A stretch of DNA of 64,000 bases, taken from positions 478,001-542,000 of the forward strand of contig NZ_CP043627.1 of the NCBI RefSeq assembly GCF_016804325.1, in the 5' to 3' direction. The notes beneath the pieces were generated by a model. It ran no database searches, was not told where the DNA came from, and saw nothing but the letters and a program-made list of their open reading frames with translations. The position numbers were made by a program, and so were the translations under genes. This stretch comes from Methylobacterium aquaticum. GTDB lineage: Bacteria; Pseudomonadota; Alphaproteobacteria; Rhizobiales; Beijerinckiaceae. This document shows positions 1-64,000 of the stretch, piece by piece; the first letter of the stretch is position 1; the number at the start of each line of letters is the position of its first letter.

Positions 1-197
1 CGGTGGCCAACCTGATGAAGCTCGGCCGCGGCGCGATCGTCTCCCTCGACCACCGGGTCGGCGAGCCCGTCGACGTGATGGTCAACGGCCGGGTGATCGC
101 CCGGGGCGAGATCGTCATCGTCGAGGAGGAGAATTCCCGCTTCGGCGTGTCCCTGACCGAGGTGGTCGGCCCGGCCGACGCCGCACAGAACGGCTGA
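1..197 (+). CDS. fliN: Flagellar motor switch protein FliN, C-terminal part (gene runs off the left edge)
   Basis: Only the last 65 or so residues are in the window. They form the SpoA-type surface-presentation domain of the cytoplasmic C-ring: a leading LGRGAIVSLD segment, then GEPVDVMVNGRVIARGE, then a VVEEENSRFGV-like strand. FliN works with FliM and FliG in the rotor switch and helps dock the export apparatus. The stop at 195-197 is 4 bases before the fliG start, so the two are co-transcribed. The order fliN-fliG-flhB matches flagellar clusters of Rhizobiales. The true start lies left of base 1. Confidence 0.93.
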   Translation, partial: VANLMKLGRGAIVSLDHRVGEPVDVMVNGRVIARGEIVIVEEENSRFGVSLTEVVGPADAAQNG

Positions 198-201
198 TCG
201 C

Positions 202-1239
202 GTGAACTTTGCGGCGTCCCCCCCGGCCCTGCGCAGCGGCTCCCGCCAGCTCGCGCCCGTCGACCAGGTCGCGACCTTGCTCCTGGCCATGGGCAAGCCC
301 GCGGCGGGACGCCTGCTGAAGTACTTCGAGCCGGACGAGATCAAGCGGATCACCCAGTCGGCGTCGCGGCTCGGCGCGGTGAGCCCCGACCTGCTCGACA
401 CCGTGGTCGAGAGCTTCGCGGAGGAATTCGCCAGCGGCTCGAGCCTCGTCGGCACGGTGAACGAGGTCGAGAAGCTCCTCACCGGCCTGCTCCCGGCCGA
501 CCAGGTCGCCGACATCCTGGCCGACCTGCGCGGCAACGCCAACCGCTCGGTCTGGGAGCGGATGGCGACGGTGTCGGAGAGCTCGCTGGCGAGCTACCTC
601 GTCAAGGAGCACCCGCAGACCGCCGCCCTGATCCTGTCGAAGGTCAAGCCCGCCATCGCCGCCAAGGTGATGGGGCACCTGCCGCTGCCGGTGCGCAACA
701 CCGTGATGCGGCGGATGCTGAACGTCAAACCGGTGACCGACGACGTGATGCAGGCGGTCGAGCGTGCCCTGCACGAGGACTTCCTGATCAACGGGTCGCG
801 CAATTCCGGCGCCGACACCCACGCCAAGATGGCCGACATCATCAACAAGATGGACCGCCAGCAGATGGACGAGGCGCTGTCCAGCCTGTCCGACACGCTG
901 CCGAAATCGGTCGAGATCCTCAAGGGCCTGCTCTTCACCTTCGACGACATCGTCAAGCTGGCGCCGCGCGCGCGCACCACCCTGTTCGACGCGGTGCCCA
1001 ACGACCGCCTGGTGCTGGCCCTCAAGGGCACCGACGCCGAGTTCCGCACGGTGGTGCTGAGCGCGCTGTCGGCCCGCGTCCGCCGCATGGTCGAGCACGA
1101 GCTCAACGGCGGCGACCCGGCCGCCCAGCGCGACGTCATGGAGGCGCGCCGCAGCATCACCGACCTCGCCATGGACATGGCGGGCCGCGGCGAGATCGAG
1201 ATCAACCCGGGAGGCGAGGATGAAGCCCTCATCCGCTGA
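202..1239 (+). CDS. fliG: Flagellar motor switch protein FliG
   Basis: A 345-residue FliG, the usual length. It links the FliF M-ring to the C-ring and carries the charged residues that contact the stator. Visible landmarks are the N-terminal helical FliF-binding domain (about 1-105), the middle domain with the EHPQT motif near residue 135, and a C-terminal domain with charged motor helices (DIVKLAPRARTTLFDAV, then LALKGTD and an RVRRMVEHEL helix). The start is GTG at 202, just after the fliN stop, which fits coupled translation; no better ATG exists upstream. The reading frame is clean and complete. Confidence 0.97.
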   Translation: MNFAASPPALRSGSRQLAPVDQVATLLLAMGKPAAGRLLKYFEPDEIKRITQSASRLGAVSPDLLDTVVESFAEEFASGSSLVGTVNEVEKLLTGLLPADQVADILADLRGNANRSVWERMATVSESSLASYLVKEHPQTAALILSKVKPAIAAKVMGHLPLPVRNTVMRRMLNVKPVTDDVMQAVERALHEDFLINGSRNSGADTHAKMADIINKMDRQQMDEALSSLSDTLPKSVEILKGLLFTFDDIVKLAPRARTTLFDAVPNDRLVLALKGTDAEFRTVVLSALSARVRRMVEHELNGGDPAAQRDVMEARRSITDLAMDMAGRGEIEINPGGEDEALIR

Positions 1240-1322
1240 ACGGCGCGCGCTGAGCGGGGCGATGCCGGGCCCACGGCCCGTCGCTCCGGCCGGGGCGGGG
1301 TTCGCGCCCCGCGCGGCCGCGC

Positions 1323-2387
1323 ATGTCTGACGAGACCGACCAGGAGAGCAAGACCGAGGCCGCCACCGAGCGGAAGGTGCGCGACGCGATCGAGAAGGGC
1401 GACGTGCCGTTCTCCCGCGAGGCCCCGGTCTTCGCCTCGATCCTCGGCCTCCTGGTCTGCCTGAGCCTGGTGGTGCGGGGCCAGGCGGCGGCGCTCGCCC
1501 GGGACCTCTCGTCGTTCCTCGACCATCCGGGGGGCTTCTCCCTGGCCTCGGCCGAGGACGCCCTGACCCTGATGCACGCAACCGGCTTCGCGCTCGCCCG
1601 TTTCCTCACGCCGATCCTGCTGGTCCTCACCGGCTTCGGGCTCGTCGCCTCCCTCGCCCAGAACGTCCCGAGCCTCGTTTCCGACCGGATCGCCCCGAAA
1701 TGGAACCGCGTCTCGCCGGCCTCGGGCTGGGGACGGATCTTCGGCCGCTCCGGCCAGGTCGAGTTCCTGAAAGCCGTCCTTAAAGTCTCTTCGGTCAGTC
1801 TCGTCGTCCTCCTGCTCCTGCGCTCGGAACAGGCCAAAGCCGTGAGTGCCATGTTCGTCGACCCGAGCCAGCTCCCCGAGCTGATCCTCACGACCGCGAT
1901 CCGCCTGGTCTCGGCCGTCAGCATCGCCACCATCGTGATCGTCGCCGGCGATCTCGTCTGGGCGCGCCTGCGCTGGCAGCGCTCGCTCAAGATGTCGCGC
2001 CAGGAGATCAAGGACGAACACAAGCAGATCGAGGGCGATCCGACCGTCAAGGCGCGCCTGCGCTCGCTCGCCCAGGACCGCAACCGCAAGCGGATGCTGG
2101 GACAGGTCGACCGCGCCACCGTGGTGATCGCCAACCCGACCCACTTCGCGATCGCGCTCCGCTACGAGCCCTCCGAGGGCCCGGCGCCGATCGTGCTCGC
2201 CAAGGGCCAGGACCTCATCGCCCTGCGCATCCGCGAGATCGCCGAGCAGAAGGGCATCCCGGTGATCGAAGACAAGCCTCTCGCAAGGTCGCTGTACGAT
2301 GCTGTCCAGGTCGACCAGATGATTCCCGCGGAGTTCTACCGCGCGGTCGCGCAGATCCTGTTCTTCCTGTTCGCGAGACAACGATGA
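1323..2387 (+). CDS. flhB: Flagellar type III export switch protein FlhB
   Basis: A 354-residue inner-membrane component of the flagellar type III export gate. The N-terminal half has four hydrophobic segments (about 33-53, 90-112, 150-166, 190-210). The C-terminal cytoplasmic domain carries the autocleavage motif NPTH at residues 271-274. In this family, self-cleavage between N and P switches export from rod/hook to filament substrates, together with FliK, which is also encoded in this window. The opening DETDQESKTEAATERKVRDA is typical of the family. The stop overlaps the next gene's start as ATGA, so they are co-expressed. Confidence 0.97.
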   Translation: MSDETDQESKTEAATERKVRDAIEKGDVPFSREAPVFASILGLLVCLSLVVRGQAAALARDLSSFLDHPGGFSLASAEDALTLMHATGFALARFLTPILLVLTGFGLVASLAQNVPSLVSDRIAPKWNRVSPASGWGRIFGRSGQVEFLKAVLKVSSVSLVVLLLLRSEQAKAVSAMFVDPSQLPELILTTAIRLVSAVSIATIVIVAGDLVWARLRWQRSLKMSRQEIKDEHKQIEGDPTVKARLRSLAQDRNRKRMLGQVDRATVVIANPTHFAIALRYEPSEGPAPIVLAKGQDLIALRIREIAEQKGIPVIEDKPLARSLYDAVQVDQMIPAEFYRAVAQILFFLFARQR

Positions 2388-2824
2388 TCCCTCACGACCA
2401 CGATCTCGCGCAGGCCCGGCCGATCACCCGGGACGTGATCGCGGCGGCCGAGGAGGTCTTCGCGACGGCGCTCCGCGACTTCATCTCCGAGTTCTGCCTG
2501 CTCGACGGCAGCGTGCTGATCGGCTGGGTGCGGGGCGAGCGCCACGGCAACATCGCCGACCTCGTCGCCTCCTCGGCCGAGCCGTTCTTCAAGGACGCGA
2601 CCCTCACCTATGCCGATGCGGCCGACGTCTGCCTCGACTGGGGCCGGTCGATGCAGGTGGTGCTCGACATGGAATTCGCGGCCAAGCCCGTGACGGTGTT
2701 CTTCAAGCTCGTCCTCGACGGCTGCTTCGTCGGGGTCGCGATCCAGCGCATCCTGGCCGAGGACGGCCCGCCCCTGCGCCTCGACACCTTCGCCCGCGCC
2801 CTCTCGGAGGCCCGGCTGTCCTGA
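2384..2824 (+). CDS. Conserved-looking hypothetical protein overlapping flhB
   Basis: A 146-residue protein with no motif I recognise. It has no signal peptide or clear membrane segment. It looks like a compact alpha/beta protein, with an acidic N-terminal helix and alternating hydrophobic strands near 45-55 and 95-125 (VVLDMEF, VTVFFKLVLDG). Its ATG overlaps the flhB stop as ATGA, so it is translated with the export switch protein. Codon use matches the flagellar genes. Position suggests a soluble flagellar accessory or chaperone role, but that rests on neighbourhood alone. A hairpin at 2832-2851 follows. Confidence 0.75.
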   Translation: MIPHDHDLAQARPITRDVIAAAEEVFATALRDFISEFCLLDGSVLIGWVRGERHGNIADLVASSAEPFFKDATLTYADAADVCLDWGRSMQVVLDMEFAAKPVTVFFKLVLDGCFVGVAIQRILAEDGPPLRLDTFARALSEARLS

Positions 2825-2831
2825 GAGATCG

Positions 2832-2851
2832 GGTCCCGTCACGACGGGACC
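2832..2851 (+). terminator. Possible intrinsic terminator after the fliN-fliG-flhB operon
   Basis: Inverted repeat GGTCCCGTC (2832-2840) and GACGGGACC (2843-2851) starts 7 bases after the stop of the flhB-linked gene. A five-T run follows at 2864-2868. The stem is strong, but the T-run is about 12 bases away, so termination efficiency is uncertain. Confidence 0.5.
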
Positions 2852-3266
2852 GGACCGCGAAGATTTTTGCGCCATCCCCTTGATTTCGCCACATTGCCGA
2901 GAGCGTCCGCGACCCCGTCCGGGATCGGGCTCGACCATAGAATTCATCGATAGATTAATGGTTTGCGACCGAATCGGCGGTGCCCGCCCCCGGTCGAACT
3001 AACCTGGCCGTAACGCGCCCCCCAGTACACACCCCCCGGGTTTCCTAAAAAAAGTCCTGCGAAGCGGGCTTGCTGCGGCGCGGCGGTCATTGACCGGCCG
3101 CGACCACCCAGACATGAATTCGTCCGAGGCAAATCGCGGACCGCAGGCAATTCGGACCGGCGCCGGCACTGCCGGGCCCGGAGCGACCCAAGGTTCGCAC
3201 GGCTCGGCAGGACGGGGCACAGGTCGATGCGGCGCGATTCGACCGGGGTCGATGAGGGTACGACAG
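2852..3266. other. Intergenic region upstream of ftcR
   Basis: About 415 bases without a convincing gene. The left third is less GC-rich than its surroundings (2860-2960) and presumably carries the ftcR promoter. An in-frame extension of ftcR to 3090 exists, but its sequence (Gly/Ala/Thr-rich, no family match) reads like untranslated DNA. No operator or riboswitch was recognised. Confidence 0.4.
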
Positions 3267-3986
3267 ATGTATTTCTTGGTTGATGCCAGGAAATCGGTGA
3301 ATGCGGGCTTCAAGGCCGGATTCGACCGGGAAGGAGTATCGTCCTTTTCTCTTTCCCCGGAGGAGTTCACGAGCTGGATCGAATCGGCGTCCCGCAGCGA
3401 CCTCGACGCGGTGCAGGGCTTCCTGCTGGGCGATTTCGACGAGCGGGCCCGCTGCGCCAGCGCGATCCGCCGGCAATCCCGCGCCCCGATCATCGCGCTG
3501 GCCGATTCGCGGTCGTTGGAGCAGACCCTGGTGCTGTTCGATGCCGGCATCGACGACGTGCTGCCCAAGCCCGTCCATGTCCGCGAGATCCTGGCCCGGG
3601 CCGAGGCGATCTGGCGCCGGGTCAACGGGGAGGCGGCGCAAGACCACCCACCGACCACCGTCGCCCCGGACGACATGCCGGCGGCGCCGGCCCCGCGAGC
3701 GGAGCGGCTGAAGGTGTTCTTCGACGGGCGCGACCCCGAGATCGACGGCGTACCCCTCACCCTGCCGCGGCGGGAGCGGCACATCCTGGAATTCCTGGTC
3801 CGCAACCGTGGCCGGCGGGTGACCAAGACCCAGCTCTTCAACGGCGTCTACGGCGTCTACAGCGACGGCGTCGAGGAGAGCGTGGTCGAAGGCCATGTCA
3901 GCAAGCTGCGCAAGAAGCTGGCCCAGGCCCTCGGCCACGACCCGATCGAGGCCAAGCGCTACATCGGCTACACCTATGTGGGGTGA
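3267..3986 (+). CDS. ftcR: FtcR-type flagellar transcriptional regulator (OmpR-like)
   Basis: A 239-residue two-domain regulator. Residues 1-115 form a receiver-like fold starting YFLVDARKSV, with the receiver-type segments APIIALAD and DDVLPKPVHVREIL. Residues 145-239 form an OmpR-type winged helix (FDGRDPEIDG, LPRRERHILEFLV, RRVTKTQLFNGVYG, VEGHVSKLRKKL, RYIGYTYV). It closely resembles Brucella FtcR, which activates flagellar genes in Rhizobiales. The ATG at 3267 is chosen because FtcR proteins begin at this point and GAGG lies 8 bases upstream; ATG 3252 is an alternative. It converges with the transglycosylase and motor operon. Confidence 0.9.
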   Translation: MYFLVDARKSVNAGFKAGFDREGVSSFSLSPEEFTSWIESASRSDLDAVQGFLLGDFDERARCASAIRRQSRAPIIALADSRSLEQTLVLFDAGIDDVLPKPVHVREILARAEAIWRRVNGEAAQDHPPTTVAPDDMPAAPAPRAERLKVFFDGRDPEIDGVPLTLPRRERHILEFLVRNRGRRVTKTQLFNGVYGVYSDGVEESVVEGHVSKLRKKLAQALGHDPIEAKRYIGYTYVG

Positions 3987-4115
3987 GGGCCGGCCGCCAC
4001 GCCGTCCCGGATCCCGCGGGGTTCCGGCCTGACGGAGCGGACGGCGCTCCTCCCGGGCATACGCACGAAATACCGACGGGCCGCGACCTCGTCGCCCGAA
4101 TGCACGACTTGCAAA

Positions 4116-4149
4116 ACGGCCTTACTTGCAGAACGGCCTTACTTGCAGA
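4116..4149 (-). repeat. 17-bp tandem duplication spanning a stop codon
   Basis: The 17-mer ACGGCCTTACTTGCAGA occurs twice back to back (4116-4132 and 4133-4149), with a partial third copy just left (TTGCAAA). The right copy contains the last codons and stop (4139-4141) of the leftward transglycosylase gene. The left copy therefore repeats an unused gene end. Confidence 0.85.
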
Positions 4150-4741
4150 AAGTCTTGGCACCCGGGGTCCACTGGCCGAAGCCTGAGGCCACCATGTTGG
4201 CGATCACCCGGCAGACATACTGCTTCTGGGCCGGGTTGTTGTTCGGGCCGGCGTGGTAGCGCGCCACCGCCAGGGTCCAGCTGCCCTCCCGGGCCTTCAG
4301 CTCCTTGAGGAAGATCGTCGCGTATTCGACGTTCTGGCGCGGGTCGATCATCGCCTCGAGCGAGGCGAACTTCGCCCGGTGATAGTGATGGTTGATCTGC
4401 ATGCAGCCGAGATCGACCAGGCGCACGCCGCTGGCCTGCGCCTCGCCCAGGCGCCGGATCACGTCGGCGGCGCTCGCGCCGAAATAGGCCTTGCCGCCGA
4501 TATTCATCGCATAGGGTTGCAGCGAGCCGCGGTTGCCGCTCTCGGTCAGCCCGACGGCGTAGAGCATGCCGAGCGGCACGCCGTGGCGCGCCGCGGCCTG
4601 CGCCATCTGCTGCTCGCAGACGTTACCGGTCGCCGGCAGCGGCGCCTTGGCGGCACCGGAGACCGTGGCGGCGGCCTGCGCGCCCGAGACGGCGCTAAAG
4701 GTAAAGAGCGCCGCGGTCGCGATTGCCGGAATGCGCATCAT
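4139..4741 (-). CDS. Secreted lytic transglycosylase (SLT domain), flagellar-linked
   Basis: A 200-residue protein with a signal peptide (about 1-24, ending GAQA) and one SLT fold that cleaves peptidoglycan glycan strands with a single acidic residue. Visible motifs are LTESGN with the catalytic Glu, DLGCMQIN (the family's GLMQIN-type motif), and ARYHAG near the end. The start MMRIPAIAT has an AGAGAG-type ribosome site. The first about 46 bases overlap the end of fliK, so it is the last gene of the fliF-to-fliK operon. Most Rhizobiales need a dedicated enzyme to open the wall for the rod, so this is a good candidate, although FlgJ-like partners are not in view. Confidence 0.85.
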   Translation of the reverse strand: MMRIPAIATAALFTFSAVSGAQAAATVSGAAKAPLPATGNVCEQQMAQAAARHGVPLGMLYAVGLTESGNRGSLQPYAMNIGGKAYFGASAADVIRRLGEAQASGVRLVDLGCMQINHHYHRAKFASLEAMIDPRQNVEYATIFLKELKAREGSWTLAVARYHAGPNNNPAQKQYVCRVIANMVASGFGQWTPGAKTFCK

Positions 4742-7726
4742 CTCTCTGCTCCATGGTCCGGCGTCCGCCTTCCTCGGGCGCGTCCGGGGTGCGGCGGGCC
4801 GGCTGGTCCGGGCTCGCGCCGCCATGCTGTTGCCCGCCCGCGAAGGACGGCGGGGATTGGCCGCCTTGGCCGCTCCCTTGCGGCGCGCCTTGCGGCAGCG
4901 CGTCGGGCTGGCCCGGCAGGCGGCCGGCCTGGACCGTGACGAGATCGGGCTGGTAGCCGGCCTCGCGCACCAGGGCGCTCAGGAGGCCGCCGTCACGCCG
5001 CAGGAGATCCGCGGTCTCCTCGCGCTCGGCGCGCAGGTCCATCTCCAGGCGCCCGTCCTGAAGCCGCATCCGGACCATGACCTGGCCGAGCTCGGCCGGA
5101 CGCAGCTGCAGCGTCAGGAGCCGGACCGGTCCATCCGCCTGGGCGGCGGCGCTCCAGGCCGCCGCGACCGCCCCGGCCCGGACCGAGGTGGGATCGGGCA
5201 GGGAGGCGGCCCCGGTCGCCACCGCATCGGCGATCTGGCGCAGGGTGGCGAGGGGCAAGGCCGCCGGAGCCGGAGCGGGTTCCGCCGCGGCGACGGGAGC
5301 GGACACGCTCGCCGCCGCCTCCTCGGCCCGGCGCTCGCCGGGCGTGGCCGGGGCGGCGATCCTGGTCTCGGAGACGGACTTGGTCTCCTGATGCGGCTTC
5401 GCCTCCTGCGCGGGTTTGGCCTCCTGCGCGGGTTTGGCCTCCGGCGCGGGTTTGGCCTCCGGCGCAGGCTTGGCCTCCTGCGCGGGCTTGGCCTCCGGCG
5501 CAGGCTTGGCCTCCGGCGCGGGCTTGGCCTCCGGCGCGGGCTTGGCCTCCGGCGCAGGCTTGGCCTCCGGCGCAGGCTTGGCCTCCGGCGCAGGCTTGGC
5601 CTCCGGCGCAGGCTTGGCCTCCGGCGCGAGCTTCGCCTCCGGCGCGGGCTTGGCCTCCGGCGCAGGCTTGGCCTCCGGCGCAGGCTTGGCCTCCGGCGCA
5701 GGCTTGGCCTCCGGCGCGAGCTTCGCCTCCGGCGCGGGCTTGGCCTCCGGCGCAGGCTTGGCTTCCGGCGCAGGCTTGGCCTCCTGCGCGGGCTTGGCCT
5801 CCGGCGCGGGTTTGGCCTCCGGCGCAGGCTTGGCCTCCGGCGCAGGCTTGGCTTCCTGCACGGGCGTCGCGTTCTGGGAAATCTGAGCGTCCTGCGCGGA
5901 TTTCGGCGGCTGCGACGGCATCGACGCCAGCGGAGACGTCGACTCCTGCGGAGGTGTGGCCTCGGATGCCGGCGCGGCGGGCTCGGCTTCCGTTCGACGC
6001 GGCGGTTCCGCGATCCCGGTCATGCCAGGTGTCTGCGGGGGGCGACCGCTCCACCCGTCGGCCCGGCGGCCCCGATGGTGGTCGCCGGCGCGCCGCCCGC
6101 CGCGGTGGGCATCGCAGCCGGGTGGCCGATGGCCGGCGCGCTTGGCTCGGGTCGGGGCGCCATCGTCGCCACGCGCTCGGCCGGGGCCGGCGATCCCGCT
6201 ACACCCACGGAAGGCGGCATCAGGGCGTCGCGCGGCGGGCGAGAGGCGTTCGGCACCGCGGCGGGGGCTTGGTCGACGGGGGCTCGGCTCGTAGGAGTTT
6301 GGCCGGCGGGGATCTGGTCGACGGAAGCAGGCTCCGGCGCCGCTGCCTGGCCGGCCGGAACCGGGCCGCCGACCGATCCGGGCAGCGGCATGGCGGGTTG
6401 CGGCGAGGCGGCCGCCACGGTCTCCCGGGAGGCCGGGCCTCCCGGCGCGGAAGCGGAGCTTGCCGTCCCGCGCGGGGCCGGGGCGGGGAGCGCAGCGGCC
6501 TGCTCCGCCTCGGCGGCGACCCGGTGATTGGTGGCAGCGGCGGCCGCCTCCGGCCTGGTCGGCACCGCGGCCGCGGCGGCAGGCGGGACCACGGTCGGCG
6601 ACGCGGCCGGCGAAGGCGCGGCGACGACGGGACCGGCGGCCGGCGCGGGAGCCGATCCGGCGACCGGGGACGACGCCGTTCCCGGTGCGGCGAAGGCCGG
6701 GCGTGCCGCGAGGGCGGGCGTCGCGACGGGAGCGAAATGCGTCTCCTGCGCGATCACGGTCATGGCCGGCCGCGCCGCAGCGGCGGACGCGGCCGAGCTG
6801 CCGACCGAATCGCCGGCGGAGTCGAAAGCCCGCTGCGGCAATGCGGGGGCCGGGGTACCGGCCAGGGTCGCGGGCACCGGCTGCACCGGTACCGGGATCG
6901 CCGCATCGGTCCGCACCGGCCACGGCAGGGCGGCGAGCGGAGCCGCGACCGCCGGCTCGGGTGCCGGGGCGGCCTGCGTATCGGGGCCCGCGCCGTCCCG
7001 GTCCGGGACGACGGCCGCGGTCTCGGGGCGCGAGGCCGGCTCCGGCGCATCCGCCACGGCGCCCGCGAGCACCGGGTGGGGCAGCGCCGCCTCGCGCTGC
7101 GGACGCGCGATCGGCGTCCCCCGCGATGCCGGGTTCGGGAGGATCGCAGGCTGCGGAGAGACCGGCGCGGCCTGCACCGGCGCCGGGGTGGAGGGCGGCG
7201 GGGCGGCGGGGGAGACGGGCGCGGCGACCATCTCCGGCGTGGAAGCGGGAACGGCGGCAGGCGTCGCCTCCGGGCGAAGGTCCGTGGCAGCCGACAGCCC
7301 GGCCGGGACGGCGAGCGCTCCCGCCGCGGCAGCGGCCTGTCCCGCCGGCACGGTCGCGGCCGGACCCGGCACGGGAGCCCGGTTGGCGGCCCGCTCCATC
7401 AGGGCCGCGAGGTCCGCATCACCCGGTCGCGAGGTCACGCTCGCGCGGGTGCCGGCCGAGACCGCACTGGCCGAGACCGCACTGGCAAGGAGTGTCCCGA
7501 GGGTCGTCGGAGGCGGGGACGCCTCGGCGCGCGCGGGTGCGGTCCCGGCGGCCGGGTCGGTGCCGGCCTCGGGCGGGGTCGCGGGCGCGGGGCGCTCGCC
7601 CTTCTCGAGGAGCCCGAGCACGGCATCGAAGCCGCCGCCGGAATCCCGCGGGGTCGGGTCGCCGGGATTGCGGGCGCCGTCGAGGCGCGGCCGCGGGCCC
7701 GTCAGCATGGCGTCGAGGGGAGTCAC
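4695..7726 (-). pseudogene. fliK: Flagellar hook-length control protein FliK (MotD), split by a frameshift
   Basis: Two adjoining frames make one FliK. Part one (7726-6020, 568 residues) starts at GTG overlapping the motC stop. It is Ala/Pro-rich and holds the ETHFAP segment common in Rhizobiales FliK. Part two (6023-4695) holds 26 copies of an EAKPAP-type hexapeptide and the C-terminal Flg_hook domain (LLTLQLRPAELGQVMVRMRL, then an AEREET helix), which acts on FlhB to switch export specificity. Adding one base to the six-base C run at 6037-6042 (G on the + strand) fuses them into about 1010 residues. The ATGA junction between parts could suggest coupling, but one lost base explains it better. 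Either assembly error or slippage is possible. Confidence 0.85.
5388..5855 (-). repeat. 26-unit 18-bp tandem repeat inside fliK
   Basis: About 26 head-to-tail 18-bp units encode EAKPAP, with variants EAKPAQ, EAKLAP and EAKPHQ. The period of three codons times two keeps every reading frame open on both strands, which creates long false ORFs here. The variant units occur in blocks (for example, LAP units separated by equal spacing), suggesting segmental duplication. Copy number is likely to vary between strains. Confidence 0.95.
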
Positions 7727-9036
7727 GGGTCGGTCCTGTCGATCATCCGGTCGACCTGCGCGAGCGCTTCGCGCGCCCGGGCGATCGACGCGGCCTCGGG
7801 AATCTGGCGCTTGCCGTCGGCGGGGGCGGCCGCGGCGATCGGCGGCGGGGGTGCGGCCGCGGGCGCCGGCGGCGCGCCGCCGCGGATCTGGCGGGCGGTG
7901 GAGAGCGCGGCGTCGAGGAGGGTGCGGTCGGGCGCGTCGAGCCCGGCCGGGTCGACGGCACGCAAGCCCTCGAGCCCGTCCTCGTAGCGCCCGTCGACCA
8001 CGATCAGGGCGGCGGCGCGGTAGAGCCGGGCCCGGGCGGCGGCCTCGCTGTCGGTCGCCGCGAGGCTGAGCGCCCGCTCGGCCGCGAAGGTCGCGGTCTC
8101 GCGCCGGCCCTGGTCGAGCCCGGCCCGGGCGACCAGGAGATAGAGGTCGCGCCGCTCGCCGGGCTCGATCTCGTCCAGCATCCGCTCGAGGCGATCGACG
8201 CGGGCGCGGTCGCTGTCGAAGTCGAGGCGGGTGAGCGCCGTGGCGAAGCGCTGGCGGAAATTGCCGGCATAGACCGAGCGGCGGAACCGCCGCAGGTACT
8301 GGATCGACAAAGCCTCGAAGCGCAGGGAATCCCCGCCCTGGGCGTGGATGAAGATCTCGCGGCGCAGAGCCCCCTCCTCGACCAGGGTGCCGGGTGCCAG
8401 CAACCGGGCGAGGTCGAGGAGCTCGATCGCCTTGCGCGGCGCCTCGCGCACCGTGACCGCGGCAAGCGTCAGGGCGAGCTGGCCGGCCAGCCCGGGGGGC
8501 TGGCTGCGCGGATCGAAGCGGCCGAGCAGGGTCCGGGCCTCGCGCTCGCGGCCCTCCAGATAGGCGAGCGCGCCGCGCACCAGGGCCGCGTCGTCCTCCG
8601 ATGGCTTGGCCGCCTCGCGTATCCGCCGCAGGACCGCCGGACCGCCGCCGCTGAGCGCGAAGGTCACCGCCGCCCGCACGTTCTCGGGGCTGGCCCAGGC
8701 CTCGGGATCGAGGGCGAGCAGGCGCTGCTCGATATGGCCGAGGAGCTGGCGCTGGGCGAGATGGGCCTGGGTCGAGCCGCGGGCGATCCGGTCCTGGAGG
8801 AGCTGGAGCGTGCGCACCATCTCGACCGGCAGGCCGCGGGGTGCCACCGGCAGCGGCTCGATGGGCTTGGGCGGCGGCCCGCCATGGCCGTCCCCTCCCC
8901 CGCCGTGGGAATCGGCGGCCGGCGCGGCATGGCCGCCGCCATGGCCGTCCCCGGCGGCGCGGGCCGGCAGCGCCGTCGAGAGGCCGGCCGCGAGGAGGAG
9001 CCCGGCCAGCGCGAGGCCCGTGACGCGGCGGCTCAT
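7723..9036 (-). CDS. motC: Periplasmic motility protein MotC
   Basis: A 437-residue protein with a signal peptide (about 1-24, ending ARA), a Gly/His-rich linker (26-50) and a helical repeat body. MotC is a periplasmic partner of MotB known from Sinorhizobium and relatives, where it is needed for flagellar rotation. Family-like segments include EMVRTLQLLQDRIARG, LAYLEGREREARTL and YAGNFRQRFATAL. The start ATG overlaps the motB stop as ATGA, and its stop overlaps the fliK GTG. An Ala/Pro-rich tail precedes the last 40 residues. Confidence 0.92.
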   Translation of the reverse strand: MSRRVTGLALAGLLLAAGLSTALPARAAGDGHGGGHAAPAADSHGGGGDGHGGPPPKPIEPLPVAPRGLPVEMVRTLQLLQDRIARGSTQAHLAQRQLLGHIEQRLLALDPEAWASPENVRAAVTFALSGGGPAVLRRIREAAKPSEDDAALVRGALAYLEGREREARTLLGRFDPRSQPPGLAGQLALTLAAVTVREAPRKAIELLDLARLLAPGTLVEEGALRREIFIHAQGGDSLRFEALSIQYLRRFRRSVYAGNFRQRFATALTRLDFDSDRARVDRLERMLDEIEPGERRDLYLLVARAGLDQGRRETATFAAERALSLAATDSEAAARARLYRAAALIVVDGRYEDGLEGLRAVDPAGLDAPDRTLLDAALSTARQIRGGAPPAPAAAPPPPIAAAAPADGKRQIPEAASIARAREALAQVDRMIDRTDP

Positions 9037-10349
9037 TCGGGCAGCCCCCGGACCAGGATCTCGATGCGCCGGTTCTCCGCCGCCTTCGGATCGGCGGGAT
9101 TGCGCGGCTGGCGATCGGCATAGCCCTCGATGCGCTCGATCCGGGACTCGTCGACGCCGCCGCGCACCAGCATGTAGGAGGCCATCTGCGCCCGCGCCGT
9201 CGAGAGGCGCCAGTTGTCGTAGGTGTCGGAGCGGAACGGCCGCGAATCGGTATGGCCGCGGACCACGATGCGGCCGGGCCGGCTGTTGATCACCTTGGCG
9301 ATCTTCTCGATCGCCTTCACGACCTTCGGGGTCGGCTCGGCCGAACCGACGCCGAACATGCTGAAGTCGATCTCGTCGGTGATGCTGATCAGGATGCCCT
9401 CGCCCGAGCGGCGCACCTCGACCTTCGGGGTCGGCGTGCCGGTGGCGAGCGGCGCCACCGCCTTGGCGATCTCGGCCTTCATGGCGGCGACTGCGGCGGT
9501 CTCGGCGGCCTTCTCCTTCGCCTGATCCTTCACCTGATCCTTGGGGGCATCGATGGAGGCCGGCGCCTTGAGGGCGGCCGATTTCGCGGCGTCCTTGGCG
9601 TCCTTGGCCGGATCCTTGGGCGTGAGCGGCAGCCCGTCCTCGGCCGAGGCGACGCGGGTGGGCGCGTCCTTCGAGTCGCGGGGCTTGGCGGCGGCGACTT
9701 GGCTTGCGGCGATCTGGCCGGCGGCGTCGAGGCGGTTCTCGGACGGGGCCGAGACCGCGGTGCCGACCTTGCCCGGCCGCTCGGTGCGGTGGCGCGGCAG
9801 CGGCTCGACCTGCCAGTAGAGCGGATCGAACGGATCGCGCGCCGCGTCGCCGCCGCTGATGCCGGGCTGGCCGGATTCGACCGCGGCCGCGTCGGAACTC
9901 GCCGTGTCGCCGCGGTCGCCCTCGGCGGCAAGCCGCGCCAGCACCGCGTAGGGGTCCTGGAACAGGGCCGATTCCCGCGACCGGCTGCCCGGCGCGGCCT
10001 CGCTCGCCTTGTCGCCGGCCTTCCCCTCGCCCTTGCCGTCCCCCTTGCCTTCGCCGCCCTTGCCCTCGGCCTTGCCGCCCTCGGCGCCGGGCTCGGACGG
10101 GGTGTCGTGGGGATCGCGAAGGCCCTTCTTGTCGTGGGTGACCTCGGCGAGCTTCACCGGGTTGAAATACTCGGCGATGGTCTGCTTCTGTTCCTTGCTG
10201 GTGGAGTTGATCAGCCACATCACGAGGAACAGCGCCATCATGGCGGTCATGAAGTCGGCGAGCGCGATCTTCCACGCGCCGCCGTGATGGCCGTCCTCGT
10301 GGTCGCCGTGGCGCTTGATGATGATGATTTCCTGATGGCCTTCGGACAT
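9033..10349 (-). CDS. motB: Flagellar stator protein MotB
   Basis: A 438-residue stator subunit. Residues 25-50 hold the single membrane helix with the motif WKIALADFMTAMMALFLVMW; the Asp in LADF is the expected proton-conducting residue. A long Lys/Ala/Asp-rich insert (about 75-290) follows, typical of Rhizobiales MotB that pair with MotC. The C-terminal OmpA-like peptidoglycan-binding domain (about 310-435) shows RGHTDSRPF, DNWRLSTARA and ENRRIEILV. It starts 1 base after the fliH-like stop and overlaps motC. MotA is not in this window. Confidence 0.96.
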   Translation of the reverse strand: MSEGHQEIIIIKRHGDHEDGHHGGAWKIALADFMTAMMALFLVMWLINSTSKEQKQTIAEYFNPVKLAEVTHDKKGLRDPHDTPSEPGAEGGKAEGKGGEGKGDGKGEGKAGDKASEAAPGSRSRESALFQDPYAVLARLAAEGDRGDTASSDAAAVESGQPGISGGDAARDPFDPLYWQVEPLPRHRTERPGKVGTAVSAPSENRLDAAGQIAASQVAAAKPRDSKDAPTRVASAEDGLPLTPKDPAKDAKDAAKSAALKAPASIDAPKDQVKDQAKEKAAETAAVAAMKAEIAKAVAPLATGTPTPKVEVRRSGEGILISITDEIDFSMFGVGSAEPTPKVVKAIEKIAKVINSRPGRIVVRGHTDSRPFRSDTYDNWRLSTARAQMASYMLVRGGVDESRIERIEGYADRQPRNPADPKAAENRRIEILVRGLPE

Positions 10350-10350
10350 C

Positions 10351-11267
10351 TCAGGTCTCCGCCACCGCCGCCGCGATGAGGCGCGTCCAGGCGCCGAGCT
10401 GGGTATCGATCACGGTCTGGTCGGCGCTCACCTGCACGTCCGCCGTCTCGGCCGCGGTGAACGAGACGAAGGCCGAGAGCGGCCCGAGGCGGGCGGCGAG
10501 CGCCGCGAGCAGGTCTTCCGGCCCGCTCACCCGCACGGTCGCCGCCTGCGGCTCGGCCAGCAGCCGCGTCAGCGCGCCGCTCAGCTCCGCCACCGCCTGC
10601 CGGCGCAGGGCGTCGGTCAGCACCGGCACCAGCAGCCGGGCGATCCGGTCGGACAGGGTCGCGTCGAGGGCGCGCAAAGCCGCCGCGAAGCCGTCGGCCA
10701 GGGCCTCGGCCTCGGCCTCGCTCCAGTGCCGGCGCGCCTCGGCGAGGCGGTGTTCCGCGGCTTCCGCCGCCCGGCGGCGGGCGATCTCCGCCTCCTCCCG
10801 CGCCTCGGCCAGGCCCTGCTGCCGGCCGCGCTCCTCGGCCTCGGCGAGGAGCGCCGCGCGCTCCTCAGGGGTCTCGCGCCTGGGAGCCGGCGGCTTGACG
10901 AAGGGCGAGGCGACGATGCTCGGCTCGGCGACGGGCGGCGGGACTGCTGCGGGAGCCAGGACGATCGGGGACATCGCGGTCGGCGATGTCACGGCCGGCA
11001 ATGTCACGTTCGGCTTGGCCGGACGCGGCAGCAGGCCGTCCTGCCAATCCGCCGGGGGGCCGTCGAGCAGCCCGACGGGCGGGCGGTCCGACTGGACCGG
11101 CTCGACCAGGATCGCGTCCGAGGGGGCCGGGACCGGGAGCGCCAGGGGGCGCGCGGGGCCCGGGCGAGGCCGGCCCAGGGATCGCCGAAGGCCGGGGCCG
11201 CGGCCGCCTGGGAGGGAACCGGAGCGGGCGGGAATTCCGGCAGGTAGCGGGCGATCGGCGTATCCAT
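10351..11267 (-). pseudogene. FliH-like flagellar export protein, frameshifted near its start
   Basis: The start is ATG 11267, overlapping the fliF stop as ATGA (MDTPIARYLPEFPPAP), but that frame degenerates after about 40 residues. The frame one base over then carries a long Ala/Glu/Arg helix (EERGRQQGLAEAREEAE) and a C-terminal globular part ending VSADQTVIDTQLGAWTRLI. This is FliH-like: a stalk binding the FliI ATPase. Adding one C to the five-base run at 11145-11149 joins the frames into about 305 residues. A naive call from 11283 would give an Arg/Gly-rich false N-terminus. FliH identity rests on architecture and position between fliF and motB. Confidence 0.72.
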
Positions 11268-12970
11268 CACGCCATTTCCTCACGCATCAGCCAGCGCTTG
11301 AGGATGGCGGCGACCTGCTCCTCGTCGAGGTCGATCAGCTGCTCCAGGCGCTTCTGCGGCGAGTTCTTCGCCTTCTCGGCCATGTCCTCGATGAGGCTTG
11401 CCATGGCGGGCACCCCGTCGGGGCCGGCGAGCGCCGCCTGGCCGGGGATCGCCTGCCCGGGTGCCGGCAGGGCGCCGGCCTCGGCCATCGCGGCGCCCGG
11501 CAGCGCGGCGGCGGCCCCCGCGGCCTCCAGGGCGGCGATCTCGGTCTGGGCGGCTTCCGGCACCGCCAGGATGGCGCGGAGCGCCGGGCGCAGGCCGAAC
11601 CAGATCAGCAGGCCCGCCACCACCAGGATGGTGGCCGCGTTGATGAGGGTCGCGGACTGGCGCATCATCACGTCGGCGATGCTGAGCGGCGGCACCGGCT
11701 CCATGGACTGGCCGTCGTTGATGAAGCCCACCGCCGCGACCTTGACCGTGTCGCCGCGATCCTTGCTGGCGCCGGCCGCCGAGGCGACGATCTGCTCGAT
11801 CTCGGCGATCTGCTTGTCGAGGTTGACGGTGGCGGCGTCCTGGCCCGGCTGGCCGGCCTGCGCCGCGAGGCGCGAGCGGTTGACCAGCACCGCGACCGAG
11901 AGGTGCTTCAGCGCGTAGCCGTCGCTCACCGTCTGCACGACCTTCTGGCCGATCTCGTAGTTGGTGAGGTCCTCCTTCTTGGAGGTCTCGTTGCTGGCGG
12001 TGTCGTTGCCGTCCGAGCGGGTGCGCTGGTCGGGCAGGTTCTGCTGGGCGCTGGTCGGCCGCTGGGAGTTGCGGTTCTGGCTGTTCTCGTTCTCGCGCAC
12101 CGAGCGGACCGAGCGGGCGACCTGCTGGTCGGGGTTGTAGATCGTCTCGCTGGTCGAGGTCTTGTCGGTGTTGAGCTGGGCCGCGACGCTGACCTCGAAG
12201 TTGCCGAGGCCAAGATAGGGCGTGAGCGCCCGGCGGATGCGGTCCTGCACCTCGCGGCTCATGTCCTTCTCCAGGCTCGCCATCTTGCCGGTCGGGGCCT
12301 GGGCGCCGTCGTCGCCCGACAGGAGCAGCGTCCCATCGGAGCCGATCACCGTGACCCGGTCGGGCTTCATGCCGGGAATCGCCGAGGCGACGAGCTGGCG
12401 GATCGCCTGGGCGCCGCTGCGGTCGTCGGCGGGCTCGGTGCGCACCACCACGGAGGCGGATGGCGGCTGCTGGTCGCGCCGGAACGAGCCGCGCTCCGGC
12501 AGCACGATGTGGACCCGCGCCGCGCGCACGCCCTTCATGCCCTGGATCGTGCGGGCGATCTCGCCCTCGAGCGCGCGGACCCGGGTGACCTCCTGCATGA
12601 ACGAGGTCATGCCGAGCGACCCGAGGTCGTTGAACAATTCGTAGCCCGACTTCGAGCTCTGCGGCAGGCCCTTCTCGGCGAGCAGCATCCGGGCCTGCGC
12701 GGTATTGCCGTAGGGCACCAGCACGGCGGCGCCGTCGGCGCTCACGTCGAAGCGGATGCCCGCATCCTTGAGCACGCCGCCGATGCGCGCCACGTCCTCG
12801 CGGGACAGGCCGGTATAGAGCGTCTCCTGCGCCGGACGGCTCAGGTAATAGGCCCCCAGGCCCACCGCCAGGAACACCACGAGGCCGATCACCCCGAGCG
12901 CGGCGAGGCGCCGGGGCCCGAGTTCGACGATGTTGCTCCAGAGCCTCTCGGCTTGCTCGCGACCGGACAT
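11267..12970 (-). CDS. fliF: Flagellar MS-ring protein FliF
   Basis: A 567-residue inner-membrane ring protein that anchors the rotor and nucleates basal-body assembly. It has a first membrane helix at about 22-44, YscJ-like ring-building domains (YTGLSREDVARIGGVL, ARVHIVLPERGSF, VASAIPGM), a Ser/Asn/Gln-rich periplasmic loop, a second helix (SATLINAATILVVAGLLIWF), and a C-terminal acidic FliG-binding tail ending LIDLDEEQVAAILKRWLMREE. ATG 12970 (MSGREQAERLW) is preferred; an in-frame ATG at 13006 adds 12 unlikely residues. It is the first gene of the leftward motor operon. Confidence 0.96.
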   Translation of the reverse strand: MSGREQAERLWSNIVELGPRRLAALGVIGLVVFLAVGLGAYYLSRPAQETLYTGLSREDVARIGGVLKDAGIRFDVSADGAAVLVPYGNTAQARMLLAEKGLPQSSKSGYELFNDLGSLGMTSFMQEVTRVRALEGEIARTIQGMKGVRAARVHIVLPERGSFRRDQQPPSASVVVRTEPADDRSGAQAIRQLVASAIPGMKPDRVTVIGSDGTLLLSGDDGAQAPTGKMASLEKDMSREVQDRIRRALTPYLGLGNFEVSVAAQLNTDKTSTSETIYNPDQQVARSVRSVRENENSQNRNSQRPTSAQQNLPDQRTRSDGNDTASNETSKKEDLTNYEIGQKVVQTVSDGYALKHLSVAVLVNRSRLAAQAGQPGQDAATVNLDKQIAEIEQIVASAAGASKDRGDTVKVAAVGFINDGQSMEPVPPLSIADVMMRQSATLINAATILVVAGLLIWFGLRPALRAILAVPEAAQTEIAALEAAGAAAALPGAAMAEAGALPAPGQAIPGQAALAGPDGVPAMASLIEDMAEKAKNSPQKRLEQLIDLDEEQVAAILKRWLMREEMA

Positions 12971-13124
12971 CTGTTTTCGCCAATCCCGTCCCAGCGCAGG
13001 CGACACTGCCTCATCGCTCTCTTGCCGCCCCTGCCTTGTGCGGAGGTTGCGGCACCCTTGTGCGCCGGCGCACGCGGCCGCGGGCCGGTCGCTTGACGGT
13101 TTCGATGATGATTGTCATCAATAT

Positions 13125-13146
13125 TTTCATGACGGTGATCATGAAA
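13125..13146. promoter_or_regulatory. Palindrome between fliF and an SDR gene, possible operator
   Basis: TTTCATGA (13125-13132) and TCATGAAA (13139-13146) form a perfect 8-bp inverted repeat with a 6-base spacer, 24 bases before the SDR start. A second small repeat, TGATGA-TTG-TCATCA, lies just left. The segment is AT-rich against a GC-rich background, as expected for a repressor site and promoter. The regulator is unknown. Confidence 0.5.
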
Positions 13147-13170
13147 CACCGCCGATCCGGAGCATGACCC

Positions 13171-13956
13171 ATGAGCGACCACAAGCCCGCCGCCCTGATC
13201 ACCGGCGCCTCGTCCGGCATCGGCGCGACCTATGCCGACCGCCTCGCCCGGCGCGGCCATCCCCTGGTGCTGGTGGCCCGCGACGCCGCCCGGCTCGCGG
13301 CGCTCGCGGCGCGCCTGACGGCGGAGACCGGCGTCGCGGTCGACGTGATGGCAGCCGACCTTACCGATCCGTCGGGCCTCGCCGCGGTGGAGGCGCGGCT
13401 GCGCGACGATGCCCGGATCGGGCTGCTCGTGAACAATGCCGGCGCGGCGGCGCCGGCGGGCTTTTCCGACCCCGACCTCACGCCGCAATACCGCCTCGTC
13501 GACCTCAACGTGGTGGCGCTGACGCGGCTCGCCGGCGCCGCCGCGCAAGGCTTCCTGGCCCGGGGCGGGGGCGCCATCGTCAATATCGGCTCGGTGGTGG
13601 CGCTGGCCCCCGAATGGCTGCCCGGCGTCTACGGGGCGACCAAGGCCTACGTGCTGACCCTGTCGCAGGCGCTCCAGTCGGAGCTCGGGCCGCGCGGCGT
13701 CTACGTCCAGGCGGTGCTGCCGGCCGCGACCCGCACCGAGATCTGGGAGCGTTCGGGGCGGGCGGTGGAGAGCCTGCCGGGCGTGATGGAGGTCGCAGAG
13801 ATGGTCGATGCCGCGCTCAAGGGGTTCGACCGGCGCGAGGCGGTGACGATCCCGTCCCTGCCGGACGAGGGACAATGGCAGGCCTTCGAGGCGGCGCGCC
13901 GGGCGATGGTGCCGAACTTCGCGCAAGCACACGCCGCGGCGCGCTACCGCGCGTGA
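13171..13956 (+). CDS. Short-chain dehydrogenase/reductase
   Basis: A 261-residue classical SDR that would oxidise or reduce a small alcohol/ketone with NAD(P). The nucleotide-binding motif TGASSGIG is at residues 11-18. NNAG follows at about 89-92, and the catalytic Tyr-Lys pair is in YGATK (about 155-159), preceded by the Ser of IVNIGSVV. The ADL after the fourth strand and LNVVAL are also typical. Substrate cannot be predicted. GGAG lies 7 bases before ATG 13171. It diverges from the fliF operon, separated by an AT-rich palindromic region, and shows no functional link to motility. Confidence 0.92.
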   Translation: MSDHKPAALITGASSGIGATYADRLARRGHPLVLVARDAARLAALAARLTAETGVAVDVMAADLTDPSGLAAVEARLRDDARIGLLVNNAGAAAPAGFSDPDLTPQYRLVDLNVVALTRLAGAAAQGFLARGGGAIVNIGSVVALAPEWLPGVYGATKAYVLTLSQALQSELGPRGVYVQAVLPAATRTEIWERSGRAVESLPGVMEVAEMVDAALKGFDRREAVTIPSLPDEGQWQAFEAARRAMVPNFAQAHAAARYRA

Positions 13957-14206
13957 GGACGAGGCGGCATCGCGACCCGCCCGCGGGAAGATGAGGCGCG
14001 GGATATGGATCGCGCTTCGGCATTGGGCCCGGGCGAAGCAGGCTTTCGCCCTGCAATGGCTTCCCCCGGGGAATGACCGACGCAGTCGACCGACGGTCAG
14101 TCCGCCGGTCATGACCTGACACGATCCAGTCTTCACGCGCCCTTAACGTCGGATCGACAGGTTCGAATCGGTCGCCCCCGACCTGTCGAGGCCACTCGCC
14201 CCTGCC

Positions 14207-16198
14207 ATGATCTCGCGACGCCTGCCCGCTCTGCGCTCCATCGGAGGCAAGCTCACCGCCGCCCTGCTCGCCTGCTCGCTGACGGCGACCGCGCTTCTCG
14301 GCTGGATGTCCTATCGGCAGCAGCAACAGGCCGCCGACGCCGCCATCGCCGCCGCGCTGGACCAGCGCTACCGGGCGGTGGCGGATGCGATGGCCGACCA
14401 GGGCCAGCGGGCGCTCGCGGCCGCGACGAGCCTCGCCCACGATCCGGCGATCGGCGAGGCGCTGCGGAGCGGCGACCGCCCGGCGATCCTCGCGCGCTAC
14501 GCGGCGCTCGGGACGCCGCTCGCCGAGCGGCTGAACCTGCGGCTCGTCAGCTTCTTCCGCCCGGACGGGCTCGCGCTGGCGCGGCTGCACACGCCGAACG
14601 CCCACGGTGATTCGGTGCTCGCCCGCCGCGCCACCGTGCGGGCGGTGCTGCAGAGCGGCCGGCCGGCCACCGGCCTCGAGCCCGGGCGCGACACGATCTC
14701 GCTCTTCGCGACGGTGCCGGTCATGCGGGACGGCGCGACGGTCGGCATCGTCGATGTCGGCAGCCCGATCGGTGCCGGCTTCCTCGCCGACCTGAAGCAG
14801 CGGCTCGGCGTCGATCTCGCCGTCCACCTGGTCAAGGACGGCATGCCCGCGACCCTGGCGGCGACGTTTTCGGACAAAACCCTGCTCGACCCCGCCGGCC
14901 ATGCCGAGGCGGCGGCCAAAGCGACGTCCAGGCCGATCGCCTGGCGCGAGACCCTGCTCTCGGGCCGGGAGACCGCCGTGACGGCCGGCCCGCTCGTCAC
15001 CTATGCCGGCCAGGCGATCGGCACGATCGAGGTGGCGCTCGACATCGCGGACCTGGTCGCCGCCCGGCACCGGGCCGCGCTGACCTTGCTCGGGGTGCTC
15101 AGCCTCGCCGCGCTGTCGGCGCTCGCCGTCGCCTGGGCGCTGGCCCGGCATATCGGCCGGCCGCTCGCCGCCCTCGACCGCACCATGCAGGCCCTCGCCG
15201 AGGGCCATCTCGACGCCGACGTGCCGGCGACGGAGCGGCGCGACGAGGTCGGCACCATGGCCCGCTCGGTCCGGCTGTTCCGTGACGGCCTCGCCGAGGC
15301 CGAGCGCCTGCGCGCCGCCGAGGCGACCGGCCAGGCCGAGCGCGAGCGCCGGGCCGGCGCGGTGGACGACCTGGTGCGGGGCTTCGACCGGGCGGTGGGC
15401 GAGGTCGTCGGCATGGTCTCGGCGGCGGCGACCGAGATGCAGGCGACCGCAGCCCAGCTCACCGCCACCGCGGGCGAATCCGCCCGGCGCTCGGCCTGCG
15501 TCGCCGAGGCCGCGGGCGATGCGGCCCGGAACGTCCGGATGGTGTCCGCCGCGGCCGGCACGCTCGGCGCCTCGGTGACCGAGATCGACCGCCAGGCCGC
15601 GGCCTCGGCTGAGCGCTCGAAGGCCGCCGTCGCCGAGGCCGCGCAGGCCGGCACGATCGTGGCCGACCTCGCTGGCGCGGCCAACCGGATCGGCGACGTG
15701 CTCGCGCTCATCTCAGGCATCGCCCAGCAGACCAACCTGCTCGCGCTCAACGCCACGATCGAGGCGGCGCGGGCCGGCGAGGCGGGAAGGGGCTTTGCCG
15801 TGGTGGCGGCCGAGGTCAAGCAGCTCGCCGGCCAGACCGCCAAGGCGACGGCCGAGATTTCCGAGCAGATCGCCTGGATTCAGGCCTCGACCGGGCGGGC
15901 GGTGACGGCGATCGCCGGGATCACCGCGACGATCCACGCGGTGAGCGACACCGCCGAGGCCATCGCCGGCACCGTGCGCGAGCAGGGCTGCGCGACCCGG
16001 GAGATCGTCACATCGGTGGACCAAGCCTCGACCCGCACCGGCGACGTCACCGCGACGATCGCGGGCGTGTCGCAGGCCGCGCGCGAGACCGGCCACGCTG
16101 CTACCCAGGTGCTCTCGACCTCCTCGGAACTCGCGGGTCAAGCCGAGCGTTTGCGTGGCCAGGTGCAGGGATTTCTGGAGGCGGTGCGGGCGGCGTGA
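14207..16198 (+). CDS. Methyl-accepting chemotaxis protein with periplasmic sensor domain
   Basis: A 663-residue chemoreceptor. The first membrane helix is at about 14-32. A periplasmic region of about 250 residues (single/double-cache-like, with [13 protein letters not shown] and [13 protein letters not shown]) follows, then a second helix near 290-312, a HAMP domain ([20 protein letters not shown]) and a cytoplasmic signalling region. The hairpin tip reads [21 protein letters not shown], the CheA/CheW-binding signature. The C-terminus ends on the coiled coil with no CheR/B pentapeptide tether. About 250 bases separate it from the upstream SDR gene. The ligand is unknown. Confidence 0.95.
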
Positions 16199-17218
16199 GA
16201 GTTGTCCGTTTGGGATCAAAGTCAGTTGGCTGTGCGAGGGGCTGCTCTGGATGGAAATCGACAGTCGGCTCAACCCGGCCCGGGTCGGCTCGATCAGTAG
16301 AGGCGCCCGAACTCCGCGACCCCGGTGATCAAACCCAATCGTCAGCTTGCCCAGCGAACTCGCCAGGTCGCCCCGCCCAGCGCCGGGCAAATTACCGCAC
16401 GCCGCGCTCCTCGAACTTTTGCAACGGTCGCGCGCGCCTCCATGTCGTTGCGGCCGAACCAGTCGAGCAGGCATGAGAACCCTGGGCGCTTGCCCGACAT
16501 CGGTGGACCCCGAAACCGTCCCGGTGACGAGGCGGTGCGGCTTGATGATTAACCCGGCGGCCTGGGTCTCGGTGAGTTGTTTTGGTGGTTTGGCTGGGAG
16601 TCGAGACGCGGAGGTCGGCCAAGAAGCGCAGCATGAGACAGACTTGTCCGAAAACCAGACCGAAACTCACCGCCTGTCAGGAACTCGCGGAAACCAGAGT
16701 ATATCCCGACAAAACAGTGCTGTTTCGTCGCAGAAAATGCATGAAAACCAAAGATCTAGAGAGCTTCGTGATTGCGACGCCATCGTGAAGTGCCCTAGAT
16801 TTGAACAGGCCGAACTGCCATGTCAAGAAAGGGTCGGCTCCAAACAGGCCTGGGCGGTCAGCGTCGCCCGTCCGGGAGGATCCCAAATGAACACGTCGTC
16901 GCATCGTCACCGGTAGGCTGGAGCCTTTGCGGGCCAGAGGTATAAGGCGATGACGGTGGAGTATGACAGGGCGCAGCCGGTACAAAAAACGTGTCGCTAA
17001 TTTGCACGGCAATTCCCATTATAGGGTCCGCACTTTCGATGTTTTATCTATTTTCCACAGCGGGGGAACCATTTTCTGGTTCGCGCAAATTGCTTACAGG
17101 GAGTTAACAGATGCGAGATCTCGAATTTGTCAAAATTCCTGAATTTGAACACAAAAACAGTTTGCCGATTTAATATGAAAGCGCTTTTTCCAGAATCTGC
17201 GCACCTTGAGGAGAAGAC
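16199..17218. other. 1-kb gene-poor region of mixed composition
   Basis: No convincing gene. The first half is GC-rich with scattered short open frames on both strands that lack ribosome sites and codon bias. GC then falls toward 17000-17210. A small hairpin GAACCA-TTTTC-TGGTTC lies near 17065-17085. The region may be a scar of an insertion or lost gene next to the low-GC gene at 17219. I could not recognise any transposase remnant. Confidence 0.4.
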
Positions 17219-18262
17219 ATGCGGAAATTCTTGGTCTTTCCAGTAATTTCTATTGCTGTGCTCAGCTCTACAGTTGCGATTGCTCAGCAGTCGCCGCTGT
17301 TGCAGCCATTCGGGCCGACCGTGAAGATCATAGGGACACCCGAGCCTGGCACCAATCTTGGCATCAGCGGTCCTGCCAACGTGCCGCCGCGCTGGAGCCT
17401 GGCCCAGTGGAGTATCCCCAAGAACCTTGCACCGGCCGTCAATGCACCAGCCTCGGGCTGGACCACTGCCAACGGTTACGGCCGAGTGGTTTTTTCACCG
17501 ACGCAGGACGGTTTCACGAACGTCTACGAACTTGCGCAAGCTGGCAACGTCTGTGGCGTGGAACGTGATATGTTCTTGGGTGCCGGATCAGACGACCTTC
17601 AGGGCTTGCAGGCGTCCGCTCCACTCAGCGAAGTTGGCTCGTTATTTGCCTCGATCACGTTGCAACCACAGTATTTTTCTACTTCTAAAGATTGTCAAAA
17701 TCAATATGGTCAATACGTATACTCATTCATTCTCAGCTCGACCGGAGGAAATGGTTATCCGCCGCAGACATGGTTCTACCAAGTCAACGTAGGTCGCAAT
17801 GCGCCTTTCGAAAAACAGGCCAATCCTGGTTGGTGCCCCGGTTACGACGATCGGGCTACACAGGAGTTCTGCGCGGATGACGACGTGCGCAATCTGAACA
17901 CTGGCCACATCGTATTCGGGCAGAAGGGGGGCGTGGTAGATTTTGAGCTCTTGCCGCGCTTGAAGGCAATCATTCAGTCCAACCATCGGAAGGTCGGAGC
18001 CGGTTCCAGCGTCCGCCTTGATCCAGAGCTATCGCATTGGCGAATCACGTCAATATATCTTGGCGAAATCCTTCAAGGAAAGACGATCAGTACAACAAGG
18101 TGGAGCAATCCCAAGCTCGATCAATACAAAGGCGGTACGTTCTGTTCCAAAAATAAAACCGTACAATTCATCTGCAATGTTGAACGTCCACCCAATAACT
18201 GGGGCTGGGATCGGCAGGCCGATGGCTGCTGGCACCGCACCACGATGGAAGCATGCCGGTGA
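17219..18262 (+). CDS. Secreted cysteine-containing protein of unknown function
   Basis: A 347-residue protein with a clean signal peptide (1-22, ending AIA-QQ). The mature part holds eight Cys (in NVCGV, KDCQN, GWCPG, EFCADD, TFCSK, FICNV, DGCWH, EACR), an even number that suits disulfides outside the cytoplasm. It is rich in aromatic residues, Gly, Asn and Gln, as in extracellular beta-rich proteins. I recognise no family. Codon use and GC content are clearly lower than in the neighbours, and it sits next to gene-poor DNA, so recent transfer is likely. GAGGAG lies 6-11 bases before ATG 17219. Confidence 0.75.
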   Translation: MRKFLVFPVISIAVLSSTVAIAQQSPLLQPFGPTVKIIGTPEPGTNLGISGPANVPPRWSLAQWSIPKNLAPAVNAPASGWTTANGYGRVVFSPTQDGFTNVYELAQAGNVCGVERDMFLGAGSDDLQGLQASAPLSEVGSLFASITLQPQYFSTSKDCQNQYGQYVYSFILSSTGGNGYPPQTWFYQVNVGRNAPFEKQANPGWCPGYDDRATQEFCADDDVRNLNTGHIVFGQKGGVVDFELLPRLKAIIQSNHRKVGAGSSVRLDPELSHWRITSIYLGEILQGKTISTTRWSNPKLDQYKGGTFCSKNKTVQFICNVERPPNNWGWDRQADGCWHRTTMEACR

Positions 18263-18545
18263 CGAGGCTCCAGCAATGCGAAGAGCAGAAACAATCTTTC
18301 GGAACGAGAATGACGCCGACAACCACATAATTTTCGCGCAGAGGACTGATACGCCGATTGAACGCATGAAGTCGAAAGCGGATGAGGAGCGTCGAGAGCC
18401 TTTAACTGCGCCAAGTCATGGAGCACACTCTGCGTGCTGCGCATGCGTTGGAGGCCCGCGATAAGCAGACCGACCATGTTGCTTCAAAGATTCTCGCGAT
18501 TGCTTAAGCGAACCGCGAGGAGCCGCGCCGGCTGGCCCCCACCCC

Positions 18546-19244
18546 TCAAAACCGCTCCACCCACGGCCGCAAATCGACCTCGAACGACCACGCATCCCGC
18601 GGCTGGCGCAGCAGATCGAGATAGGCGCGGGCCACGCCCCCCGGCGTGAGGGTGCTGTCGGGCTTGTCCGCCGGGTCGGGGCGGCGGGCGCTGCGGACCA
18701 CGCCGTCGACGACGATGTGGGCGACGTGGATGCCCTTGGGGCCGAGTTCGCGCGCCGCGCTCTGGGCGAGGCCGCGCAGGGCGAACTTGCCCATCGCGAA
18801 GGCGGCCGAGTTCGCAAACCCCTTCACCCCCGCGGTGGCGCCGGTGAACAGGAGCGCACCGTGGCCGCGCGTCTCCATGCGCCGCGCCGCGGCCTGAGCG
18901 ACCAGGAAGGCGCCGAAGGCGGTGACCTCGATGGCCCGCCGCACGGCCTCCGGATCGAGGGTGGCGAGCGGGCCGGGAGCCCGGGCGCTGGCATTGTAGA
19001 TCACCACGTCGGGCTCGCCGATCCGGGCATCGGCCTCCGAAAACAGCCGCTCGACCGCCCCCGGGTCGGCGGCGTCAGTCGCGAAGGTCGCGGCCCCGGT
19101 CTCGGCGGCGAGGTCGGCGAGTTTTCCGGTGTCGCGGGCGGCGAGGCCGACCCGCAAGCCCTCGACGGCGAGAAGCCGGGCGAGCGCGGCGCTGATGCCG
19201 GCGCCGGCGCCGACGATGAGGGCGGTGCGGTAGGGCAGGCTCAC
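18546..19244 (-). CDS. Atypical SDR with Phe at the usual catalytic Tyr
   Basis: A 232-residue Rossmann-fold protein starting at GTG 19244 (MSLPYRTALIVGAGAGIS). The nucleotide loop GAGAGIS replaces TGxxxGIG, and the active-site stretch reads FTGATAGVKGFANSAAFAMGKFA. The YxxxK Tyr is therefore Phe while Lys is kept. Proteins with this SAxFAMGKFALRG form make up a recognisable SDR subgroup, so this is probably not decay. Its dehydrogenase activity is doubtful. The GTG overlaps the thioesterase stop (GTGA), so both are made from one message under the divergent TetR-linked promoter region. Confidence 0.85.
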   Translation of the reverse strand: MSLPYRTALIVGAGAGISAALARLLAVEGLRVGLAARDTGKLADLAAETGAATFATDAADPGAVERLFSEADARIGEPDVVIYNASARAPGPLATLDPEAVRRAIEVTAFGAFLVAQAAARRMETRGHGALLFTGATAGVKGFANSAAFAMGKFALRGLAQSAARELGPKGIHVAHIVVDGVVRSARRPDPADKPDSTLTPGGVARAYLDLLRQPRDAWSFEVDLRPWVERF

Positions 19245-19777
19245 GGACGTTCCTCCCGGGCGGGGGGCAGATCGAAGACCAGGCAGGTGGTGCTGGCGGT
19301 GGCGCAGAGCCGGCCGGCCGCGTCGGTGAGGCTCGCCTCGGCCACGGCCTGGCGGCGCCCGGCATGGACCACCCGGCCGGTCGCCGTGACGGTGCCGGAG
19401 ACCTCCGTCACCGCCCGCAGGTAGTTCACCTTGATCTCGAGCGTGGTGTAGCCGCGCCCGGCCGGCAGGGTGCTGTGGACGGCGCAGCCCATGACGCTGT
19501 CGAGCAACGTCGCCAGCGCGCCGCCATGGACGCTGCCGATCGGGTTGTAGAGGTATTCGCCCGCCGGCATCCGCATCGTCACCCGGCCGGGCTCGGCCTC
19601 GGCCAGCGTGATGCCCATCAGCGCCACGATCGGCGGCGGCGGCACCGCGCCGGCAATCAGCGCCCGCAGGAAATCGAGCCCGGCGAGCCCCTGCCCGGCC
19701 TTGGCGATCGCCCGCGGATCGGACCAGGTCACGCGGCGCTCCCGCAAAGGCGCTTCCGGAACCGCGCTGGATTCCAT
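19241..19777 (-). CDS. PaaI-type hotdog-fold acyl-CoA thioesterase
   Basis: A 178-residue hotdog protein. The family signature is NPIGSVHGGALATLLDSVMGCA, where the HGG loop and the downstream Asp line the active site. Later strands read TLEIKVNYLRAV and GRVVHAGRRQAVAEASLTD. It should hydrolyse acyl- or aryl-CoA to free CoA. The start at ATG 19777 is set by AAGGAGG about 5-6 bases before it. It is the first gene of a two-gene leftward unit with the atypical SDR and is divergent from a TetR regulator, a layout typical of inducible degradation of an organic acid or its CoA ester. Confidence 0.85.
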   Translation of the reverse strand: MESSAVPEAPLRERRVTWSDPRAIAKAGQGLAGLDFLRALIAGAVPPPPIVALMGITLAEAEPGRVTMRMPAGEYLYNPIGSVHGGALATLLDSVMGCAVHSTLPAGRGYTTLEIKVNYLRAVTEVSGTVTATGRVVHAGRRQAVAEASLTDAAGRLCATASTTCLVFDLPPAREERP

Positions 19778-19797
19778 GCTCCCTCCTTCTGACATGA

Positions 19798-19822
19798 CAT
19801 CAATCATGATACGATATTGATG
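19798..19822. promoter_or_regulatory. Operator-like inverted repeat between thioesterase and TetR genes
   Basis: CATCAAT (19798-19804) and ATTGATG (19816-19822) form 7-bp arms around an 11-base AT-rich core in the 84-base divergent gap. The site is well placed for the TetR protein at 19862 to repress both directions. Confidence 0.6.
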
Positions 19823-19861
19823 ATCGTCGTCCTCAATGAAGTCAACGGAGCGGATCGCAGG

Positions 19862-20401
19862 ATGCGGGTGACGCGCGAGCAGGTCCAGGAGAACCGGCGC
19901 CGGATCCTCGAGGCGGCCGGCCGCCTCTTTCGCGAGAAGGGGTTCGCCGCCGTGACGGTGGCCGAGGTGATGGAGGCCGCCGGCCTGACCCATGGCGGCT
20001 TCTACGGCCACTTCGCCTCGAAGGAGGATCTCGCCGCCCAGGCCCTGGCCCAGGCGCTGGCGCCCGCGCCGCGGGAGCCCGGAAAGGCGCAGGATCTCGC
20101 CGGTTTCGTCGCCGCCTACCTGTCGGCGTCGCACCGCGACCGGCCGGGCAGCGGCTGCGCGCTGGCGGCGCTCGGCAGCGAGGCGGCGCGCCAGCCGGCC
20201 CCCGTGCGACGCGCCTTTACGGAAGGGGTGGAGGCGCGGCTCGCCCGGATGCAGGAGGCCATGCCCGACCGCGACCGGGCGGCAGCGCTCGCAGCGATCT
20301 CCCAGCTCGTCGGCGCCGTGATGCTCGCCCGGGCGGTGGACGATCCCGCCCTGTCCGACGAGATCCTGGCGGCCGGGCGGGGAGCGCTCACGGAAGCTTG
20401 A
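19862..20401 (+). CDS. TetR family transcriptional regulator
   Basis: A 179-residue repressor. The N-terminal helix-turn-helix reads RILEAAGRLFREKGFAAVTV, then AEVMEAAGLTHGGFYGHFASKEDL, the TetR signature. The C-terminal half is a ligand-binding helical domain with Cys in RPGSGCALAAL, as in the AcrR/NemR-like subgroup. ATG 19862 (MRVTREQVQENR) is preferred over an in-frame ATG at 19817, which lies inside the palindromic operator. It is divergent from the thioesterase-SDR pair, which it most likely controls along with itself. Confidence 0.93.
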   Translation: MRVTREQVQENRRRILEAAGRLFREKGFAAVTVAEVMEAAGLTHGGFYGHFASKEDLAAQALAQALAPAPREPGKAQDLAGFVAAYLSASHRDRPGSGCALAALGSEAARQPAPVRRAFTEGVEARLARMQEAMPDRDRAAALAAISQLVGAVMLARAVDDPALSDEILAAGRGALTEA

Positions 20402-20470
20402 GGCAGGCCGGCAGGCTTTTGGTAACCCTCGCGTGACCATCCTGGGGGGCGTCCTTGCCCGAGGCCGGTG

Positions 20471-22285
20471 ATGGTGTTGCGTGTTGCGTTTCCGTACCTG
20501 CCCTCGGCGGCGGTCCTGGCCTGGATGGTCGGCACCGGGCTCGCCGTCGCGGCCGAATCCCCGGTCCCGCTGCCGCCCGGGTCGGTGCCGGGCCAGTCTC
20601 CCCAGGCCCAGGCCGCCCAACCTCAGAATCCGCCCGTTCCGCCGGCCCAGGTCGAGCCCGCCCGGCGCGAGGTGACGAATACGCCCGATCCCCTGCCGGG
20701 CGGCGCGACGCCGCTGCCGGTCGGCCCGATCAAGCCCGGCGCCGCCCCGAAGACGGGCGATGCCAAGCCGGCCGAACCAAAGCCGGCCGAGCCCAGACCC
20801 GCCGAGCCCAAGGTGGCCGAACCCAAACCGGCCGACGGGAAGCCGAGCCCGAAAAAGGTCTCGCGCGAGTTGCCGCCGCTGGTGGTGGCGCGGATGTCGC
20901 AGGACACGACCCCGACCCTGACCCCGGCGACCTTCCTCGACACCCTGCGGGCGGCCGAGCGCTACCAGGCGCTGGTCGAGGCCGGGGGCTGGCCGTCCCT
21001 GCCGGCCGACCTCTCGGTGAAGCCCGGCGAGCGCAACCCGGCGATCCCGCTGCTGCGGCGCCATCTCGTCCTGACCGAGGATCTGGCCCCCGGCGGCCCG
21101 GAGACCGACCAGCTCGATCCCGGCCTCGTCGCGGCGCTCAAGCGCTACCAGTCCCGGCACAACCTGCCCGAGACCGGGCTGCTGGGCCGCCAGACCGTGG
21201 CCGCCCTCAACGTGCCCGCAGGCGTGCGCCAGCGCCAGCTCTCGGCCTCCGCCAACCGGTTGATCGGATCGAGCTTCCCGTTCGGCGAGCGCTACGTGGT
21301 GGTCAACATCCCCTCGGCCGCGGTCGAGGCGGTGGATCACGGCAGCGTGGCGCGCCGCTACGTCGCGGTGGTGGGCAAGCCCGAGCGCGCCTCGCCGTCG
21401 GTCGAGACGAAGATCACGAACATCAACTTCAACCCGACCTGGACCGTGCCGGTGTCCCTCATCAAGAAGGACATCATCCCGCACATGCGCAAGGATCCGG
21501 GCTACCTCGCCAAGATGCATATCCGCATGCTCGACGCCCAGGGCCAGGAGGTGCAGCCGACCGCCGTCGACTGGTCGACCGAGCGGGCGGTGAACTACAC
21601 CCTGCGCCAGGATCCGGGCTTCGACAACTCGCTCGGCCAGGTGCGGATCGACATGCCGAACCGCCACGCGGTCTACATGCACGACACGCCGTCGAAGGGG
21701 CTGTTCTCCCGCGACGTGCGCTTCCACTCCTCGGGCTGCGTGCGCGTCGCCGACGTGAAGGCGCTGGTCGGCTGGCTGCTCGACGGCACGCCGGGCCCGA
21801 ACGGCGCCGGCTCGGCCTGGGGGCCGATGGAGATCGAGACCGGCATCGCCACCGGCGAGCGCCGCGACATCAAGCTGGCGAAGCCCATTCCGGTGACCTT
21901 CGTCTATCTCACCGGCTACGCCACCCCGGACGGCCGGGTGCATTTTCGCGACGACGTCTACGGCCTCGATACCGGCAAGGACACGGGCAAGCCGGCCGAT
22001 GTCGCGGTGACCGGGGCCCTGCCCAAGCCGGGGACCGCCAAGCCGGGGACCTCAAAGCCTGCGGCAGGCACCGCGGGGCAACCCGGGGCCGCGGCCGCCC
22101 AACCCGCCGTGACCAAGCCCGCGGCCGCGAAGCCCGCCGGAACCAAGCCCGCGGCCGCCAAGGCTCCGCCGGCCGGGAAGGTCCCGGCGACGGAGCAGCC
22201 GGCGCCGAAACCCGCCGCCAAGGCCCGGCCGGCCGAAAAGCCGGCGCCGGCTGCCGAGAGCCGGAAAGCCGACTCGCCGACCTGA
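20471..22285 (+). CDS. Periplasmic L,D-transpeptidase with peptidoglycan-binding domain
   Basis: A 604-residue YcbB-like enzyme that makes 3-3 cross-links in peptidoglycan. It has a signal peptide (about 1-27, ending AVAAES), a Pro/Ala/Lys linker (to about 135), and a peptidoglycan-binding helical domain (DPGLVAALKRYQSRHNLPETG). The YkuD catalytic domain (about 280-440) follows, with the essential Cys in RFHSSGCVRVAD and the upstream His region (MHDTPSKGLFSRDVRFH). A second long Ala/Lys/Pro tail (about 500-604) follows the domain and may interact with the wall. ATG 20471 is used; GTG 20468 is adjacent. Repeat RA copy 1 lies 124 bases downstream. Confidence 0.93.
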   Translation: MVLRVAFPYLPSAAVLAWMVGTGLAVAAESPVPLPPGSVPGQSPQAQAAQPQNPPVPPAQVEPARREVTNTPDPLPGGATPLPVGPIKPGAAPKTGDAKPAEPKPAEPRPAEPKVAEPKPADGKPSPKKVSRELPPLVVARMSQDTTPTLTPATFLDTLRAAERYQALVEAGGWPSLPADLSVKPGERNPAIPLLRRHLVLTEDLAPGGPETDQLDPGLVAALKRYQSRHNLPETGLLGRQTVAALNVPAGVRQRQLSASANRLIGSSFPFGERYVVVNIPSAAVEAVDHGSVARRYVAVVGKPERASPSVETKITNINFNPTWTVPVSLIKKDIIPHMRKDPGYLAKMHIRMLDAQGQEVQPTAVDWSTERAVNYTLRQDPGFDNSLGQVRIDMPNRHAVYMHDTPSKGLFSRDVRFHSSGCVRVADVKALVGWLLDGTPGPNGAGSAWGPMEIETGIATGERRDIKLAKPIPVTFVYLTGYATPDGRVHFRDDVYGLDTGKDTGKPADVAVTGALPKPGTAKPGTSKPAAGTAGQPGAAAAQPAVTKPAAAKPAGTKPAAAKAPPAGKVPATEQPAPKPAAKARPAEKPAPAAESRKADSPT

Positions 22286-22925
22286 CCCGGTACGGCAGTG
22301 CTCGGAGCCGGAGCCCCTGCCCGTCCAGACCAAGGCGGAACGCAACCGCTTCGTCCTGCATCGTCAGCGGTTACGGATCCCTGGTTGCGCCGCGAGGCCC
22401 GGGGAATGATACCAACGGTCATTGGAAACGACCTTTGGTTCCGTTCTCGAATTTTCGTCAAGCCTCTGGCTTGGCATAGACAATTCGAGATGGCTCAATG
22501 GCCCGATGCGTCAGCATCTTGGGCCATTGGTATGACATCGACGGTGTCGAGCCGTCGGCCAACTCGAACAGGGTCTCCACCTGACGCGTTACCGTGCCGC
22601 CCGACCGCGTGGACGGGCCGCGACGGGCGGATGAGCCGTCGCCGCCCCTGCCGGCCGAGACCACGGCTGGGTCGAGCCGTCATGTCCGGGGACCGACGGC
22701 GGGCGGGAAAGAATCCGGCTCTCGCGCGCGAGGCGGATTCCCTGCGTGGCCTCGCCAATATACACAAGCTGAGTATATATCATTCAGACATTCCTGTGAC
22801 ACCTCGTGCCCGAGACGGTGCACGAGGCACGCCCGGTGCGCGCTCCCTGCCCGACAGCGTTCCGCGACCAGGCGTCGAGCAGCCATGCAGCACCACCCCG
22901 TCCCGCGACGCGCGACACCCCGACG
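22286..22925. other. Intergenic region holding repeat RA copy 1 and the tadG-like promoter
   Basis: 640 bases without a gene. It contains structured repeat RA1 (22409-22533). An AT-richer stretch at 22755-22800 probably holds the promoter of the rightward TadG-like gene. Open frames on the minus strand read through the repeat and are not supported. Confidence 0.5.
22409..22533 (+). repeat. Structured interspersed repeat RA, copy 1
   Basis: A 125-bp element with outer arms ATACCAA (22409-22415) and TTGGTAT (22527-22533). Inside are three hairpins. GGTC/GACC is at 22417-22433. CTCGAATT/AATTCGAG at 22446-22489 encloses AAGCC-TCT-GGCTT. GGCCC-ATGC/GCAT-GGGCC lies at 22500-22525. It closely matches copy 2 at 57577-57702 and is more distantly related to copy 3 at 50355-50483. 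It follows the L,D-transpeptidase gene in the same direction. Confidence 0.88.
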
Positions 22926-24299
22926 ATGACGTCGTTTCCCGGCGCCCACCCGCCTCGCCATTTCGCGCGCGACAGCAGCGGGACCTTCCTCGTCGCCTTC
23001 GCGGTCGCCCTGCCGGTCCTGCTCGGATCGGTGAGCGCAGCCGTCGAGTACAGCCGCCTGCTCTACCGCAAGAGCCAGTTGCAGAGCGCCGCCGATGCCG
23101 GGGTGCTGGCCGGCGCCAACATGCTCAAGCTCGCCAATGCGGACGAGGCCTCGGTGGCGAGCATCGCCCGGCAGACGATCGAGGCGCAGGCGCGGAGCCC
23201 GGCCGACCGCAGCAGCGGCATCGTGGTCACGGTCGGCGACCGGCGCAGCTCGGTATCGACGGTGATCGAGGAGACGGTGCCCTCGCTCATGGGCAAGCTG
23301 CTCAGCCTGCCCTCCACCACCCTGATCGTCCGGGCGACGGCGCAGCTCGTCGGCTCGGTCCGGCTGTGCCTGCTCGCCCTCGACCCCTCGGCCAAGGGCG
23401 CCTTCGACCTCGAGAAGAAGGCGCAGATCACCGCCGAGGGCTGTTCGCTCTACTCGAACTCCACCAGTCCGAGCGGCATCCAGGGCAGGGACAGCGCGAC
23501 GGCCCGGGCGCTCTCGATCTGCTCGGCGGGCGGCTTCGACGGGGCGAAGGCCCTGTTCACCCCGGCGCCGATCACCGATTGCGCGCCGATCGGCGATCCG
23601 CTGAAGGACCGCCCGCTGCCGGCGCCGGACGTGAACTGCGTGATCCTGGGGCCGTGGGTCAACCCGCTCGCGAAGGCGCCCCCAGGCCCTCCCAACGTGG
23701 TGACGGGGATCGTCACCCTCGATCCCGGCACCTATTGCGGCGGCCTGCGCATCACCGAGACCGCGAATGTCCGGCTCCGCGCCGGGACCTACGTGATGAA
23801 GGACGGCCCGCTGATCGTCGACAAGAAGGCGAGCGTGTCGGGCGAGGGGGTCGGGTTCTTCTTCACCGGCGACAGGGGCGGGATGCTGTTCGACAAGGAC
23901 ACCACGGTCAGCCTCACCGCGCCGACGAGCGGCCTGATGGCCGGCCTGCTGATGGCCGAGAGCCGGACCGTCGCCAGTCCCGTCCCCGTCCCGATCGACA
24001 CCGCCATCACGCCGCCGCCGCCTCCCCCGCCGGGCGGCGCCAAGGCGATGCGGGAATACCGCATCATCAGCGACAATGCCCGCACGATGCTGGGGACGAT
24101 CTACCTGCCGGCGGGCCGGCTCGTCATCGACAGCAGCCGCCCGGTCGCCGACCAATCGGCCTATACGGTGATCGTGGCGCGGCAGGTCAACCTCTACGAG
24201 GGGCCGAACCTGACTCTCAACGCCAATTACGGCGCGACCTCGGTGCCGGTCCCGGACGGTGTCGGACCGAGATCGGGCCAGGCGGCGCTCCGGAACTGA
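22926..24299 (+). CDS. TadG-like pilus-assembly/surface protein
   Basis: A 457-residue protein. Its N-terminus matches the TadE/TadG group: a short basic leader, then a hydrophobic helix (FLVAFAVALPVLLGSVSAAVE) and YSRLLYRKSQLQSAADAGVLAGAN, the family's signature for membrane-anchored pilus-assembly proteins. The rest is a periplasmic, beta-rich region with a Pro run (PPPPPPPGG at about 360). TadG proteins normally act with Flp pilus systems; no other tad gene is nearby, so this is an orphan. ATG 22926 (MTSFPGAHPP) is used. It converges with the YeiH gene, 6 bases away. Confidence 0.85.
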   Translation: MTSFPGAHPPRHFARDSSGTFLVAFAVALPVLLGSVSAAVEYSRLLYRKSQLQSAADAGVLAGANMLKLANADEASVASIARQTIEAQARSPADRSSGIVVTVGDRRSSVSTVIEETVPSLMGKLLSLPSTTLIVRATAQLVGSVRLCLLALDPSAKGAFDLEKKAQITAEGCSLYSNSTSPSGIQGRDSATARALSICSAGGFDGAKALFTPAPITDCAPIGDPLKDRPLPAPDVNCVILGPWVNPLAKAPPGPPNVVTGIVTLDPGTYCGGLRITETANVRLRAGTYVMKDGPLIVDKKASVSGEGVGFFFTGDRGGMLFDKDTTVSLTAPTSGLMAGLLMAESRTVASPVPVPIDTAITPPPPPPPGGAKAMREYRIISDNARTMLGTIYLPAGRLVIDSSRPVADQSAYTVIVARQVNLYEGPNLTLNANYGATSVPVPDGVGPRSGQAALRN

Positions 24300-24305
24300 A
24301 CGCCG

Positions 24306-25352
24306 TCAGGAGATGCCCAGTCCCCGCACCAGGGCGATGCTGACGAGGAGGAGCACCGCCAGGGAGGCGGTGACCGCGAGCGTCACCCGGCCGCCGACCC
24401 GGGCCACCACCCGCACGTCGACGCCCAGCCCCAGAGCCGCCATGGCGATCACCGTGAGGATGCCGGCGACGCGCGTGAGCGGCGCGAGCGCCGCGTCGGG
24501 AACGAGGCCGAGCGAGCGGGCGGTGGCCAGCACCAGGAAGCCGAGGATGAACCACGGCACCAGCTTGAAGAAGCCGAGCCTCTTTCGCGCCCCGGCCGCC
24601 GCACCGGGCTCGTCGCGCAGGCGCGGGGCGAGCAGCGACAGGCCGAGCACCACGGGCCCGAGCATCAGCACCCGCACGAGCTTGACCAGCGTGCCGACCT
24701 GGGTGCTGACGAGGCTCACCGGCACGGTGGCGGCGAGCACCTGCGGCACCGCATAGACCGTGAGGCCGGCGAGCACGCCGTACTCGGTCGGGTTGGTGCC
24801 GAGCAGCGGAATCAGGAGCGGCAGGCCGAGCACCACCAGCACGCCCAGGATCGCCGTGAAGGCGATCGAGGAGGCGACGTCGTCGCCCTTCGCCCCGATC
24901 ACCGGGGCCACCGCGGCGATGGCCGAGTTGCCGCAGATCGCGTTGCCGCAGGCGATCAGGATCGACATCCGGGCCGGCAGCCCGAGCAGGCGGCCGATGC
25001 CGTAGCTGGCGGCGAGCGCGATCACCACGGTGGCGACGATGCCGGTGAGCAGGGCCGGCCCCGAGGCGACGAGGGCCTTGAGACTGATCGAGGCGCCGAG
25101 CAGCATCACGGCGACCTCCAGGAGCTGCTTGGCGCTGAAGGCGATGCCGATGCGCCAGCGCGGCCCCGGCTCCCAGACCGAGCGGATCGCGATGCCGGCG
25201 AGGATCGCGATCACCAGCGCCTCGACATAGGGGTGGTGGACGAGGTGCTCCTCCGCCGCCTGGACCAGGCTCGCCGCCGCCGTGACGACGACGCAGAGGG
25301 TGAGGCCGGGCAGGACCGCGACGGCGGTCCGCCCCAACGTGTCAGGCCGCAT
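24306..25352 (-). CDS. YeiH/UPF0324 family membrane transporter
   Basis: A 348-residue inner-membrane protein of the YeiH (Cons_hypoth698) family, with about ten hydrophobic helices. Characteristic parts are VEALVIAILAGIAIRSVWEPG near the N-terminus, ARMSILIACGNAICGNSAIAAVAP (a conserved family segment), and STQVGTLVKLVRVLMLGPVVL. Members are annotated as putative sulfate exporters, but the substrate is not proven for most. The stop faces the TadG-like stop across a 6-base gap, so the pair must share or read through terminators. Confidence 0.9.
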   Translation of the reverse strand: MRPDTLGRTAVAVLPGLTLCVVVTAAASLVQAAEEHLVHHPYVEALVIAILAGIAIRSVWEPGPRWRIGIAFSAKQLLEVAVMLLGASISLKALVASGPALLTGIVATVVIALAASYGIGRLLGLPARMSILIACGNAICGNSAIAAVAPVIGAKGDDVASSIAFTAILGVLVVLGLPLLIPLLGTNPTEYGVLAGLTVYAVPQVLAATVPVSLVSTQVGTLVKLVRVLMLGPVVLGLSLLAPRLRDEPGAAAGARKRLGFFKLVPWFILGFLVLATARSLGLVPDAALAPLTRVAGILTVIAMAALGLGVDVRVVARVGGRVTLAVTASLAVLLLVSIALVRGLGIS

Positions 25353-25412
25353 CGCCGGGCATGCTCGTGAAGGAGGGAGGGCGCGGGCTCCCGCCGCGCG
25401 TCGCGGGAGGTC

Positions 25413-25733
25413 TCACGGACGGAAGCTCGTGCCGATGCCGGTCCGCGGCCTCTGGCCGAGCCAGAGCAGGACCAGGCCGAGGAGGACGGCGATCGGGGCC
25501 GCCGGCGAGAGGGTGAAGGGCAGGCCGAGGAGCTTCCACAGGGTCGGCTGCCCGCCCTCGGCCATCGCCTGGAGGTTCGCGGCCCGGTCCTTCATCAACG
25601 CCACCGCGACGTCGCTGACCGAGGTGACGAGCACCGCGTTGTTGGCGATCGAGCGGGCGCCGTCATAGACGATCCCGACGAAGCCGGCGGCGAGAAGCAG
25701 AAGGCCGAGGCTGCGGCACAGGAAGCGGATCAT
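25413..25733 (-). CDS. Small two-helix membrane protein
   Basis: A 106-residue protein with two predicted membrane helices (about 4-24, SLGLLLLAAGFVGIVYDG; and 78-96, APIAVLLGLVLLWLG) joined by a soluble loop. It resembles small uncharacterised membrane proteins found across Rhizobiales that start with a similar FVxxVxDGARSIA segment. Function is unknown. ATG 25733 (MIRFLCRSLG) is chosen because the longer frame to 25934 is Arg-rich and lacks family features. It lies 60 bases upstream of the YeiH gene in the same direction and may share its promoter. Confidence 0.72.
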   Translation of the reverse strand: MIRFLCRSLGLLLLAAGFVGIVYDGARSIANNAVLVTSVSDVAVALMKDRAANLQAMAEGGQPTLWKLLGLPFTLSPAAPIAVLLGLVLLWLGQRPRTGIGTSFRP

Positions 25734-25912
25734 CCAGGGCTCCGGACCGCGCCCCGGGCGGGACGCACGCGACCTTGAGTAGAGAGAGCCCCCGGCCCGC
25801 GCAAGCTTGAGCGCGGCATCGTGGCAGGGTGTTCCGGGGTGGGTTGATCCCGGCCGCCCCCGCGTGCCACGGCGCTCACGACCGACAAGGTCAGCGGTCC
25901 GAGGAGATCGGC

Positions 25913-26626
25913 ATGAACGGCAGGACGGGCGCACGGCCGGAACTGGTGATCTTCGATTGCGACGGCGTGCTGGTGGACAGCGAGCCGATCAGCCTCGCGC
26001 GCCTGACGGAGAACCTTCGGCGCATCGGCGTGCCGATCGACCTCGCCACGGTGGCCCGCCGCTTCACCGGCACCAGCATGACCTCGATCATGGCGCATGT
26101 CGCCGCCGATTACGGCGTGCCGACGCCCGAGGGCTTCGTCGACGCGGTGCGGGCCGACACCCTGCGGGCCTTCGATGCCGAGCTGCAGGCCATCGCCGGC
26201 GTGAGCGCGGTGCTGGCGACGATGCCCGACCGGCGCTGCGTCGCGTCGAGCAGCGACCCGCAGCGCCTGCGCCACGCGCTCTCGCTCACCGGGCTCCTGG
26301 ACCACTTCGACGGCCACGTGTTCAGCGCCACCATGGTGGCGCGGGGCAAGCCGTTCCCGGACCTCTTTCTCTACGCCGCCGAGCAGATGGGGGTGGCGCC
26401 CGGGCGTTGCGTGGTGATCGAGGACAGCGTGCCGGGCGTCACCGCGGCGCGGGCCGCCGGCATGCCGGTGCTGGGCTTCTGCGGCGGCGGCCACTGGGCC
26501 CACGACCGGGCCGGAGCGGACCTTTTGGCCGCAGGGGCGCTCCGGGTCTTCGACGAATTCGCCACCCTGCCCCATCTTCTGGAAAACTGGGATCCGGTGG
26601 AGACCGGGGACGCCGCGTCCCGTTGA
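25913..26626 (+). CDS. HAD-superfamily phosphatase/phosphoglucomutase-like
   Basis: A 237-residue haloacid-dehalogenase hydrolase. Motif I is FDCDGVLVDSEP (nucleophile Asp and acid/base Asp). Motif II Ser is in CVASSSDPQR, motif III is the Lys of GKPFPDLFL, and motif IV is EDSVPGVTAARAAGM. The helical cap after motif I, with RRIGVPIDL, matches the beta-phosphoglucomutase/GS1 subgroup, whose members act on phosphosugars or nucleotides. GAGGAG precedes ATG 25913 by 7 bases. The next gene, an FMN reductase, follows after 139 bases and need not be related. Confidence 0.92.
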   Translation: MNGRTGARPELVIFDCDGVLVDSEPISLARLTENLRRIGVPIDLATVARRFTGTSMTSIMAHVAADYGVPTPEGFVDAVRADTLRAFDAELQAIAGVSAVLATMPDRRCVASSSDPQRLRHALSLTGLLDHFDGHVFSATMVARGKPFPDLFLYAAEQMGVAPGRCVVIEDSVPGVTAARAAGMPVLGFCGGGHWAHDRAGADLLAAGALRVFDEFATLPHLLENWDPVETGDAASR

Positions 26627-26765
26627 GGGACGGGGAGCCCTGGCACCGGTTTCGCATCGACTTGCCGCGCGCCCGGCCCTTGCGGGGCGGACGCGACCGG
26701 CCGAGATCCGCCCTGAAGACCGTTCCAGATTCCCGTCGCCCTGACCGAGCCAACCGGAGCCCGCC

Positions 26766-27344
26766 GTGAGACCAGCCCGCATCGTCGCCTTCTCGGGCAA
26801 CGTCCGCCGCCCGTCCCGGACCCGCGTGCTGGTGGAGGCCGTCGCCGCCGAGCTCGCCCGCCGCCGTCCGATCGACCTGAAGGTCTACGACCTCGCCGAG
26901 ATCGGCACCGGGCTCGGCGTCACATCCCGGCAGGCCCTGCCCCTACCGATCGGCCACATGATCGAGGCGATGGAGGGCGCCGACGGGCTGATCGTCGGCT
27001 CGCCGGTGCATAACGGCTCCTATTCGGGCCTGTTCAAGCACGTGATCGATTTCCTCGACCCCGCGTCGCTCGCCGGCAAGCCGGTGGCGATCACCGCGAC
27101 CGGCGGCGGCCCGCGCCACGCCCTGATGGTCGAGCACCAGTTGCGCCCGCTCTTCGGTTTCTTCACCGCCCATGTGGCGCCGACCGCGGTCTATGCCGGC
27201 GAGGCGGAGATCGCGGACGGAGCGGTCAGCGATCCGCGGGTGGCCGAGCGGGTCGCGGCGGCGGCGGGCGAACTCGCCCATCTCCTCGACGTGGCGGAGG
27301 CGGCCAGGCGCGCCGGGGGCGGCCGGGCGGTGGCGGGGTTGTAG
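26766..27344 (+). CDS. NADPH-dependent FMN reductase (MsuE/SsuE-like)
   Basis: A 192-residue flavodoxin-fold reductase that supplies reduced FMN to a monooxygenase. The phosphate-binding loop is FSGNVRRPSRTR, and the family motif reads SPVHNGSYSGLFKHVIDFL. GGGPRHALMVEHQLRPLFGFF is also typical of the MsuE/SsuE sulfonate-use group. No alkanesulfonate monooxygenase gene is nearby, so its partner must be elsewhere. The start is GTG 26766. Downstream is a 745-base region with no gene. Confidence 0.88.
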   Translation: MRPARIVAFSGNVRRPSRTRVLVEAVAAELARRRPIDLKVYDLAEIGTGLGVTSRQALPLPIGHMIEAMEGADGLIVGSPVHNGSYSGLFKHVIDFLDPASLAGKPVAITATGGGPRHALMVEHQLRPLFGFFTAHVAPTAVYAGEAEIADGAVSDPRVAERVAAAAGELAHLLDVAEAARRAGGGRAVAGL

Positions 27345-28090
27345 GATCACCGCGCGATCGACCGGGAGCCCTGTCCGATCTTCGTTGCACCACCGCCCAC
27401 GACAGCGGCCTGACGCCGCGCGTCGCAACCGGCGCAGGCCTCTTCGCCGCGCCGCCCGACGCGGGTCCGGCCGTCGACGCCATCGGCAACCGTCCCGTCG
27501 GCGCCGGATTCACGCCGGTCTCGGCCATTCCCTCACATCGACGCGCGTGAGCGATGTCCGGCCGAGATCCCGGATCCATGCCGGCCAATCCCGGATCGTC
27601 GCGTGCGATCCCGAGACGTTCGATCGCCCCGCCGGGATATTTTGCCGCGACTTGATCCGACAGGCGATCCGGCCCATTCGCCAGCGTCGCCAAATTTCTT
27701 GCATCCTCGATTTCTCCGACACGATACTTCCAGAAATATTCATTGCATAAACATACCAATCACAGTCCCCGGACACCCATTCAGACAATGCGGTGCTGCG
27801 GCGCAGTACACCACAGATATCCGCGCTCTTCTTGCGAGATCCAGGGTCGGATATCGATTCTACGCGTTTAGGAGATTTTTCAGAACTAAAAAATATCGAA
27901 AGCTAGGATGGTAGCGCTTCCATTTTAATCAACACTGGTCTCCACGATCCTGGAACACATGCTCCGGCATCCTGCCTTTGCCCGTTTGATAGGCATATAA
28001 ATCGCCCATTTGACGGATTTAGTCGGAAAATAAACTTTCGTTTAAGGTTCACTCAGCAAGGGTTCGTCCATAAGTCCAAGGGCAGGAAAC
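27345..28090. other. Long AT-richer intergenic region before a chemoreceptor gene
   Basis: The first 300 bases are GC-rich with no supported gene. From about 27640 to 28085 the DNA is distinctly AT-richer, likely the promoter and leader of the chemoreceptor at 28091. Small frames here (for example, around 27603-27914) have no family features. No riboswitch was recognised. Confidence 0.4.
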
Positions 28091-29770
28091 ATGCACCTCA
28101 ACGTCTCGGTCCGCGTCCGGCTCGTCGCATCGCTGCTCGTCCTGCTCTCCCTGACGCTCGGCCTCGGCGGCTTTTGCCACTACCGCCTGAGCGAGCTGCG
28201 CGTCGCGGTCGGCGACCTCGGCGACACTGCGCTTCCGTCGTCCAGGATCGTCGGCCGGCTCGCCGCCAACTTCGAGGCCCTGCGCAGCCGTCAGCTCGCC
28301 TACCTGCTCTCCAGCCCGCAGCGCCGACCGCAATCGCTGGGCCGCCTGCGCGAGACCATGGCGAGCATCGAGATCGACCTGAAGGACTACGCGCCCCTCG
28401 TCAGCCCCGGCGAGGAGGCGCTCTGGCAGGCGATCCAGAAGACCGTTCCGGCCTATTCCAGGATGGGCGAGGAATACCTGCGCCGCCTGGAGGCAGGCGA
28501 CGAGAAGGGCGGCTCGGAGTACCTCCTCGACGGCATGCTGCCGGCCCTCAACGCCGCCCGCGCCGCCATCAGGGCCGACGTTCAGTTCAACGACGCCTTC
28601 GGCCGCAAGGCCGCCGCGACGGCCAACGCGCTGGGTGACGACGCCCGCACCGCCATCGTCGTCGTGCTCGCGGTCGTCGTTGCCGTCACCCTGGCGATTT
28701 CCTGGATGGTGATCGCCACCGTATCCCGTCCCGTCCGGCACATGGCCGGCGTGATGCATCGGATCGCGATGGGCGACCTCGGCGCATCGGTGCCCGGCGC
28801 CGGCGAGCGCAGCGAGATCGGCGAGATGGCCGCCGCCGTCGAGGTGTTCAGGACCAACCTCGCCCGCACCCGCCAGCTCGAGGACGACGCGGCGCGCGCC
28901 CGCGCCTCGGCCGAGGAGCAGCGCAAGCGCGCGATCCGCGAGATGGCCGCCGGCTTCGAGGCTGCGGTCGGCGATGTCATCGGCATGGTCGCCGCCGCCG
29001 CGACCGAGCTGCAGGCCACCGCCGCCTCGATGAGCGGCACCGCCACGGAGACCGCCGTGCAATCGACGGCCGTGGCGGCGGCGGCCGAACAGGCCGCCTC
29101 GAACGTCGGCACCGTGGCGGTCGCCGCCGAAGAACTCGGCGCCTCGGTCCAGGAGATCGGCCGGCAGGTCGGCGGCTCGGCCGACCTGGCCCGGCGGGCG
29201 GTCATGGAGGCCGACCAGGCCGGCGCCCTGGTTCAGGAACTCAACGCCGCGGTCGCGCGGATCGGCGACGTGGCCGGCCTGATCTCGTCCATCGCCGATC
29301 AGACCAACCTTCTGGCCCTGAACGCCACGATCGAGGCGGCGCGGGCGGGAGCGGCCGGAAAGGGATTCGCCGTCGTGGCGGCCGAGGTGAAGGCGCTGGC
29401 CGGCCAGACCGCCACGGCGACGAGCGAGATCTCCAGCCAGATCGAGCGGATCCAGGCCTCGACCGGGCATGCGGTCGGCTCGATCCAGGGCATCACGGCG
29501 CGCATCCGCGAGATCGACGCGGTCGCGGCCTCGATCGCCGCGGCGGTGGAGCAGCAGGGCGCGGCAACGCAGGAGATCGCCCGCAACGTGAGCCAGGCGG
29601 CGATCGGCGCAAGCGAGGTGACCGGCAACATCACGGGCGTCGCGGGCGCGGCCGAGGAGACCGGGGCGGCCGCCGCCCAGGTTCTGGCGGCGTCCTCGGA
29701 GCTGTCGCGCCACTCCGAGCACCTGACCTCCGAGGTCGGCCGGTTTCTCGCGACCGTGCGTGCGGCCTGA
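28091..29770 (+). CDS. Methyl-accepting chemotaxis protein, four-helix-bundle sensor
   Basis: A 559-residue chemoreceptor. Membrane helix 1 is at about 9-29. A periplasmic region of about 155 residues is all helical and lacks cache features, as in four-helix-bundle receptors ([28 protein letters not shown]). Helix 2 is at about 188-208, then HAMP ([19 protein letters not shown]). The signalling tip is [20 protein letters not shown]. Ligand unknown. The gene ends at the first base of repeat RB copy 1, so that repeat begins within its stop codon. Confidence 0.95.
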
Positions 29771-29868
29771 GCAGACTTGCGTTGGCAGGCCAACGCTTCG
29801 CCCGCTTGGGTTTTTGTTGTGTCGCAGATTTTTCGCGCCGAACCGGCCACCACTTCGGCGAAATCTGC
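29770..29868 (+). repeat. Structured interspersed repeat RB, copy 1
   Basis: A 99-bp element starting AGCAGACTTGC. Hairpin 1 is GCGTTGGC-AG-GCCAACGC (29779-29796). Hairpin 2 pairs GCAGATTT (29824-29831) with AAATCTGC (29861-29868), and inside it CGCCGAA (29836-29842) with TTCGGCG (29854-29860). Copy 2, on the other strand at 48793-48894, has GCGCTGGC-AA-GCCAGCGC and GGCAGA/TCTGCC, so paired bases changed together. Confidence 0.85.
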
Positions 29869-30175
29869 TTGGAGCACGTCGCGATCGCGCTGCAATCGCG
29901 ACGCTCTCTCGATCTGTGATCCTGCCGCATTGTCCGCGACGAACCGGCATTCATTGCGCAGGACAATGCTCTGGAGTCTTTTTCGACGACGCGGATACCG
30001 GTTCTTCACGGACGAAGCGACAAAATGACGTTGGGGCAACATCAAGAACCTCGATCGCGGCGGGCACGGCCGCGTCGCGATCCGGGATATCGTCGCGACC
30101 CGCCTCGACCCTCGTCCGCGTGGCCGCCTCGCCCATGCGCGCCGCGGGACTCGTCCCTCGTTTGCCAGTGACGCC
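29869..30175. other. Intergenic region between repeat RB1 and the diguanylate cyclase
   Basis: Holds an inverted repeat GCATTGTCC and GGACAATGC about 30 bases apart near 29929-29972. It could form a terminator-like or operator-like structure. The remainder is featureless apart from the presumed promoter of the gene at 30176. Confidence 0.45.
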
Positions 30176-31693
30176 ATGAGCCCGCCCCTCCTCACCCGCT
30201 GGCATGACCGGCTGCGCTCGACCCGGGCGTGGATCGGGCTCGGGATCCTGGCTCCCCTCGGCATGGTCGCGGTCTGCGCGGCCATGCTGCTCGATCTGCG
30301 CCGCGACGCCTGGGACAAGGCCGAGCGGACCTCGCAGAACCTGCTCCAGGTCATCGAGCGCGACGTCGATCGCAACGTCGAGATCATCGACCTGGCGCTC
30401 AGGAGCGTGATCGAGAGCCTCGCGCTGCCCGATCTCGAGCAGATCGCTCCCGAGCATCGCCAGCGCATCCTGTTCGACCGCGCCGTCAACGCCAAGGATC
30501 TCGGCGTCATGCTGGTCCTGGACGAGAACGGCGATGCGGCCTACGACGCGGCCAACTGGCCGGCGCGGCGCCTCAACAATGCCGGGCGCACCTATTTCCA
30601 GGCGCACAAGGCCGATCCCGCGCTCGGGCTGCACGTCAGCCAGCCGCTGATCTCGACTCTGACGGCAAAGCCGATCGTCGTGCTCAGCCGGCGGATCGAC
30701 AAGCCCGACGGGTCGTTCGGCGGCGTGGTCCTCGGCAGCCTGTCCCTGTCCTATTTCGACCGCCTGTTCCAGCACATCAAGCTCGGGCGCGACGGCACGA
30801 TCAACCTGTTCCACCAGGACGGCACCCGCATCGTGCGCCATCCCGTCCCCAACCCGGTCCTCGCCCCGAACTTCGCCGACTCGCCCAACGTCCAGCGCTT
30901 CCTGCGCGAGGAGCGCGGCAGCTTCATCGGCGTCACCCCGAGCGACGCGATCGAGCGCCTCTATACCTTCACCAAGGTCGGCGACACGCCGCTCTACCTG
31001 ACGGTGGCGCTCTCGACGGACGAGATCGAGGCCGAGTGGCGCCGGAAGGCCCTGGTGATCGGCCTCCTCGTGCTCGCCCTGTGCGGGGTGGCGATCGGGC
31101 TGGCGCTGCTGGCCGGGCGGGAGCTGCGCCGGCGCGCCGCCGTCGAGGCGGAGCTGGCCCGGCTCTCGCGCACCGACGCGCTCACCGGCCTGCCCAACCG
31201 CCGCGCCTTCGAGGATGCGTTCGGACGGGTCTTCACCGAGGCCTGCCGCCGGGGCGATCCCGTCACCCTGCTGGTGATCGATGCCGATCACTTCAAGCGC
31301 TACAACGACCTGTACGGTCACGCCGTGGGCGACCGGGTGCTGCAGATGCTCGCGCGGGCCTTGTCGTCGGTCGCGCGCCGGCCGGGCGATCTGGTCGCCC
31401 GCATCGGCGGCGAGGAATTCGCGGTCCTGCTGCCCGGCACCGACGCCGAGGGCGCGGCCCACGTCGCGGAGCGCGTCCACGAGGCGGTCGCCGGACTGGT
31501 CGTCGAGGCGGACGGCGAGAGCGTCGGCCGGATCACGGTGAGCGTCGGCCTGGCCTTCGGCCTGCCGCGCGAGATCGGCACGCTCCCCGACCTGTTCTGC
31601 ATGGCCGACGCCGCCCTGTACGAGGCCAAGGCGGCCGGGCGCAACCGGACCTGCTACGCGGTCATGACGGCGAGGGGCAGCCTGGCGGCGTAG
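30176..31693 (+). CDS. Membrane diguanylate cyclase with cache sensor
   Basis: A 505-residue signalling enzyme expected to make cyclic di-GMP. Helix 1 is at about 17-40. A periplasmic double-cache domain follows (about 45-280; [21 protein letters not shown] and [18 protein letters not shown] are typical). A second helix is at about 290-312, then a GGDEF domain with the active motif GGEEF (about 420-424). An RPGD inhibitory I-site sits five residues before it, so product inhibition is likely. [13 protein letters not shown] opens the domain. It may link chemosensory input to the motility genes in this window. Confidence 0.94.
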
Positions 31694-31724
31694 GATCCCG
31701 CGGCCCACGCCCCCATCTCTCTCC

Positions 31725-32759
31725 TCAGCGGCCCGCTCCCGTCTCCCCTCCTGCCTGCAACCTCCGATAGGCCCGGCCGTAAGCCGCGTAGCCCGCCACG
31801 ACCCGCGCCATCATCGCCCGCCGCTCCGCATCGAGGCGCGACAGGGCCCGGGCCGGCCGCCCGCCCCACAGCCAGCCCGATTCGAGCACCTGCCCGGGAT
31901 CGGTGGCGCTGCCGGCGGCGAGCAGCACGTCGGCCTCCACCACCGTGCCGGGGCTCAGCCGTGCGCCCATGCCGATGAGGCAGTTCGGGCCGATGCGGCC
32001 ATCGCCCGCGGTCACGTTGTGGCCGAGCGTGGTGTCGCGCTCGATCACCAGGCCGTCGGCCCTCGCGTGGATCGCGCAATTGTCCTGCACGTTCACGTTC
32101 GCCCCGATCACGATCGGCCCGACCGCGGCATCGAGGATGCAGGAGAAGAACACGCTCGCCCCCGGTGCCAGGGCGACCCGGCCGTGCAGCCGGGCGGTGC
32201 GGGCGACGAAGACCGCGGGATCGGGCGCGAAATCGTCGCCGGACCCGACGGCCGGCTCGCTCGCCGCCGCCTCGCGCAGGCGCTCGGCGCGCTCGGCCAG
32301 CTCGCCCGGTTCGAGGCGGCGCAGGGGCCGTGCCGGGCTGCCGGCGCAGACGAAGCCCGACGGCAGGGTCGTGCGGGGAAACACCGTGCTGCCGGCCTCC
32401 AGCAGAACCCCGTCCTCGATCAGGGAGCCGTCGAGGACGACGCACTCGTCCTCGATCACGCAATCGTCGCCGACCGTGCAGGCATGCACCACCGCGTCGC
32501 GCCCGACCGTGACCCGGTCGCCGACGATGCACGGGTACATCTCGGCGGCGATGTGCAGGGTCGAGCGGGCGCCGAGCCAGAACCGGTCGCCCACCACCAC
32601 GTCGTGCCCGTCGGCGCGGATCACCGAGTCGTCGCCGAGCCAGGCCTGCGCGCCGAGGCTCGCCCGCCCGATCACCGCGCTGCCGCGGCCGCACCAGACC
32701 GGCCGGGCCGCGAAGGTCGGCTCGGTGTCGTCGAAGGGGAGGAGGAGGTCGGGGGTCAT
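31725..32759 (-). CDS. Double gamma-carbonic-anhydrase-like (left-handed beta-helix) protein
   Basis: A 344-residue protein of two related hexapeptide-repeat halves. Half one (about 10-150) has the gamma-CA features GDDSVIRADGHDVVVGDRFWLG, RSTLHIAAEM and FPRTTLPSGFVCAGSPARPLRRL. Half two (about 180-330) reads NVNVQDNCAIHARADGLVIE and LLAAGSATDPGQVLESGWLWGGRPAR. Both end with the GxPAR segment of the YrdA/PaaY group. Only the second half keeps an obvious metal-site His pattern (HAR, GHNV); enzyme activity is uncertain. ATG 32759 is used. The nearest gene rightward, moaE, is divergent. Confidence 0.87.
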   Translation of the reverse strand: MTPDLLLPFDDTEPTFAARPVWCGRGSAVIGRASLGAQAWLGDDSVIRADGHDVVVGDRFWLGARSTLHIAAEMYPCIVGDRVTVGRDAVVHACTVGDDCVIEDECVVLDGSLIEDGVLLEAGSTVFPRTTLPSGFVCAGSPARPLRRLEPGELAERAERLREAAASEPAVGSGDDFAPDPAVFVARTARLHGRVALAPGASVFFSCILDAAVGPIVIGANVNVQDNCAIHARADGLVIERDTTLGHNVTAGDGRIGPNCLIGMGARLSPGTVVEADVLLAAGSATDPGQVLESGWLWGGRPARALSRLDAERRAMMARVVAGYAAYGRAYRRLQAGGETGAGR

Positions 32760-32890
32760 GGGGCGTTCCTCCATCGGGCCGGTCGCTCGAGCCCGCGACA
32801 TTGCCGCCGTTCCGCCGCCGCCGCCAGCCCCGGATCCCGGCGCCGATCCTTCATGCTAGAACCCCACTCTTTCCTTCGTCCGGACCCGCC

Positions 32891-33346
32891 ATGACCCCTC
32901 GCCTCTCGATCCAGTCCGAGCCCTTCGACGTCGCGGCGGAGATCGCCGCCCTCACGGCGGAGCTCGGCGGGCGGGCGGGCGCCATCGTGAGCTTCACCGG
33001 CCTGTGCCGCGACGAGGGCGGCCGGCTCGCCGCCCTGGAGCTCGAGCATTACCCCGGCATGGCCGAGGCCGAGATCGGCCGCGTGCTCGCGCAGGCCGCG
33101 GAGCGCTGGCCGCTGCAGGGGGTGCTGGCGATCCACCGCCACGGCCTCGTCCGTCCGGGCGAGGGCATCGTCCTGGTGCTGGCGGCCTCCGCCCATCGGA
33201 CGGCCGCCTTCGAGGCCGCGAGCTTCCTGATGGACTACCTCAAGACCCGCGCGCCGTTCTGGAAGCGCGAACACCACGCCGACGGCACGATCGGCGGCTG
33301 GGTCGAGGCGACCGAGCACGATGCGGCGGCGGCGGCGCGGTGGTGA
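32891..33346 (+). CDS. moaE: Molybdopterin synthase large subunit MoaE
   Basis: A 151-residue MoaE, the subunit that binds precursor Z and accepts sulfur from MoaD to make molybdopterin. Family features are GAIVSFTGLCRD, ALELEHYPGMAE, IHRHGLVRPGEGIVLVL and the catalytic-Lys region TRAPFWKREHHADG, which ends the conserved core. The usual partner moaD is not adjacent. ATG 32891 follows within 131 bases of the divergent gamma-CA-like start. It is complete and clean. Confidence 0.95.
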   Translation: MTPRLSIQSEPFDVAAEIAALTAELGGRAGAIVSFTGLCRDEGGRLAALELEHYPGMAEAEIGRVLAQAAERWPLQGVLAIHRHGLVRPGEGIVLVLAASAHRTAAFEAASFLMDYLKTRAPFWKREHHADGTIGGWVEATEHDAAAAARW

Positions 33347-33425
33347 GGGTGTGAAACGGGGATTACGGAGAATTCGAGCGATCGGACAGAGGAATCGCTG
33401 ACGGGCCTGCGGCACGATCGCGGTC

Positions 33426-33829
33426 ATGCTCCGCGACCACAGACACCCCGACCCTTTGCCGTTCGACCCGCTGAGCGCGCGCAGCCTCGCGATGGCCTGC
33501 GCGCTCATCGGGCTCGTCACCCTCCTCCTCTCCGAGCGGCCGACGCCCGGGGGGTGCTCCTCGCCTGGGCCGGCCTGATCGGCTGGGTGCTGCTGCGCGT
33601 CTTCGGCCGCCGCCCGGCGCAGCCGGCGCGCCGCAAGATCCGCCCGCGGCCCGAACCGGTCATCGAGATCGTCGAGGTCCAGGAATGGGCGCCCCGGCGC
33701 CCCGAGCCGGTGCTGGCCCTCCCCAAGCCGATCCTCGCCCCCCAGGCCCCGGAGGGGACGACGGGCTGGAAGACCAGCACGCATCCCGCCGTGCTCGCCA
33801 ACGTGCGGCGCCGGCGCGAGGGGGGCTAG
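33426..33829 (+). pseudogene. Small membrane protein, frameshifted in a G run
   Basis: Reading from ATG 33426 gives MLRDHRHPDPLPFDPL, then a hydrophobic helix (ALIGLVTLLL), then stops soon after ERPTPGG. Adding one G to the six-base run at 33549-33554 continues into VLLAWAGLIGWVLLRVFGRR, a second helix, and an Arg/Pro-rich tail to 33829, giving about 134 residues in all. The resulting two-helix protein is more plausible than either fragment. The downstream frame from an internal start at 33554 is what a gene finder would report. Function unknown. Confidence 0.65.
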
Positions 33830-34024
33830 GGCATCGTCCGACGGAGCGGAGGCCGGCTCGTCGACGAAAACGCTGCCCGATCAAGGACCTGGGGAGCCTC
33901 GCGATCGCCCCGCGATCCTGGAGCCTCCCGGCCGCGGGCGACGGCCCGTCGCCGAACCGCCGCGGGCGGCTATCTGTCCTGCTCGGCGGCCCTGCGAGCG
34001 CCGTCGGCGGAGAGATCGTCGGAC

Positions 34025-35176
34025 ATGCCCGTTCTTCCATCCCAGGACATCGCCAAGGGAGCTCCCCTGACCGGCGGGGCGAGCGCCCGCTCCCTCGTGC
34101 TCGCCGGCATCGGGGTGGTGTCGTTCACCGCCGTCCTGCTGCTGGCCTGGCACTCGGCCGACACGCTGCTCCTGATCTTCGCCGGCATCCTCTGCGCGGT
34201 CTTCCTCGACGGGCTCACGCATTACCTCGGCCGCGTCGTCCCCCTCGGGCACGGGTCGCGGCTGGCGATCGTGAGCGTGCTGCTCGCCAGCCTGGTGCTC
34301 GGCATGGTCGGGCTCGGCGGCGCGACGGTCGCGGGGCAGGCGCAGCGCCTCGGCCAGACGCTGCAGCAGCAATCCGGCACGGTGAAATCCTGGCTCGACG
34401 CCCGCGGGATCGACACCCGCTTCCTCGATTTCGGCAAGCTGAAGGACGCGGCCTCGCAAGGACCCGGCGACATGCAGGACGGGCGGCGGACCTTGCCCAC
34501 GGCCGGCGGGCTGCCGAGCCCGGGTACGCTGCTGTCGGGCGCCGGCAGCGTGCTCGGCCAGGCCTCGACGGTGGCGCTCGCGGTGTTCGGCGCCATCGGC
34601 AACGTGTTCATCGTGGTGGTGCTCGGCCTGTTCGTGGCGGCCGATCCCCGGACCTACCGCGACGGGCTGCTGCGCTTCGTGCCCTCGCGCCACCGGACGC
34701 ACGCGGCCTCGGTCGCCGACGACATCGGCATCACCTTGCGCCACTGGCTGTTCGGCCAGCTCGTCGTGATGGCGGCGATCTTCGTCTGCGTCTGGCTCGG
34801 GCTGACGCTGGTCGGCATCGACGGGGCCCTGGTGCTGGGGCTCCAGGCCGGCCTCCTCTGCTTCATCCCGACCATCGGGGCGCTCGTCGCCGGCATCATC
34901 ATCGTGCTGGCCTCCCTCGCCTCGGGGCTGCAGGGGGTGATCGCCGGGATGTGCGTCTACCTGCTGGTGCAGACGCTGGAGAGCTACGTGCTGACGCCCT
35001 TCGTGCAGAAGCGGGCCCTCGACATCCCGCCCGCCACCCTGTTCGCCGGCCAGATCCTGCTCGGCGTGCTGTTCGGCCTCTGGGGCGTCGCCCTGGCGCT
35101 GCCCCTGATGGCGGTCGCCAAGGTGCTGCTCGACCGGCTCTACATCGAGGATACGCTGGGGGAGGATGCGGGCTGA
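34025..35176 (+). CDS. AI-2E family (PerM-like) transporter/permease
   Basis: A 383-residue inner-membrane protein with about eight hydrophobic helices. Family features are LIFAGILCAVFLDGLTHYL early on, a soluble middle part (about 115-190), and the conserved SLASGLQGVIAGMCVYLLVQTLESYVLTPFVQKRALDIPP stretch with the QxxESYVLTP motif. The family is named for autoinducer-2 export, but many members have other or unknown substrates. ATG 34025 is used. It stands alone, converging with gshB 24 bases away. Confidence 0.92.
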   Translation: MPVLPSQDIAKGAPLTGGASARSLVLAGIGVVSFTAVLLLAWHSADTLLLIFAGILCAVFLDGLTHYLGRVVPLGHGSRLAIVSVLLASLVLGMVGLGGATVAGQAQRLGQTLQQQSGTVKSWLDARGIDTRFLDFGKLKDAASQGPGDMQDGRRTLPTAGGLPSPGTLLSGAGSVLGQASTVALAVFGAIGNVFIVVVLGLFVAADPRTYRDGLLRFVPSRHRTHAASVADDIGITLRHWLFGQLVVMAAIFVCVWLGLTLVGIDGALVLGLQAGLLCFIPTIGALVAGIIIVLASLASGLQGVIAGMCVYLLVQTLESYVLTPFVQKRALDIPPATLFAGQILLGVLFGLWGVALALPLMAVAKVLLDRLYIEDTLGEDAG

Positions 35177-35200
35177 GGGCGCCCTCCCCCGGGGCCCGTG

Positions 35201-36157
35201 TCAGGCGCTCTGCGGCTTCGTCACCTTGGCCTCGATCGCGTCCCAGACCGGAACCGCGAGGTCGGGGCCGCCGAGGCGCTTGATCGCCCGGATGCCGGTC
35301 GGCGAGGTGACGTTGATCTCGGTCAGGTTGCCGTCGATCACGTCGATGCCGACCAGGATCAGGCCGCGGCGGCGCAGCTCGGGGCCGATCGCCGCGCAGA
35401 TCTCCTGCTCGCGCGGGGTCAGCGCCGTGGCCCCACCCGTGCCGCCCCGCACCATGTTGGAGCGGATGTCGTTGGCCGCCGGCACCCGGTTGACGGCGCC
35501 CAGCGGCTCGCCGTCGACCAGGATGATGCGCTTGTCGCCCTCGGTGATCCGCGGCAGGAAGCGCTGCACCACCCAGGGCTCGCGGAAGGTGACCGAGAAC
35601 AGGTCGAACATCGAGCCGAAATTCGGGTCCTCGGGCAGCACCCGCAGCACGGCCGCGCCGCCATGCCCGTGCAGCGGCTTCATCACCACGGCGCCGTGCT
35701 CGGCCCGGAACTCCTCGATCTCCTGCTTGTCGCGGGTGATCAGAGTCGGGGGCATCAGCTCCGGATAGGCGGTGACGAACAGCTTCTCGGGGGCGTTGCG
35801 CACCTCGAACGGGTTGTTCACCACCAGCGTCCGCGGGTGGATGCGCTCGAGCATGTGGGTCGCCGTGATGTAGGCGAGGTCGAAGGGCGGGTCCTGGCGC
35901 ATCAGCACCACGTCGACCTCCGCCAGGTCGATCCGCTCCTGGGCGCCGAGATGGGCGTGATCGCCCTCGACGTCCTGCACCCGCAGGGGCTCGACCCGGG
36001 CGGTGACGCGCCCGTCGCGCATCGAGAGCCGGTCGGGCGTGTAGTGCAGCAGCGTGTGGCCGCGGCTCTGCGCCTCCAGCAGCAGGGCGAAGGTGGTGTC
36101 GCCGGCGATGCGGATCGCCTGGATCGGGTCCATCTGGACCGCGACGGTAAGGGCCAT
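35201..36157 (-). CDS. gshB: Glutathione synthetase GshB
   Basis: A 318-residue ATP-grasp ligase that joins gamma-glutamylcysteine and glycine to make glutathione. Landmarks are [25 protein letters not shown] at the N-terminus, [17 protein letters not shown] (the glycine-rich ATP-grasp loop), the acceptor loop in [19 protein letters not shown], and the metal-binding [11 protein letters not shown]. The start is ATG 36157 ([11 protein letters not shown]); longer frames upstream lack similarity. Its length matches the family. It is separate from gshA here. Confidence 0.96.
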
Positions 36158-36343
36158 GTCGGGAATCTCTCCGGTCGCCCGGGTTATCGGGCGGCCCGCG
36201 CCCGATGGCAACGGCCGTGGCGGAAGGGAGGCCCCGCGCGAGGATCGCGGCGGGGCCTCAAGTCGGGGAGGAAACGCCCATGAGCGTCCCGGACGTTCTC
36301 GCAAGCCTCGTGCCAGAACAGGCGCGAAAGCCTCCGGCTCCGG

Positions 36344-36886
36344 TCAGGCGCCGCCCTGGGGATCCTTGCTCTCGGGATCCTTGCTGTCCGGGTCCTGGCC
36401 CGGCCAGTCGACGATGCGGTCCGGCAGTTCGTCGGTCTCGAACTCCTCCTCGGTGCCGCTGACCTTGCCGCGGACGGAGATGCCGGCCTCGTGCACGGTG
36501 CGGCGGGTGCCGGAGACCAGCGGATGCCACCAGGGCAGGTCGCGCCCGTCCCGCACCAGGCGGTAGCCGCAGGTCGGCGGCAGCCAGGGCAGGGCGCGCA
36601 CCGCCTCGGGCGTCAGCCGGACGCAATCGGGCACCTTGCGCTGGCGCCGCGGGTAGTCGCGGCAGCGGCAGGTGCCGGCATCGAGCAGCGTGCAGCCGAT
36701 ATCGGTGTAGTGGATCTCGCCCGAATCCTCGTCCTCGAGCTTGAGGAGGCAGCAGCGGCCGCAGCCGTCGCACAGGCTCTCCCACTCCTCGGGGCTCAGG
36801 GCCTCCAGGGTCTTCTCGCGCCAGAACGGGGTCGCCGCCTTGAGGGAGGCGGGCGGGCGCGGGGGGGTGAGGCGGGCTTTGGCCAC
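36344..36886 (-). CDS. YcgN/UPF0260 family cysteine-cluster protein
   Basis: A 180-residue protein of the YcgN (UPF0260) family, with a zinc- or iron-binding cysteine set typical of YkgJ-like proteins. The signature [16 protein letters not shown] is at about 39-54, followed by [14 protein letters not shown] and [28 protein letters not shown] precedes it. The molecular role is not established. The C-terminal tail contains a short [10 protein letters not shown] duplication that looks recent. ATG 36886 is used. Confidence 0.9.
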
Positions 36887-37136
36887 GGCTGCTCAAGGCC
36901 TTCGAGGCGCCGGATCGACGGCGCGGAGGGGATAATCGGGGATGGAGGATGCCCTCCTGTGCCGCGCCCGGGCCTCGAGAGCAAGCGGAGCCTGTCGCGC
37001 CTGCGCAATCCTGCGACGTCGTGTCGGCGCGCCAGCGCCCCATATAGGCCTTGGATGCCTGCGACCGGGGTCCGGTCTCGCGCTAGGATGCGAGACTTGC
37101 TAAACCTCCGCGTTGCCCACCCGAGGACCGTCCGAC

Positions 37137-39359
37137 GTGCCCGAGACCCGGCCCACCAACCGGCTGACCCAGCTCCGGACCCGCCTGTCCCACGGGCTGC
37201 TCGGCTTCGACGCCTGGCTGAATGACGGCCTCTACAACGGCGGCCGCTCGTTCGGCGAGGCCTATGGCCGCTACGCCGAGAAGATCCAGCGCCGCTTCCG
37301 GGTCACGGGCGCCAAGCGCGTCGTCCTCGACCTCGCGAGCGAGGGGGTGACCCTCGGGCTCGCCGGCGGCGTGGTGATGCTGACCTTGGCCCAGTCGGCC
37401 TTTAACACGACCAGCGAGAACTGGCTCAAGGCCCCTGACCTCGCCGTCACCTTCCTCGACCGCTACGGCACCGAGGTCGGGCGGCGCGGCATCAAGCACG
37501 ACGATTCGCTGCGCATCGACGAATTCCCCGACTTCCTCGTCAAGGCGCTGATCTCGACCGAGGACCGGCGCTTCTACGAGCATTGGGGCATCGACCCGAT
37601 CGGGACGCTGCGCGCCGTCACGGTGAATGCCCGCGGCGGCCACGTCCAGGGTGGGTCCTCGCTGAGCCAGCAGCTCGCCAAGAACCTCTTCCTGTCGAAC
37701 GAGCGCTCGCTCGAGCGCAAGATCAACGAGGCGTTCCTGGCGCTCTGGCTCGAATGCCACCTGACCAAGAACGAGATCCTGAAGCTCTACCTCGACCGGG
37801 CCTATATGGGCGGCGGCACCTTCGGGGCGGCCGCCGCGGCGGATTACTACTTCGGCAAGAACCTGAAGGACATCACCCTGCAGGAGGCCGCCATGCTGGC
37901 CGGCCTGTTCAAGGCGCCGACCAAATACGCCCCCCACGTCAACCTGCCGGCGGCCCGCGCCCGCGCGGCGGACGTGCTGCACAACATGGTCGAGGCCGGC
38001 TACCTGACGGAGGGCCAGATCCAGTCGGCCCTGCGCAACCCGGCGACCCCGGTGACCCGCTCGCGCGACATCAGCGCCGATTACTACCTCGACTGGGCCT
38101 TCAACGAGATCAAGAAGCTCGTCGACGAGGGCAAGCTGAAGAAGGAGCGGGTGCTGGTGGTGAAGACCCCGCTCGACCTCGCGATCCAGAAGCGGGCCGA
38201 CCAGGCGGTGGAGAACGTCCTGCGCCAGTTCGGCGACGCCTTCGACGTCGAGCAGGCGGCCCTGGTCACCATGGACCCGGATGGCGCCGTGCGGGCGATG
38301 GTCGGCGGCGCCGATTACGGCCAGAGCCAGTTCAACCGCGCCACCGATGCGCTCCGCCAGCCCGGTTCGTCGTACAAGCCCTACGTCTACGCCGCGGCGC
38401 TCGCCACCGGGCAGTGGCGGCCCGACAGCAAGGTGGTCGACCGGCCGGTCTGCATCGGCAACTGGTGCCCGGCCAATTACGGCCGCTCCTTCTCCGGCAC
38501 CGTGCCGCTGTGGCTCGCGGTGGCCAAATCGATCAACACCATCCCGGTGCAGTTCTCGATCGCCATGGGCAAGCAGCTCGGCGAGACCCACGATGCCCGC
38601 GCCGCCAAGCTCGGCCGGGCCAAGATCATCGAGTTGTCCCACAGGATGGGCATCACCTCGAACCTGGTCGATTCGGTCTCGCTGCCGATCGGCTCGGCCG
38701 AGGTGACGGTGATCGACCAGGCCGCCGGCTACTCGGTCTTCGCCAATGGCGGCAAGCGGGCCAAGCCCTACGCGGCGACCGAGATCCGCACCGGCGCCGG
38801 CGAGGTGATCTACCGCCACGACACCAGCGAGGCGCCGCCCGAGCAGGTCCTGTCGACCCGGGTGGTCGCCGACATGAACTACATGCTCAACAAGGTCGTG
38901 GACGAGGGCACCGGCCGCAAGGCGGCGATCGAGGGCGTACGCACCGCCGGCAAGTCCGGCACCACCAACGCCTACCGCGACGCCTGGTTCGTCGGCTATA
39001 CCGGCAACCTCGTGACCGCGGTCTGGTACGGCAACGACGACCATTCCTCGACCAAGAACCTGACCGGCGGCTCGCTGCCGGCGATCACCTTCCACGAGGT
39101 CATGGCCCCGGCCCACCAGGGCATCGAGATCAAGCCCCTGCCCGGCTTCGAATCCGACAAGGCCGGCGCGCGCAATGCGCAAGCCGCCGCCCCGACCGCG
39201 CCGCCTCCCGGCGCGCCGGCCGGCGCCCTGTCGCGCCGCTCCTTCGAGGTACTGGGGGGCTTGGGGAACCTGTTCCGCTCGGTCGAGGCGCCCCCGCCGG
39301 GGCGGGCGGCGTTCAACGTGATCGACCGGCCCGGCTCGCCCGGCAGCTCGTCGAACTAG
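37137..39359 (+). CDS. Class A penicillin-binding protein 1A-type
   Basis: A 740-residue bifunctional enzyme that polymerises and cross-links peptidoglycan. One N-terminal membrane helix is at about 60-85. The glycosyltransferase domain has ISTEDRRFYEHWGIDPIG, GGSSLSQQLAKNLFLSNERS and RKINE. The transpeptidase domain has the active-site motif PGSSYKPY (SxxK), SIN in VAKSINTIPV (SxN) and KSGTTNAYRDAW (KTG-type). A low-complexity tail with PPPGAPAG ends the protein. GTG 37137 (VPETRPTNRL) is chosen because preceding codons in the open frame lack similarity; ATG 37113 is possible. Confidence 0.95.
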   Translation: MPETRPTNRLTQLRTRLSHGLLGFDAWLNDGLYNGGRSFGEAYGRYAEKIQRRFRVTGAKRVVLDLASEGVTLGLAGGVVMLTLAQSAFNTTSENWLKAPDLAVTFLDRYGTEVGRRGIKHDDSLRIDEFPDFLVKALISTEDRRFYEHWGIDPIGTLRAVTVNARGGHVQGGSSLSQQLAKNLFLSNERSLERKINEAFLALWLECHLTKNEILKLYLDRAYMGGGTFGAAAAADYYFGKNLKDITLQEAAMLAGLFKAPTKYAPHVNLPAARARAADVLHNMVEAGYLTEGQIQSALRNPATPVTRSRDISADYYLDWAFNEIKKLVDEGKLKKERVLVVKTPLDLAIQKRADQAVENVLRQFGDAFDVEQAALVTMDPDGAVRAMVGGADYGQSQFNRATDALRQPGSSYKPYVYAAALATGQWRPDSKVVDRPVCIGNWCPANYGRSFSGTVPLWLAVAKSINTIPVQFSIAMGKQLGETHDARAAKLGRAKIIELSHRMGITSNLVDSVSLPIGSAEVTVIDQAAGYSVFANGGKRAKPYAATEIRTGAGEVIYRHDTSEAPPEQVLSTRVVADMNYMLNKVVDEGTGRKAAIEGVRTAGKSGTTNAYRDAWFVGYTGNLVTAVWYGNDDHSSTKNLTGGSLPAITFHEVMAPAHQGIEIKPLPGFESDKAGARNAQAAAPTAPPPGAPAGALSRRSFEVLGGLGNLFRSVEAPPPGRAAFNVIDRPGSPGSSSN

Positions 39360-39435
39360 AGCGGCGGGCCCGCAACGGGGGCCTATGCCGAGCCGACCTG
39401 CATCAGACAGACCACACGCGACGGACTCGGAACGG

Positions 39436-40173
39436 ATGACGACGGCTTTCACCCACTGGCATTCCGGTCCCCCGTATTTCGACTTCGTCGCCAGGATGGC
39501 GCGCGCCAAGAATGCGCGGGGCTACCTGGAGGTCGGCGTCCGGGACGGCACCACCCTGTCGCGGATCGACTGCCCGAGCATCGGCGTCGATCCGTTCTTC
39601 CAGATCACCGGCAACGTGATCGGAAAGAAGACGAACCTTCATCTCTACCAGATGACGAGCGACGACTTCTTTCGCGATTACGAACCGAGCAGGATCATCA
39701 ACGCGCCGATCGACGTGATCTTTCTCGACGGCCTGCATCAGTTCGAATACCTGCTGCGCGACTTCATCAACAGCGAGAAGGTGACGCATCGCCACGGCCT
39801 GATCATGCTGGACGATTGCCTGCCCGCCAATGCCGAGATGACCGAGCGCACCCACAACCAGGAGGGGCGCGCGAACACGGACCTGGCGGGGTGGTGGACC
39901 GGCGACGTCTGGAAGCTGCTGCCGATCCTGGAAAAATATCGCCCCGACCTGCGCGTGACCGCCGTCGACGTGCGCCCGACGGGCAGCATCTGCATCACCA
40001 ACCTCGATCCGTCCTCCACGGTCCTGGAGCGGAACTACTACGCCATCCTCGACGAGTATCGGGGGATCACCATGGACGACGCCCTGTGCGCGCGCTTCTA
40101 CGACGGCCGGACGATCGTCGGGGCCGACACGATCCTGAATGGCTTCGAGGCGTCGCTGTTCGTCGGGCCTTGA
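39436..40173 (+). CDS. Class I SAM-dependent methyltransferase-like protein
   Basis: A 245-residue Rossmann-fold protein. GYLEVGVRDGTTLSRI matches the SAM-binding motif I, IGVDPFF motif II, and VIFLDGLHQFEYLLRDFINS the acidic strand and helix of Methyltransf_24-like enzymes. LIMLDDCLPANAEM follows. Substrate unknown; this subgroup often modifies cell-surface glycans. ATG 39436 (MTTAFTHWHSG) is preferred; an in-frame ATG at 39385 adds 17 low-quality residues. It opens the apparently acquired block (39.4-44.5 kb) and its composition is intermediate between host and foreign-looking DNA. Confidence 0.8.
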   Translation: MTTAFTHWHSGPPYFDFVARMARAKNARGYLEVGVRDGTTLSRIDCPSIGVDPFFQITGNVIGKKTNLHLYQMTSDDFFRDYEPSRIINAPIDVIFLDGLHQFEYLLRDFINSEKVTHRHGLIMLDDCLPANAEMTERTHNQEGRANTDLAGWWTGDVWKLLPILEKYRPDLRVTAVDVRPTGSICITNLDPSSTVLERNYYAILDEYRGITMDDALCARFYDGRTIVGADTILNGFEASLFVGP

Positions 40174-40288
40174 GCCAATGCGGTCGATGGCCAGATCGGG
40201 GTGCCGTGGGGCCGAAGCCGAATGCTTTCAACGGCTCGCTGCCACAGCGCCAGATCCCAAGCCTGCAGCACGATGCGAAGGAGGCTTC

Positions 40289-41788
40289 ATGAAGTTCATA
40301 ACGGCCATCCTTGCCAGCGCACTCGTACTGGGGTTTGAAACGAGAGCACGCGCATTGGATCAGAGACAAGAGACTCTGGATATCGGATTGCCTCGATCCG
40401 AGACCGACACCACCCTTGGTACCCCCTTTCGAGCGGCGGTGCTCGCGGATCTTCCAGCAGCATCGACCCGCGGCTTACGTCCTGGTGCGATCATCGGACT
40501 TGGCGGCAGAACGGCTGTAGGCGACGGTGGCGGCGGATTGTACGTCTGGGCACCGTCTTCGCGAGCGGCGGAGGATGGCTGTACGACGATCCGCCCGGCT
40601 GACATCGCGCCAACCGCGGCAGGACGCTGGCTCAGAGTCGATGCCGCTCCTCTGAATGTGCGATGCTTCGGAGCGAAGCTGGACGGCCGCTCGGACGATT
40701 CCGCGGCGTTTTCGGCAGCCCGTTCAGCGGCACCCGATGGGGTAATCGACGTTCCGGCCGGCCTCATCAACCTTACCATGGGTGTTTCCGGTGGGCCTTC
40801 GACCTCGGTCCTATGGCGGATGAATGGCAACAAATATCCCGACAAAAAGACCCCTGTTTACGGCGTAGGCACCGACATTGTTGAAACATTGCTTCCATTC
40901 AACGGAAAATACCTTTCTCGGTCGCAAACAGACCGAGAGACCGGCGCTGTGCTAACAGTACGACAAGACATCACACATTCCACGGTCGGGACTGGCGTGA
41001 TACCAACATTGAACACCGAAACATACATTACCAGCAACCCAAAGGGCCAGTTTGTTTGGAACAACCTCCATAAGATGTACGATAAATCACGCTTGCCGGG
41101 CGGGAATAATGTAACTACCTACTCCCAATACAATCGCGAGGAAGGTGGAACGCCCGGCTGGGGCCTCGTTGTCGAGCATCGCGACAAGAGCGGCAAGCCA
41201 TCCAGCGCAACGGCAGCCTCCGTCGCAGCAGAGTTCGATCTCTTCGGTGAAAACCACGATGATAGCGACAGGCGGATTGGTATCGACATGGTTGTGGGAC
41301 GCCATTACCCTGCCAAAGGCCGTTTCATGGAGGCAGCGACTGCATTTCGCACCAGCTCTGTTTTGCAAAATGGCATGCACGAACTCGAACAAAGCTGGTT
41401 CAAGCGTGGTTTCAGTGTCGAATCAGGAATATCCGTCGCAGCGTTCGATGCATCTCGCGCAAAATATCTCGACAAAAATAAAATCGCTCTGAGAATTGGC
41501 GCCGAAAATACGATCGATTTATCGAACGACGGAGCCAGACTCCTCGTCTGGAACGTTGACGGACTACAATATCTCGTCGACGGTCTCCCAGTGTTCAAAA
41601 TTGACGATAAAGGCAACGTGCATATGAGAGGAACGATTAAATCAGGAGGGCTTCCAGATCAACGCGTGCCGGCGCCAAGCGCAAGCAAATCGCCCTGCAG
41701 GACCGGAGAACACGCTTGGGACAGCAAGTTCGAATATCGGTGCGTTGACACCAACACCTGGAAACGAACTGAATTAATAGACTGGTGA
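40289..41788 (+). CDS. Secreted pectate-lyase-fold (beta-helix) protein
   Basis: A 499-residue exported protein with a signal peptide (about 1-23, ending ARA). RCFGAKLDGRSDDSAAF matches the GAKGDGxxDDTxAF opening of Pectate_lyase_3, a fold used by phage tailspikes, surface depolymerases and adhesins. The end has SPCRTGEHAWDSKFEYRC plus a WKRTEL tail, a small capping domain seen on some exported or tail proteins. The catalytic residues are not identifiable, so lyase activity is unproven. AAGGAGG lies 5 bases before ATG 40289. GC content drops along the gene toward the AT-rich 42-kb region. Confidence 0.7.
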   Translation: MKFITAILASALVLGFETRARALDQRQETLDIGLPRSETDTTLGTPFRAAVLADLPAASTRGLRPGAIIGLGGRTAVGDGGGGLYVWAPSSRAAEDGCTTIRPADIAPTAAGRWLRVDAAPLNVRCFGAKLDGRSDDSAAFSAARSAAPDGVIDVPAGLINLTMGVSGGPSTSVLWRMNGNKYPDKKTPVYGVGTDIVETLLPFNGKYLSRSQTDRETGAVLTVRQDITHSTVGTGVIPTLNTETYITSNPKGQFVWNNLHKMYDKSRLPGGNNVTTYSQYNREEGGTPGWGLVVEHRDKSGKPSSATAASVAAEFDLFGENHDDSDRRIGIDMVVGRHYPAKGRFMEAATAFRTSSVLQNGMHELEQSWFKRGFSVESGISVAAFDASRAKYLDKNKIALRIGAENTIDLSNDGARLLVWNVDGLQYLVDGLPVFKIDDKGNVHMRGTIKSGGLPDQRVPAPSASKSPCRTGEHAWDSKFEYRCVDTNTWKRTELIDW

Positions 41789-42072
41789 TTTGCAAGTTTG
41801 TATCAGCGCTCGCAATCTCTGCTCCTAAATAATTATTAGGTACCCGCAAAACAAATATTTTATATAGATATTTTGCGTGCAAATTCATAAATATGACTCC
41901 ACCAAATGCCACAAATGTATATATTGCTATAAATTAATTACACATATGTATAATATTATTAATGGGCGATATAAAATAATACAATTGTAATTGGCGAAAA
42001 GCCTATCGAATTCAGCACTCCAGTCTCCCGATCTACTCAGTTTATCCATAGATAATCGGCGATGATTATTGA
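41789..42072. other. AT-rich gap between convergent genes
   Basis: 284 bases, strikingly AT-rich, with T/A runs and an imperfect hairpin around 41845-41880 (GCAAAA and TTTTGC arms). It sits between two convergent stops and probably holds a bidirectional terminator. No gene. Confidence 0.5.
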
Positions 42073-43401
42073 TTATGATGACCAATGCTTGCCGAAAATT
42101 ATCAAGCGTCTCACGATTTCAATCATATCCGCGCTGTCATGATCATCCTTAAGAGAAAAAAAGCCTTTGCTCTCAAGATCTAAAGGAATGATGTCACGCT
42201 GGGCAAATACACCATAGGTTCTGACACGCGCCAACGCTACCAAAGCATTTTTTTGGATGGACGGTCTTTCAAAATATCCCTTGAAATCAAAGCTCTCAAG
42301 AAGACATGCTTTGAAATTTTCCTTATCTTCGCTTACTATTCTAATTGTTAGATTTTCGGCAAAGTCGGGTACAGTAATGAGAATATTGATTAAGGTGCCA
42401 GATAAGTTTTCGTTTCGGCAATGATTATGCACGGCGATGTTAAAGCCGGCCAACTGTTTCAGAATCTCATAGATCCGCTCGACACAAGTCGCGCTGCTCT
42501 GAGAAGCAGACGTTGTCAATGATTCTTTCGACCTCAAATATTCAAAATAAATACCACACTTAAAATGTCGGTCTATTATTGATTTTTCTACCTCATAACT
42601 CAGTTTAGCTTGGCGCTTCCTGATGAATAGTCTATCAGATTGAGATGATTCATTATATAAATTATCCGTCATGATCAAGTTACTATTATCAGTCAAATGG
42701 GGGAGCGCGACAACAGTGGTCTCTTTATTTTCGTGCGAAGATATATGCGACTCCAAGACTGATTGTATCGCGCACTCATCAGCATGAATAGATGTTCTAA
42801 AAATATCAAACGCACCCTTGCTGTCTTCATTTAGCAAGATTTCACAGTGTTGTCTCGACAGTACAATCCAATTCGAGCCGTGATAAATATCATCGTAAAA
42901 TTCCTCACTGCGATCTACTATATCAATGGCAAAGCCCCCCACACCTGGCAATTCCTTATAACAAGCAGAAAATCTACTTTCTATATCTGCCCGCGGATAG
43001 CCAGTCATTTGAGAGGTCTGATAAGCCGGCACCAGGGATCTAGTCTGACTGAGAATAGATGCGATCTCATCTGGATGCTTAAGCGGCAGATGCTGCTCGC
43101 TAAGAAATACGACATGCGACCAATCAACATTATGACTGAGAGCCGCACGGATTGAATTGAGATAAACTTGAACCTGAGAAAAACCTGCCCAAGAACAATT
43201 GATTGAAGGTATTGTCAATATATTTTCATAGTGCTCGCTGATCCGCGTAGAAAATTTTTTCAGATTCTCGGGGGATTTCACGTCGTAATGGATAACAGCC
43301 ATGTCACAATCTCGCAGCACAGAACTCAGCAAGAACGCAACATGCTCGGCGCTTTGAAAGCAAACTACTACATAGCACAAGCCGCTTTGCGAATGTTTCA
43401 T
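42073..43401 (-). CDS. Core-2/I-branching (GT14) type glycosyltransferase
   Basis: A 442-residue protein that resembles bacterial GT14 beta-1,6-N-acetylglucosaminyl/xylosyl transferases. Features are MAVIHYDVKSPENL, CSWAGFSQVQVYLNSIRAAL, WSHVVFLSEQHLPLKHPDEI and HGSNWIVLSRQHCEILL, the order seen in that family. No signal or membrane segment, so it acts in the cytoplasm on a lipid-linked or nucleotide-sugar substrate. Codon use is AT-rich and unlike the host. GAGGGA precedes ATG 43401. The C-terminal 150 residues have no clear match. It is probably in an operon with the acetyltransferase to its right. Confidence 0.72.
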   Translation of the reverse strand: MKHSQSGLCYVVVCFQSAEHVAFLLSSVLRDCDMAVIHYDVKSPENLKKFSTRISEHYENILTIPSINCSWAGFSQVQVYLNSIRAALSHNVDWSHVVFLSEQHLPLKHPDEIASILSQTRSLVPAYQTSQMTGYPRADIESRFSACYKELPGVGGFAIDIVDRSEEFYDDIYHGSNWIVLSRQHCEILLNEDSKGAFDIFRTSIHADECAIQSVLESHISSHENKETTVVALPHLTDNSNLIMTDNLYNESSQSDRLFIRKRQAKLSYEVEKSIIDRHFKCGIYFEYLRSKESLTTSASQSSATCVERIYEILKQLAGFNIAVHNHCRNENLSGTLINILITVPDFAENLTIRIVSEDKENFKACLLESFDFKGYFERPSIQKNALVALARVRTYGVFAQRDIIPLDLESKGFFSLKDDHDSADMIEIVRRLIIFGKHWSS

Positions 43402-43586
43402 TATACTTTCCCTCTTGAGCCATGGTACAGTTTCGAAAAAACGCACTAGAACACAGTCATAAATAAGCACACAGTCCTGCTATGGAGACGCAGATAACTA
43501 TTTGCCGCCCAAACTAGACGTCTTACATAAAAGATCCAAACATTAAAATCGAAGATCAACATAATCAGCCTTGAATTTTGATCTTA

Positions 43587-44327
43587 TTATATTAAGTCAG
43601 AAAGGTGTATTTTCCCTGGATCGTACATCGGCGTATTTGATACACGACGCTCGATTTCGTCTATAGACACTTCTGGACGCGACAAATCGATCCCGGCCAG
43701 CTGCCATGGCGCCAGCGTCCACCAACGCGAAGCAAGAAGCCTTTCTACCAACTCCGGCGCAAACCGCGTCTTCACAACTCGTGCCGGATTCCCGACCACG
43801 ATTGAGTAGGCAGGTACGTCTTTTGTCACAACGGACTCTGCACCCACAATTGCTCCGTTCGCAATTTTCACGCCAGGGCTGATGTAAGCGCGGTGACCAA
43901 TCCAAACATCATTCTCGATTATCGTTTCCGCGCCGGCAAAAAACCCATTGTAAGATGTTGTGTCAGGCCTGAACTGGTTGTACTGATCAGATCCCGAAAA
44001 ATCACCTCCTGTCGAAAACATTTTATCACCAATATAAAAAAATGGTGATGTACTCAGCCATTGAACTGGATGATTTCCGCGCCCAACCGACACCTCTTCA
44101 CCTATTGAGACGTATCTCCCAATAGTTACATTATTATAATGACCGCTCACTGCGTAACTGAATGCGCCAATACTGCATCTTCCGATGATTTGCATCCATT
44201 TAATACTGCAAGGCGCCTCAAAAACGCTGTTTATTGGAAGACTTGTCATGCCAGAACCGAGAAAGCACTCAACTCCCCTTTCGTACAACTTTGCTTTCAT
44301 TTCGTCAGTTATGGTTACATTTGTCAT
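43587..44327 (-). CDS. CatB-type hexapeptide acetyltransferase
   Basis: A 246-residue left-handed beta-helix transferase similar to CatB/xenobiotic or sugar O-acetyltransferases. It shows the hexapeptide repeats IGRYVSIGEEVSVGRGNHPVQW, where His is the likely catalytic residue, IIENDVWIGHRAYISPGVKIANGAIVGAESVV and VVGNPARVVKTRF. It would move an acetyl group from acetyl-CoA to a sugar or drug hydroxyl. ATG 44327 is set by AAAGGAGAG 6 bases upstream; frames up to 44516 lack support. AT-rich, unlike the host. Next to a glycosyltransferase, so glycan acetylation is more likely than drug resistance. Confidence 0.82.
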   Translation of the reverse strand: MTNVTITDEMKAKLYERGVECFLGSGMTSLPINSVFEAPCSIKWMQIIGRCSIGAFSYAVSGHYNNVTIGRYVSIGEEVSVGRGNHPVQWLSTSPFFYIGDKMFSTGGDFSGSDQYNQFRPDTTSYNGFFAGAETIIENDVWIGHRAYISPGVKIANGAIVGAESVVTKDVPAYSIVVGNPARVVKTRFAPELVERLLASRWWTLAPWQLAGIDLSRPEVSIDEIERRVSNTPMYDPGKIHLSDLI

Positions 44328-44876
44328 ATTGCTCTCCTTTTTAACAGCGGCGTTTCCCGTCTGCGGTTGAGTTTTTTTAGAACCGAATCGTAAAATCCGT
44401 TCCAGTATTGTCATGGGAGCACACTTGTGTCGCCAAATGGCATCGAATCCGAAATTTTTGCTCCAGCCATGGCTTCGCTCCGCACGGCACGAAGCCGAGA
44501 ATGACGCACGGCCCAAACATTCCCTTGATGCTCAAACCATAACTTAAGCTCTACCTTTGCTGAATGAAACAGATACAATCTTGTCCACCTTTATGCTGAA
44601 TCTCAGCCCTGGATCGCCTCGAGGTTACTACAGAAGGCACCGCTTCCCAACGCATATAGCTGAGTTCCATGGTCATCTGACGACTATCAAATGCGCTGCA
44701 TACCGTCCAGCCATAGCCGCAACCTGCTTCGAGATCGTCTCGGCTCGCGTTGACGACGGGTTCCGAAGCGACGCTGCGGACGGGTTCACGCCTTCCGGGC
44801 ACTTCCGACGATATTCTCCGGGCTTCTGCAAAAACCCGTTCGGCCCCGGCCCGACCTGAGCTAGACACGGGCCACG
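44328..44876. other. Boundary region between the AT-rich block and the GC-rich chromosome
   Basis: About 550 bases without a supported gene. GC rises from left to right. Small frames occur on both strands but have no family features. The left part is the leader of the acetyltransferase; the right part holds the promoter of the gene at 44877. No att-like direct repeat was seen by eye. Confidence 0.4.
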
Positions 44877-45587
44877 ATGCTGATCGAGAAACCCGCCCGT
44901 CCGGCCTCCGGGCGCGCCCCGTCCCCCGGCCTTCGCCTGCCGCCGCCACTCCTGCGGAAGGCTCTCCGCCTGCGCCGGGTCGGCACCGTCGGGCTGGTGC
45001 TCTACGCCCTCGTGCTCGGCGCGACCTTGGGCCTCGCCTCCGCCAACTGGGCGACGCGGGGGCGCTATCCGTTCGGGGGCGTCACCCTGAATGCCTGGAC
45101 GGCCTGGCCGAAGATCGGCTCGCGCGAGGCCGACCCCTATGTGCGGGCGATCCATGCCCGCACCGGCGAGATTCCCCTGGCGCTCGGCGAGGGACTGCTG
45201 CTGACCGCGCTCACCGACGATGCCGGGCGGCGGCTCGATCCGTCCTGCCGCTACCGCGTCGCCGGGGCCACGCCGCCGGCCCGGGCCTGGACCCTGACGG
45301 TGGAACGCGGCCGCCATCCCAAGCCCGCCGAAGCGCAAGCCGCCACGCCGCAGCCGGGTCCGCCGCCGCGCACCGGCTTCACCTCGACGGAGGTGCTGCG
45401 CGACCGCGACGGGCGCTTCTCGGTGGTCGTGAGCCCGGATGTGCAACCCGGCAACTGGCTGCCGATGCCGGACGGCGACGGCTCGATCCGGCTGGTCCTG
45501 CGCCTCTACGACACGCCGGTGGCGGCGAGCACCGGGGTGCTCGAGCGCGAGGGCGTTCCTTCGATCACCCGGGAGGATTGCCGGTGA
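44877..45587 (+). CDS. DUF1214 domain membrane-anchored protein
   Basis: A 236-residue protein. One membrane helix (about 37-57, VGLVLYALVLGATLGLASAN) precedes the DUF1214 domain, with family features RYPFGGVTLNAWTAWPKIGS, DPYVRAIHARTGEIPLALGEG, ARAWTLTVERGR, FTSTEVLRDRDGRFSVVVSPD and GNWLPMPDGDGSIRLVLRLYDTPV. The domain resembles the C-terminal part of a two-domain protein that in many Rhizobiales is split over two adjacent genes; the DUF1254 half is next. Function unknown. Its stop overlaps the next GTG start. Confidence 0.88.
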   Translation: MLIEKPARPASGRAPSPGLRLPPPLLRKALRLRRVGTVGLVLYALVLGATLGLASANWATRGRYPFGGVTLNAWTAWPKIGSREADPYVRAIHARTGEIPLALGEGLLLTALTDDAGRRLDPSCRYRVAGATPPARAWTLTVERGRHPKPAEAQAATPQPGPPPRTGFTSTEVLRDRDGRFSVVVSPDVQPGNWLPMPDGDGSIRLVLRLYDTPVAASTGVLEREGVPSITREDCR

Positions 45588-46186
45588 CGCCGCTCGGCCG
45601 CTTCATCCTCGCCACCCTGTGCGGCCTCGTGCTGGCCGGACTCGTCCATCTCGCGACGGTGCTGGCGATCCCCTATCTCGCCGCCGGCGACGCCCTGGCG
45701 CGCTCGCGGGCGACGCTCGCCAACGACACCTCGGTGCTGGTCCACGCCGCCGCGGTCGGGGGCCCGCCGGATTCGGCCTCGGCACAGACGCCGCCGGCCG
45801 AGGGCTGGCTGCCGCCACAGGATCCGGCGGTGGCGGTCGGCGTCTGCGCCTACGACCTCGACGACGGCCCGGTACGGATCACCGCCGAGACCGGCCCGCT
45901 GCTCGAGACGATCGCGCTCCACGGGCGCAACGGCGCCTACTACGCCATCACCGACCAGGCGGCCGTGCGCGGCACGGTCGAGCTCGTGATCATGACCCGG
46001 CGCCAGTTCGACGAGGCGCTGGCCAGCGCCGACGAGGACGAGCGCAACCGCGACATGCGCATCGTCGCCCCGAGCCGGCAGGGTTTCGTCAGCGTGCGCG
46101 TGCTCGCCGCCCTGCCGAGCCAGCAGGCCCAGGCCAACGAGGCCGCCCGCTCCGTCTCCTGCACCATCGACGGGCCGGACGAGTGA
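45584..46186 (+). CDS. DUF1254-type membrane-anchored partner protein
   Basis: A 200-residue protein, GTG start 45584 (MTPLGRFILAT) overlapping the previous stop as GTGA. An N-terminal membrane helix (about 8-30) is followed by an alpha/beta region with CAYDLDDGPVRITAETGPLLETIALHGRNGAYYAI, typical of the short DUF1254-like partner encoded beside DUF1214 genes in Rhizobiales. The pair probably forms one envelope complex. The last codons and stop lie inside a 26-bp perfect hairpin (46176-46231), so the message ends in that structure. Confidence 0.8.
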   Translation: MTPLGRFILATLCGLVLAGLVHLATVLAIPYLAAGDALARSRATLANDTSVLVHAAAVGGPPDSASAQTPPAEGWLPPQDPAVAVGVCAYDLDDGPVRITAETGPLLETIALHGRNGAYYAITDQAAVRGTVELVIMTRRQFDEALASADEDERNRDMRIVAPSRQGFVSVRVLAALPSQQAQANEAARSVSCTIDGPDE

Positions 46187-46304
46187 TACGAAGTCCGGAC
46201 GATCACGTCCGGACTTCGTATCACTCGTCCGCGCGGTGAAGCCGTAGGCTTCACACGTTTGAGCGAAGCCGATTTCCGCATCGCGACGCGATCGGTCGGA
46301 AATC
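46176..46304. terminator. Three-hairpin cluster with a 26-bp perfect stem, likely bidirectional terminator
   Basis: Hairpin 1 pairs 46176-46201 with 46206-46231 perfectly over 26 bp around the 4-base loop ATCA. Its left arm contains the end of the DUF1254-type gene. Hairpin 2 is GTGAAGCC-GTA-GGCTTCAC (46236-46254). Hairpin 3 pairs GATTTCCG (46271-46278) with CGGAAATC (46297-46304) around ATCGCG-A-CGCGAT. No strong T-run follows. It sits between convergent genes. Confidence 0.75.
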
Positions 46305-46314
46305 GTACGACCCC

Positions 46315-47094
46315 TCAGCCCTTGCGCACCAGCACCGCCGGGCCGGGCTCCGGCGGCACCAGGCCGCAGCGGGCCTCGGCATCCGGCGGCAGCAGCGGAT
46401 CGAGCAGGTGCCGGCGCGAGTCCAGGAAGGCGAGGGAGCGCTCGGTCGCGATCGCCTCCTCCTCGGGGGCGGCCACCAGCAGGTGCTCGAGGGCGTAGCG
46501 GTACGAGGCGGAGCGCGCCCCGGTCTCCAGGCGCACCCAGGCGATGAGGCAGCGGTTCTCGGCCACCCGCATCGCGGCGCTGCGCACGTCGCGGTCGTCG
46601 AGGGTGGTGATGAAGGGCAGGCTCTGCAGCCGCGTCAGGTCGGCCCGCACCACCCGCGCCGCCGTCTCGGCGAAGGCCGGGATCAGGCGCCCATCGGCCA
46701 CGAGGTCGTCGGAGAGGCGCCGGTAGCGCGAGATCGCCGAGCGGAAGGGCACCCCGGTGATCGCCTCGTAATAGGCCGCCGGGTCGGAGAGCCGCCAGCT
46801 CGCCGGGAGCACCCGGGCGCGGGTGAGGTTGTCGAGGGCGGCGTCGAACAGGCTGCGCTCGCGCGCCGGCATCAGGAAGCGCCAGGCGCGGTCGCGCAGC
46901 GTGCGCTCGTCCTCCGTGAAGGGAAACAGCGAGGCCGGCTCGCCGCGCTCATGCGCCGCGACGGTGCCGGCGGCATCGATCAGGCTGTTCCAGGCGGTGG
47001 GCGCCGGGCGGCCGAAATCGCCCTGCTGGGCGCAGGCCGCCAGCAGCGGCACGACGAGGAGGGCCCGGGCGAGCGGGCGAGCGCGGTGCGGCAT
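46315..47094 (-). CDS. Putative outer-membrane or periplasmic lipoprotein
   Basis: A 259-residue protein with a lipoprotein signal: basic start (MPHRARPLARALL), hydrophobic core and lipobox LLAAC at about 17-21, so Cys would be lipidated. The residue after Cys is Ala, which usually allows transport to the outer membrane. The mature part is Arg/Leu/Ala-rich and helical, with FPFTEDERTLRDRAWRFLMP. I recognise no family. ATG 47094 gives a proper signal; the longer frame to 47175 does not. The small gene at 47111 ends 17 bases upstream in the same direction, so they may be co-transcribed. Confidence 0.8.
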   Translation of the reverse strand: MPHRARPLARALLVVPLLAACAQQGDFGRPAPTAWNSLIDAAGTVAAHERGEPASLFPFTEDERTLRDRAWRFLMPARERSLFDAALDNLTRARVLPASWRLSDPAAYYEAITGVPFRSAISRYRRLSDDLVADGRLIPAFAETAARVVRADLTRLQSLPFITTLDDRDVRSAAMRVAENRCLIAWVRLETGARSASYRYALEHLLVAAPEEEAIATERSLAFLDSRRHLLDPLLPPDAEARCGLVPPEPGPAVLVRKG

Positions 47095-47110
47095 CGGACG
47101 GCGCCGAGGC

Positions 47111-47317
47111 TCAACGCCGGCAGCGCCGCTCGGGCGCGGGGCGGCCGGGCTCGGCGGGATCGGGCAGCCTCTCATAGCGCACTCCCGTGAACAGCAGGAT
47201 CGTGCCGCGGACCGGGGCCGCGGACGGGACGTCGGTCGAGGCGCCGGCGAGGGGGCGCGGGCGCGCGACCGGGAACGGGATGACGTCCGCCGAGGGACGC
47301 CGCTTCAGGCCGACCAT
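47111..47317 (-). CDS. Small basic protein of unknown function
   Basis: A 68-residue protein (MVGLKRRPSADVIPFPVARP) that is Arg/Pro-rich with a central hydrophobic strand TILLFTGVRYERL. It looks like a small conserved cytoplasmic protein of alphaproteobacteria, but I cannot name a family. ATG 47317 is set by the coherent frame; longer extensions are Arg-rich. It lies just before the lipoprotein gene and is divergent from the DUF2336 gene. Confidence 0.55.
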   Translation of the reverse strand: MVGLKRRPSADVIPFPVARPRPLAGASTDVPSAAPVRGTILLFTGVRYERLPDPAEPGRPAPERRCRR

Positions 47318-47622
47318 GTGTGCTCTCCCGCCTCCGCCCATGTCCCGCTCCGCGCAAGTCCCTCCGGCATGTCCCCCGGGACCGCCGCCCATCGCGACCT
47401 CATGCGCGGACGAAACCACGCGCATGGTTAATGGACTGTTTCCAGCGGTGCCCCGCCGAGGCGCCGGGCGGCCGGCGGCGTAAACCATCGGTGACCCAGG
47501 AGGCATTCTATCCCCGTTGTCCCCAGGCCGGAGCCCGGCCGCTGCCCGCAGCCTTAAGCGTCGCTTTACGCAGTCCCCCGCATTCTCGGGTTCGCTTTCA
47601 TGTCCTGCGTATCCGATCGCCC
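47318..47622. other. Divergent promoter region
   Basis: 305 bases between the small basic protein gene and the DUF2336 gene. No supported gene, hairpin or operator. It must hold both promoters. Confidence 0.4.
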
Positions 47623-48735
47623 ATGGCCCGCTCCGCCGCCGACGCTCCGCCGGACCTGTCCGGCCTCCTCGACCTCGCGCGAGACCGGAGTCTCGACATG
47701 AAACCGGTCCTGCTGCGGGTGCAGACGGACCTGTTTCGGGCCGCCCCCGTGCGGGACGTCGCGACGATCCGGGCCTTCGAGTCCCTCGCCTGCGGGCTGA
47801 TCCCGACGGTGGATTCCGCCACCGCCGAGATCGTGGCCCAGAAGCTGGCGCCGCTGGCCGACACGCCGCAGAGCGTGCTGACGCTGCTCGCCGTCCATGG
47901 CGGCGGCGCCCGCGACGCGGTGCTGGCACTCGCCCCGGTCCTGTCGACCACCCTGCTCGACGCCGCCGGCAACGGACCGGAACTCGACGCGGTGATCGCG
48001 CTGCGCCACGACCTCGGCCGGGCCCTCGTTGACGATCTGAGCCAGCGCGACGAGCCGGATGTCGACCTCGCCCTCGCCCGCAACAAGACGGCGCCGCTCG
48101 CCGGGGCCGCCCTGGAGCGGCTGGTGGAGCGGGCGCGCCGGCGGCCGGAACTGGCCGCCCCTCTGGTCGCCCGCGACGACCTCCCGGCAGGCGAGCTCGC
48201 GCCGCTCTACCTCCAGGCGAGCCCGGAGCGCCGCGCGGCGATCCGCGACGCCGTCGCCGCCCGCGCGGCGCTGCGGCCCCAGGGGCGCGCCGGCATGCGC
48301 GCCGCGGGCGCCGCGCTCACCGCCTTCGCCGCCCGCGGCGAGCCGGAACGGTTCGAGGCGGCCCTGGGCGAGGCGCTCGGCATGCCGGGGGTGAGCTTCC
48401 GCGCCACCGAGCCGGAGCGGCGCGACCTCCTGGCCCTGGCGCTCCGCGCCGCCGACCTCGCCGAGGAGGAGGCGGTGTTCATCTTCCTGCGCCTCGATCC
48501 CTCGATCGCCCGCTCGGTCGAGGCGGTGTTCGGCCTCACCGAGCTGTTCCGCGCCATGGACGCCGCCACCGCCCGCGACCTCGTCGCCTCGATCCTCGGC
48601 GGGGAGCCGAGCGCCCGCATCGCGGCCCCCGACCAGCACCGCCCGGCCCACGGCCCGGCCTCGCCGCGCCTGCGCCCGGCCGCCGCGCCGGCCTCGCGCC
48701 CGAGCCTGCCGGAGCGGACCCGCCAGGCGCGCTGA
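47623..48735 (+). CDS. DUF2336 domain protein
   Basis: A 370-residue, all-helical protein of the DUF2336 family, abundant in alphaproteobacteria and built from HEAT-like repeats. Typical segments are VDSATAEIVAQKLAPLADTP, SVLTLLAVHGGGARDAVLALAP, DLSQRDEPDVDLALARNKTAP and VARDDLPAGELAPLYLQASP. A low-complexity Pro/Ala/Arg tail begins at about 330. Function unknown. ATG 47623 (MARSAADAPP) is preferred over longer frames. Repeat RB copy 2 follows 58 bases after the stop, on the opposite strand. Confidence 0.88.
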   Translation: MARSAADAPPDLSGLLDLARDRSLDMKPVLLRVQTDLFRAAPVRDVATIRAFESLACGLIPTVDSATAEIVAQKLAPLADTPQSVLTLLAVHGGGARDAVLALAPVLSTTLLDAAGNGPELDAVIALRHDLGRALVDDLSQRDEPDVDLALARNKTAPLAGAALERLVERARRRPELAAPLVARDDLPAGELAPLYLQASPERRAAIRDAVAARAALRPQGRAGMRAAGAALTAFAARGEPERFEAALGEALGMPGVSFRATEPERRDLLALALRAADLAEEEAVFIFLRLDPSIARSVEAVFGLTELFRAMDAATARDLVASILGGEPSARIAAPDQHRPAHGPASPRLRPAAAPASRPSLPERTRQAR

Positions 48736-48792
48736 GACGGGGCGCGTCGAGGGGCAGGCGCGGCGGTTGCCCCTCGATCGTGAGATCGGATC

Positions 48793-48894
48793 GGCAGATG
48801 GCGCCGGAGGGGCTACCGGTTCGGCGCCGAGTCTCTGCCACGAAACAGGACCCTGCGCGGGCGAAGCGCTGGCTTGCCAGCGCAAGTCTGCTTA
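48793..48894 (-). repeat. Structured interspersed repeat RB, copy 2
   Basis: A 102-bp relative of RB1 (29770-29868) on the minus strand. Hairpin 1 is GCGCTGGC-AA-GCCAGCGC; hairpin 2 pairs GGCAGA with TCTGCC, enclosing GGCGCCG with CGGCGCC. It shares the leading AGCAGACTTGCG and the CGCCGAACCGG core with RB1. It lies between the DUF2336 and E2 genes. Confidence 0.85.
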
Positions 48895-48973
48895 GAGGTG
48901 GCGGTCCGAACGCTGCGCCGCCTTCGAGCCGGACGCGCGACGGAACAACGAGAAACGGTCTCGGGAGAGCCTC

Positions 48974-50265
48974 GTGAGTGCCAGCCTGCCGGTCGCCCTG
49001 CCCGATATCGGCGACTTCAAGGATGTCCCGGTGGTCGAGATCCTGGTCAAGCCGGGCGACCGGATCGCCGTCGACGACCTGCTGATCAGCATCGAATCCG
49101 ACAAGGCCACCATGGAGGTTCCCTCGCCGGTGGCGGGCGTGGTGGCCGAGATCCTGGTGGCGCCGGGCACGCGGGTGTCGACAGGCACGCCGATCCTGAC
49201 GGTCGACACGTCGGGCGAGGCCGCCGTGCCGGCGGCGGCGCCCCGGGCGGCTCCCGCTCCCGAGGCCGCTCCGGCGGCGGCGCTGCCCGCACCTGCGCCT
49301 GACGTTTCTTCCTCGTCCGACGCCCACGCCACGCCCTCCGTGCGCGCTTATGCCCGCGAACTCGGCGTCGACCTCGCCGGGATCCCGGGCACCGGCCCGC
49401 AGGGGCGGATCCTGCGCGAGGACGTGCTGGCCTTCGTCCGCGGCCAGATGGCGGCCCCCTCCCGCTCCCCCGCCCCGCCCCCGCCCCCGCGGCGACCCCG
49501 GCGGCCGCGCCCGCCCCGGCCTCCGGGATCGGCGCCGGCCTGCCGCCCTGGCCGCAGGTCGATCACGTCAAGTTCGGCCCGGTGCGGCGCGAGGCGTTGT
49601 CGCGCATCCAGCAGATCTCCGGCCAGGCGCTCACCCGCAACTGGCTGACGATCCCGCACGTCACCAATTTCGACCATGCCGACGTCACCGAGACCGAGGC
49701 GCTGCGGCGCGAACTGAACGGCGCCGCCCGGCCGGGGGCCCACAAGGTCACCATGGTGGCGATCCTGATCAAGGCGGCCGCCGCCGCGCTCCGGGCCCAT
49801 CCGCGCTTCAACGCGGCCCTCGACGGCGACGGCCTGATCCTGAAGGACACCGTCCATGTCGGCTTCGCGGTCGACACGCCGCGGGGCCTGCTGGTGCCGG
49901 TGGTGCGCGACTGCGACCGCAAGGGCCTCGTGGAGATCGCCCAGGAGATGGGGGAGCTCGCCGAGCAGGCCCGCTCCGGCACCCTGCCGCCTTCGGCCAT
50001 GCAGGGCGGCGGCTTCTCGGTGTCCTCGCTCGGCGGCATCGGCGGGGACGGCTTCACGCCGATCATCAATGCGCCCGAGGTGGCGATCCTGGGTGCCGCG
50101 CGCTCGCGCATCGAGCCGGTCTGGGACGGCGCCGCCTTCCAGCCGCGGCTGATCCTGCCGCTCAGCCTGTCCTGGGACCACCGGGCGGTGGACGGCGCCG
50201 CGGCGGCCCGCTTCCTCTCCCATCTCGCCGCCGTGCTCACCGACCTGCGCCGGGGCGCCCTGTGA
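48974..50265 (+). pseudogene. Pyruvate dehydrogenase-type E2 (dihydrolipoamide acetyltransferase), frameshifted in its linker
   Basis: GTG 48974 starts a single lipoyl domain (LPDIGDFKDVPVVEILVKPGD; lipoyl Lys in IESDKATMEVP), an Ala/Pro linker and a peripheral-subunit-binding domain (TPSVRAYARELGVDLAGIPG). The frame then fails in a C-rich linker near 49478-49488. The next frame (49582-50265) carries the catalytic domain: ALSRIQQISGQALTRNW, IPHVTNFDHADVTE, SLGGIGGDGFTP and the active-site DHRAVDGA. One added C gives a 430-residue protein. The catalytic domain is most like E. coli AceF. No E1 or E3 gene is adjacent, so it is an orphan. Confidence 0.88.
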
Positions 50266-50691
50266 TCCGGGGAGCCGTGCCGGGATGCGGGCCCGTGAGG
50301 CGGGGCATGCCCGCCTGAAGGCGTGACCGAGGCGACGCCCCGCGGGCAGGACCGATACCGGCGGTCGTCGATGACGACCGCCGCTTCCGTTCTCGCATCT
50401 TCGCCGAGCCCGAGGCCTCGAACATCGGGGCTCGGTGACGAACGTCCCGGGCCGCTTGCGTCGCAGTCTCGGTCCGTCGGCATGAGCCATAGCCCGTGGG
50501 GAGGAAAGAACCCGTGCCTCTTCGTTTCCCGGGCAGACGCGGGAAGGCTCGGGTGCGAGCCTTGGAAGCGTCAGCGCGGCTCCACCGCCCCGCTCCCGCC
50601 GCAATGCGGCAGGACCAGTGCGCCACCGGGGGCGCGACGCGCTTCACCATCGCTTCACCACGAGGGGCGAGCGTCGCCGAAGGACATCGTC
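50266..50691. other. Intergenic region with repeat RA copy 3, upstream of the Ni/Co genes
   Basis: 426 bases. RA3 occupies 50355-50483. The remaining 200 bases before the DUF1007 start hold several GC-rich stems. They were checked for a cobalamin or NiCo riboswitch, but the core motifs are not complete. No gene supported. Confidence 0.45.
50355..50483 (+). repeat. Structured interspersed repeat RA, diverged copy 3
   Basis: A 129-bp copy related to RA1 and RA2 but GC-richer. Outer arms read ATACCGGCGG and CCGTCGGCAT. The first inner hairpin GGCGGTCGTC-GAT-GACGACCGCC is a perfect 10-bp stem (50360-50382). TTCCGTTCTCG and the region before the final arm are shared. It follows the E2 gene in the same direction. 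Confidence 0.72.
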
Positions 50692-51336
50692 ATGCTGCGC
50701 CCCTCCCGTCTTCTCGCCGGCCTCCTGCCCGCGGCCCTCGCCGCGGCGACGCCGGCGCTCGCCCATCCGCATGTCTGGATCACCACCCGGGCCGAGCTCG
50801 ATTACGGGCCGGACGGGGCGTTGCGGGCGGTGCGGCACGCCTGGACCTTCGATCCGACCTATTCCGCCTTCGCGATCCAGGGCCTCGGCCAGTCGCCGAC
50901 CGGGCCGATCAACCCGGCGGCACTCGCGGCGCTCGCGCGCGACAACGCCGAGAACCTCGCCGAGCAGGGCTACTTCACGCTGCTGAAGATCAACGGCCGC
51001 AAGCAGGATCTCGGCACGGCCGCCGATCCGGCGATGACCTTCGCGGATGGGCAGCTCACCTTGCGCTTCACCGTGCCGCTCAAGGCGCCTCTGGCCGGCA
51101 CCGCCTCGCTCGAGGTCTACGACCCGACCTATTTCGTCGCCTTCGGCCTCGCCGAGGGCGACGACGTCGCGGTGCTCAAGGGTGCCCCGGCCACCTGCCG
51201 GGTCACCGCCCACCGGCCGAAGAATGCGGCGCCGGCGCCCGCCGCCACCGGCATGTCGGAGGCGTTCTTCGAGGCGATGACCGCCGCCTCGACCTACGGG
51301 GTTCAATTCGCCAACCGGATCGTCGTCGCATGCTGA
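50692..51336 (+). CDS. DUF1007 family periplasmic protein, Ni/Co exporter partner
   Basis: A 214-residue exported protein with a signal peptide (about 1-24, ending ALA-HPH). Family features are AHPHVWITTRAELDYGPDGAL, the N-terminal HPH motif of DUF1007, plus WTFDPTYSAFAIQGL and YDPTYFVAFGL. Proteins of this family are encoded directly before RcnA/HoxN-type exporters and are thought to bind metal in the periplasm via His. The last 7 bases overlap the transporter gene. ATG 50692 is used. Confidence 0.92.
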   Translation: MLRPSRLLAGLLPAALAAATPALAHPHVWITTRAELDYGPDGALRAVRHAWTFDPTYSAFAIQGLGQSPTGPINPAALAALARDNAENLAEQGYFTLLKINGRKQDLGTAADPAMTFADGQLTLRFTVPLKAPLAGTASLEVYDPTYFVAFGLAEGDDVAVLKGAPATCRVTAHRPKNAAPAPAATGMSEAFFEAMTAASTYGVQFANRIVVAC

Positions 51337-52334
51337 CCGCGCTCAGCTTCACCCCTCCGTCCCGCACCCTGCAGCGCCTGGGCCTCGCCGCCCTCGCGGT
51401 GCTGGCGGCGGCCGCCCTCCTGGCGGCCCTCCTCGGAATCCTGGCACCGGGCTTCCGGGCGCCGCCGCGCTCGCCCTTCGGCATCGGCTTTCGCGAGGCG
51501 GCGCCCACCGGCGCCACCAGCCTCGGGGCCTGGCTGCTCGCCATGCAGGCGGGCTTCTCCCGGGCGCTCCAGGCGGCGGTGTCGGCGGTGAAGGCCGGGC
51601 GCGACGGCACCCTGACCCTCGTCGGGCTCGGCTTCGCCTACGGCGTGCTGCACGCCGCCGGGCCCGGCCACGGCAAGGCGGTGATCGCCGGCTACCTGAT
51701 GGCCGGCGAGCGGGCCCTGAAGCGCGGCTTCGCCCTGAGCCTGCTCGCGGCCCTGCTCCAGGCCTTGGTCGCCCTGGCCCTGGTCGGCGGCGGCGCGGTC
51801 CTGCTGCGGATGACGGCGTCCGGCCTCAACCAGGCCGGAACGATGATCGAGACCGCGAGCTTCGCCTGCGTGGCGCTCCTCGGGGCGGCGGTGACCTGGC
51901 GCAAGGCCGGGCAGCTCGCCCGACTGCTCAACCGCGAGGCGGGGCCGGCCTGCGGACCCGATTGCGGCCATGCGGGCCTCGCCGACGGGGCCAAGGTGGA
52001 GCGCCTGACCACCTGGCGCGAGCAGGCCGGCGTGGTCTTCGCCGCCGGCACGCGGCCTTGCGCCGGGGCGGTGCTGGTGCTGGTCTTCGCCCTGTCGCAG
52101 GGCATCCTGTGGGCGGGGGTGGCCGCCACCCTGGCGATGGCGCTCGGCACCGCGATCACCACCGGGGTTCTGGCGGCACTCGCGGTCTTCGCCAAGGCGC
52201 TGGCGCTCAGGCTCGCGGGCGGCCGCGGCCAGGGCGGGGCGATCGCGGTCGGCGTCCTCGAATTATGGGCCGCCGCCTTCGTGCTGGTGCTGGGCGCCGG
52301 GCTGCTGTCCGGCTGGGCCGCGAGCGCTTTCTAG
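51330..52334 (+). CDS. Nickel/cobalt exporter (NicO/RcnA family)
   Basis: A 334-residue inner-membrane protein with about seven hydrophobic helices. The family's metal-binding signature GVLHAAGPGHGKAVIAGYLMAGE is at about 105-127, and FAAGTRPCAGAVLVLVFALSQG and ALGTAITTGVLAAL follow. A Cys/His-bearing loop (GPACGPDCGHAGLAD) at about 205-219 may bind metal. It would export or import Ni2+/Co2+; the DUF1007 partner and layout favour efflux. ATG 51330 overlaps the previous gene. Confidence 0.92.
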   Translation: MLTALSFTPPSRTLQRLGLAALAVLAAAALLAALLGILAPGFRAPPRSPFGIGFREAAPTGATSLGAWLLAMQAGFSRALQAAVSAVKAGRDGTLTLVGLGFAYGVLHAAGPGHGKAVIAGYLMAGERALKRGFALSLLAALLQALVALALVGGGAVLLRMTASGLNQAGTMIETASFACVALLGAAVTWRKAGQLARLLNREAGPACGPDCGHAGLADGAKVERLTTWREQAGVVFAAGTRPCAGAVLVLVFALSQGILWAGVAATLAMALGTAITTGVLAALAVFAKALALRLAGGRGQGGAIAVGVLELWAAAFVLVLGAGLLSGWAASAF

Positions 52335-52362
52335 GCCGAGCTTAAGCCGAGGCTTTTCTGAC

Positions 52363-53250
52363 TCAGGCGACCGCCGCGACCCGCGCGCGGCGCCGCCGCG
52401 GGCTCGCCGCAGCGGCGACGGAGGCGAAGCTGATCTCCTGGCGCTCGCGGGCCACGAAGGCGCCGGGCATCTCGGCCTGCATCTGCACCTCCAGCTCGCG
52501 CAGCAGCGCGTCGGTGTGCTGGGGATAGAGATGTACGATGCCGAGGCGCCCGACATTGCCGGCCCGGCACAGTTCCACGCCCTTCTGCCAGGTCGAGTGG
52601 CCCCAGCCGCGGCAGGCCGGGTACTCCCCTTGCGTGAACATGCCGTCATAGACCACGAGGTCCGCGCCGCGCACGAAGTCCAGCAGCGCCGGATCGGGCC
52701 AGGGCTCGGAATGTTCGAGGTCGCTGATGTAGCAGGCGGTGCGGCCGCCATGGCGGAAGCGGTAGCCGGTGGCGCCCTGGGGATGCTCGAGCAGGATGGT
52801 GTCGACCACCGCGCCGTCCGGGAAGGTCAGGCTCTCGCCGGCCCGGAACCCGTGATGGACGAAGCGGGCGGGGAACATGTCGAGGGTGATCGGGAAGAGC
52901 GGCGGCGAGAACAGCCGGTCGAGGGGCTCGGCGGCGCTCGCCCCGTCGAGGTTGCCGCACCAGGTGTGGATCTCGCAGGCCGGGTTGAGCACCGCCGGCT
53001 TCATGAACGGCAGGCCGCCGACATGGTCGAGGTGGAGGTGGCTCAGCAGCAGGTCGATCCGCTGGGGCAGCCGGTCGCGATGATGGACGCCGAAGGCGTT
53101 GATGCCGGTGCCGGCATCGATCACGAACAGCCGCTCGCCGCAGCGGACTTCCACGCAGGGGGTGTGCCCGCCGAATTCCACGAATTCCGGACCGGAGGCG
53201 CAGGTCGACCCCCTGACGCCCCAGAACCGGAGCGTCAGGCCGGCTTCCAT
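52363..53250 (-). CDS. Metallo-beta-lactamase-fold hydrolase (RNase Z/PhnP-like)
   Basis: A 295-residue protein of the beta-CASP-lacking, RNase Z-like MBL group. The metal-binding motif is LLLSHLHLDHVGGLPF (HxHxDH); a further ligand is the Asp of CYISDLEH; and a His of EHPQG or GWGH completes the set. RFWGVRGSTCASGPEFVEFGGHTPCVEV is the common opening of this subgroup. The substrate is unknown. The C-terminal 30 residues are Ala/Arg-rich. ATG 53250 is chosen by the family start; ATG 53271 is possible. Confidence 0.9.
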   Translation of the reverse strand: MEAGLTLRFWGVRGSTCASGPEFVEFGGHTPCVEVRCGERLFVIDAGTGINAFGVHHRDRLPQRIDLLLSHLHLDHVGGLPFMKPAVLNPACEIHTWCGNLDGASAAEPLDRLFSPPLFPITLDMFPARFVHHGFRAGESLTFPDGAVVDTILLEHPQGATGYRFRHGGRTACYISDLEHSEPWPDPALLDFVRGADLVVYDGMFTQGEYPACRGWGHSTWQKGVELCRAGNVGRLGIVHLYPQHTDALLRELEVQMQAEMPGAFVARERQEISFASVAAAASPRRRRARVAAVA

Positions 53251-53438
53251 GAGAGGACCCCTCGTTGTCATGCCGGCGACCGTGATGGGGTGAGTGGGGG
53301 TTGGATGTGCGATGACGCACATGGCGGATGCTCCGGCCGGTCGGCCCGGCAAGACACGATGATGGGCTGTGCACGAGAGATGTGCGTCACGAACGATGAG
53401 CACAAGACGAAGGTTCCCCCGGACGGCCTAATCTGTCG

Positions 53439-56146
53439 TTAAGCCGTGTGCTCGCGCACCGGGCCTGTGGATGCCGGGGCATCCTGCCCGAGCGCGGCCG
53501 TCGCGGGAAGACCCTCTCGCGCGTCATCCGCCGGGACCGGGCCGCCCTCGGCCCGCACCACGGTGTTGCGCTCGGCCCGCAGCATCAGGTCGAAGGGGGC
53601 GTCCGGATCCGGCCGGCACTCGTCCGGCAGGCAGACCACGAGGCCGCGCCCGGCCCGGGCCGCCCGCAGCCGCGCGATCCCCGCCATGATCTCGGGCGCG
53701 CCGCGATCGTCGAGGGCGAGGCCGACCACCAGGATGTCGGGCCGGCGCACCAGGCAGCGGGCGAGGTCGATCGCCAGGCGCTCCGACGGCGTGAAGCCGT
53801 CGCGGCCCGACAGCCCGCTCTCGCCCGCCCGCGGATCGACCTGGCTGGCGAGGCCGAAGCGGTAGACCGTCCGTTCCAGGCCGCGCTCGCGCAACACCGC
53901 CTGCATCAGGGTCCGCACCCGCGCGCCGGCCCCGGCCTCGGCCCCGGCGATCCGGCCGAACAGCAGGTTCTCCTCCAGGCTCGCCGCGGCGGTGACCTTG
54001 CCCGGATCGTAGAATTCCACCGAGCCCTGGAGCGAGGCCGGCAGCAGGGCCGCGAAGGTGCGCCGGGCCGCGACGAGGCGCGCCTCCATCGCCTCGTCGA
54101 TCAGGCCGAAGCGGTGCCGGGTCTCGCTGTAGCGCAGGCACAGGCCGATCAGCCGGGCGCGGTCGCGCTGGCCGGCGGGGCCGCGGCGCCAGCCCGACGC
54201 CTCGGGCTGGCGTGCCACCAGGTCCTCGAAGAAGCCACGCTCCCGGGCCGGGAAGAGCGAGAACGCGTCGAAGAGCGGGTGGTCGTCGGGCAGGTCGGAG
54301 AAGATCTCGACGGTGGCCCGGGCGATGGCCAACCCCATCTCGGTCATCGGCCGGGTCAGGCCTTCCGCCTCCAGCACCGCCCGGGTGAAGGGATGGCCGG
54401 CGAGCCGCGCCTCCGAGAAGGCCGAGCCGACCGGCGCCCCGAACAGGATGTTCTCGCCCACCGTCGCCTGGCGGTTGTAGCGGGCGGGGTCGAACGGCTC
54501 GATCAGGTGGGCGGCCTGGTCCGCCACCAGCGCGGCGCGCAAGGCATCCCGGGTCTCGACGATCGCCGCGGCGGTAGCGGGGTCGAGCCGGCGCGGCAGC
54601 ACGCTGGCGAGCCCGCGGCCATAGACCAGCCGGTCGAGCCCGGTGACCGCCAGGGCCTCGACCAGCCGCTCCTCCAGTTCGCCGGCATTCGGCGCGTTCG
54701 CCTCCGGGCTCGATCCGTCGGCGAAGGCGGGGTCGCCGTAGAGCAGGTTCTGCAGCAGCGTGCCGGCCATCAGCACCGGCTCGGCCCCGACATAGGCGAT
54801 GCGCCGCGCCCGCTCCGCCGGATCGACCGAGCGCAGGTCGGTGCCGGCATAGGACACCGCCCCGGCGGTGGGTTCGAGCTGGCCGGCGATCAGGGCCGCC
54901 AGCACGCGGCCGCCGCTGCCGCGGTCGCCCAGGATCGCCACGTGGCCCGGCATCGGCACGGCGAGGTCGAGGCCGATCAGCCGCTCGCCCGAGGCCGGAT
55001 CGTAGGCCGCGACGCGCGACAGCACGATCGGACCGGCATCCGGCAGCGCCTCGGATTGGCTGCGCAGGCGGCGCGGCGCCCGGGCGCGGGCCTCGAGCGC
55101 GGCGGTGGCGCGGGCGATCTCCCGGAAGGCCGGCAGGGCGGCGCGCCGCCGCCGGTTCTGGCGCAGGAAGGCCGCCGCCGCGCTCGAGGCCACGGCGAGC
55201 GCGCCGAGCACCGCCGAGAGGCCGCCGGCGCTCACCGGGGCGGCGGGGGTGGGGCCCTGCCAGAGCGCGGCGGCGAGCACGATGGTCGGCACCAGAACGG
55301 TGAGCGCCAGGGCCGGGGCGCGGGCGCGGGACAATTCGTCCTCGGTCTCGGTCAGGGCCCGGCGGGCCCGCTCGGCGACATGGCCGAGGCGGGCATGCTC
55401 GAAGGCGGTCGTGCCGTGGGCCCTGACCGCCGGCAGGCGCCGCACCAGGTCGGTCAGGCCGCGCTCCAGGGCGGCGCCTTCCAGCCGGCGCTGGTCGTCC
55501 CGGCGCTCGGTGCGGGTGATGAGGAGCTGGCGCGCGAGCGCCGCCGCCACGAGGCTGATGCCCGCCACCGCGACGAGGCGCGGCGCCACGGCGGCGGCGA
55601 CGGCCAGCGTCACCAGCACGGCGCCCGCCGCGAGCGCCGGGACCAGGATTCCGACGGCGAGCAGCCCGTCGGCGGCGCGGATCGCCGCCCCGACCTGGCC
55701 GGCGAGCGCCCGTGCATCGTCGCGGGAGGCCGGTCCCGAGCGCAGGATCGCGTCCTCGGCCAGTTCCCGCAGGCGGCGCACCGCCTCGGCTTGCGCGCTC
55801 ACGCAGAGCCGCGCCACCCCCAGCCGAGGAGGGCGAGGCTGAACGCCACGCCGATCAGGCAGCCCAGCGCCCACAGGGTCAGGGCGCTCTCCGGCAGCGG
55901 CCAGCCGCGCACCAGCACCAGACCGTGGCCGCCGAACCGCTCCGGCAGCGGCACGACGAGGTGGAGGAAGTGGATCGGCCCCCGCCCCGGCTCGGCGAGC
56001 GCCAGCAGCTCGTCGACGAGGTCGCGCAGCGCGAGCAGCCCGAGCCCGACCAGCGGCCCTCCGAGACCGAGGGCGACCGCGATGGCGGCGGCGTGCCGGC
56101 GCTTGGCGCTGTGCCAGGCGAAGACGATCGGATCGCGGTCCATCAT
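53439..56146 (-). pseudogene. Degenerate ABC exporter with three NBD-like modules, split by a frameshift
   Basis: Part one (56146-55799, 115 residues) has two membrane helices and ends mid-domain. Part two (55802-53439, 787 residues) starts at an overlapping GTG with further helices. The five-base C run at 55817-55821 lacks one base; restoring it fuses them into about 902 residues in the correct ABC order. The Walker A-like site reads GDRGSGGR (about 292-299), with Gly and Arg at the Lys and Ser/Thr positions. Walker B-like DILVVGLALDD lacks the catalytic Glu. Three NLLYG/NILFG/NLLFG blocks lie at about 352, 451 and 612. ATP use is doubtful. Confidence 0.8.
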
Positions 56147-56543
56147 CGGAACGGGCGACGGGAGCGGGGGGAGGAGATGCCCGAGATGGGAGCGCCAGTG
56201 GCCGGCGCCGGTCCGGTGCGCGGGGGCGGGCCCTCGGGCCGTCTCGCGGTGGTGACCATGAGCCTCCTCGATGTTGCGCGAGGTATGGGCCGCGCGGGCC
56301 GGAGCGGTCAAGCCGGGCGGGCGGACGGTCCCGCCCCGGCCGTCATCCGTCCCGAGACCGCCTTCGTCCAGCACAGGGGTGCGCAACGGCACCCGGCCTT
56401 CCCATGCTCGGGATTATTGTTCGAGATCTGAGAGGGTGCGTGGTCGCACATCGCGAAAATTCTGTTTCGATCATCGTCGTCTTCATCGCCGGACGACAGA
56501 TCATCTGTTTCGGCAAGACATTGTTGCGAGAGAGGACGACGCG
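56147..56543. other. Intergenic region with the ABC exporter and small exported protein promoters
   Basis: 397 bases. GC-rich on the left, AT-richer at 56410-56530, which is the likely promoter of the rightward gene at 56544. No supported gene or structured element. Confidence 0.4.
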
Positions 56544-56792
56544 ATGAAGACGATCACGATCGGCACCATCCTGGCCGCCATCGCCCTGCCGGGCGCCGCA
56601 TGGGCCGAAGGCGGCGAGGGCAGCCGCCAGGCCGCCGGCGGCGGGTTCATGAGCAGCTACGTCGCCAGCCCCTACCACGATCCCCGCTCGCCGCTGTCGC
56701 AGCGGGCCGGCACCGGCCAGATCCAGGGCCAGCCGATGGTCGCCGAGCGCGGCAACGGCGTCGAGCGGGGCCGCTGGGCGGTGGGGCGGTAG
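56544..56792 (+). CDS. Small exported protein of unknown function
   Basis: An 82-residue protein with a signal peptide (about 1-21, ending AWA-EGG). The mature part is Gly/Ser/Gln-rich with no Cys and no family I recognise (MSSYVASPYHDPRSPLSQRAG). It is likely periplasmic. GAGAGGACGAC precedes ATG 56544. It lies 81 bases before the carbonic anhydrase in the same direction; co-transcription is plausible. Confidence 0.7.
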   Translation: MKTITIGTILAAIALPGAAWAEGGEGSRQAAGGGFMSSYVASPYHDPRSPLSQRAGTGQIQGQPMVAERGNGVERGRWAVGR

Positions 56793-56873
56793 CCGGCCGC
56801 CGCCACGAAGCCCCGTCTCCCACGCTCTTTCCTGATTCTCGCCTGATTCTCGCGCTCGATCGAAGGACCCACC

Positions 56874-57704
56874 GTGGACAACAGCATCATCCAAGGCATC
56901 TCCACCTTCCGCGGCAGCGTCTTCCCCGGCCAGCAGCGGATGTACGAGCGCCTCGTGCGCGACGGGCAGCAGCCCAAGGCCTTGATCATCGCCTGCGCCG
57001 ATTCCCGGGTCGCTCCCGAGCACATCACCCAGGCCGGCCCCGGCGAGCTGTTCGTCTGCCGCAACGCCGGCAACATCGTGCCGCCCTTCGCGGAGATGAA
57101 CGGCGGCGTCTCCTCGGCGATCGAGTACGCGGTGGTGGCGCTCGGCGTGCGCGACATCGTGGTCTGCGGCCACTCGGATTGCGGCGCGATGAAGGGGCTG
57201 ATGCAGCCCGGCGCCCTCAAGGACATGCCGAACGTCGCCGCCTGGCTGCGCCACAGCCACGCCGCCGACCGGATCGTCTGCGAGGCCTATCCGCACGACA
57301 TCGACCCCGGTGACCGCCTGCGTGCGCTCGCCCTCGAGAACGTGGTGGTGCAGCTCGCCCACCTGCGCACCCACCCGAGCGTGGCATCTGCGCTCGCCAG
57401 GGGGCGGCTCTCCCTGCACGGCTGGTTCTTCGAGATCGAGACCGGCCGGCTCCACGCCTATGACGGGAGCCGCTTCGTGGCGCTCACCGACGACACCCCC
57501 TGCCGGTGGCCGAGGTCTCGACGCCCCGGCGCGCGGCGGCCGACCTCGCCGGTCCGATGCGGGTCGCGGCGGAATAATACCAACGGTCGTTGGAAACGAC
57601 CTTTGGTTCCGTTCTCGAATTGTCGTCAAGCCTTTGGCTTGGCACAGGAAAATTCGAGATGGCTCGATGGCCCGATGCGTCAGCATCTTGGGCCATTGAT
57701 ATAA
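56874..57704 (+). CDS. Beta-class carbonic anhydrase with a frameshifted C-terminus
   Basis: Beta-carbonic anhydrase that interconverts CO2 and bicarbonate. Zinc ligands are in ACADSRVAPE (Cys, Asp-Arg dyad) and VCGHSDCGAMKG (His, Cys). The fold is complete to LTDDT. Then the frame runs into repeat RA2 and ends at 57704. Adding one C to the five-base run at 57496-57500 would give ALTDDTPLPVAEVSTP and a stop at 57575-57577, about 234 residues, which matches the family. The tail as given is thus an artefact of that lost base. The start is GTG 56874. Confidence 0.9.
   Translation: MDNSIIQGISTFRGSVFPGQQRMYERLVRDGQQPKALIIACADSRVAPEHITQAGPGELFVCRNAGNIVPPFAEMNGGVSSAIEYAVVALGVRDIVVCGHSDCGAMKGLMQPGALKDMPNVAAWLRHSHAADRIVCEAYPHDIDPGDRLRALALENVVVQLAHLRTHPSVASALARGRLSLHGWFFEIETGRLHAYDGSRFVALTDDTPCRWPRSRRPGARRPTSPVRCGSRRNNTNGRWKRPLVPFSNCRQAFGLAQENSRWLDGPMRQHLGPLI
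57577..57702 (+). repeat. Structured interspersed repeat RA, copy 2
   Basis: A 126-bp near-identical relative of RA1 (22409-22533). Outer arms are ATACCAA and TTGATAT. Its first hairpin is perfect here: GGTCGTT-GGA-AACGACC, where RA1 has a mismatch. CTCGAATT and AATTCGAG enclose AAGCC-TTT-GGCTT. It begins at the last base of the restored carbonic anhydrase stop codon. Confidence 0.88.
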
Positions 57705-57768
57705 CCTGCCGAGGCAAGCCCGTTCCTCCCGGCTCCGTGCGGGCGGAACGGGTCCGCCCGAGGGCGGC

Positions 57769-59736
57769 TCAGCCCGCCCGCACCCGCGCGAGGAAGTCGC
57801 CGACCTGGATCGTCAGGCGCTCGGATTGACGCGACAGTTCGGAGGCCGCGCTCAGGACCTGGCCGGCCGCCACCCCCGTCTCCTCGGCGGCCCCGGCCAT
57901 CCCCGAGAGGTTGCCCGTCACCTCGTCGTTGTCCCGCGCCGCCTGGCTGACGTTCCGGACGATGTCCTGGGTGGCGGCGCCCTGCTCCTCGACGGCGGCG
58001 GCGATCGCGCTGGCGACGACGTCGATCTCGCGGATGCGCCCGGTGATGCCGCCGATGGACGTGACCGCCTGGTTCGTCGTGGCCTGGATCACCGCGATCT
58101 GGCTGGAGATGTCGCGCGTCGCCCGGGCGGTCTGCTCCGCCAGCACCTTCACCTCCGCGGCCACGACGGCGAACCCCTTGCCGGCCGTGCCGGCGCGGGC
58201 GGCCTCGATCGTCGCGTTGAGGGCGAGCAGGTTCGTCTGGTTGGCGATGTCGGAGATCAGCCCGACCACGTCGCCGATCCGCGACGCCGCGGCGCGCAGC
58301 TCCTGGACCAGCGCGCCGGTCTCGTCGGCCTCCTGCACGCTGCGGCGCGCCAAGTCCGCCGAGCCGGCGACCTGCCGGCTGATCTCCAGGATCGAGGCGT
58401 TGAGCTCCTCGGCCGCCGCCGCGACCGTGCCGACGTTGGACGCCGCGTTCCCGGCGGCGCAGGCCACCTGCGTCGACTGGCGCGCCGCGTCCGCCGCGGT
58501 CGTGGCCATCGCCTGCGCCGTGGCCTGCAACTGCGCCGACGACGAGGACACCACGCCGACGATTCCGCCGACGGCCTGCTCGAAGCCGTCGGCCAAGCTC
58601 GCCATGGTGCGCGACCGCTCCGCCGCCGCCGTCTCCTCGGCGAGGCGCTCGATCTCGGCCTGTTCGAGGGCCTTGCGCGAGACCATCGTCTTGATGGCCT
58701 GCACCGCCCGGGCGACGGCGCCGATCTCGTCGCCGCGCCCCGCCTCCTCGATGACCGTGTCGTCGTCGCCCCGGGCCATGCGCTCCAGGACCTGCACGAG
58801 GCGCTTCATCGGACGCGCGACCGTCATGGTCATCATCCGGCCGACCGACACCGCCATCAGCAGCAGGGCGAGGAGGGTGGTGACGCCCAGGATCTGCGAC
58901 AGGGACCGGACCGGCGCCAGCGCGTCAGCCTTGTCGATGGACAGGGCGACGTACCAGTCGAGGCCGGCCGGCAGGTCGGGGATGCGGGTGAACAGCGTCA
59001 GCGTCGGCCGGCCGTCCTCGACCGCATCGACCAGTCCTCCGCCGTTGCGGGGATCGCCCCCGGGCAGCAGATCGGCGAGGGGCTTGTTGATCAGCGCCGC
59101 GTTGGGGTGGATCAGGATCTTGCCGGCGCCGGACACCAGGTAGGCGTAGGTCTTGCCCTCCTGGTCGACCGTCTTGAGCATCGCGACGACCTCCTTGAGG
59201 TCGAAGGCGCTGCCGATCGCGCCGACCGGCTTGCCCGCCTGGTCCAGGATCGGGTTCGAGGCCGTGATCGCCAGGGCCGGCGGGGCCTTCATCGCGTAGG
59301 GCTCGGTCAGGGTCGGACCGTTGGCCGCGAGGGCGGCCTTGTACCACGGCCGCTGCCGGGGATCGTAATCGGCGGGGAGATCCTGCTTGGGCACGCCGAC
59401 GAAGGACCCGTCCTGCCGTCCTAAGGTGCTCAGGAGGAACGAGGCCCTGACGACCGGGGCGTCCATCACGCTGCGCGGATCCACGCCCGGCCCGGCGGAC
59501 GAAATCTGCTGCGCGACCAATGTCGCGAGGTTCAGCCGACCGGATATCCAGTTGCCGACGCTCCGGGCCGCGCTCGATCCGAGCGCCCTCGTCCCGTCGG
59601 CGACGGATTTGTCGATGACGACTTCCTGATAGCGATGAATGTATAATGATGACCCGATAAATGCGAGGCACGACATGGCGATGACCAGGATCGTTGCCCG
59701 CGCCGAGATGCCGATCTTTAAATTTTGCATCGTCAT
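57769..59736 (-). CDS. Methyl-accepting chemotaxis protein with double-cache sensor
   Basis: A 655-residue chemoreceptor. Helix 1 is at about 14-34. The periplasmic double-cache domain (about 40-280) shows [41 protein letters not shown] and [19 protein letters not shown], which in this family bind small organic acids or amino acids. Helix 2 is at about 290-312, then HAMP and the signalling tip [24 protein letters not shown] 59736 is used. It is the third chemoreceptor in the window and, like the others, has no neighbouring che genes. Confidence 0.95.
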
Positions 59737-60113
59737 GATCGTGCTCGTCCGCCGTCCTTGCTGGGTATGAGGCAAAGCTTAATGTCTACGGCGCAGTAAA
59801 AAATAGAGATTAAAATCCTATTACCTAGTGTCGTGTTACCTGTTAAACGCTTTATCCGGCATGATGAAAAGATGTGATTCTTGCCCAAGACGGCATCATT
59901 CGGGAAAAACCGGCATACTCCCTTGGGGAAGCACGGAGCCGGATGTCCTGGCGAGAGGAGGTCGACCGGCGGACCGAGGCCGGACGACGAATGCGGTCGG
60001 GCGACGCGACGGGCGGCCCCGCAGGCAGATCCGCGCATCCCTGCGTCGCGCGCGGGCGAGCCCTCGCCGATTCGCGCTTCCTCGGAGGAAGCCCGGTGCT
60101 AGATACCGGCCCC
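59737..60113. other. Divergent promoter region of a chemoreceptor and an MFS exporter
   Basis: 377 bases. Markedly AT-rich at 59760-59880, which suits promoters. Frames that extend the MFS gene leftward to 59874 are Arg/Pro-rich and lack family features. No operator was recognised. Confidence 0.4.
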
Positions 60114-61529
60114 ATGCGCCAGGCACGGATCGTCCCCCTCGTCGTCGCGACGGCCCTGTTCATGGAGAACACGGATTCGACCGTGCTCGCCACGTCGCTG
60201 CCGGCGATCGCCGCCGACATGGGCGAGGACCCGATCGCCCTGAAGCTGGCGCTCACCGCCTACCTGGTCAGCCTGGCGATCTTCATCCCGATCAGCGGCT
60301 GGGCCGCCGACCGCTACGGCGCCCGCACGGTCTTCCGCTGGGCGCTCGCCGTGTTCATGGCCGGCTCGCTCGCCTGCGCGGCCTCGAACTCGCTCGGCTG
60401 GTTCGTCGCCGCCCGCTTCCTCCAGGGCATGGGCGGGGCGATGATGGTGCCGGTAGGGCGCCTCGTGCTCCTGCGCAGCGTGCCGAAGGGCGAGCTGGTC
60501 CAGGCGCTCGCCACCCTGACCATCCCGGCGCTGGTCGGCCCGGTGATCGGCCCGCCGCTCGGCGGCTTCATCACCACGGCGCTGCACTGGCGCTGGATCT
60601 TCTTCATCAACCTGCCGATCGGGCTCGCCGGCATCCTGCTCGCCACCCGGTACTTCCAGGACATCAAGGAGGAGGCGCGCCCGCCCCTCGACCTCGTCGG
60701 CTTCGTCCTCTCGGGCACCGGGCTCGCGAGCCTGATGCTGGGGCTCGCCTCCAGCGGGCGCCACCTCCTGCCGGAAGTCGTGTCCTGGGCCTGCACCGGC
60801 GCCGGCATCGTGCTGTGCGGGCTCTATCTCGCCCATAGCCGCCGGGTCGAGCATCCGGTGATCCGCCTCGATCTCCTGCGCTACCCGACCTTCCGGGCGG
60901 CGGTCGTCGGCGGCAGCCTGTTTCGCATCGGCACCGGGGCGATCCCGTTCCTGCTGCCCCTGATGCTGCAGCTCGGCTTCGGGCTCGATCCGCTGCATTC
61001 GGGCCTCATCACCTTCGCGGCCGCCGCCGGCGCGCTGTTCATGAAGACCATCGCCGCCCGCATCCTGCGCGCCTTCGGCTTCCGGGCGGTGCTGACCCTC
61101 AACGCGCTGGTCGCGGCGGCCCTGCTCGCGGTCAACGGCCTGTTTACTGCCAGCACGCCGCACGCCCTCATCGTCGCGGTGCTGCTGATCGGCGGCTGCT
61201 TCCGCTCGCTGCAATTCACCGCCGTCAACGCCATCGCCTATGCCGACGTCGATCCGCGCGACATGAGCGCGGCGACGAGCCTCGCCAGCGTCGCCCAGCA
61301 GCTGTCCTTGAGCATCGGGGTCGCCTTCGGGGCCTTCGCGCTCCAGTCGGCCGCCGAGTGGCACGGCCGCACCGAGATCCGGGCGGAGGATTTCTGGCCC
61401 GCCTTCCTGGCGGTGTCGGTCCTCTCCGGCCTGTCGACCCTGTCGTTCCGGCGCCTTGCCCCGGAGGCCGGCGCCGAGGTCTCGGGTCACCGCATCGTGC
61501 AGGCGAAGCCCGCGGCCGATGCGACGTGA
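60114..61529 (+). CDS. MFS drug exporter (EmrB/QacA, 14-helix type)
   Basis: A 471-residue membrane protein with about fourteen helices. The family motif A region is GWAADRYGARTVF. The DHA2 pattern is seen in NTDSTVLATSLPAIAADMG at the start, RFLQGMGGAMMVPVGRLVLLRSV, and ALVGPVIGPPLGGFI (motif C, GxxxGPxxGG-like, typical of antiporters). It likely exports lipophilic drugs by proton exchange. ATG 60114 (MRQARIVPLVVAT) is preferred. No periplasmic adaptor gene (EmrA-like) is adjacent. Confidence 0.92.
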   Translation: MRQARIVPLVVATALFMENTDSTVLATSLPAIAADMGEDPIALKLALTAYLVSLAIFIPISGWAADRYGARTVFRWALAVFMAGSLACAASNSLGWFVAARFLQGMGGAMMVPVGRLVLLRSVPKGELVQALATLTIPALVGPVIGPPLGGFITTALHWRWIFFINLPIGLAGILLATRYFQDIKEEARPPLDLVGFVLSGTGLASLMLGLASSGRHLLPEVVSWACTGAGIVLCGLYLAHSRRVEHPVIRLDLLRYPTFRAAVVGGSLFRIGTGAIPFLLPLMLQLGFGLDPLHSGLITFAAAAGALFMKTIAARILRAFGFRAVLTLNALVAAALLAVNGLFTASTPHALIVAVLLIGGCFRSLQFTAVNAIAYADVDPRDMSAATSLASVAQQLSLSIGVAFGAFALQSAAEWHGRTEIRAEDFWPAFLAVSVLSGLSTLSFRRLAPEAGAEVSGHRIVQAKPAADAT

Positions 61530-61675
61530 CTTGCCTGAAGGAATCTTAAAGCCGCGCTTCAGCCGGCATTCAGCGTGACGGTGCGATAACCGAAACATCG
61601 AGCACCGACGAACCACGGTTCCGGTTCGGGGTGCCCGCGAAGTCTTGCTTCCCTCTCAACTCATGGGGATTTGCC

Positions 61676-62005
61676 ATGAAGCGCATCGCATCCGTCTGCG
61701 TGGCCGCGGCGACCGTGGCGAGCGTGACCCTGGCCGGTGCCGCCCCGGCCGAGGCGCGCTGGCGGGCGGGACCGGCCTTCGCCCTCGGCGCGGTCGGCGG
61801 CCTCGCCCTCGGCAGCGCCATCGCCGCCGGGTCGCGCCCGGCCTACGGCTACGCCCCCGGCCCGGCCTACGGCTACACGCCGGTCTATGGCGGGCCCGCC
61901 TACGGCTACGCCCCGGCCTATGGCCCGGATTGCTACACCGTCCGCCGCCGGATGGTCGACGAGTTCGGCGACGTCTATATCCGCCGCGTGCGCGTCTGCG
62001 ACTGA
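61676..62005 (+). CDS. Small exported Gly/Tyr/Pro-rich protein
   Basis: A 109-residue protein with a signal peptide (about 1-27, ending AEA). A hydrophobic Gly-rich stretch (FALGAVGGLALGSAIAAG) is followed by YGYAPGPAYGYTPVYGG repeats and a C-terminal part with two Cys (GPDCYTVRRR and VRVCD), which may form a disulfide. Proteins of this shape are common in Methylobacterium and other Rhizobiales, with unknown roles at the cell surface. A 19-bp tandem duplication begins at the gene's end (61992). Confidence 0.78.
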   Translation: MKRIASVCVAAATVASVTLAGAAPAEARWRAGPAFALGAVGGLALGSAIAAGSRPAYGYAPGPAYGYTPVYGGPAYGYAPAYGPDCYTVRRRMVDEFGDVYIRRVRVCD

Positions 62006-62040
62006 TCCTCGCGTCTGCGACTGATCTCGCGTCCGCGACC
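61992..62040 (+). repeat. Imperfect tandem duplication across a stop codon
   Basis: Units GCGTCTGCGACTGATCCTC (61992-62010), GCGTCTGCGACTGATCTC (62011-62028) and a partial GCGTCCGCGACC (62029-62040). The first unit contains the stop codon of the exported Gly/Tyr/Pro-rich protein. The pattern resembles the stop-spanning duplication at 4116-4149. Confidence 0.8.
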
Positions 62041-62057
62041 AGACCTCGGGAGCCGGG

Positions 62058-62687
62058 ATGACCGCGAGCCTCCTCGTCCGTCACATCCCGGCCTTCCCGC
62101 ATTCCGCCCTCGCGGACCTCTCCTCCGCGCCGCCCTGGGCACTCACGGCGCAGGCGGGCGACATCGTCCGCCGCCTCCTCGACCGTTCGACCCGGGACTT
62201 CTGCGTCACCGACGAGGTGGCCGTGCATCGCAGCGCCCGGATCGAGCCCGGCGCGGTGCTCAAGGGCCCGCTCGTCGTCGGGCCGCGCTGCTTCATCGGC
62301 CACGGCGCCACCCTGCGGGGCGGCGCCTGGCTGGAGGAGGCCTGCACGATCGGGCCGGGAGCGGAGCTGAAGGCGTCGTTCCTGTTCGCCGGGACGGCGC
62401 TCGCCCACTTCAACTTCGTCGGCGAGAGCGTGATCGGCCGGGGCGTCAACCTCGAGGCCGGCGCCGTCATCGCCAACCACCGCAACGAATGGCCCGGCGC
62501 CACGGTGGCGTTCCGGCACGACGGCCTCACGGTCGATACCGGTTGTCCGAAGTTCGGCGCCCTCGTCGGGGACGGGGCGCGGCTCGGGGCCAATGCGGTG
62601 GTGGCGCCGGGCGCCATCCTCGCCCCCGGCACGGTGGTGCCGCGCCTCGGGCTCGTCGATCACGGTCTTGCACCGCACCTCCGGTGA
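62058..62687 (+). CDS. Left-handed beta-helix (hexapeptide) transferase-like protein
   Basis: A 209-residue protein with hexapeptide repeats, similar to the C-terminal half of GlmU and related sugar acyltransferases: TDEVAVHRSARIEPGAVLKGPLVVGPRCFIGHG, FVGESVIGRGVNLEAGAVIANHRNEW and LVGDGARLGANAVVAPGAILAPGTVV. The His of ANHRNEW is a likely acid/base residue. No nucleotidyl-transfer domain is present, so it would act as a stand-alone acyltransferase or unknown LbH enzyme. ATG 62058 follows the small exported gene by 52 bases. Confidence 0.85.
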   Translation: MTASLLVRHIPAFPHSALADLSSAPPWALTAQAGDIVRRLLDRSTRDFCVTDEVAVHRSARIEPGAVLKGPLVVGPRCFIGHGATLRGGAWLEEACTIGPGAELKASFLFAGTALAHFNFVGESVIGRGVNLEAGAVIANHRNEWPGATVAFRHDGLTVDTGCPKFGALVGDGARLGANAVVAPGAILAPGTVVPRLGLVDHGLAPHLR

Positions 62688-62869
62688 ATGCGTGAACCGG
62701 CATCGGCTCGCCGATGCCCCGCAAACGGCCCAGTCCGGGCCGGGCCGCGACCCCGGTCCCGGCGAGGCGGCGGGCGGATGCCGCCGTTCGCGCCGGATCC
62801 TCCTCCCATGCGGGAGCGGGGATGTCCCTGCGCCTCGCCCTTCCCGGGACGCCCTGCGCAGAAGGGGGA

Positions 62870-63547
62870 TCAGCCGCGCACATCCCCCTCTCCCCGCGCC
62901 AGTCCCCGCTCCATCAGATCGAGATGCCCCTCCAGATAGGCCGCGCCGTCCAGGGCGTGGTCGTCGCCGAACATCAGCCGCCAGGTGCAGGCCATGATGA
63001 CGGGAGCGAAGAGCAGGTGGGGAAACTCTTCCGCCGCGGAGGGGCGGAACTCGCCCCGCTCGATCCCGTAGCGCACGACCCGGCGCAGGGCCTCCACCTC
63101 CGGGCCGATCACCTCGGCGCGCCAGCGCTCGACGACGTCGGGAAAGCGGCTGACCTCGGCCAGGAGCATCCGGATGATCTCGCGGGTGCGCCGGTCCTCG
63201 ACCATCTGCGCGTATTCGAAGGTGAAGTGCGAGCGCAGGATCGCCATCGCGGGACCCTGCGGGGCGGCGGTGAGCGCCGCCAGGTGTTCGCGCGAGGGGC
63301 GGCTCATCTCCCGCATCGTGGCGAGAAACAGGTCCTCCTTGCTCGGGAAGTACAGGTAGATCGTGCCCTTGGTGATCCCGGCCCGGGCCGCCACGTCGTC
63401 GAGCTTGGTCGCGGCGAAGCCCGAGCGGGCGAATTCCTCGAACGCCGCCTCCACGATCTCGCCGGGCCGCTCCTCCTTGCGCCGCCGCCGCGGTCCCGCG
63501 GGCACCGTCTTACCTCCGATCACGCCCTTGCCCGCACTCGCCATCAT
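62870..63547 (-). CDS. TetR family transcriptional regulator
   Basis: A 225-residue repressor. The N-terminal helix-turn-helix is EIVEAAFEEFARSGFAATKLDDVAARAGITKGTIYLYFPSKEDLF, the TetR signature with GTIYLYF. The C-terminal domain has the HALDGAAYLEGHLDLMERGL end seen in the AcrR-like group that controls efflux and lipid genes. Start ATG ATG at 63547/63544 is used. It is divergent from a small gene at 63614, with a palindromic site in the gap. Confidence 0.93.
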   Translation of the reverse strand: MMASAGKGVIGGKTVPAGPRRRRKEERPGEIVEAAFEEFARSGFAATKLDDVAARAGITKGTIYLYFPSKEDLFLATMREMSRPSREHLAALTAAPQGPAMAILRSHFTFEYAQMVEDRRTREIIRMLLAEVSRFPDVVERWRAEVIGPEVEALRRVVRYGIERGEFRPSAAEEFPHLLFAPVIMACTWRLMFGDDHALDGAAYLEGHLDLMERGLARGEGDVRG

Positions 63548-63552
63548 GCACC

Positions 63553-63577
63553 TTATTGACTGTCTGGTCAGTTATTA
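63553..63577. promoter_or_regulatory. TetR-type operator upstream of the TetR gene
   Basis: TTATTGACTG-TCTGGT-CAGTTATTA: ACTG (63559-63562) and CAGT (63569-63572) arms with flanking T/A symmetry, 6 bases before the divergent TetR start. The TTGACTG-type core resembles operators of AcrR-like repressors, so autoregulation is likely. Confidence 0.6.
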
Positions 63578-63613
63578 GTACGAAGCGGGCGTCGCCTTCA
63601 AGGAGCGCGCGCC

Positions 63614-63868
63614 ATGGCCCGCACGGTGATGTGTCCGTCCCGCAGAACCGCGCCGCACCGGCCCGGGTTCACCCGCCTGGCCAACGGCCTCGCCCTCCAG
63701 GCGCCGCCGGTGGAGCGCGCCCGTCCGCTGCTGCCGGGCCGCGTGCCGCTCTCCGCCGTCGCGCTCCTGCTCTTCGCGCTCGCCGGCTGGGCCGGCCTGC
63801 TGGCCTGGACCCGGCCCGACCCGGCGGCGCCGTGCGCCTCGTGCCTGTCCGCGCCGGGCCAGACCTGA
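63614..63868 (+). CDS. Small single-helix membrane protein, tentative
   Basis: An 84-residue protein with one hydrophobic helix (about 47-65, LSAVALLLFALAGWAGLLAW) and basic N-terminal residues; no family recognised. AAGGAGCGCGCGCC precedes ATG 63614, a fair ribosome site. It begins 67 bases from the divergent TetR gene, which may repress it. It may be a short regulatory or stress peptide, or a chance frame; codon use is compatible with the host. Confidence 0.5.
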   Translation: MARTVMCPSRRTAPHRPGFTRLANGLALQAPPVERARPLLPGRVPLSAVALLLFALAGWAGLLAWTRPDPAAPCASCLSAPGQT

Positions 63869-63962
63869 CGCGATCACCCATTCCCGGTTCGCCCCGGCAC
63901 GATGCCGGGGTGCCCCCACAGATGCGGTGACGGCCTCCCCCCGGAGACCGCGCCGCATCTGG

Positions 63963-64000
63963 AAGGAGCGGCCGCATCCGCCCCCTCGCGGCCGCTCCTT
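63963..64000 (+). terminator. Hairpin at the right edge of the window
   Basis: AAGGAGCGGCCGC (63963-63975) and GCGGCCGCTCCTT (63988-64000) pair perfectly over 13 bp around a 12-base loop. It follows the small membrane protein gene by about 95 bases. It may continue past the edge and could terminate transcription from either side. Confidence 0.6.

Follow-up and report, generated by a model that had tools for sequence, protein, structure and literature searches.

The analysed window, a 64,000-nt stretch of the Methylobacterium aquaticum genome (contig NZ_CP043627.1, positions 478,001 to 542,000), contains three copies of a short repeat, all on the plus strand and downstream of genes, as an earlier note on this DNA had described. 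The upstream genes are also those it had named: Pfam matches identify a YkuD L,D-transpeptidase, a 2-oxoacid dehydrogenase acyltransferase (E2) and a carbonic anhydrase (Table 1). According to the same note, the last copy starts inside a stop codon. It does lie at the stop, beginning directly after the TAA in the reading frame of a related carbonic anhydrase (L129), which has TAG at the corresponding place. Relative to L129, the window gene has a one-base frame change near position 57490; the copy sits at a stop, yet due to this change was scored as 'no' in the stop codon census below.

Table 1. Repeat copies and neighbouring features in the window. Bit scores are from a covariance model with 64 rows, the three window copies included.
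Feature	Position	Strand	Evidence
YkuD L,D-transpeptidase gene, 124 bp upstream of copy 1	20468..22285	+	PF03734
Copy 1, left target duplication TGA	22407..22409	.	identical TGA at right end
Copy 1 of the 123-bp element	22410..22532	+	138.1 bits, covariance model
Copy 1, hairpin 1, contains left inverted repeat	22411..22439	+	predicted fold, covariation
Copy 1, hairpin 2, two-part stem	22446..22489	+	predicted fold, covariation
Copy 1, hairpin 3, apex GATGC-GTCA-GCATC, contains right inverted repeat	22496..22529	+	predicted fold, covariation
Copy 1, right target duplication TGA	22533..22535	.	matches left TGA
E2 gene, 90 bp upstream of diverged copy	49582..50265	+	PF00198
Strongly diverged GC-rich copy, flanks CGA / TGA	50356..50482	+	57.4 bits, covariance model
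Carbonic anhydrase gene	56874..57577	+	PF00484 over 56874-57461; start from own gene caller
Copy 2, left target duplication TAA = carbonic anhydrase stop codon (frame of relative L129)	57575..57577	+	
Copy 2, 124 bp long	57578..57701	+	131.2 bits, covariance model
Copy 2, right target duplication TAA	57702..57704	.	matches left TAA

A short repeat with TNA duplications and an IS630-type partner

At scores of ≥47 bits, the covariance model finds at least 82 copies in the host genome (150 of 2982 candidates scored), so the repeat is not merely present three times, and a pattern search returns 80 element sites versus 1 control site. After removal of a duplicate (L021), 79 copies were extracted, and 73 remained once six whose ends the script could not place (L053, L072, L073, L075, L076 and L078) were set aside. 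The element is 123 bp long in 62 of these 73 placed copies, carries no transposase gene and ends in TACC...GGTA, with a terminal inverted repeat TACCAA...TTGGTA of consensus TACCAAYGG (TACCAACGGTC / TACCAATGGCCC). An identical 3-bp TNA flanks it on both sides in 58 of the 73, where four copies cut at an internal right site (L037, L038, L060 and L064) lower both this count and that of antisense stops. Moreover, in a genome from another genus (G204), 24 of 26 copies have the same triplet on both sides; 18 of them were found via a TNA-containing pattern with one mismatch allowed, and the 8 found via the model alone have identical triplets in 8/8 cases (one TTG), with 7/8 located at stop codons. 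The order- and class-level searches applied stricter filters.

Empty sites support the 3-bp length of the duplication. Five insertions are nested in another repeat (L010, L020, L046, L047 and L059); joining their flanks with one TNA gives sequence that agrees with unbroken stretches of the repeat at all but 1-7 of 36 positions, while joining them with an extra TA gives no matching empty site for any of the five. At the L020 and L047 sites, the uninterrupted repeat has CAA rather than TAA. Further, flgG ends in a single TAA in another species (G105, locus L259), versus TAA-element-TAA in the host (L034), and the next 27 bases are identical. Of 18 occupied genes queried, 9 gave orthologues for comparison, and these end at the same codon in all 30 pairings. 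The nested insertions and the precise flgG empty site thus argue for a 3-bp duplication, and a 2-bp TA duplication is ruled out, since one TNA fits the empty sites and an extra TA never does.

The same genome carries an insertion sequence (IS) of 1175 bp, with the terminal inverted repeat TACCAACGGCC, TNA flanks and ends that match the element, though over only about 11-12 bp. Both of its ORFs match the IS630 family (NF033545, 108.5 and 148.5 bits, cut-off 100), and it carries a PF13358 DDE_3 domain. Among 13 full Methylobacterium copies of the IS, TNA is present on both sides in 13 and is the same TNA in 9, where the own-genome copies were found via a TNA-bearing pattern and six from other genomes by sequence; there is no matching duplication at the other 4, nor at either of two copies in G204. 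These two G204 copies have the same terminal inverted repeat, a DDE part 56% identical to that of the host IS, and a second ORF that scores 144.7 bits to the IS630 family. Among the matches listed, with four candidates scored per genome, the element occurs in 10 of 12 genomes whose IS match reaches the element end, versus 6 of 87 others (p=3e-8, kinship ignored); at the same four candidates per genome, 6 of 16 element-bearing Methylobacterium genomes have no IS match that reaches an end. IS630 elements usually duplicate TA, not TNA, and the element departs from this family rule with its 3-bp TNA.

Judged by sequence, the element is a MITE linked to IS630, a kind of linkage that is already known, and the IS630-type IS is likely its mobiliser. 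The mobile, MITE-like unit that the earlier note had suggested is borne out by the terminal inverted repeats, the TNA duplications with their empty sites, the IS with matching ends and a copy number of about 80. The best explanation, with a probability of roughly 0.8, is that this 123-bp non-autonomous MITE is mobilised by an IS630-type DDE transposase acting in trans, uses the stop codon as a safe harbour and has its fold selected during propagation. The transposase would act on the TACCAAYGG inverted repeats and insert the element at TNA, leaving the 3-bp duplication. TAA and TGA both fit TNA, so an insertion in a stop would rebuild the stop codon, leave the protein untouched and place the element in the 3′ UTR, making the stop codon a presumptive safe harbour.

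Placement at stop codons

The link to gene ends holds up and is tighter than had been guessed: of the 73 copies, 44 fall precisely on a called stop codon, compared to an expected 8.4% (p=9e-29), where gene ends come from our own simple gene caller and 5 of the 44 placements rest on calls with scores <50. With target-context weights, which derive from the 29 non-stop copies, the expected share is 18% (p=3e-15). The same preference appears in other Methylobacterium genomes (25/60, with ends found via a TNA-including pattern and several placements poor, up to 8 mismatches), in other genera (16/20) and in G204 (21/26, 15 sense and 6 antisense; 8 of these copies overlap the 20 from other genera). 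Copies at stops are mostly in sense orientation, with sense to antisense counts of 35:9 in the host (p=1e-4), 18:8 in other Methylobacterium (p=0.08) and 53:17 pooled across Methylobacterium (p=2e-5). Occupied stops comprise 23 TAA and 21 TGA versus 13 and 160 nearby (p=2e-10), an over-use of TAA that the MITE reading does not account for. One copy (L004) adjoins the start side of a gene according to our gene calls.

Pure tolerance, where insertion is random among TNA sites and stops are merely the least harmful of them, could produce such an excess, though we regard it as doubtful. The TNA duplication restores the stop codon, and context alone more than doubles the expected stop share to the 18% given above; moreover, within one genome the IS copies show just 0-4 differences, and would therefore be younger than the MITE copies and less filtered. 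However, tolerance should also favour sites a few bases downstream, and of the TNA sites in the surveyed DNA, 176 coincide with a stop and 75 follow one within 1-20 bp, with 44 copies at distance 0 versus 5 at 3-20 bp. It also leaves the sense bias and the TAA preference unexplained. The stop share does not rise across groups of increasing divergence (16/26, 14/21 and 9/15), and age-dependent placement, as a sign of retention, is not seen across them.

The IS itself is at a stop in 1 of 13 Methylobacterium copies, or 2 of 15 with G204 (the second stop belonging to an ORF with a weak score), which indicates that the transposase alone is insufficient to account for the MITE's placement. The stop excess probably reflects target context together with the loss of copies inserted at other places and some property peculiar to the small element; the context GNSTNASNC suits the end of a GC-rich gene. 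A bolder version, which we consider unlikely, is an order-wide mobile family specialised on stops, with the small element steered to or kept at TAA and TGA, mostly in sense, and with hairpins selected for propagation, perhaps via a folded single-stranded form (DNA or transcript-linked) during transcription or translation termination. It draws on the contrast between the MITE's placement and that of its 1.2-kb autonomous partner on the same TNA target.

Hairpins, covariation and their meaning

The predicted fold is three hairpins in a row, and not the cloverleaf of the earlier note. Its three hairpins stand; its outer arms correspond to the terminal inverted repeat, which does not pair as arms, each half pairing inside hairpin 1 or 3. 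The RNA folds of copies 1 and 2 have z = -6.9 and -7.7, with 0 of 200 shuffles as good, compared to z = -2.5 and 5 of 200 for the diverged copy, in which hairpin 1 alone folds as it does in the other two. The paired changes claimed for that copy are evident in hairpin 1, and weak in the rest of the element. Across the Methylobacterium alignment, 22 of 45 pairs covary, increasing to 34 of 45 when other genera are added, and in three alignments 0 of 500 shuffles are as good on every measure, which answers the earlier concern that covariation might be no better than in shuffled alignments. Alignment A1 holds 63 of 121 listed copies, with most near-identical own copies omitted. A described RNA family is ruled out, as no Rfam family reaches its gathering threshold in the window, in six other loci or in the copy-1 region.

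Two classes of substitution distinguish when the fold matters. Private substitutions fall on 40 paired and 17 unpaired positions, over 84 and 39 such sites (p=0.89), so that stems are not spared, also at stops (28:11); shared variants avoid stems (18 of 44 at paired sites, p=2e-4). Since private mutations ignore stems and shared variants avoid them, the fold seems to be maintained because it serves mobility and not a function as host RNA; selection on it would act during propagation, with none detectable after landing.

The same numbers bear on a host-serving 3′ UTR module, kept at stops in sense, whose hairpins end or stabilise the mRNA. The sense bias and deep structural conservation would fit such a module, and PMC5082802 describes transcription of a repeat with three palindromes in a 3′ UTR of Bradyrhizobium. 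However, private mutations strike stems and loops alike even at stops, the stop share stays flat with divergence, and in the copy sequences hairpin 3 has no following U-run. We consider this module quite unlikely; the host RNA role that the earlier note had proposed, in 3′ end processing or attenuation, gains no positive support from these data, and the private mutations oppose strong fold selection after insertion. Quasi-palindrome correction, in which template switching perfects imperfect hairpins, would create paired changes without any selection, and the diverged window copy, which is probably old and immobile, does have a near-perfect hairpin 1; yet in each of the three hairpins covariation distinguishes subfamilies and genera, and the process is infrequent, with a double change in only 1 of 2604 pair-by-copy cells in the host genome (42 pairs, 62 copies), making it a very unlikely explanation. 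As a further rival, a REP/BIME with a REP-associated tyrosine transposase (RAYT) as its mover matches a palindromic, extragenic, high-copy element near gene ends in a genome with one Y1_Tnp gene, but REP/BIME repeats are not known to leave target duplications, whereas this element has 3-bp duplications with empty sites and a DDE IS sharing its ends, and no copy lies in the 3357 bases around the single Y1_Tnp match, so this origin is rejected as scarcely credible.

If the MITE reading is true, a mobile element spreads via gene ends with little damage (44/73 and 21/26 copies), because its target duplication restores the stop codon. Abundant in Methylobacterium and with related elements in other genera, the family would be an unusual and testable case of a harmless landing site. 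The IS/MITE pair would be a natural system for separating insertion targeting from selection, since the two share ends and target and differ in placement. Further, strong RNA-like covariation could then stem from a mobile element and not a host RNA, which calls for caution in structured-RNA discovery, and the copies would mark a number of structured 3′ UTRs, absent from Rfam, within this bacterial order.

Comparison with known systems

Several repeats share some of these features. Rickettsia RPE are in-frame protein insertions, which is not claimed here: of 62 copies, 54 and 58 are open in two of the sense frames, and 123+3 bp is a multiple of 3, but by our gene calls the flanking frame enters the element only in L038, L068 and the frame-changed window copy. 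In Streptococcus pneumoniae, 36 annotated CDS 3′ ends overlap a BOX element (PMC3049150); a BOX itself encodes the stop, whereas the target stop of the present element is duplicated and retained. Br-REP1 with its flanking palindromes forms three stem-loops between convergent genes in Bradyrhizobium 3′ UTRs, seen by dRNA-seq (PMC5082802), and is alike in having three palindromes that form three stem-loops. Its central palindrome, CCGGAATCTCGAGATTCCGG, differs from hairpin 2 in a by-eye comparison with the text of that paper, whose passage on Br-REP1 mentions no inverted-repeat ends, duplication or IS partner.

MiniMdi3 of Methylobacterium extorquens is a same-genus MITE likewise related to an IS; its length of about 400 bp and its relation to ISMdi3 set it apart by description, and a table in the same paper counts 4 and 8 MITEs in two strains (PMC2680597). 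RUP of Streptococcus pneumoniae is a 107-bp repeat linked to IS630-Spn1 (PMC2229807, PMC3049150). The passages on RUP in these two papers give no exact stop codon excess, and the RUP target contains TA, whereas the present element leaves a 3-bp TNA duplication. In the same accounts, RUP resembles it in being short and non-autonomous, present in about a hundred copies, and equipped with terminal inverted repeats common with an IS630-family insertion sequence.

Distribution and window copies

Sequence comparison indicates that the element is a stop-codon-associated, IS630-linked MITE, and comparison establishes its mobility, ends, target, partner, placement and fold. The earlier note described three copies and proposed a genome-wide covariance-model search; when run, that search showed them to be part of a much larger family. 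In the host genome (7.28 Mb, five contigs), allowing up to three mismatches to a 23-base pattern yields 80 sites, versus one for the control. The covariance model, with 150 of 2982 candidates scored, yields at least 125 matches at E ≤ 0.001, many of them antisense readings of the same copies, and at least 82 of 47 bits or more, every one on the same contig (C1). The host genome has a single Y1 transposase gene (L342, C1:1462155), and no element copies occur in the surrounding DNA examined.

Beyond the host, scanning a collection of genomes from named species for the exact 23-base core gives at least 40 stretches, and every one comes from Methylobacterium (aquaticum, tarhaniae, indicum, oryzihabitans, ajmalii and nonmethylotrophicum); a DNA search detects the element in 16 of 99 genomes of the genus, host included. 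Across the order, 16 of 199 genomes and 12 of 99 genera, counting the host genome and genus, have covariance-model matches at E ≤ 0.001; the best E is below 1e-10 in ten of those genomes, and the weaker matches may be chance. A class sample of 384 other genomes, searched with a second model and strict filters, gave a single weak match.

Element copies in the window
Feature	Position	Strand	Covariance model score (bits)
Young element copy 1	22410-22532	+	138
Young element copy 2	57578-57701	+	131
Diverged element copy	50356-50482	+	57

The two young copies are 94% identical over a 77-base block and 93% over a 58-base block, and both are predicted to form three consecutive hairpins (z of -6.9 and -7.7); the diverged copy has a less striking fold (z of -2.5, with 5 of 200 shuffles equally good). 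The genes upstream of the three copies are indeed L,D-transpeptidase, 2-oxoacid dehydrogenase E2 and carbonic anhydrase, as had been named. The carbonic anhydrase differs by one base in length from its relative in another extracted locus (L129) at window positions 57480-57500, changing its reading frame shortly upstream of the stop codon; the difference is either genuine or a sequencing error. Elsewhere in the window, an 18-bp tandem repeat (5213-6034, at least 30 overlapping registers) overlaps a called gene, and three large genes (14207-16198, 28091-29770 and 57769-59736), perhaps chemoreceptors, are 73-77% alike over blocks of 159-659 bases.

Ends, target and IS630-type partner

Both ends were placed in 73 of 79 distinct host copies extracted, with the right end misplaced in 4 of the 73. 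The element starts with TACC, ends with GGTA and is 123 bp long in 62 copies; identical TNA triplets flank 58 of the 73 (TAA 22, TGA 20, TCA 11, TTA 5). Moreover, five insertions sit inside a different dispersed repeat. When the sequences on either side are joined through one TNA, they match uninterrupted stretches of that repeat without gaps; when an extra TA is included, nothing matches. In two of these five cases the intact repeat has CAA at this position. Similarly, another Methylobacterium genome (G105, L259) shows just one TAA at flgG, and the sequence next to it is the one found after the second TAA in the occupied locus L034. These gapless joins and the single TAA indicate that insertion duplicates 3 bp. 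One copy (L295:1001-1120) lies between identical TTG triplets rather than TNA, which means that the third base of the target can vary. The repeat that receives the nested insertions is palindromic, with CACCTCAGGATGAGGTCG and neighbouring hairpins (loci L010, L020, L046, L047, L059 and L126). Element plus duplication measures 126 bp, a multiple of three; two of the sense frames read through without a stop in 54 and 58 of the 62 host copies, while no antisense frame does so in more than five.

The terminal inverted repeat (TIR) pattern finds at least 100 sites in the host genome, among them pairs about 1180 bp apart, which correspond to a 1175-bp insertion sequence (IS) with TIR TACCAACGGCC. 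Five of its copies (L119-L123) differ from one another at 0-4 positions. Both ORFs match the IS630 transposase family, the second containing a DDE_3 domain, and their overlap at TTTTAAAAAACC suggests programmed frameshifting. In Methylobacterium, 13 full IS copies were read (seven from the host, four from G105 and one each from G106 and G073), and all have a TNA triplet on both sides, identical in nine; copies with unlike triplets (L119, L120, L121 and L124) may be recombinants between IS copies. Among the matches listed, the MITE is present in 10 of 12 genomes whose IS match reaches an element end, versus 6 of 87 others. Further, two IS copies of 1161-1162 bp with the TIR TACCAACGGCC occur in a genome of another genus (G204); their DDE part matches the IS630 family and is 56% identical to that of the host IS. 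The 1175-bp IS is probably the element's mobiliser.

Placement at stop codons

The earlier note had placed the repeat downstream of genes, and a test against gene ends, called from codon usage by a gene caller trained on the window, makes this precise: 44 of 73 host copies lie exactly at a called stop codon, 5 of them depending on gene calls scoring below 50. In particular, 35 sense copies start immediately after the upstream gene's stop codon, and 9 antisense copies have their end right at the stop codon of a convergent gene. This exceeds both the 8.4% expected from the TNA triplets of the window and flanks, coding interiors excluded (176 of 2085 are stop codons; p=9e-29), and the 18% expected when the target context GNSTNASNC is accounted for (p=3e-15). 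Querying four other genomes with the terminal 150 bases of 18 occupied genes returned 30 loci covering 9 genes, and in 30 of 30 the orthologue ends at the corresponding codon position. TAA is over-represented at occupied stops (TAA:TGA of 23:21 versus 13:160 expected), and orthologues of occupied genes with TAA stops end in TAA, TAG or TGA.

Placement at stops recurs elsewhere. In other Methylobacterium, 25 of 60 copies occupy stops, 18 in sense and 8 in antisense, with one counted under both. Among 20 copies from seven other-genus genomes, with TACC-like and GGTA-like ends, 15 have identical flanking triplets and 16 coincide with a called stop, 10 of them in sense and 6 in antisense. G204 has 26 copies, 8 found by the covariance model and 18 by the TIR pattern; 20 are 120 bp long, 24 have identical flanking triplets and 21 lie at stops (15 sense, 6 antisense). 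In contrast to the MITE, with its 44 of 73, full Methylobacterium IS copies occupy a stop in only 1 of 13 cases (p=5e-4 for this comparison); adding G204 makes it 2 of 15 (p=0.001). The stops could act as a safe harbour for insertion, a reading that leaves over three features: the IS without stop placement, the TAA preference and the sense preference.

Hairpins and related elements

Covariation in the stems goes beyond that of shuffled alignments: across three alignments of element copies, 0 of 500 shuffles did as well as the real data by any measure. In the first, A1, which holds 63 copies plus a consensus row and was not fitted to the covariance model, both-side changes occur in 22 of 45 pairs, with 106 cells versus 30.7 in shuffles. 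The corresponding values are 38 of 45 pairs and 159 cells versus 38.9 for A3 (26 model matches from 21 other-genus loci, retaining five antisense or spurious readings and one duplicate), and 34 of 45 pairs and 212 cells versus 61.9 for A4 (23 Methylobacterium and 16 other-genus copies, 39 in all), both alignments being fitted to the covariance model and so leaning towards the structure. Structures shifted by 1-3 columns score far lower.

Among 62 full-length host copies, once-seen variants, taken as having arisen after landing, number 40 at paired and 17 at unpaired sites, in proportion to the 84:39 sites available (28 and 11 in copies at stops), whereas variants common to several copies, taken as propagated, are under-represented at paired sites (18 of 44). 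The simplest reading is that the fold is selected during propagation, although with counts of this modest size weak selection by the host would go unnoticed; the hairpins would then serve mobility.

The open-access literature, as far as its accessible text extends, yielded neither a description of the present element nor a MITE combining stop-codon placement with TNA duplication. Comparable elements described there are the IS630-linked RUP and the stop-overlapping BOX (PMC2229807, PMC3049150), together with the three-stem Br-REP1 (PMC5082802).
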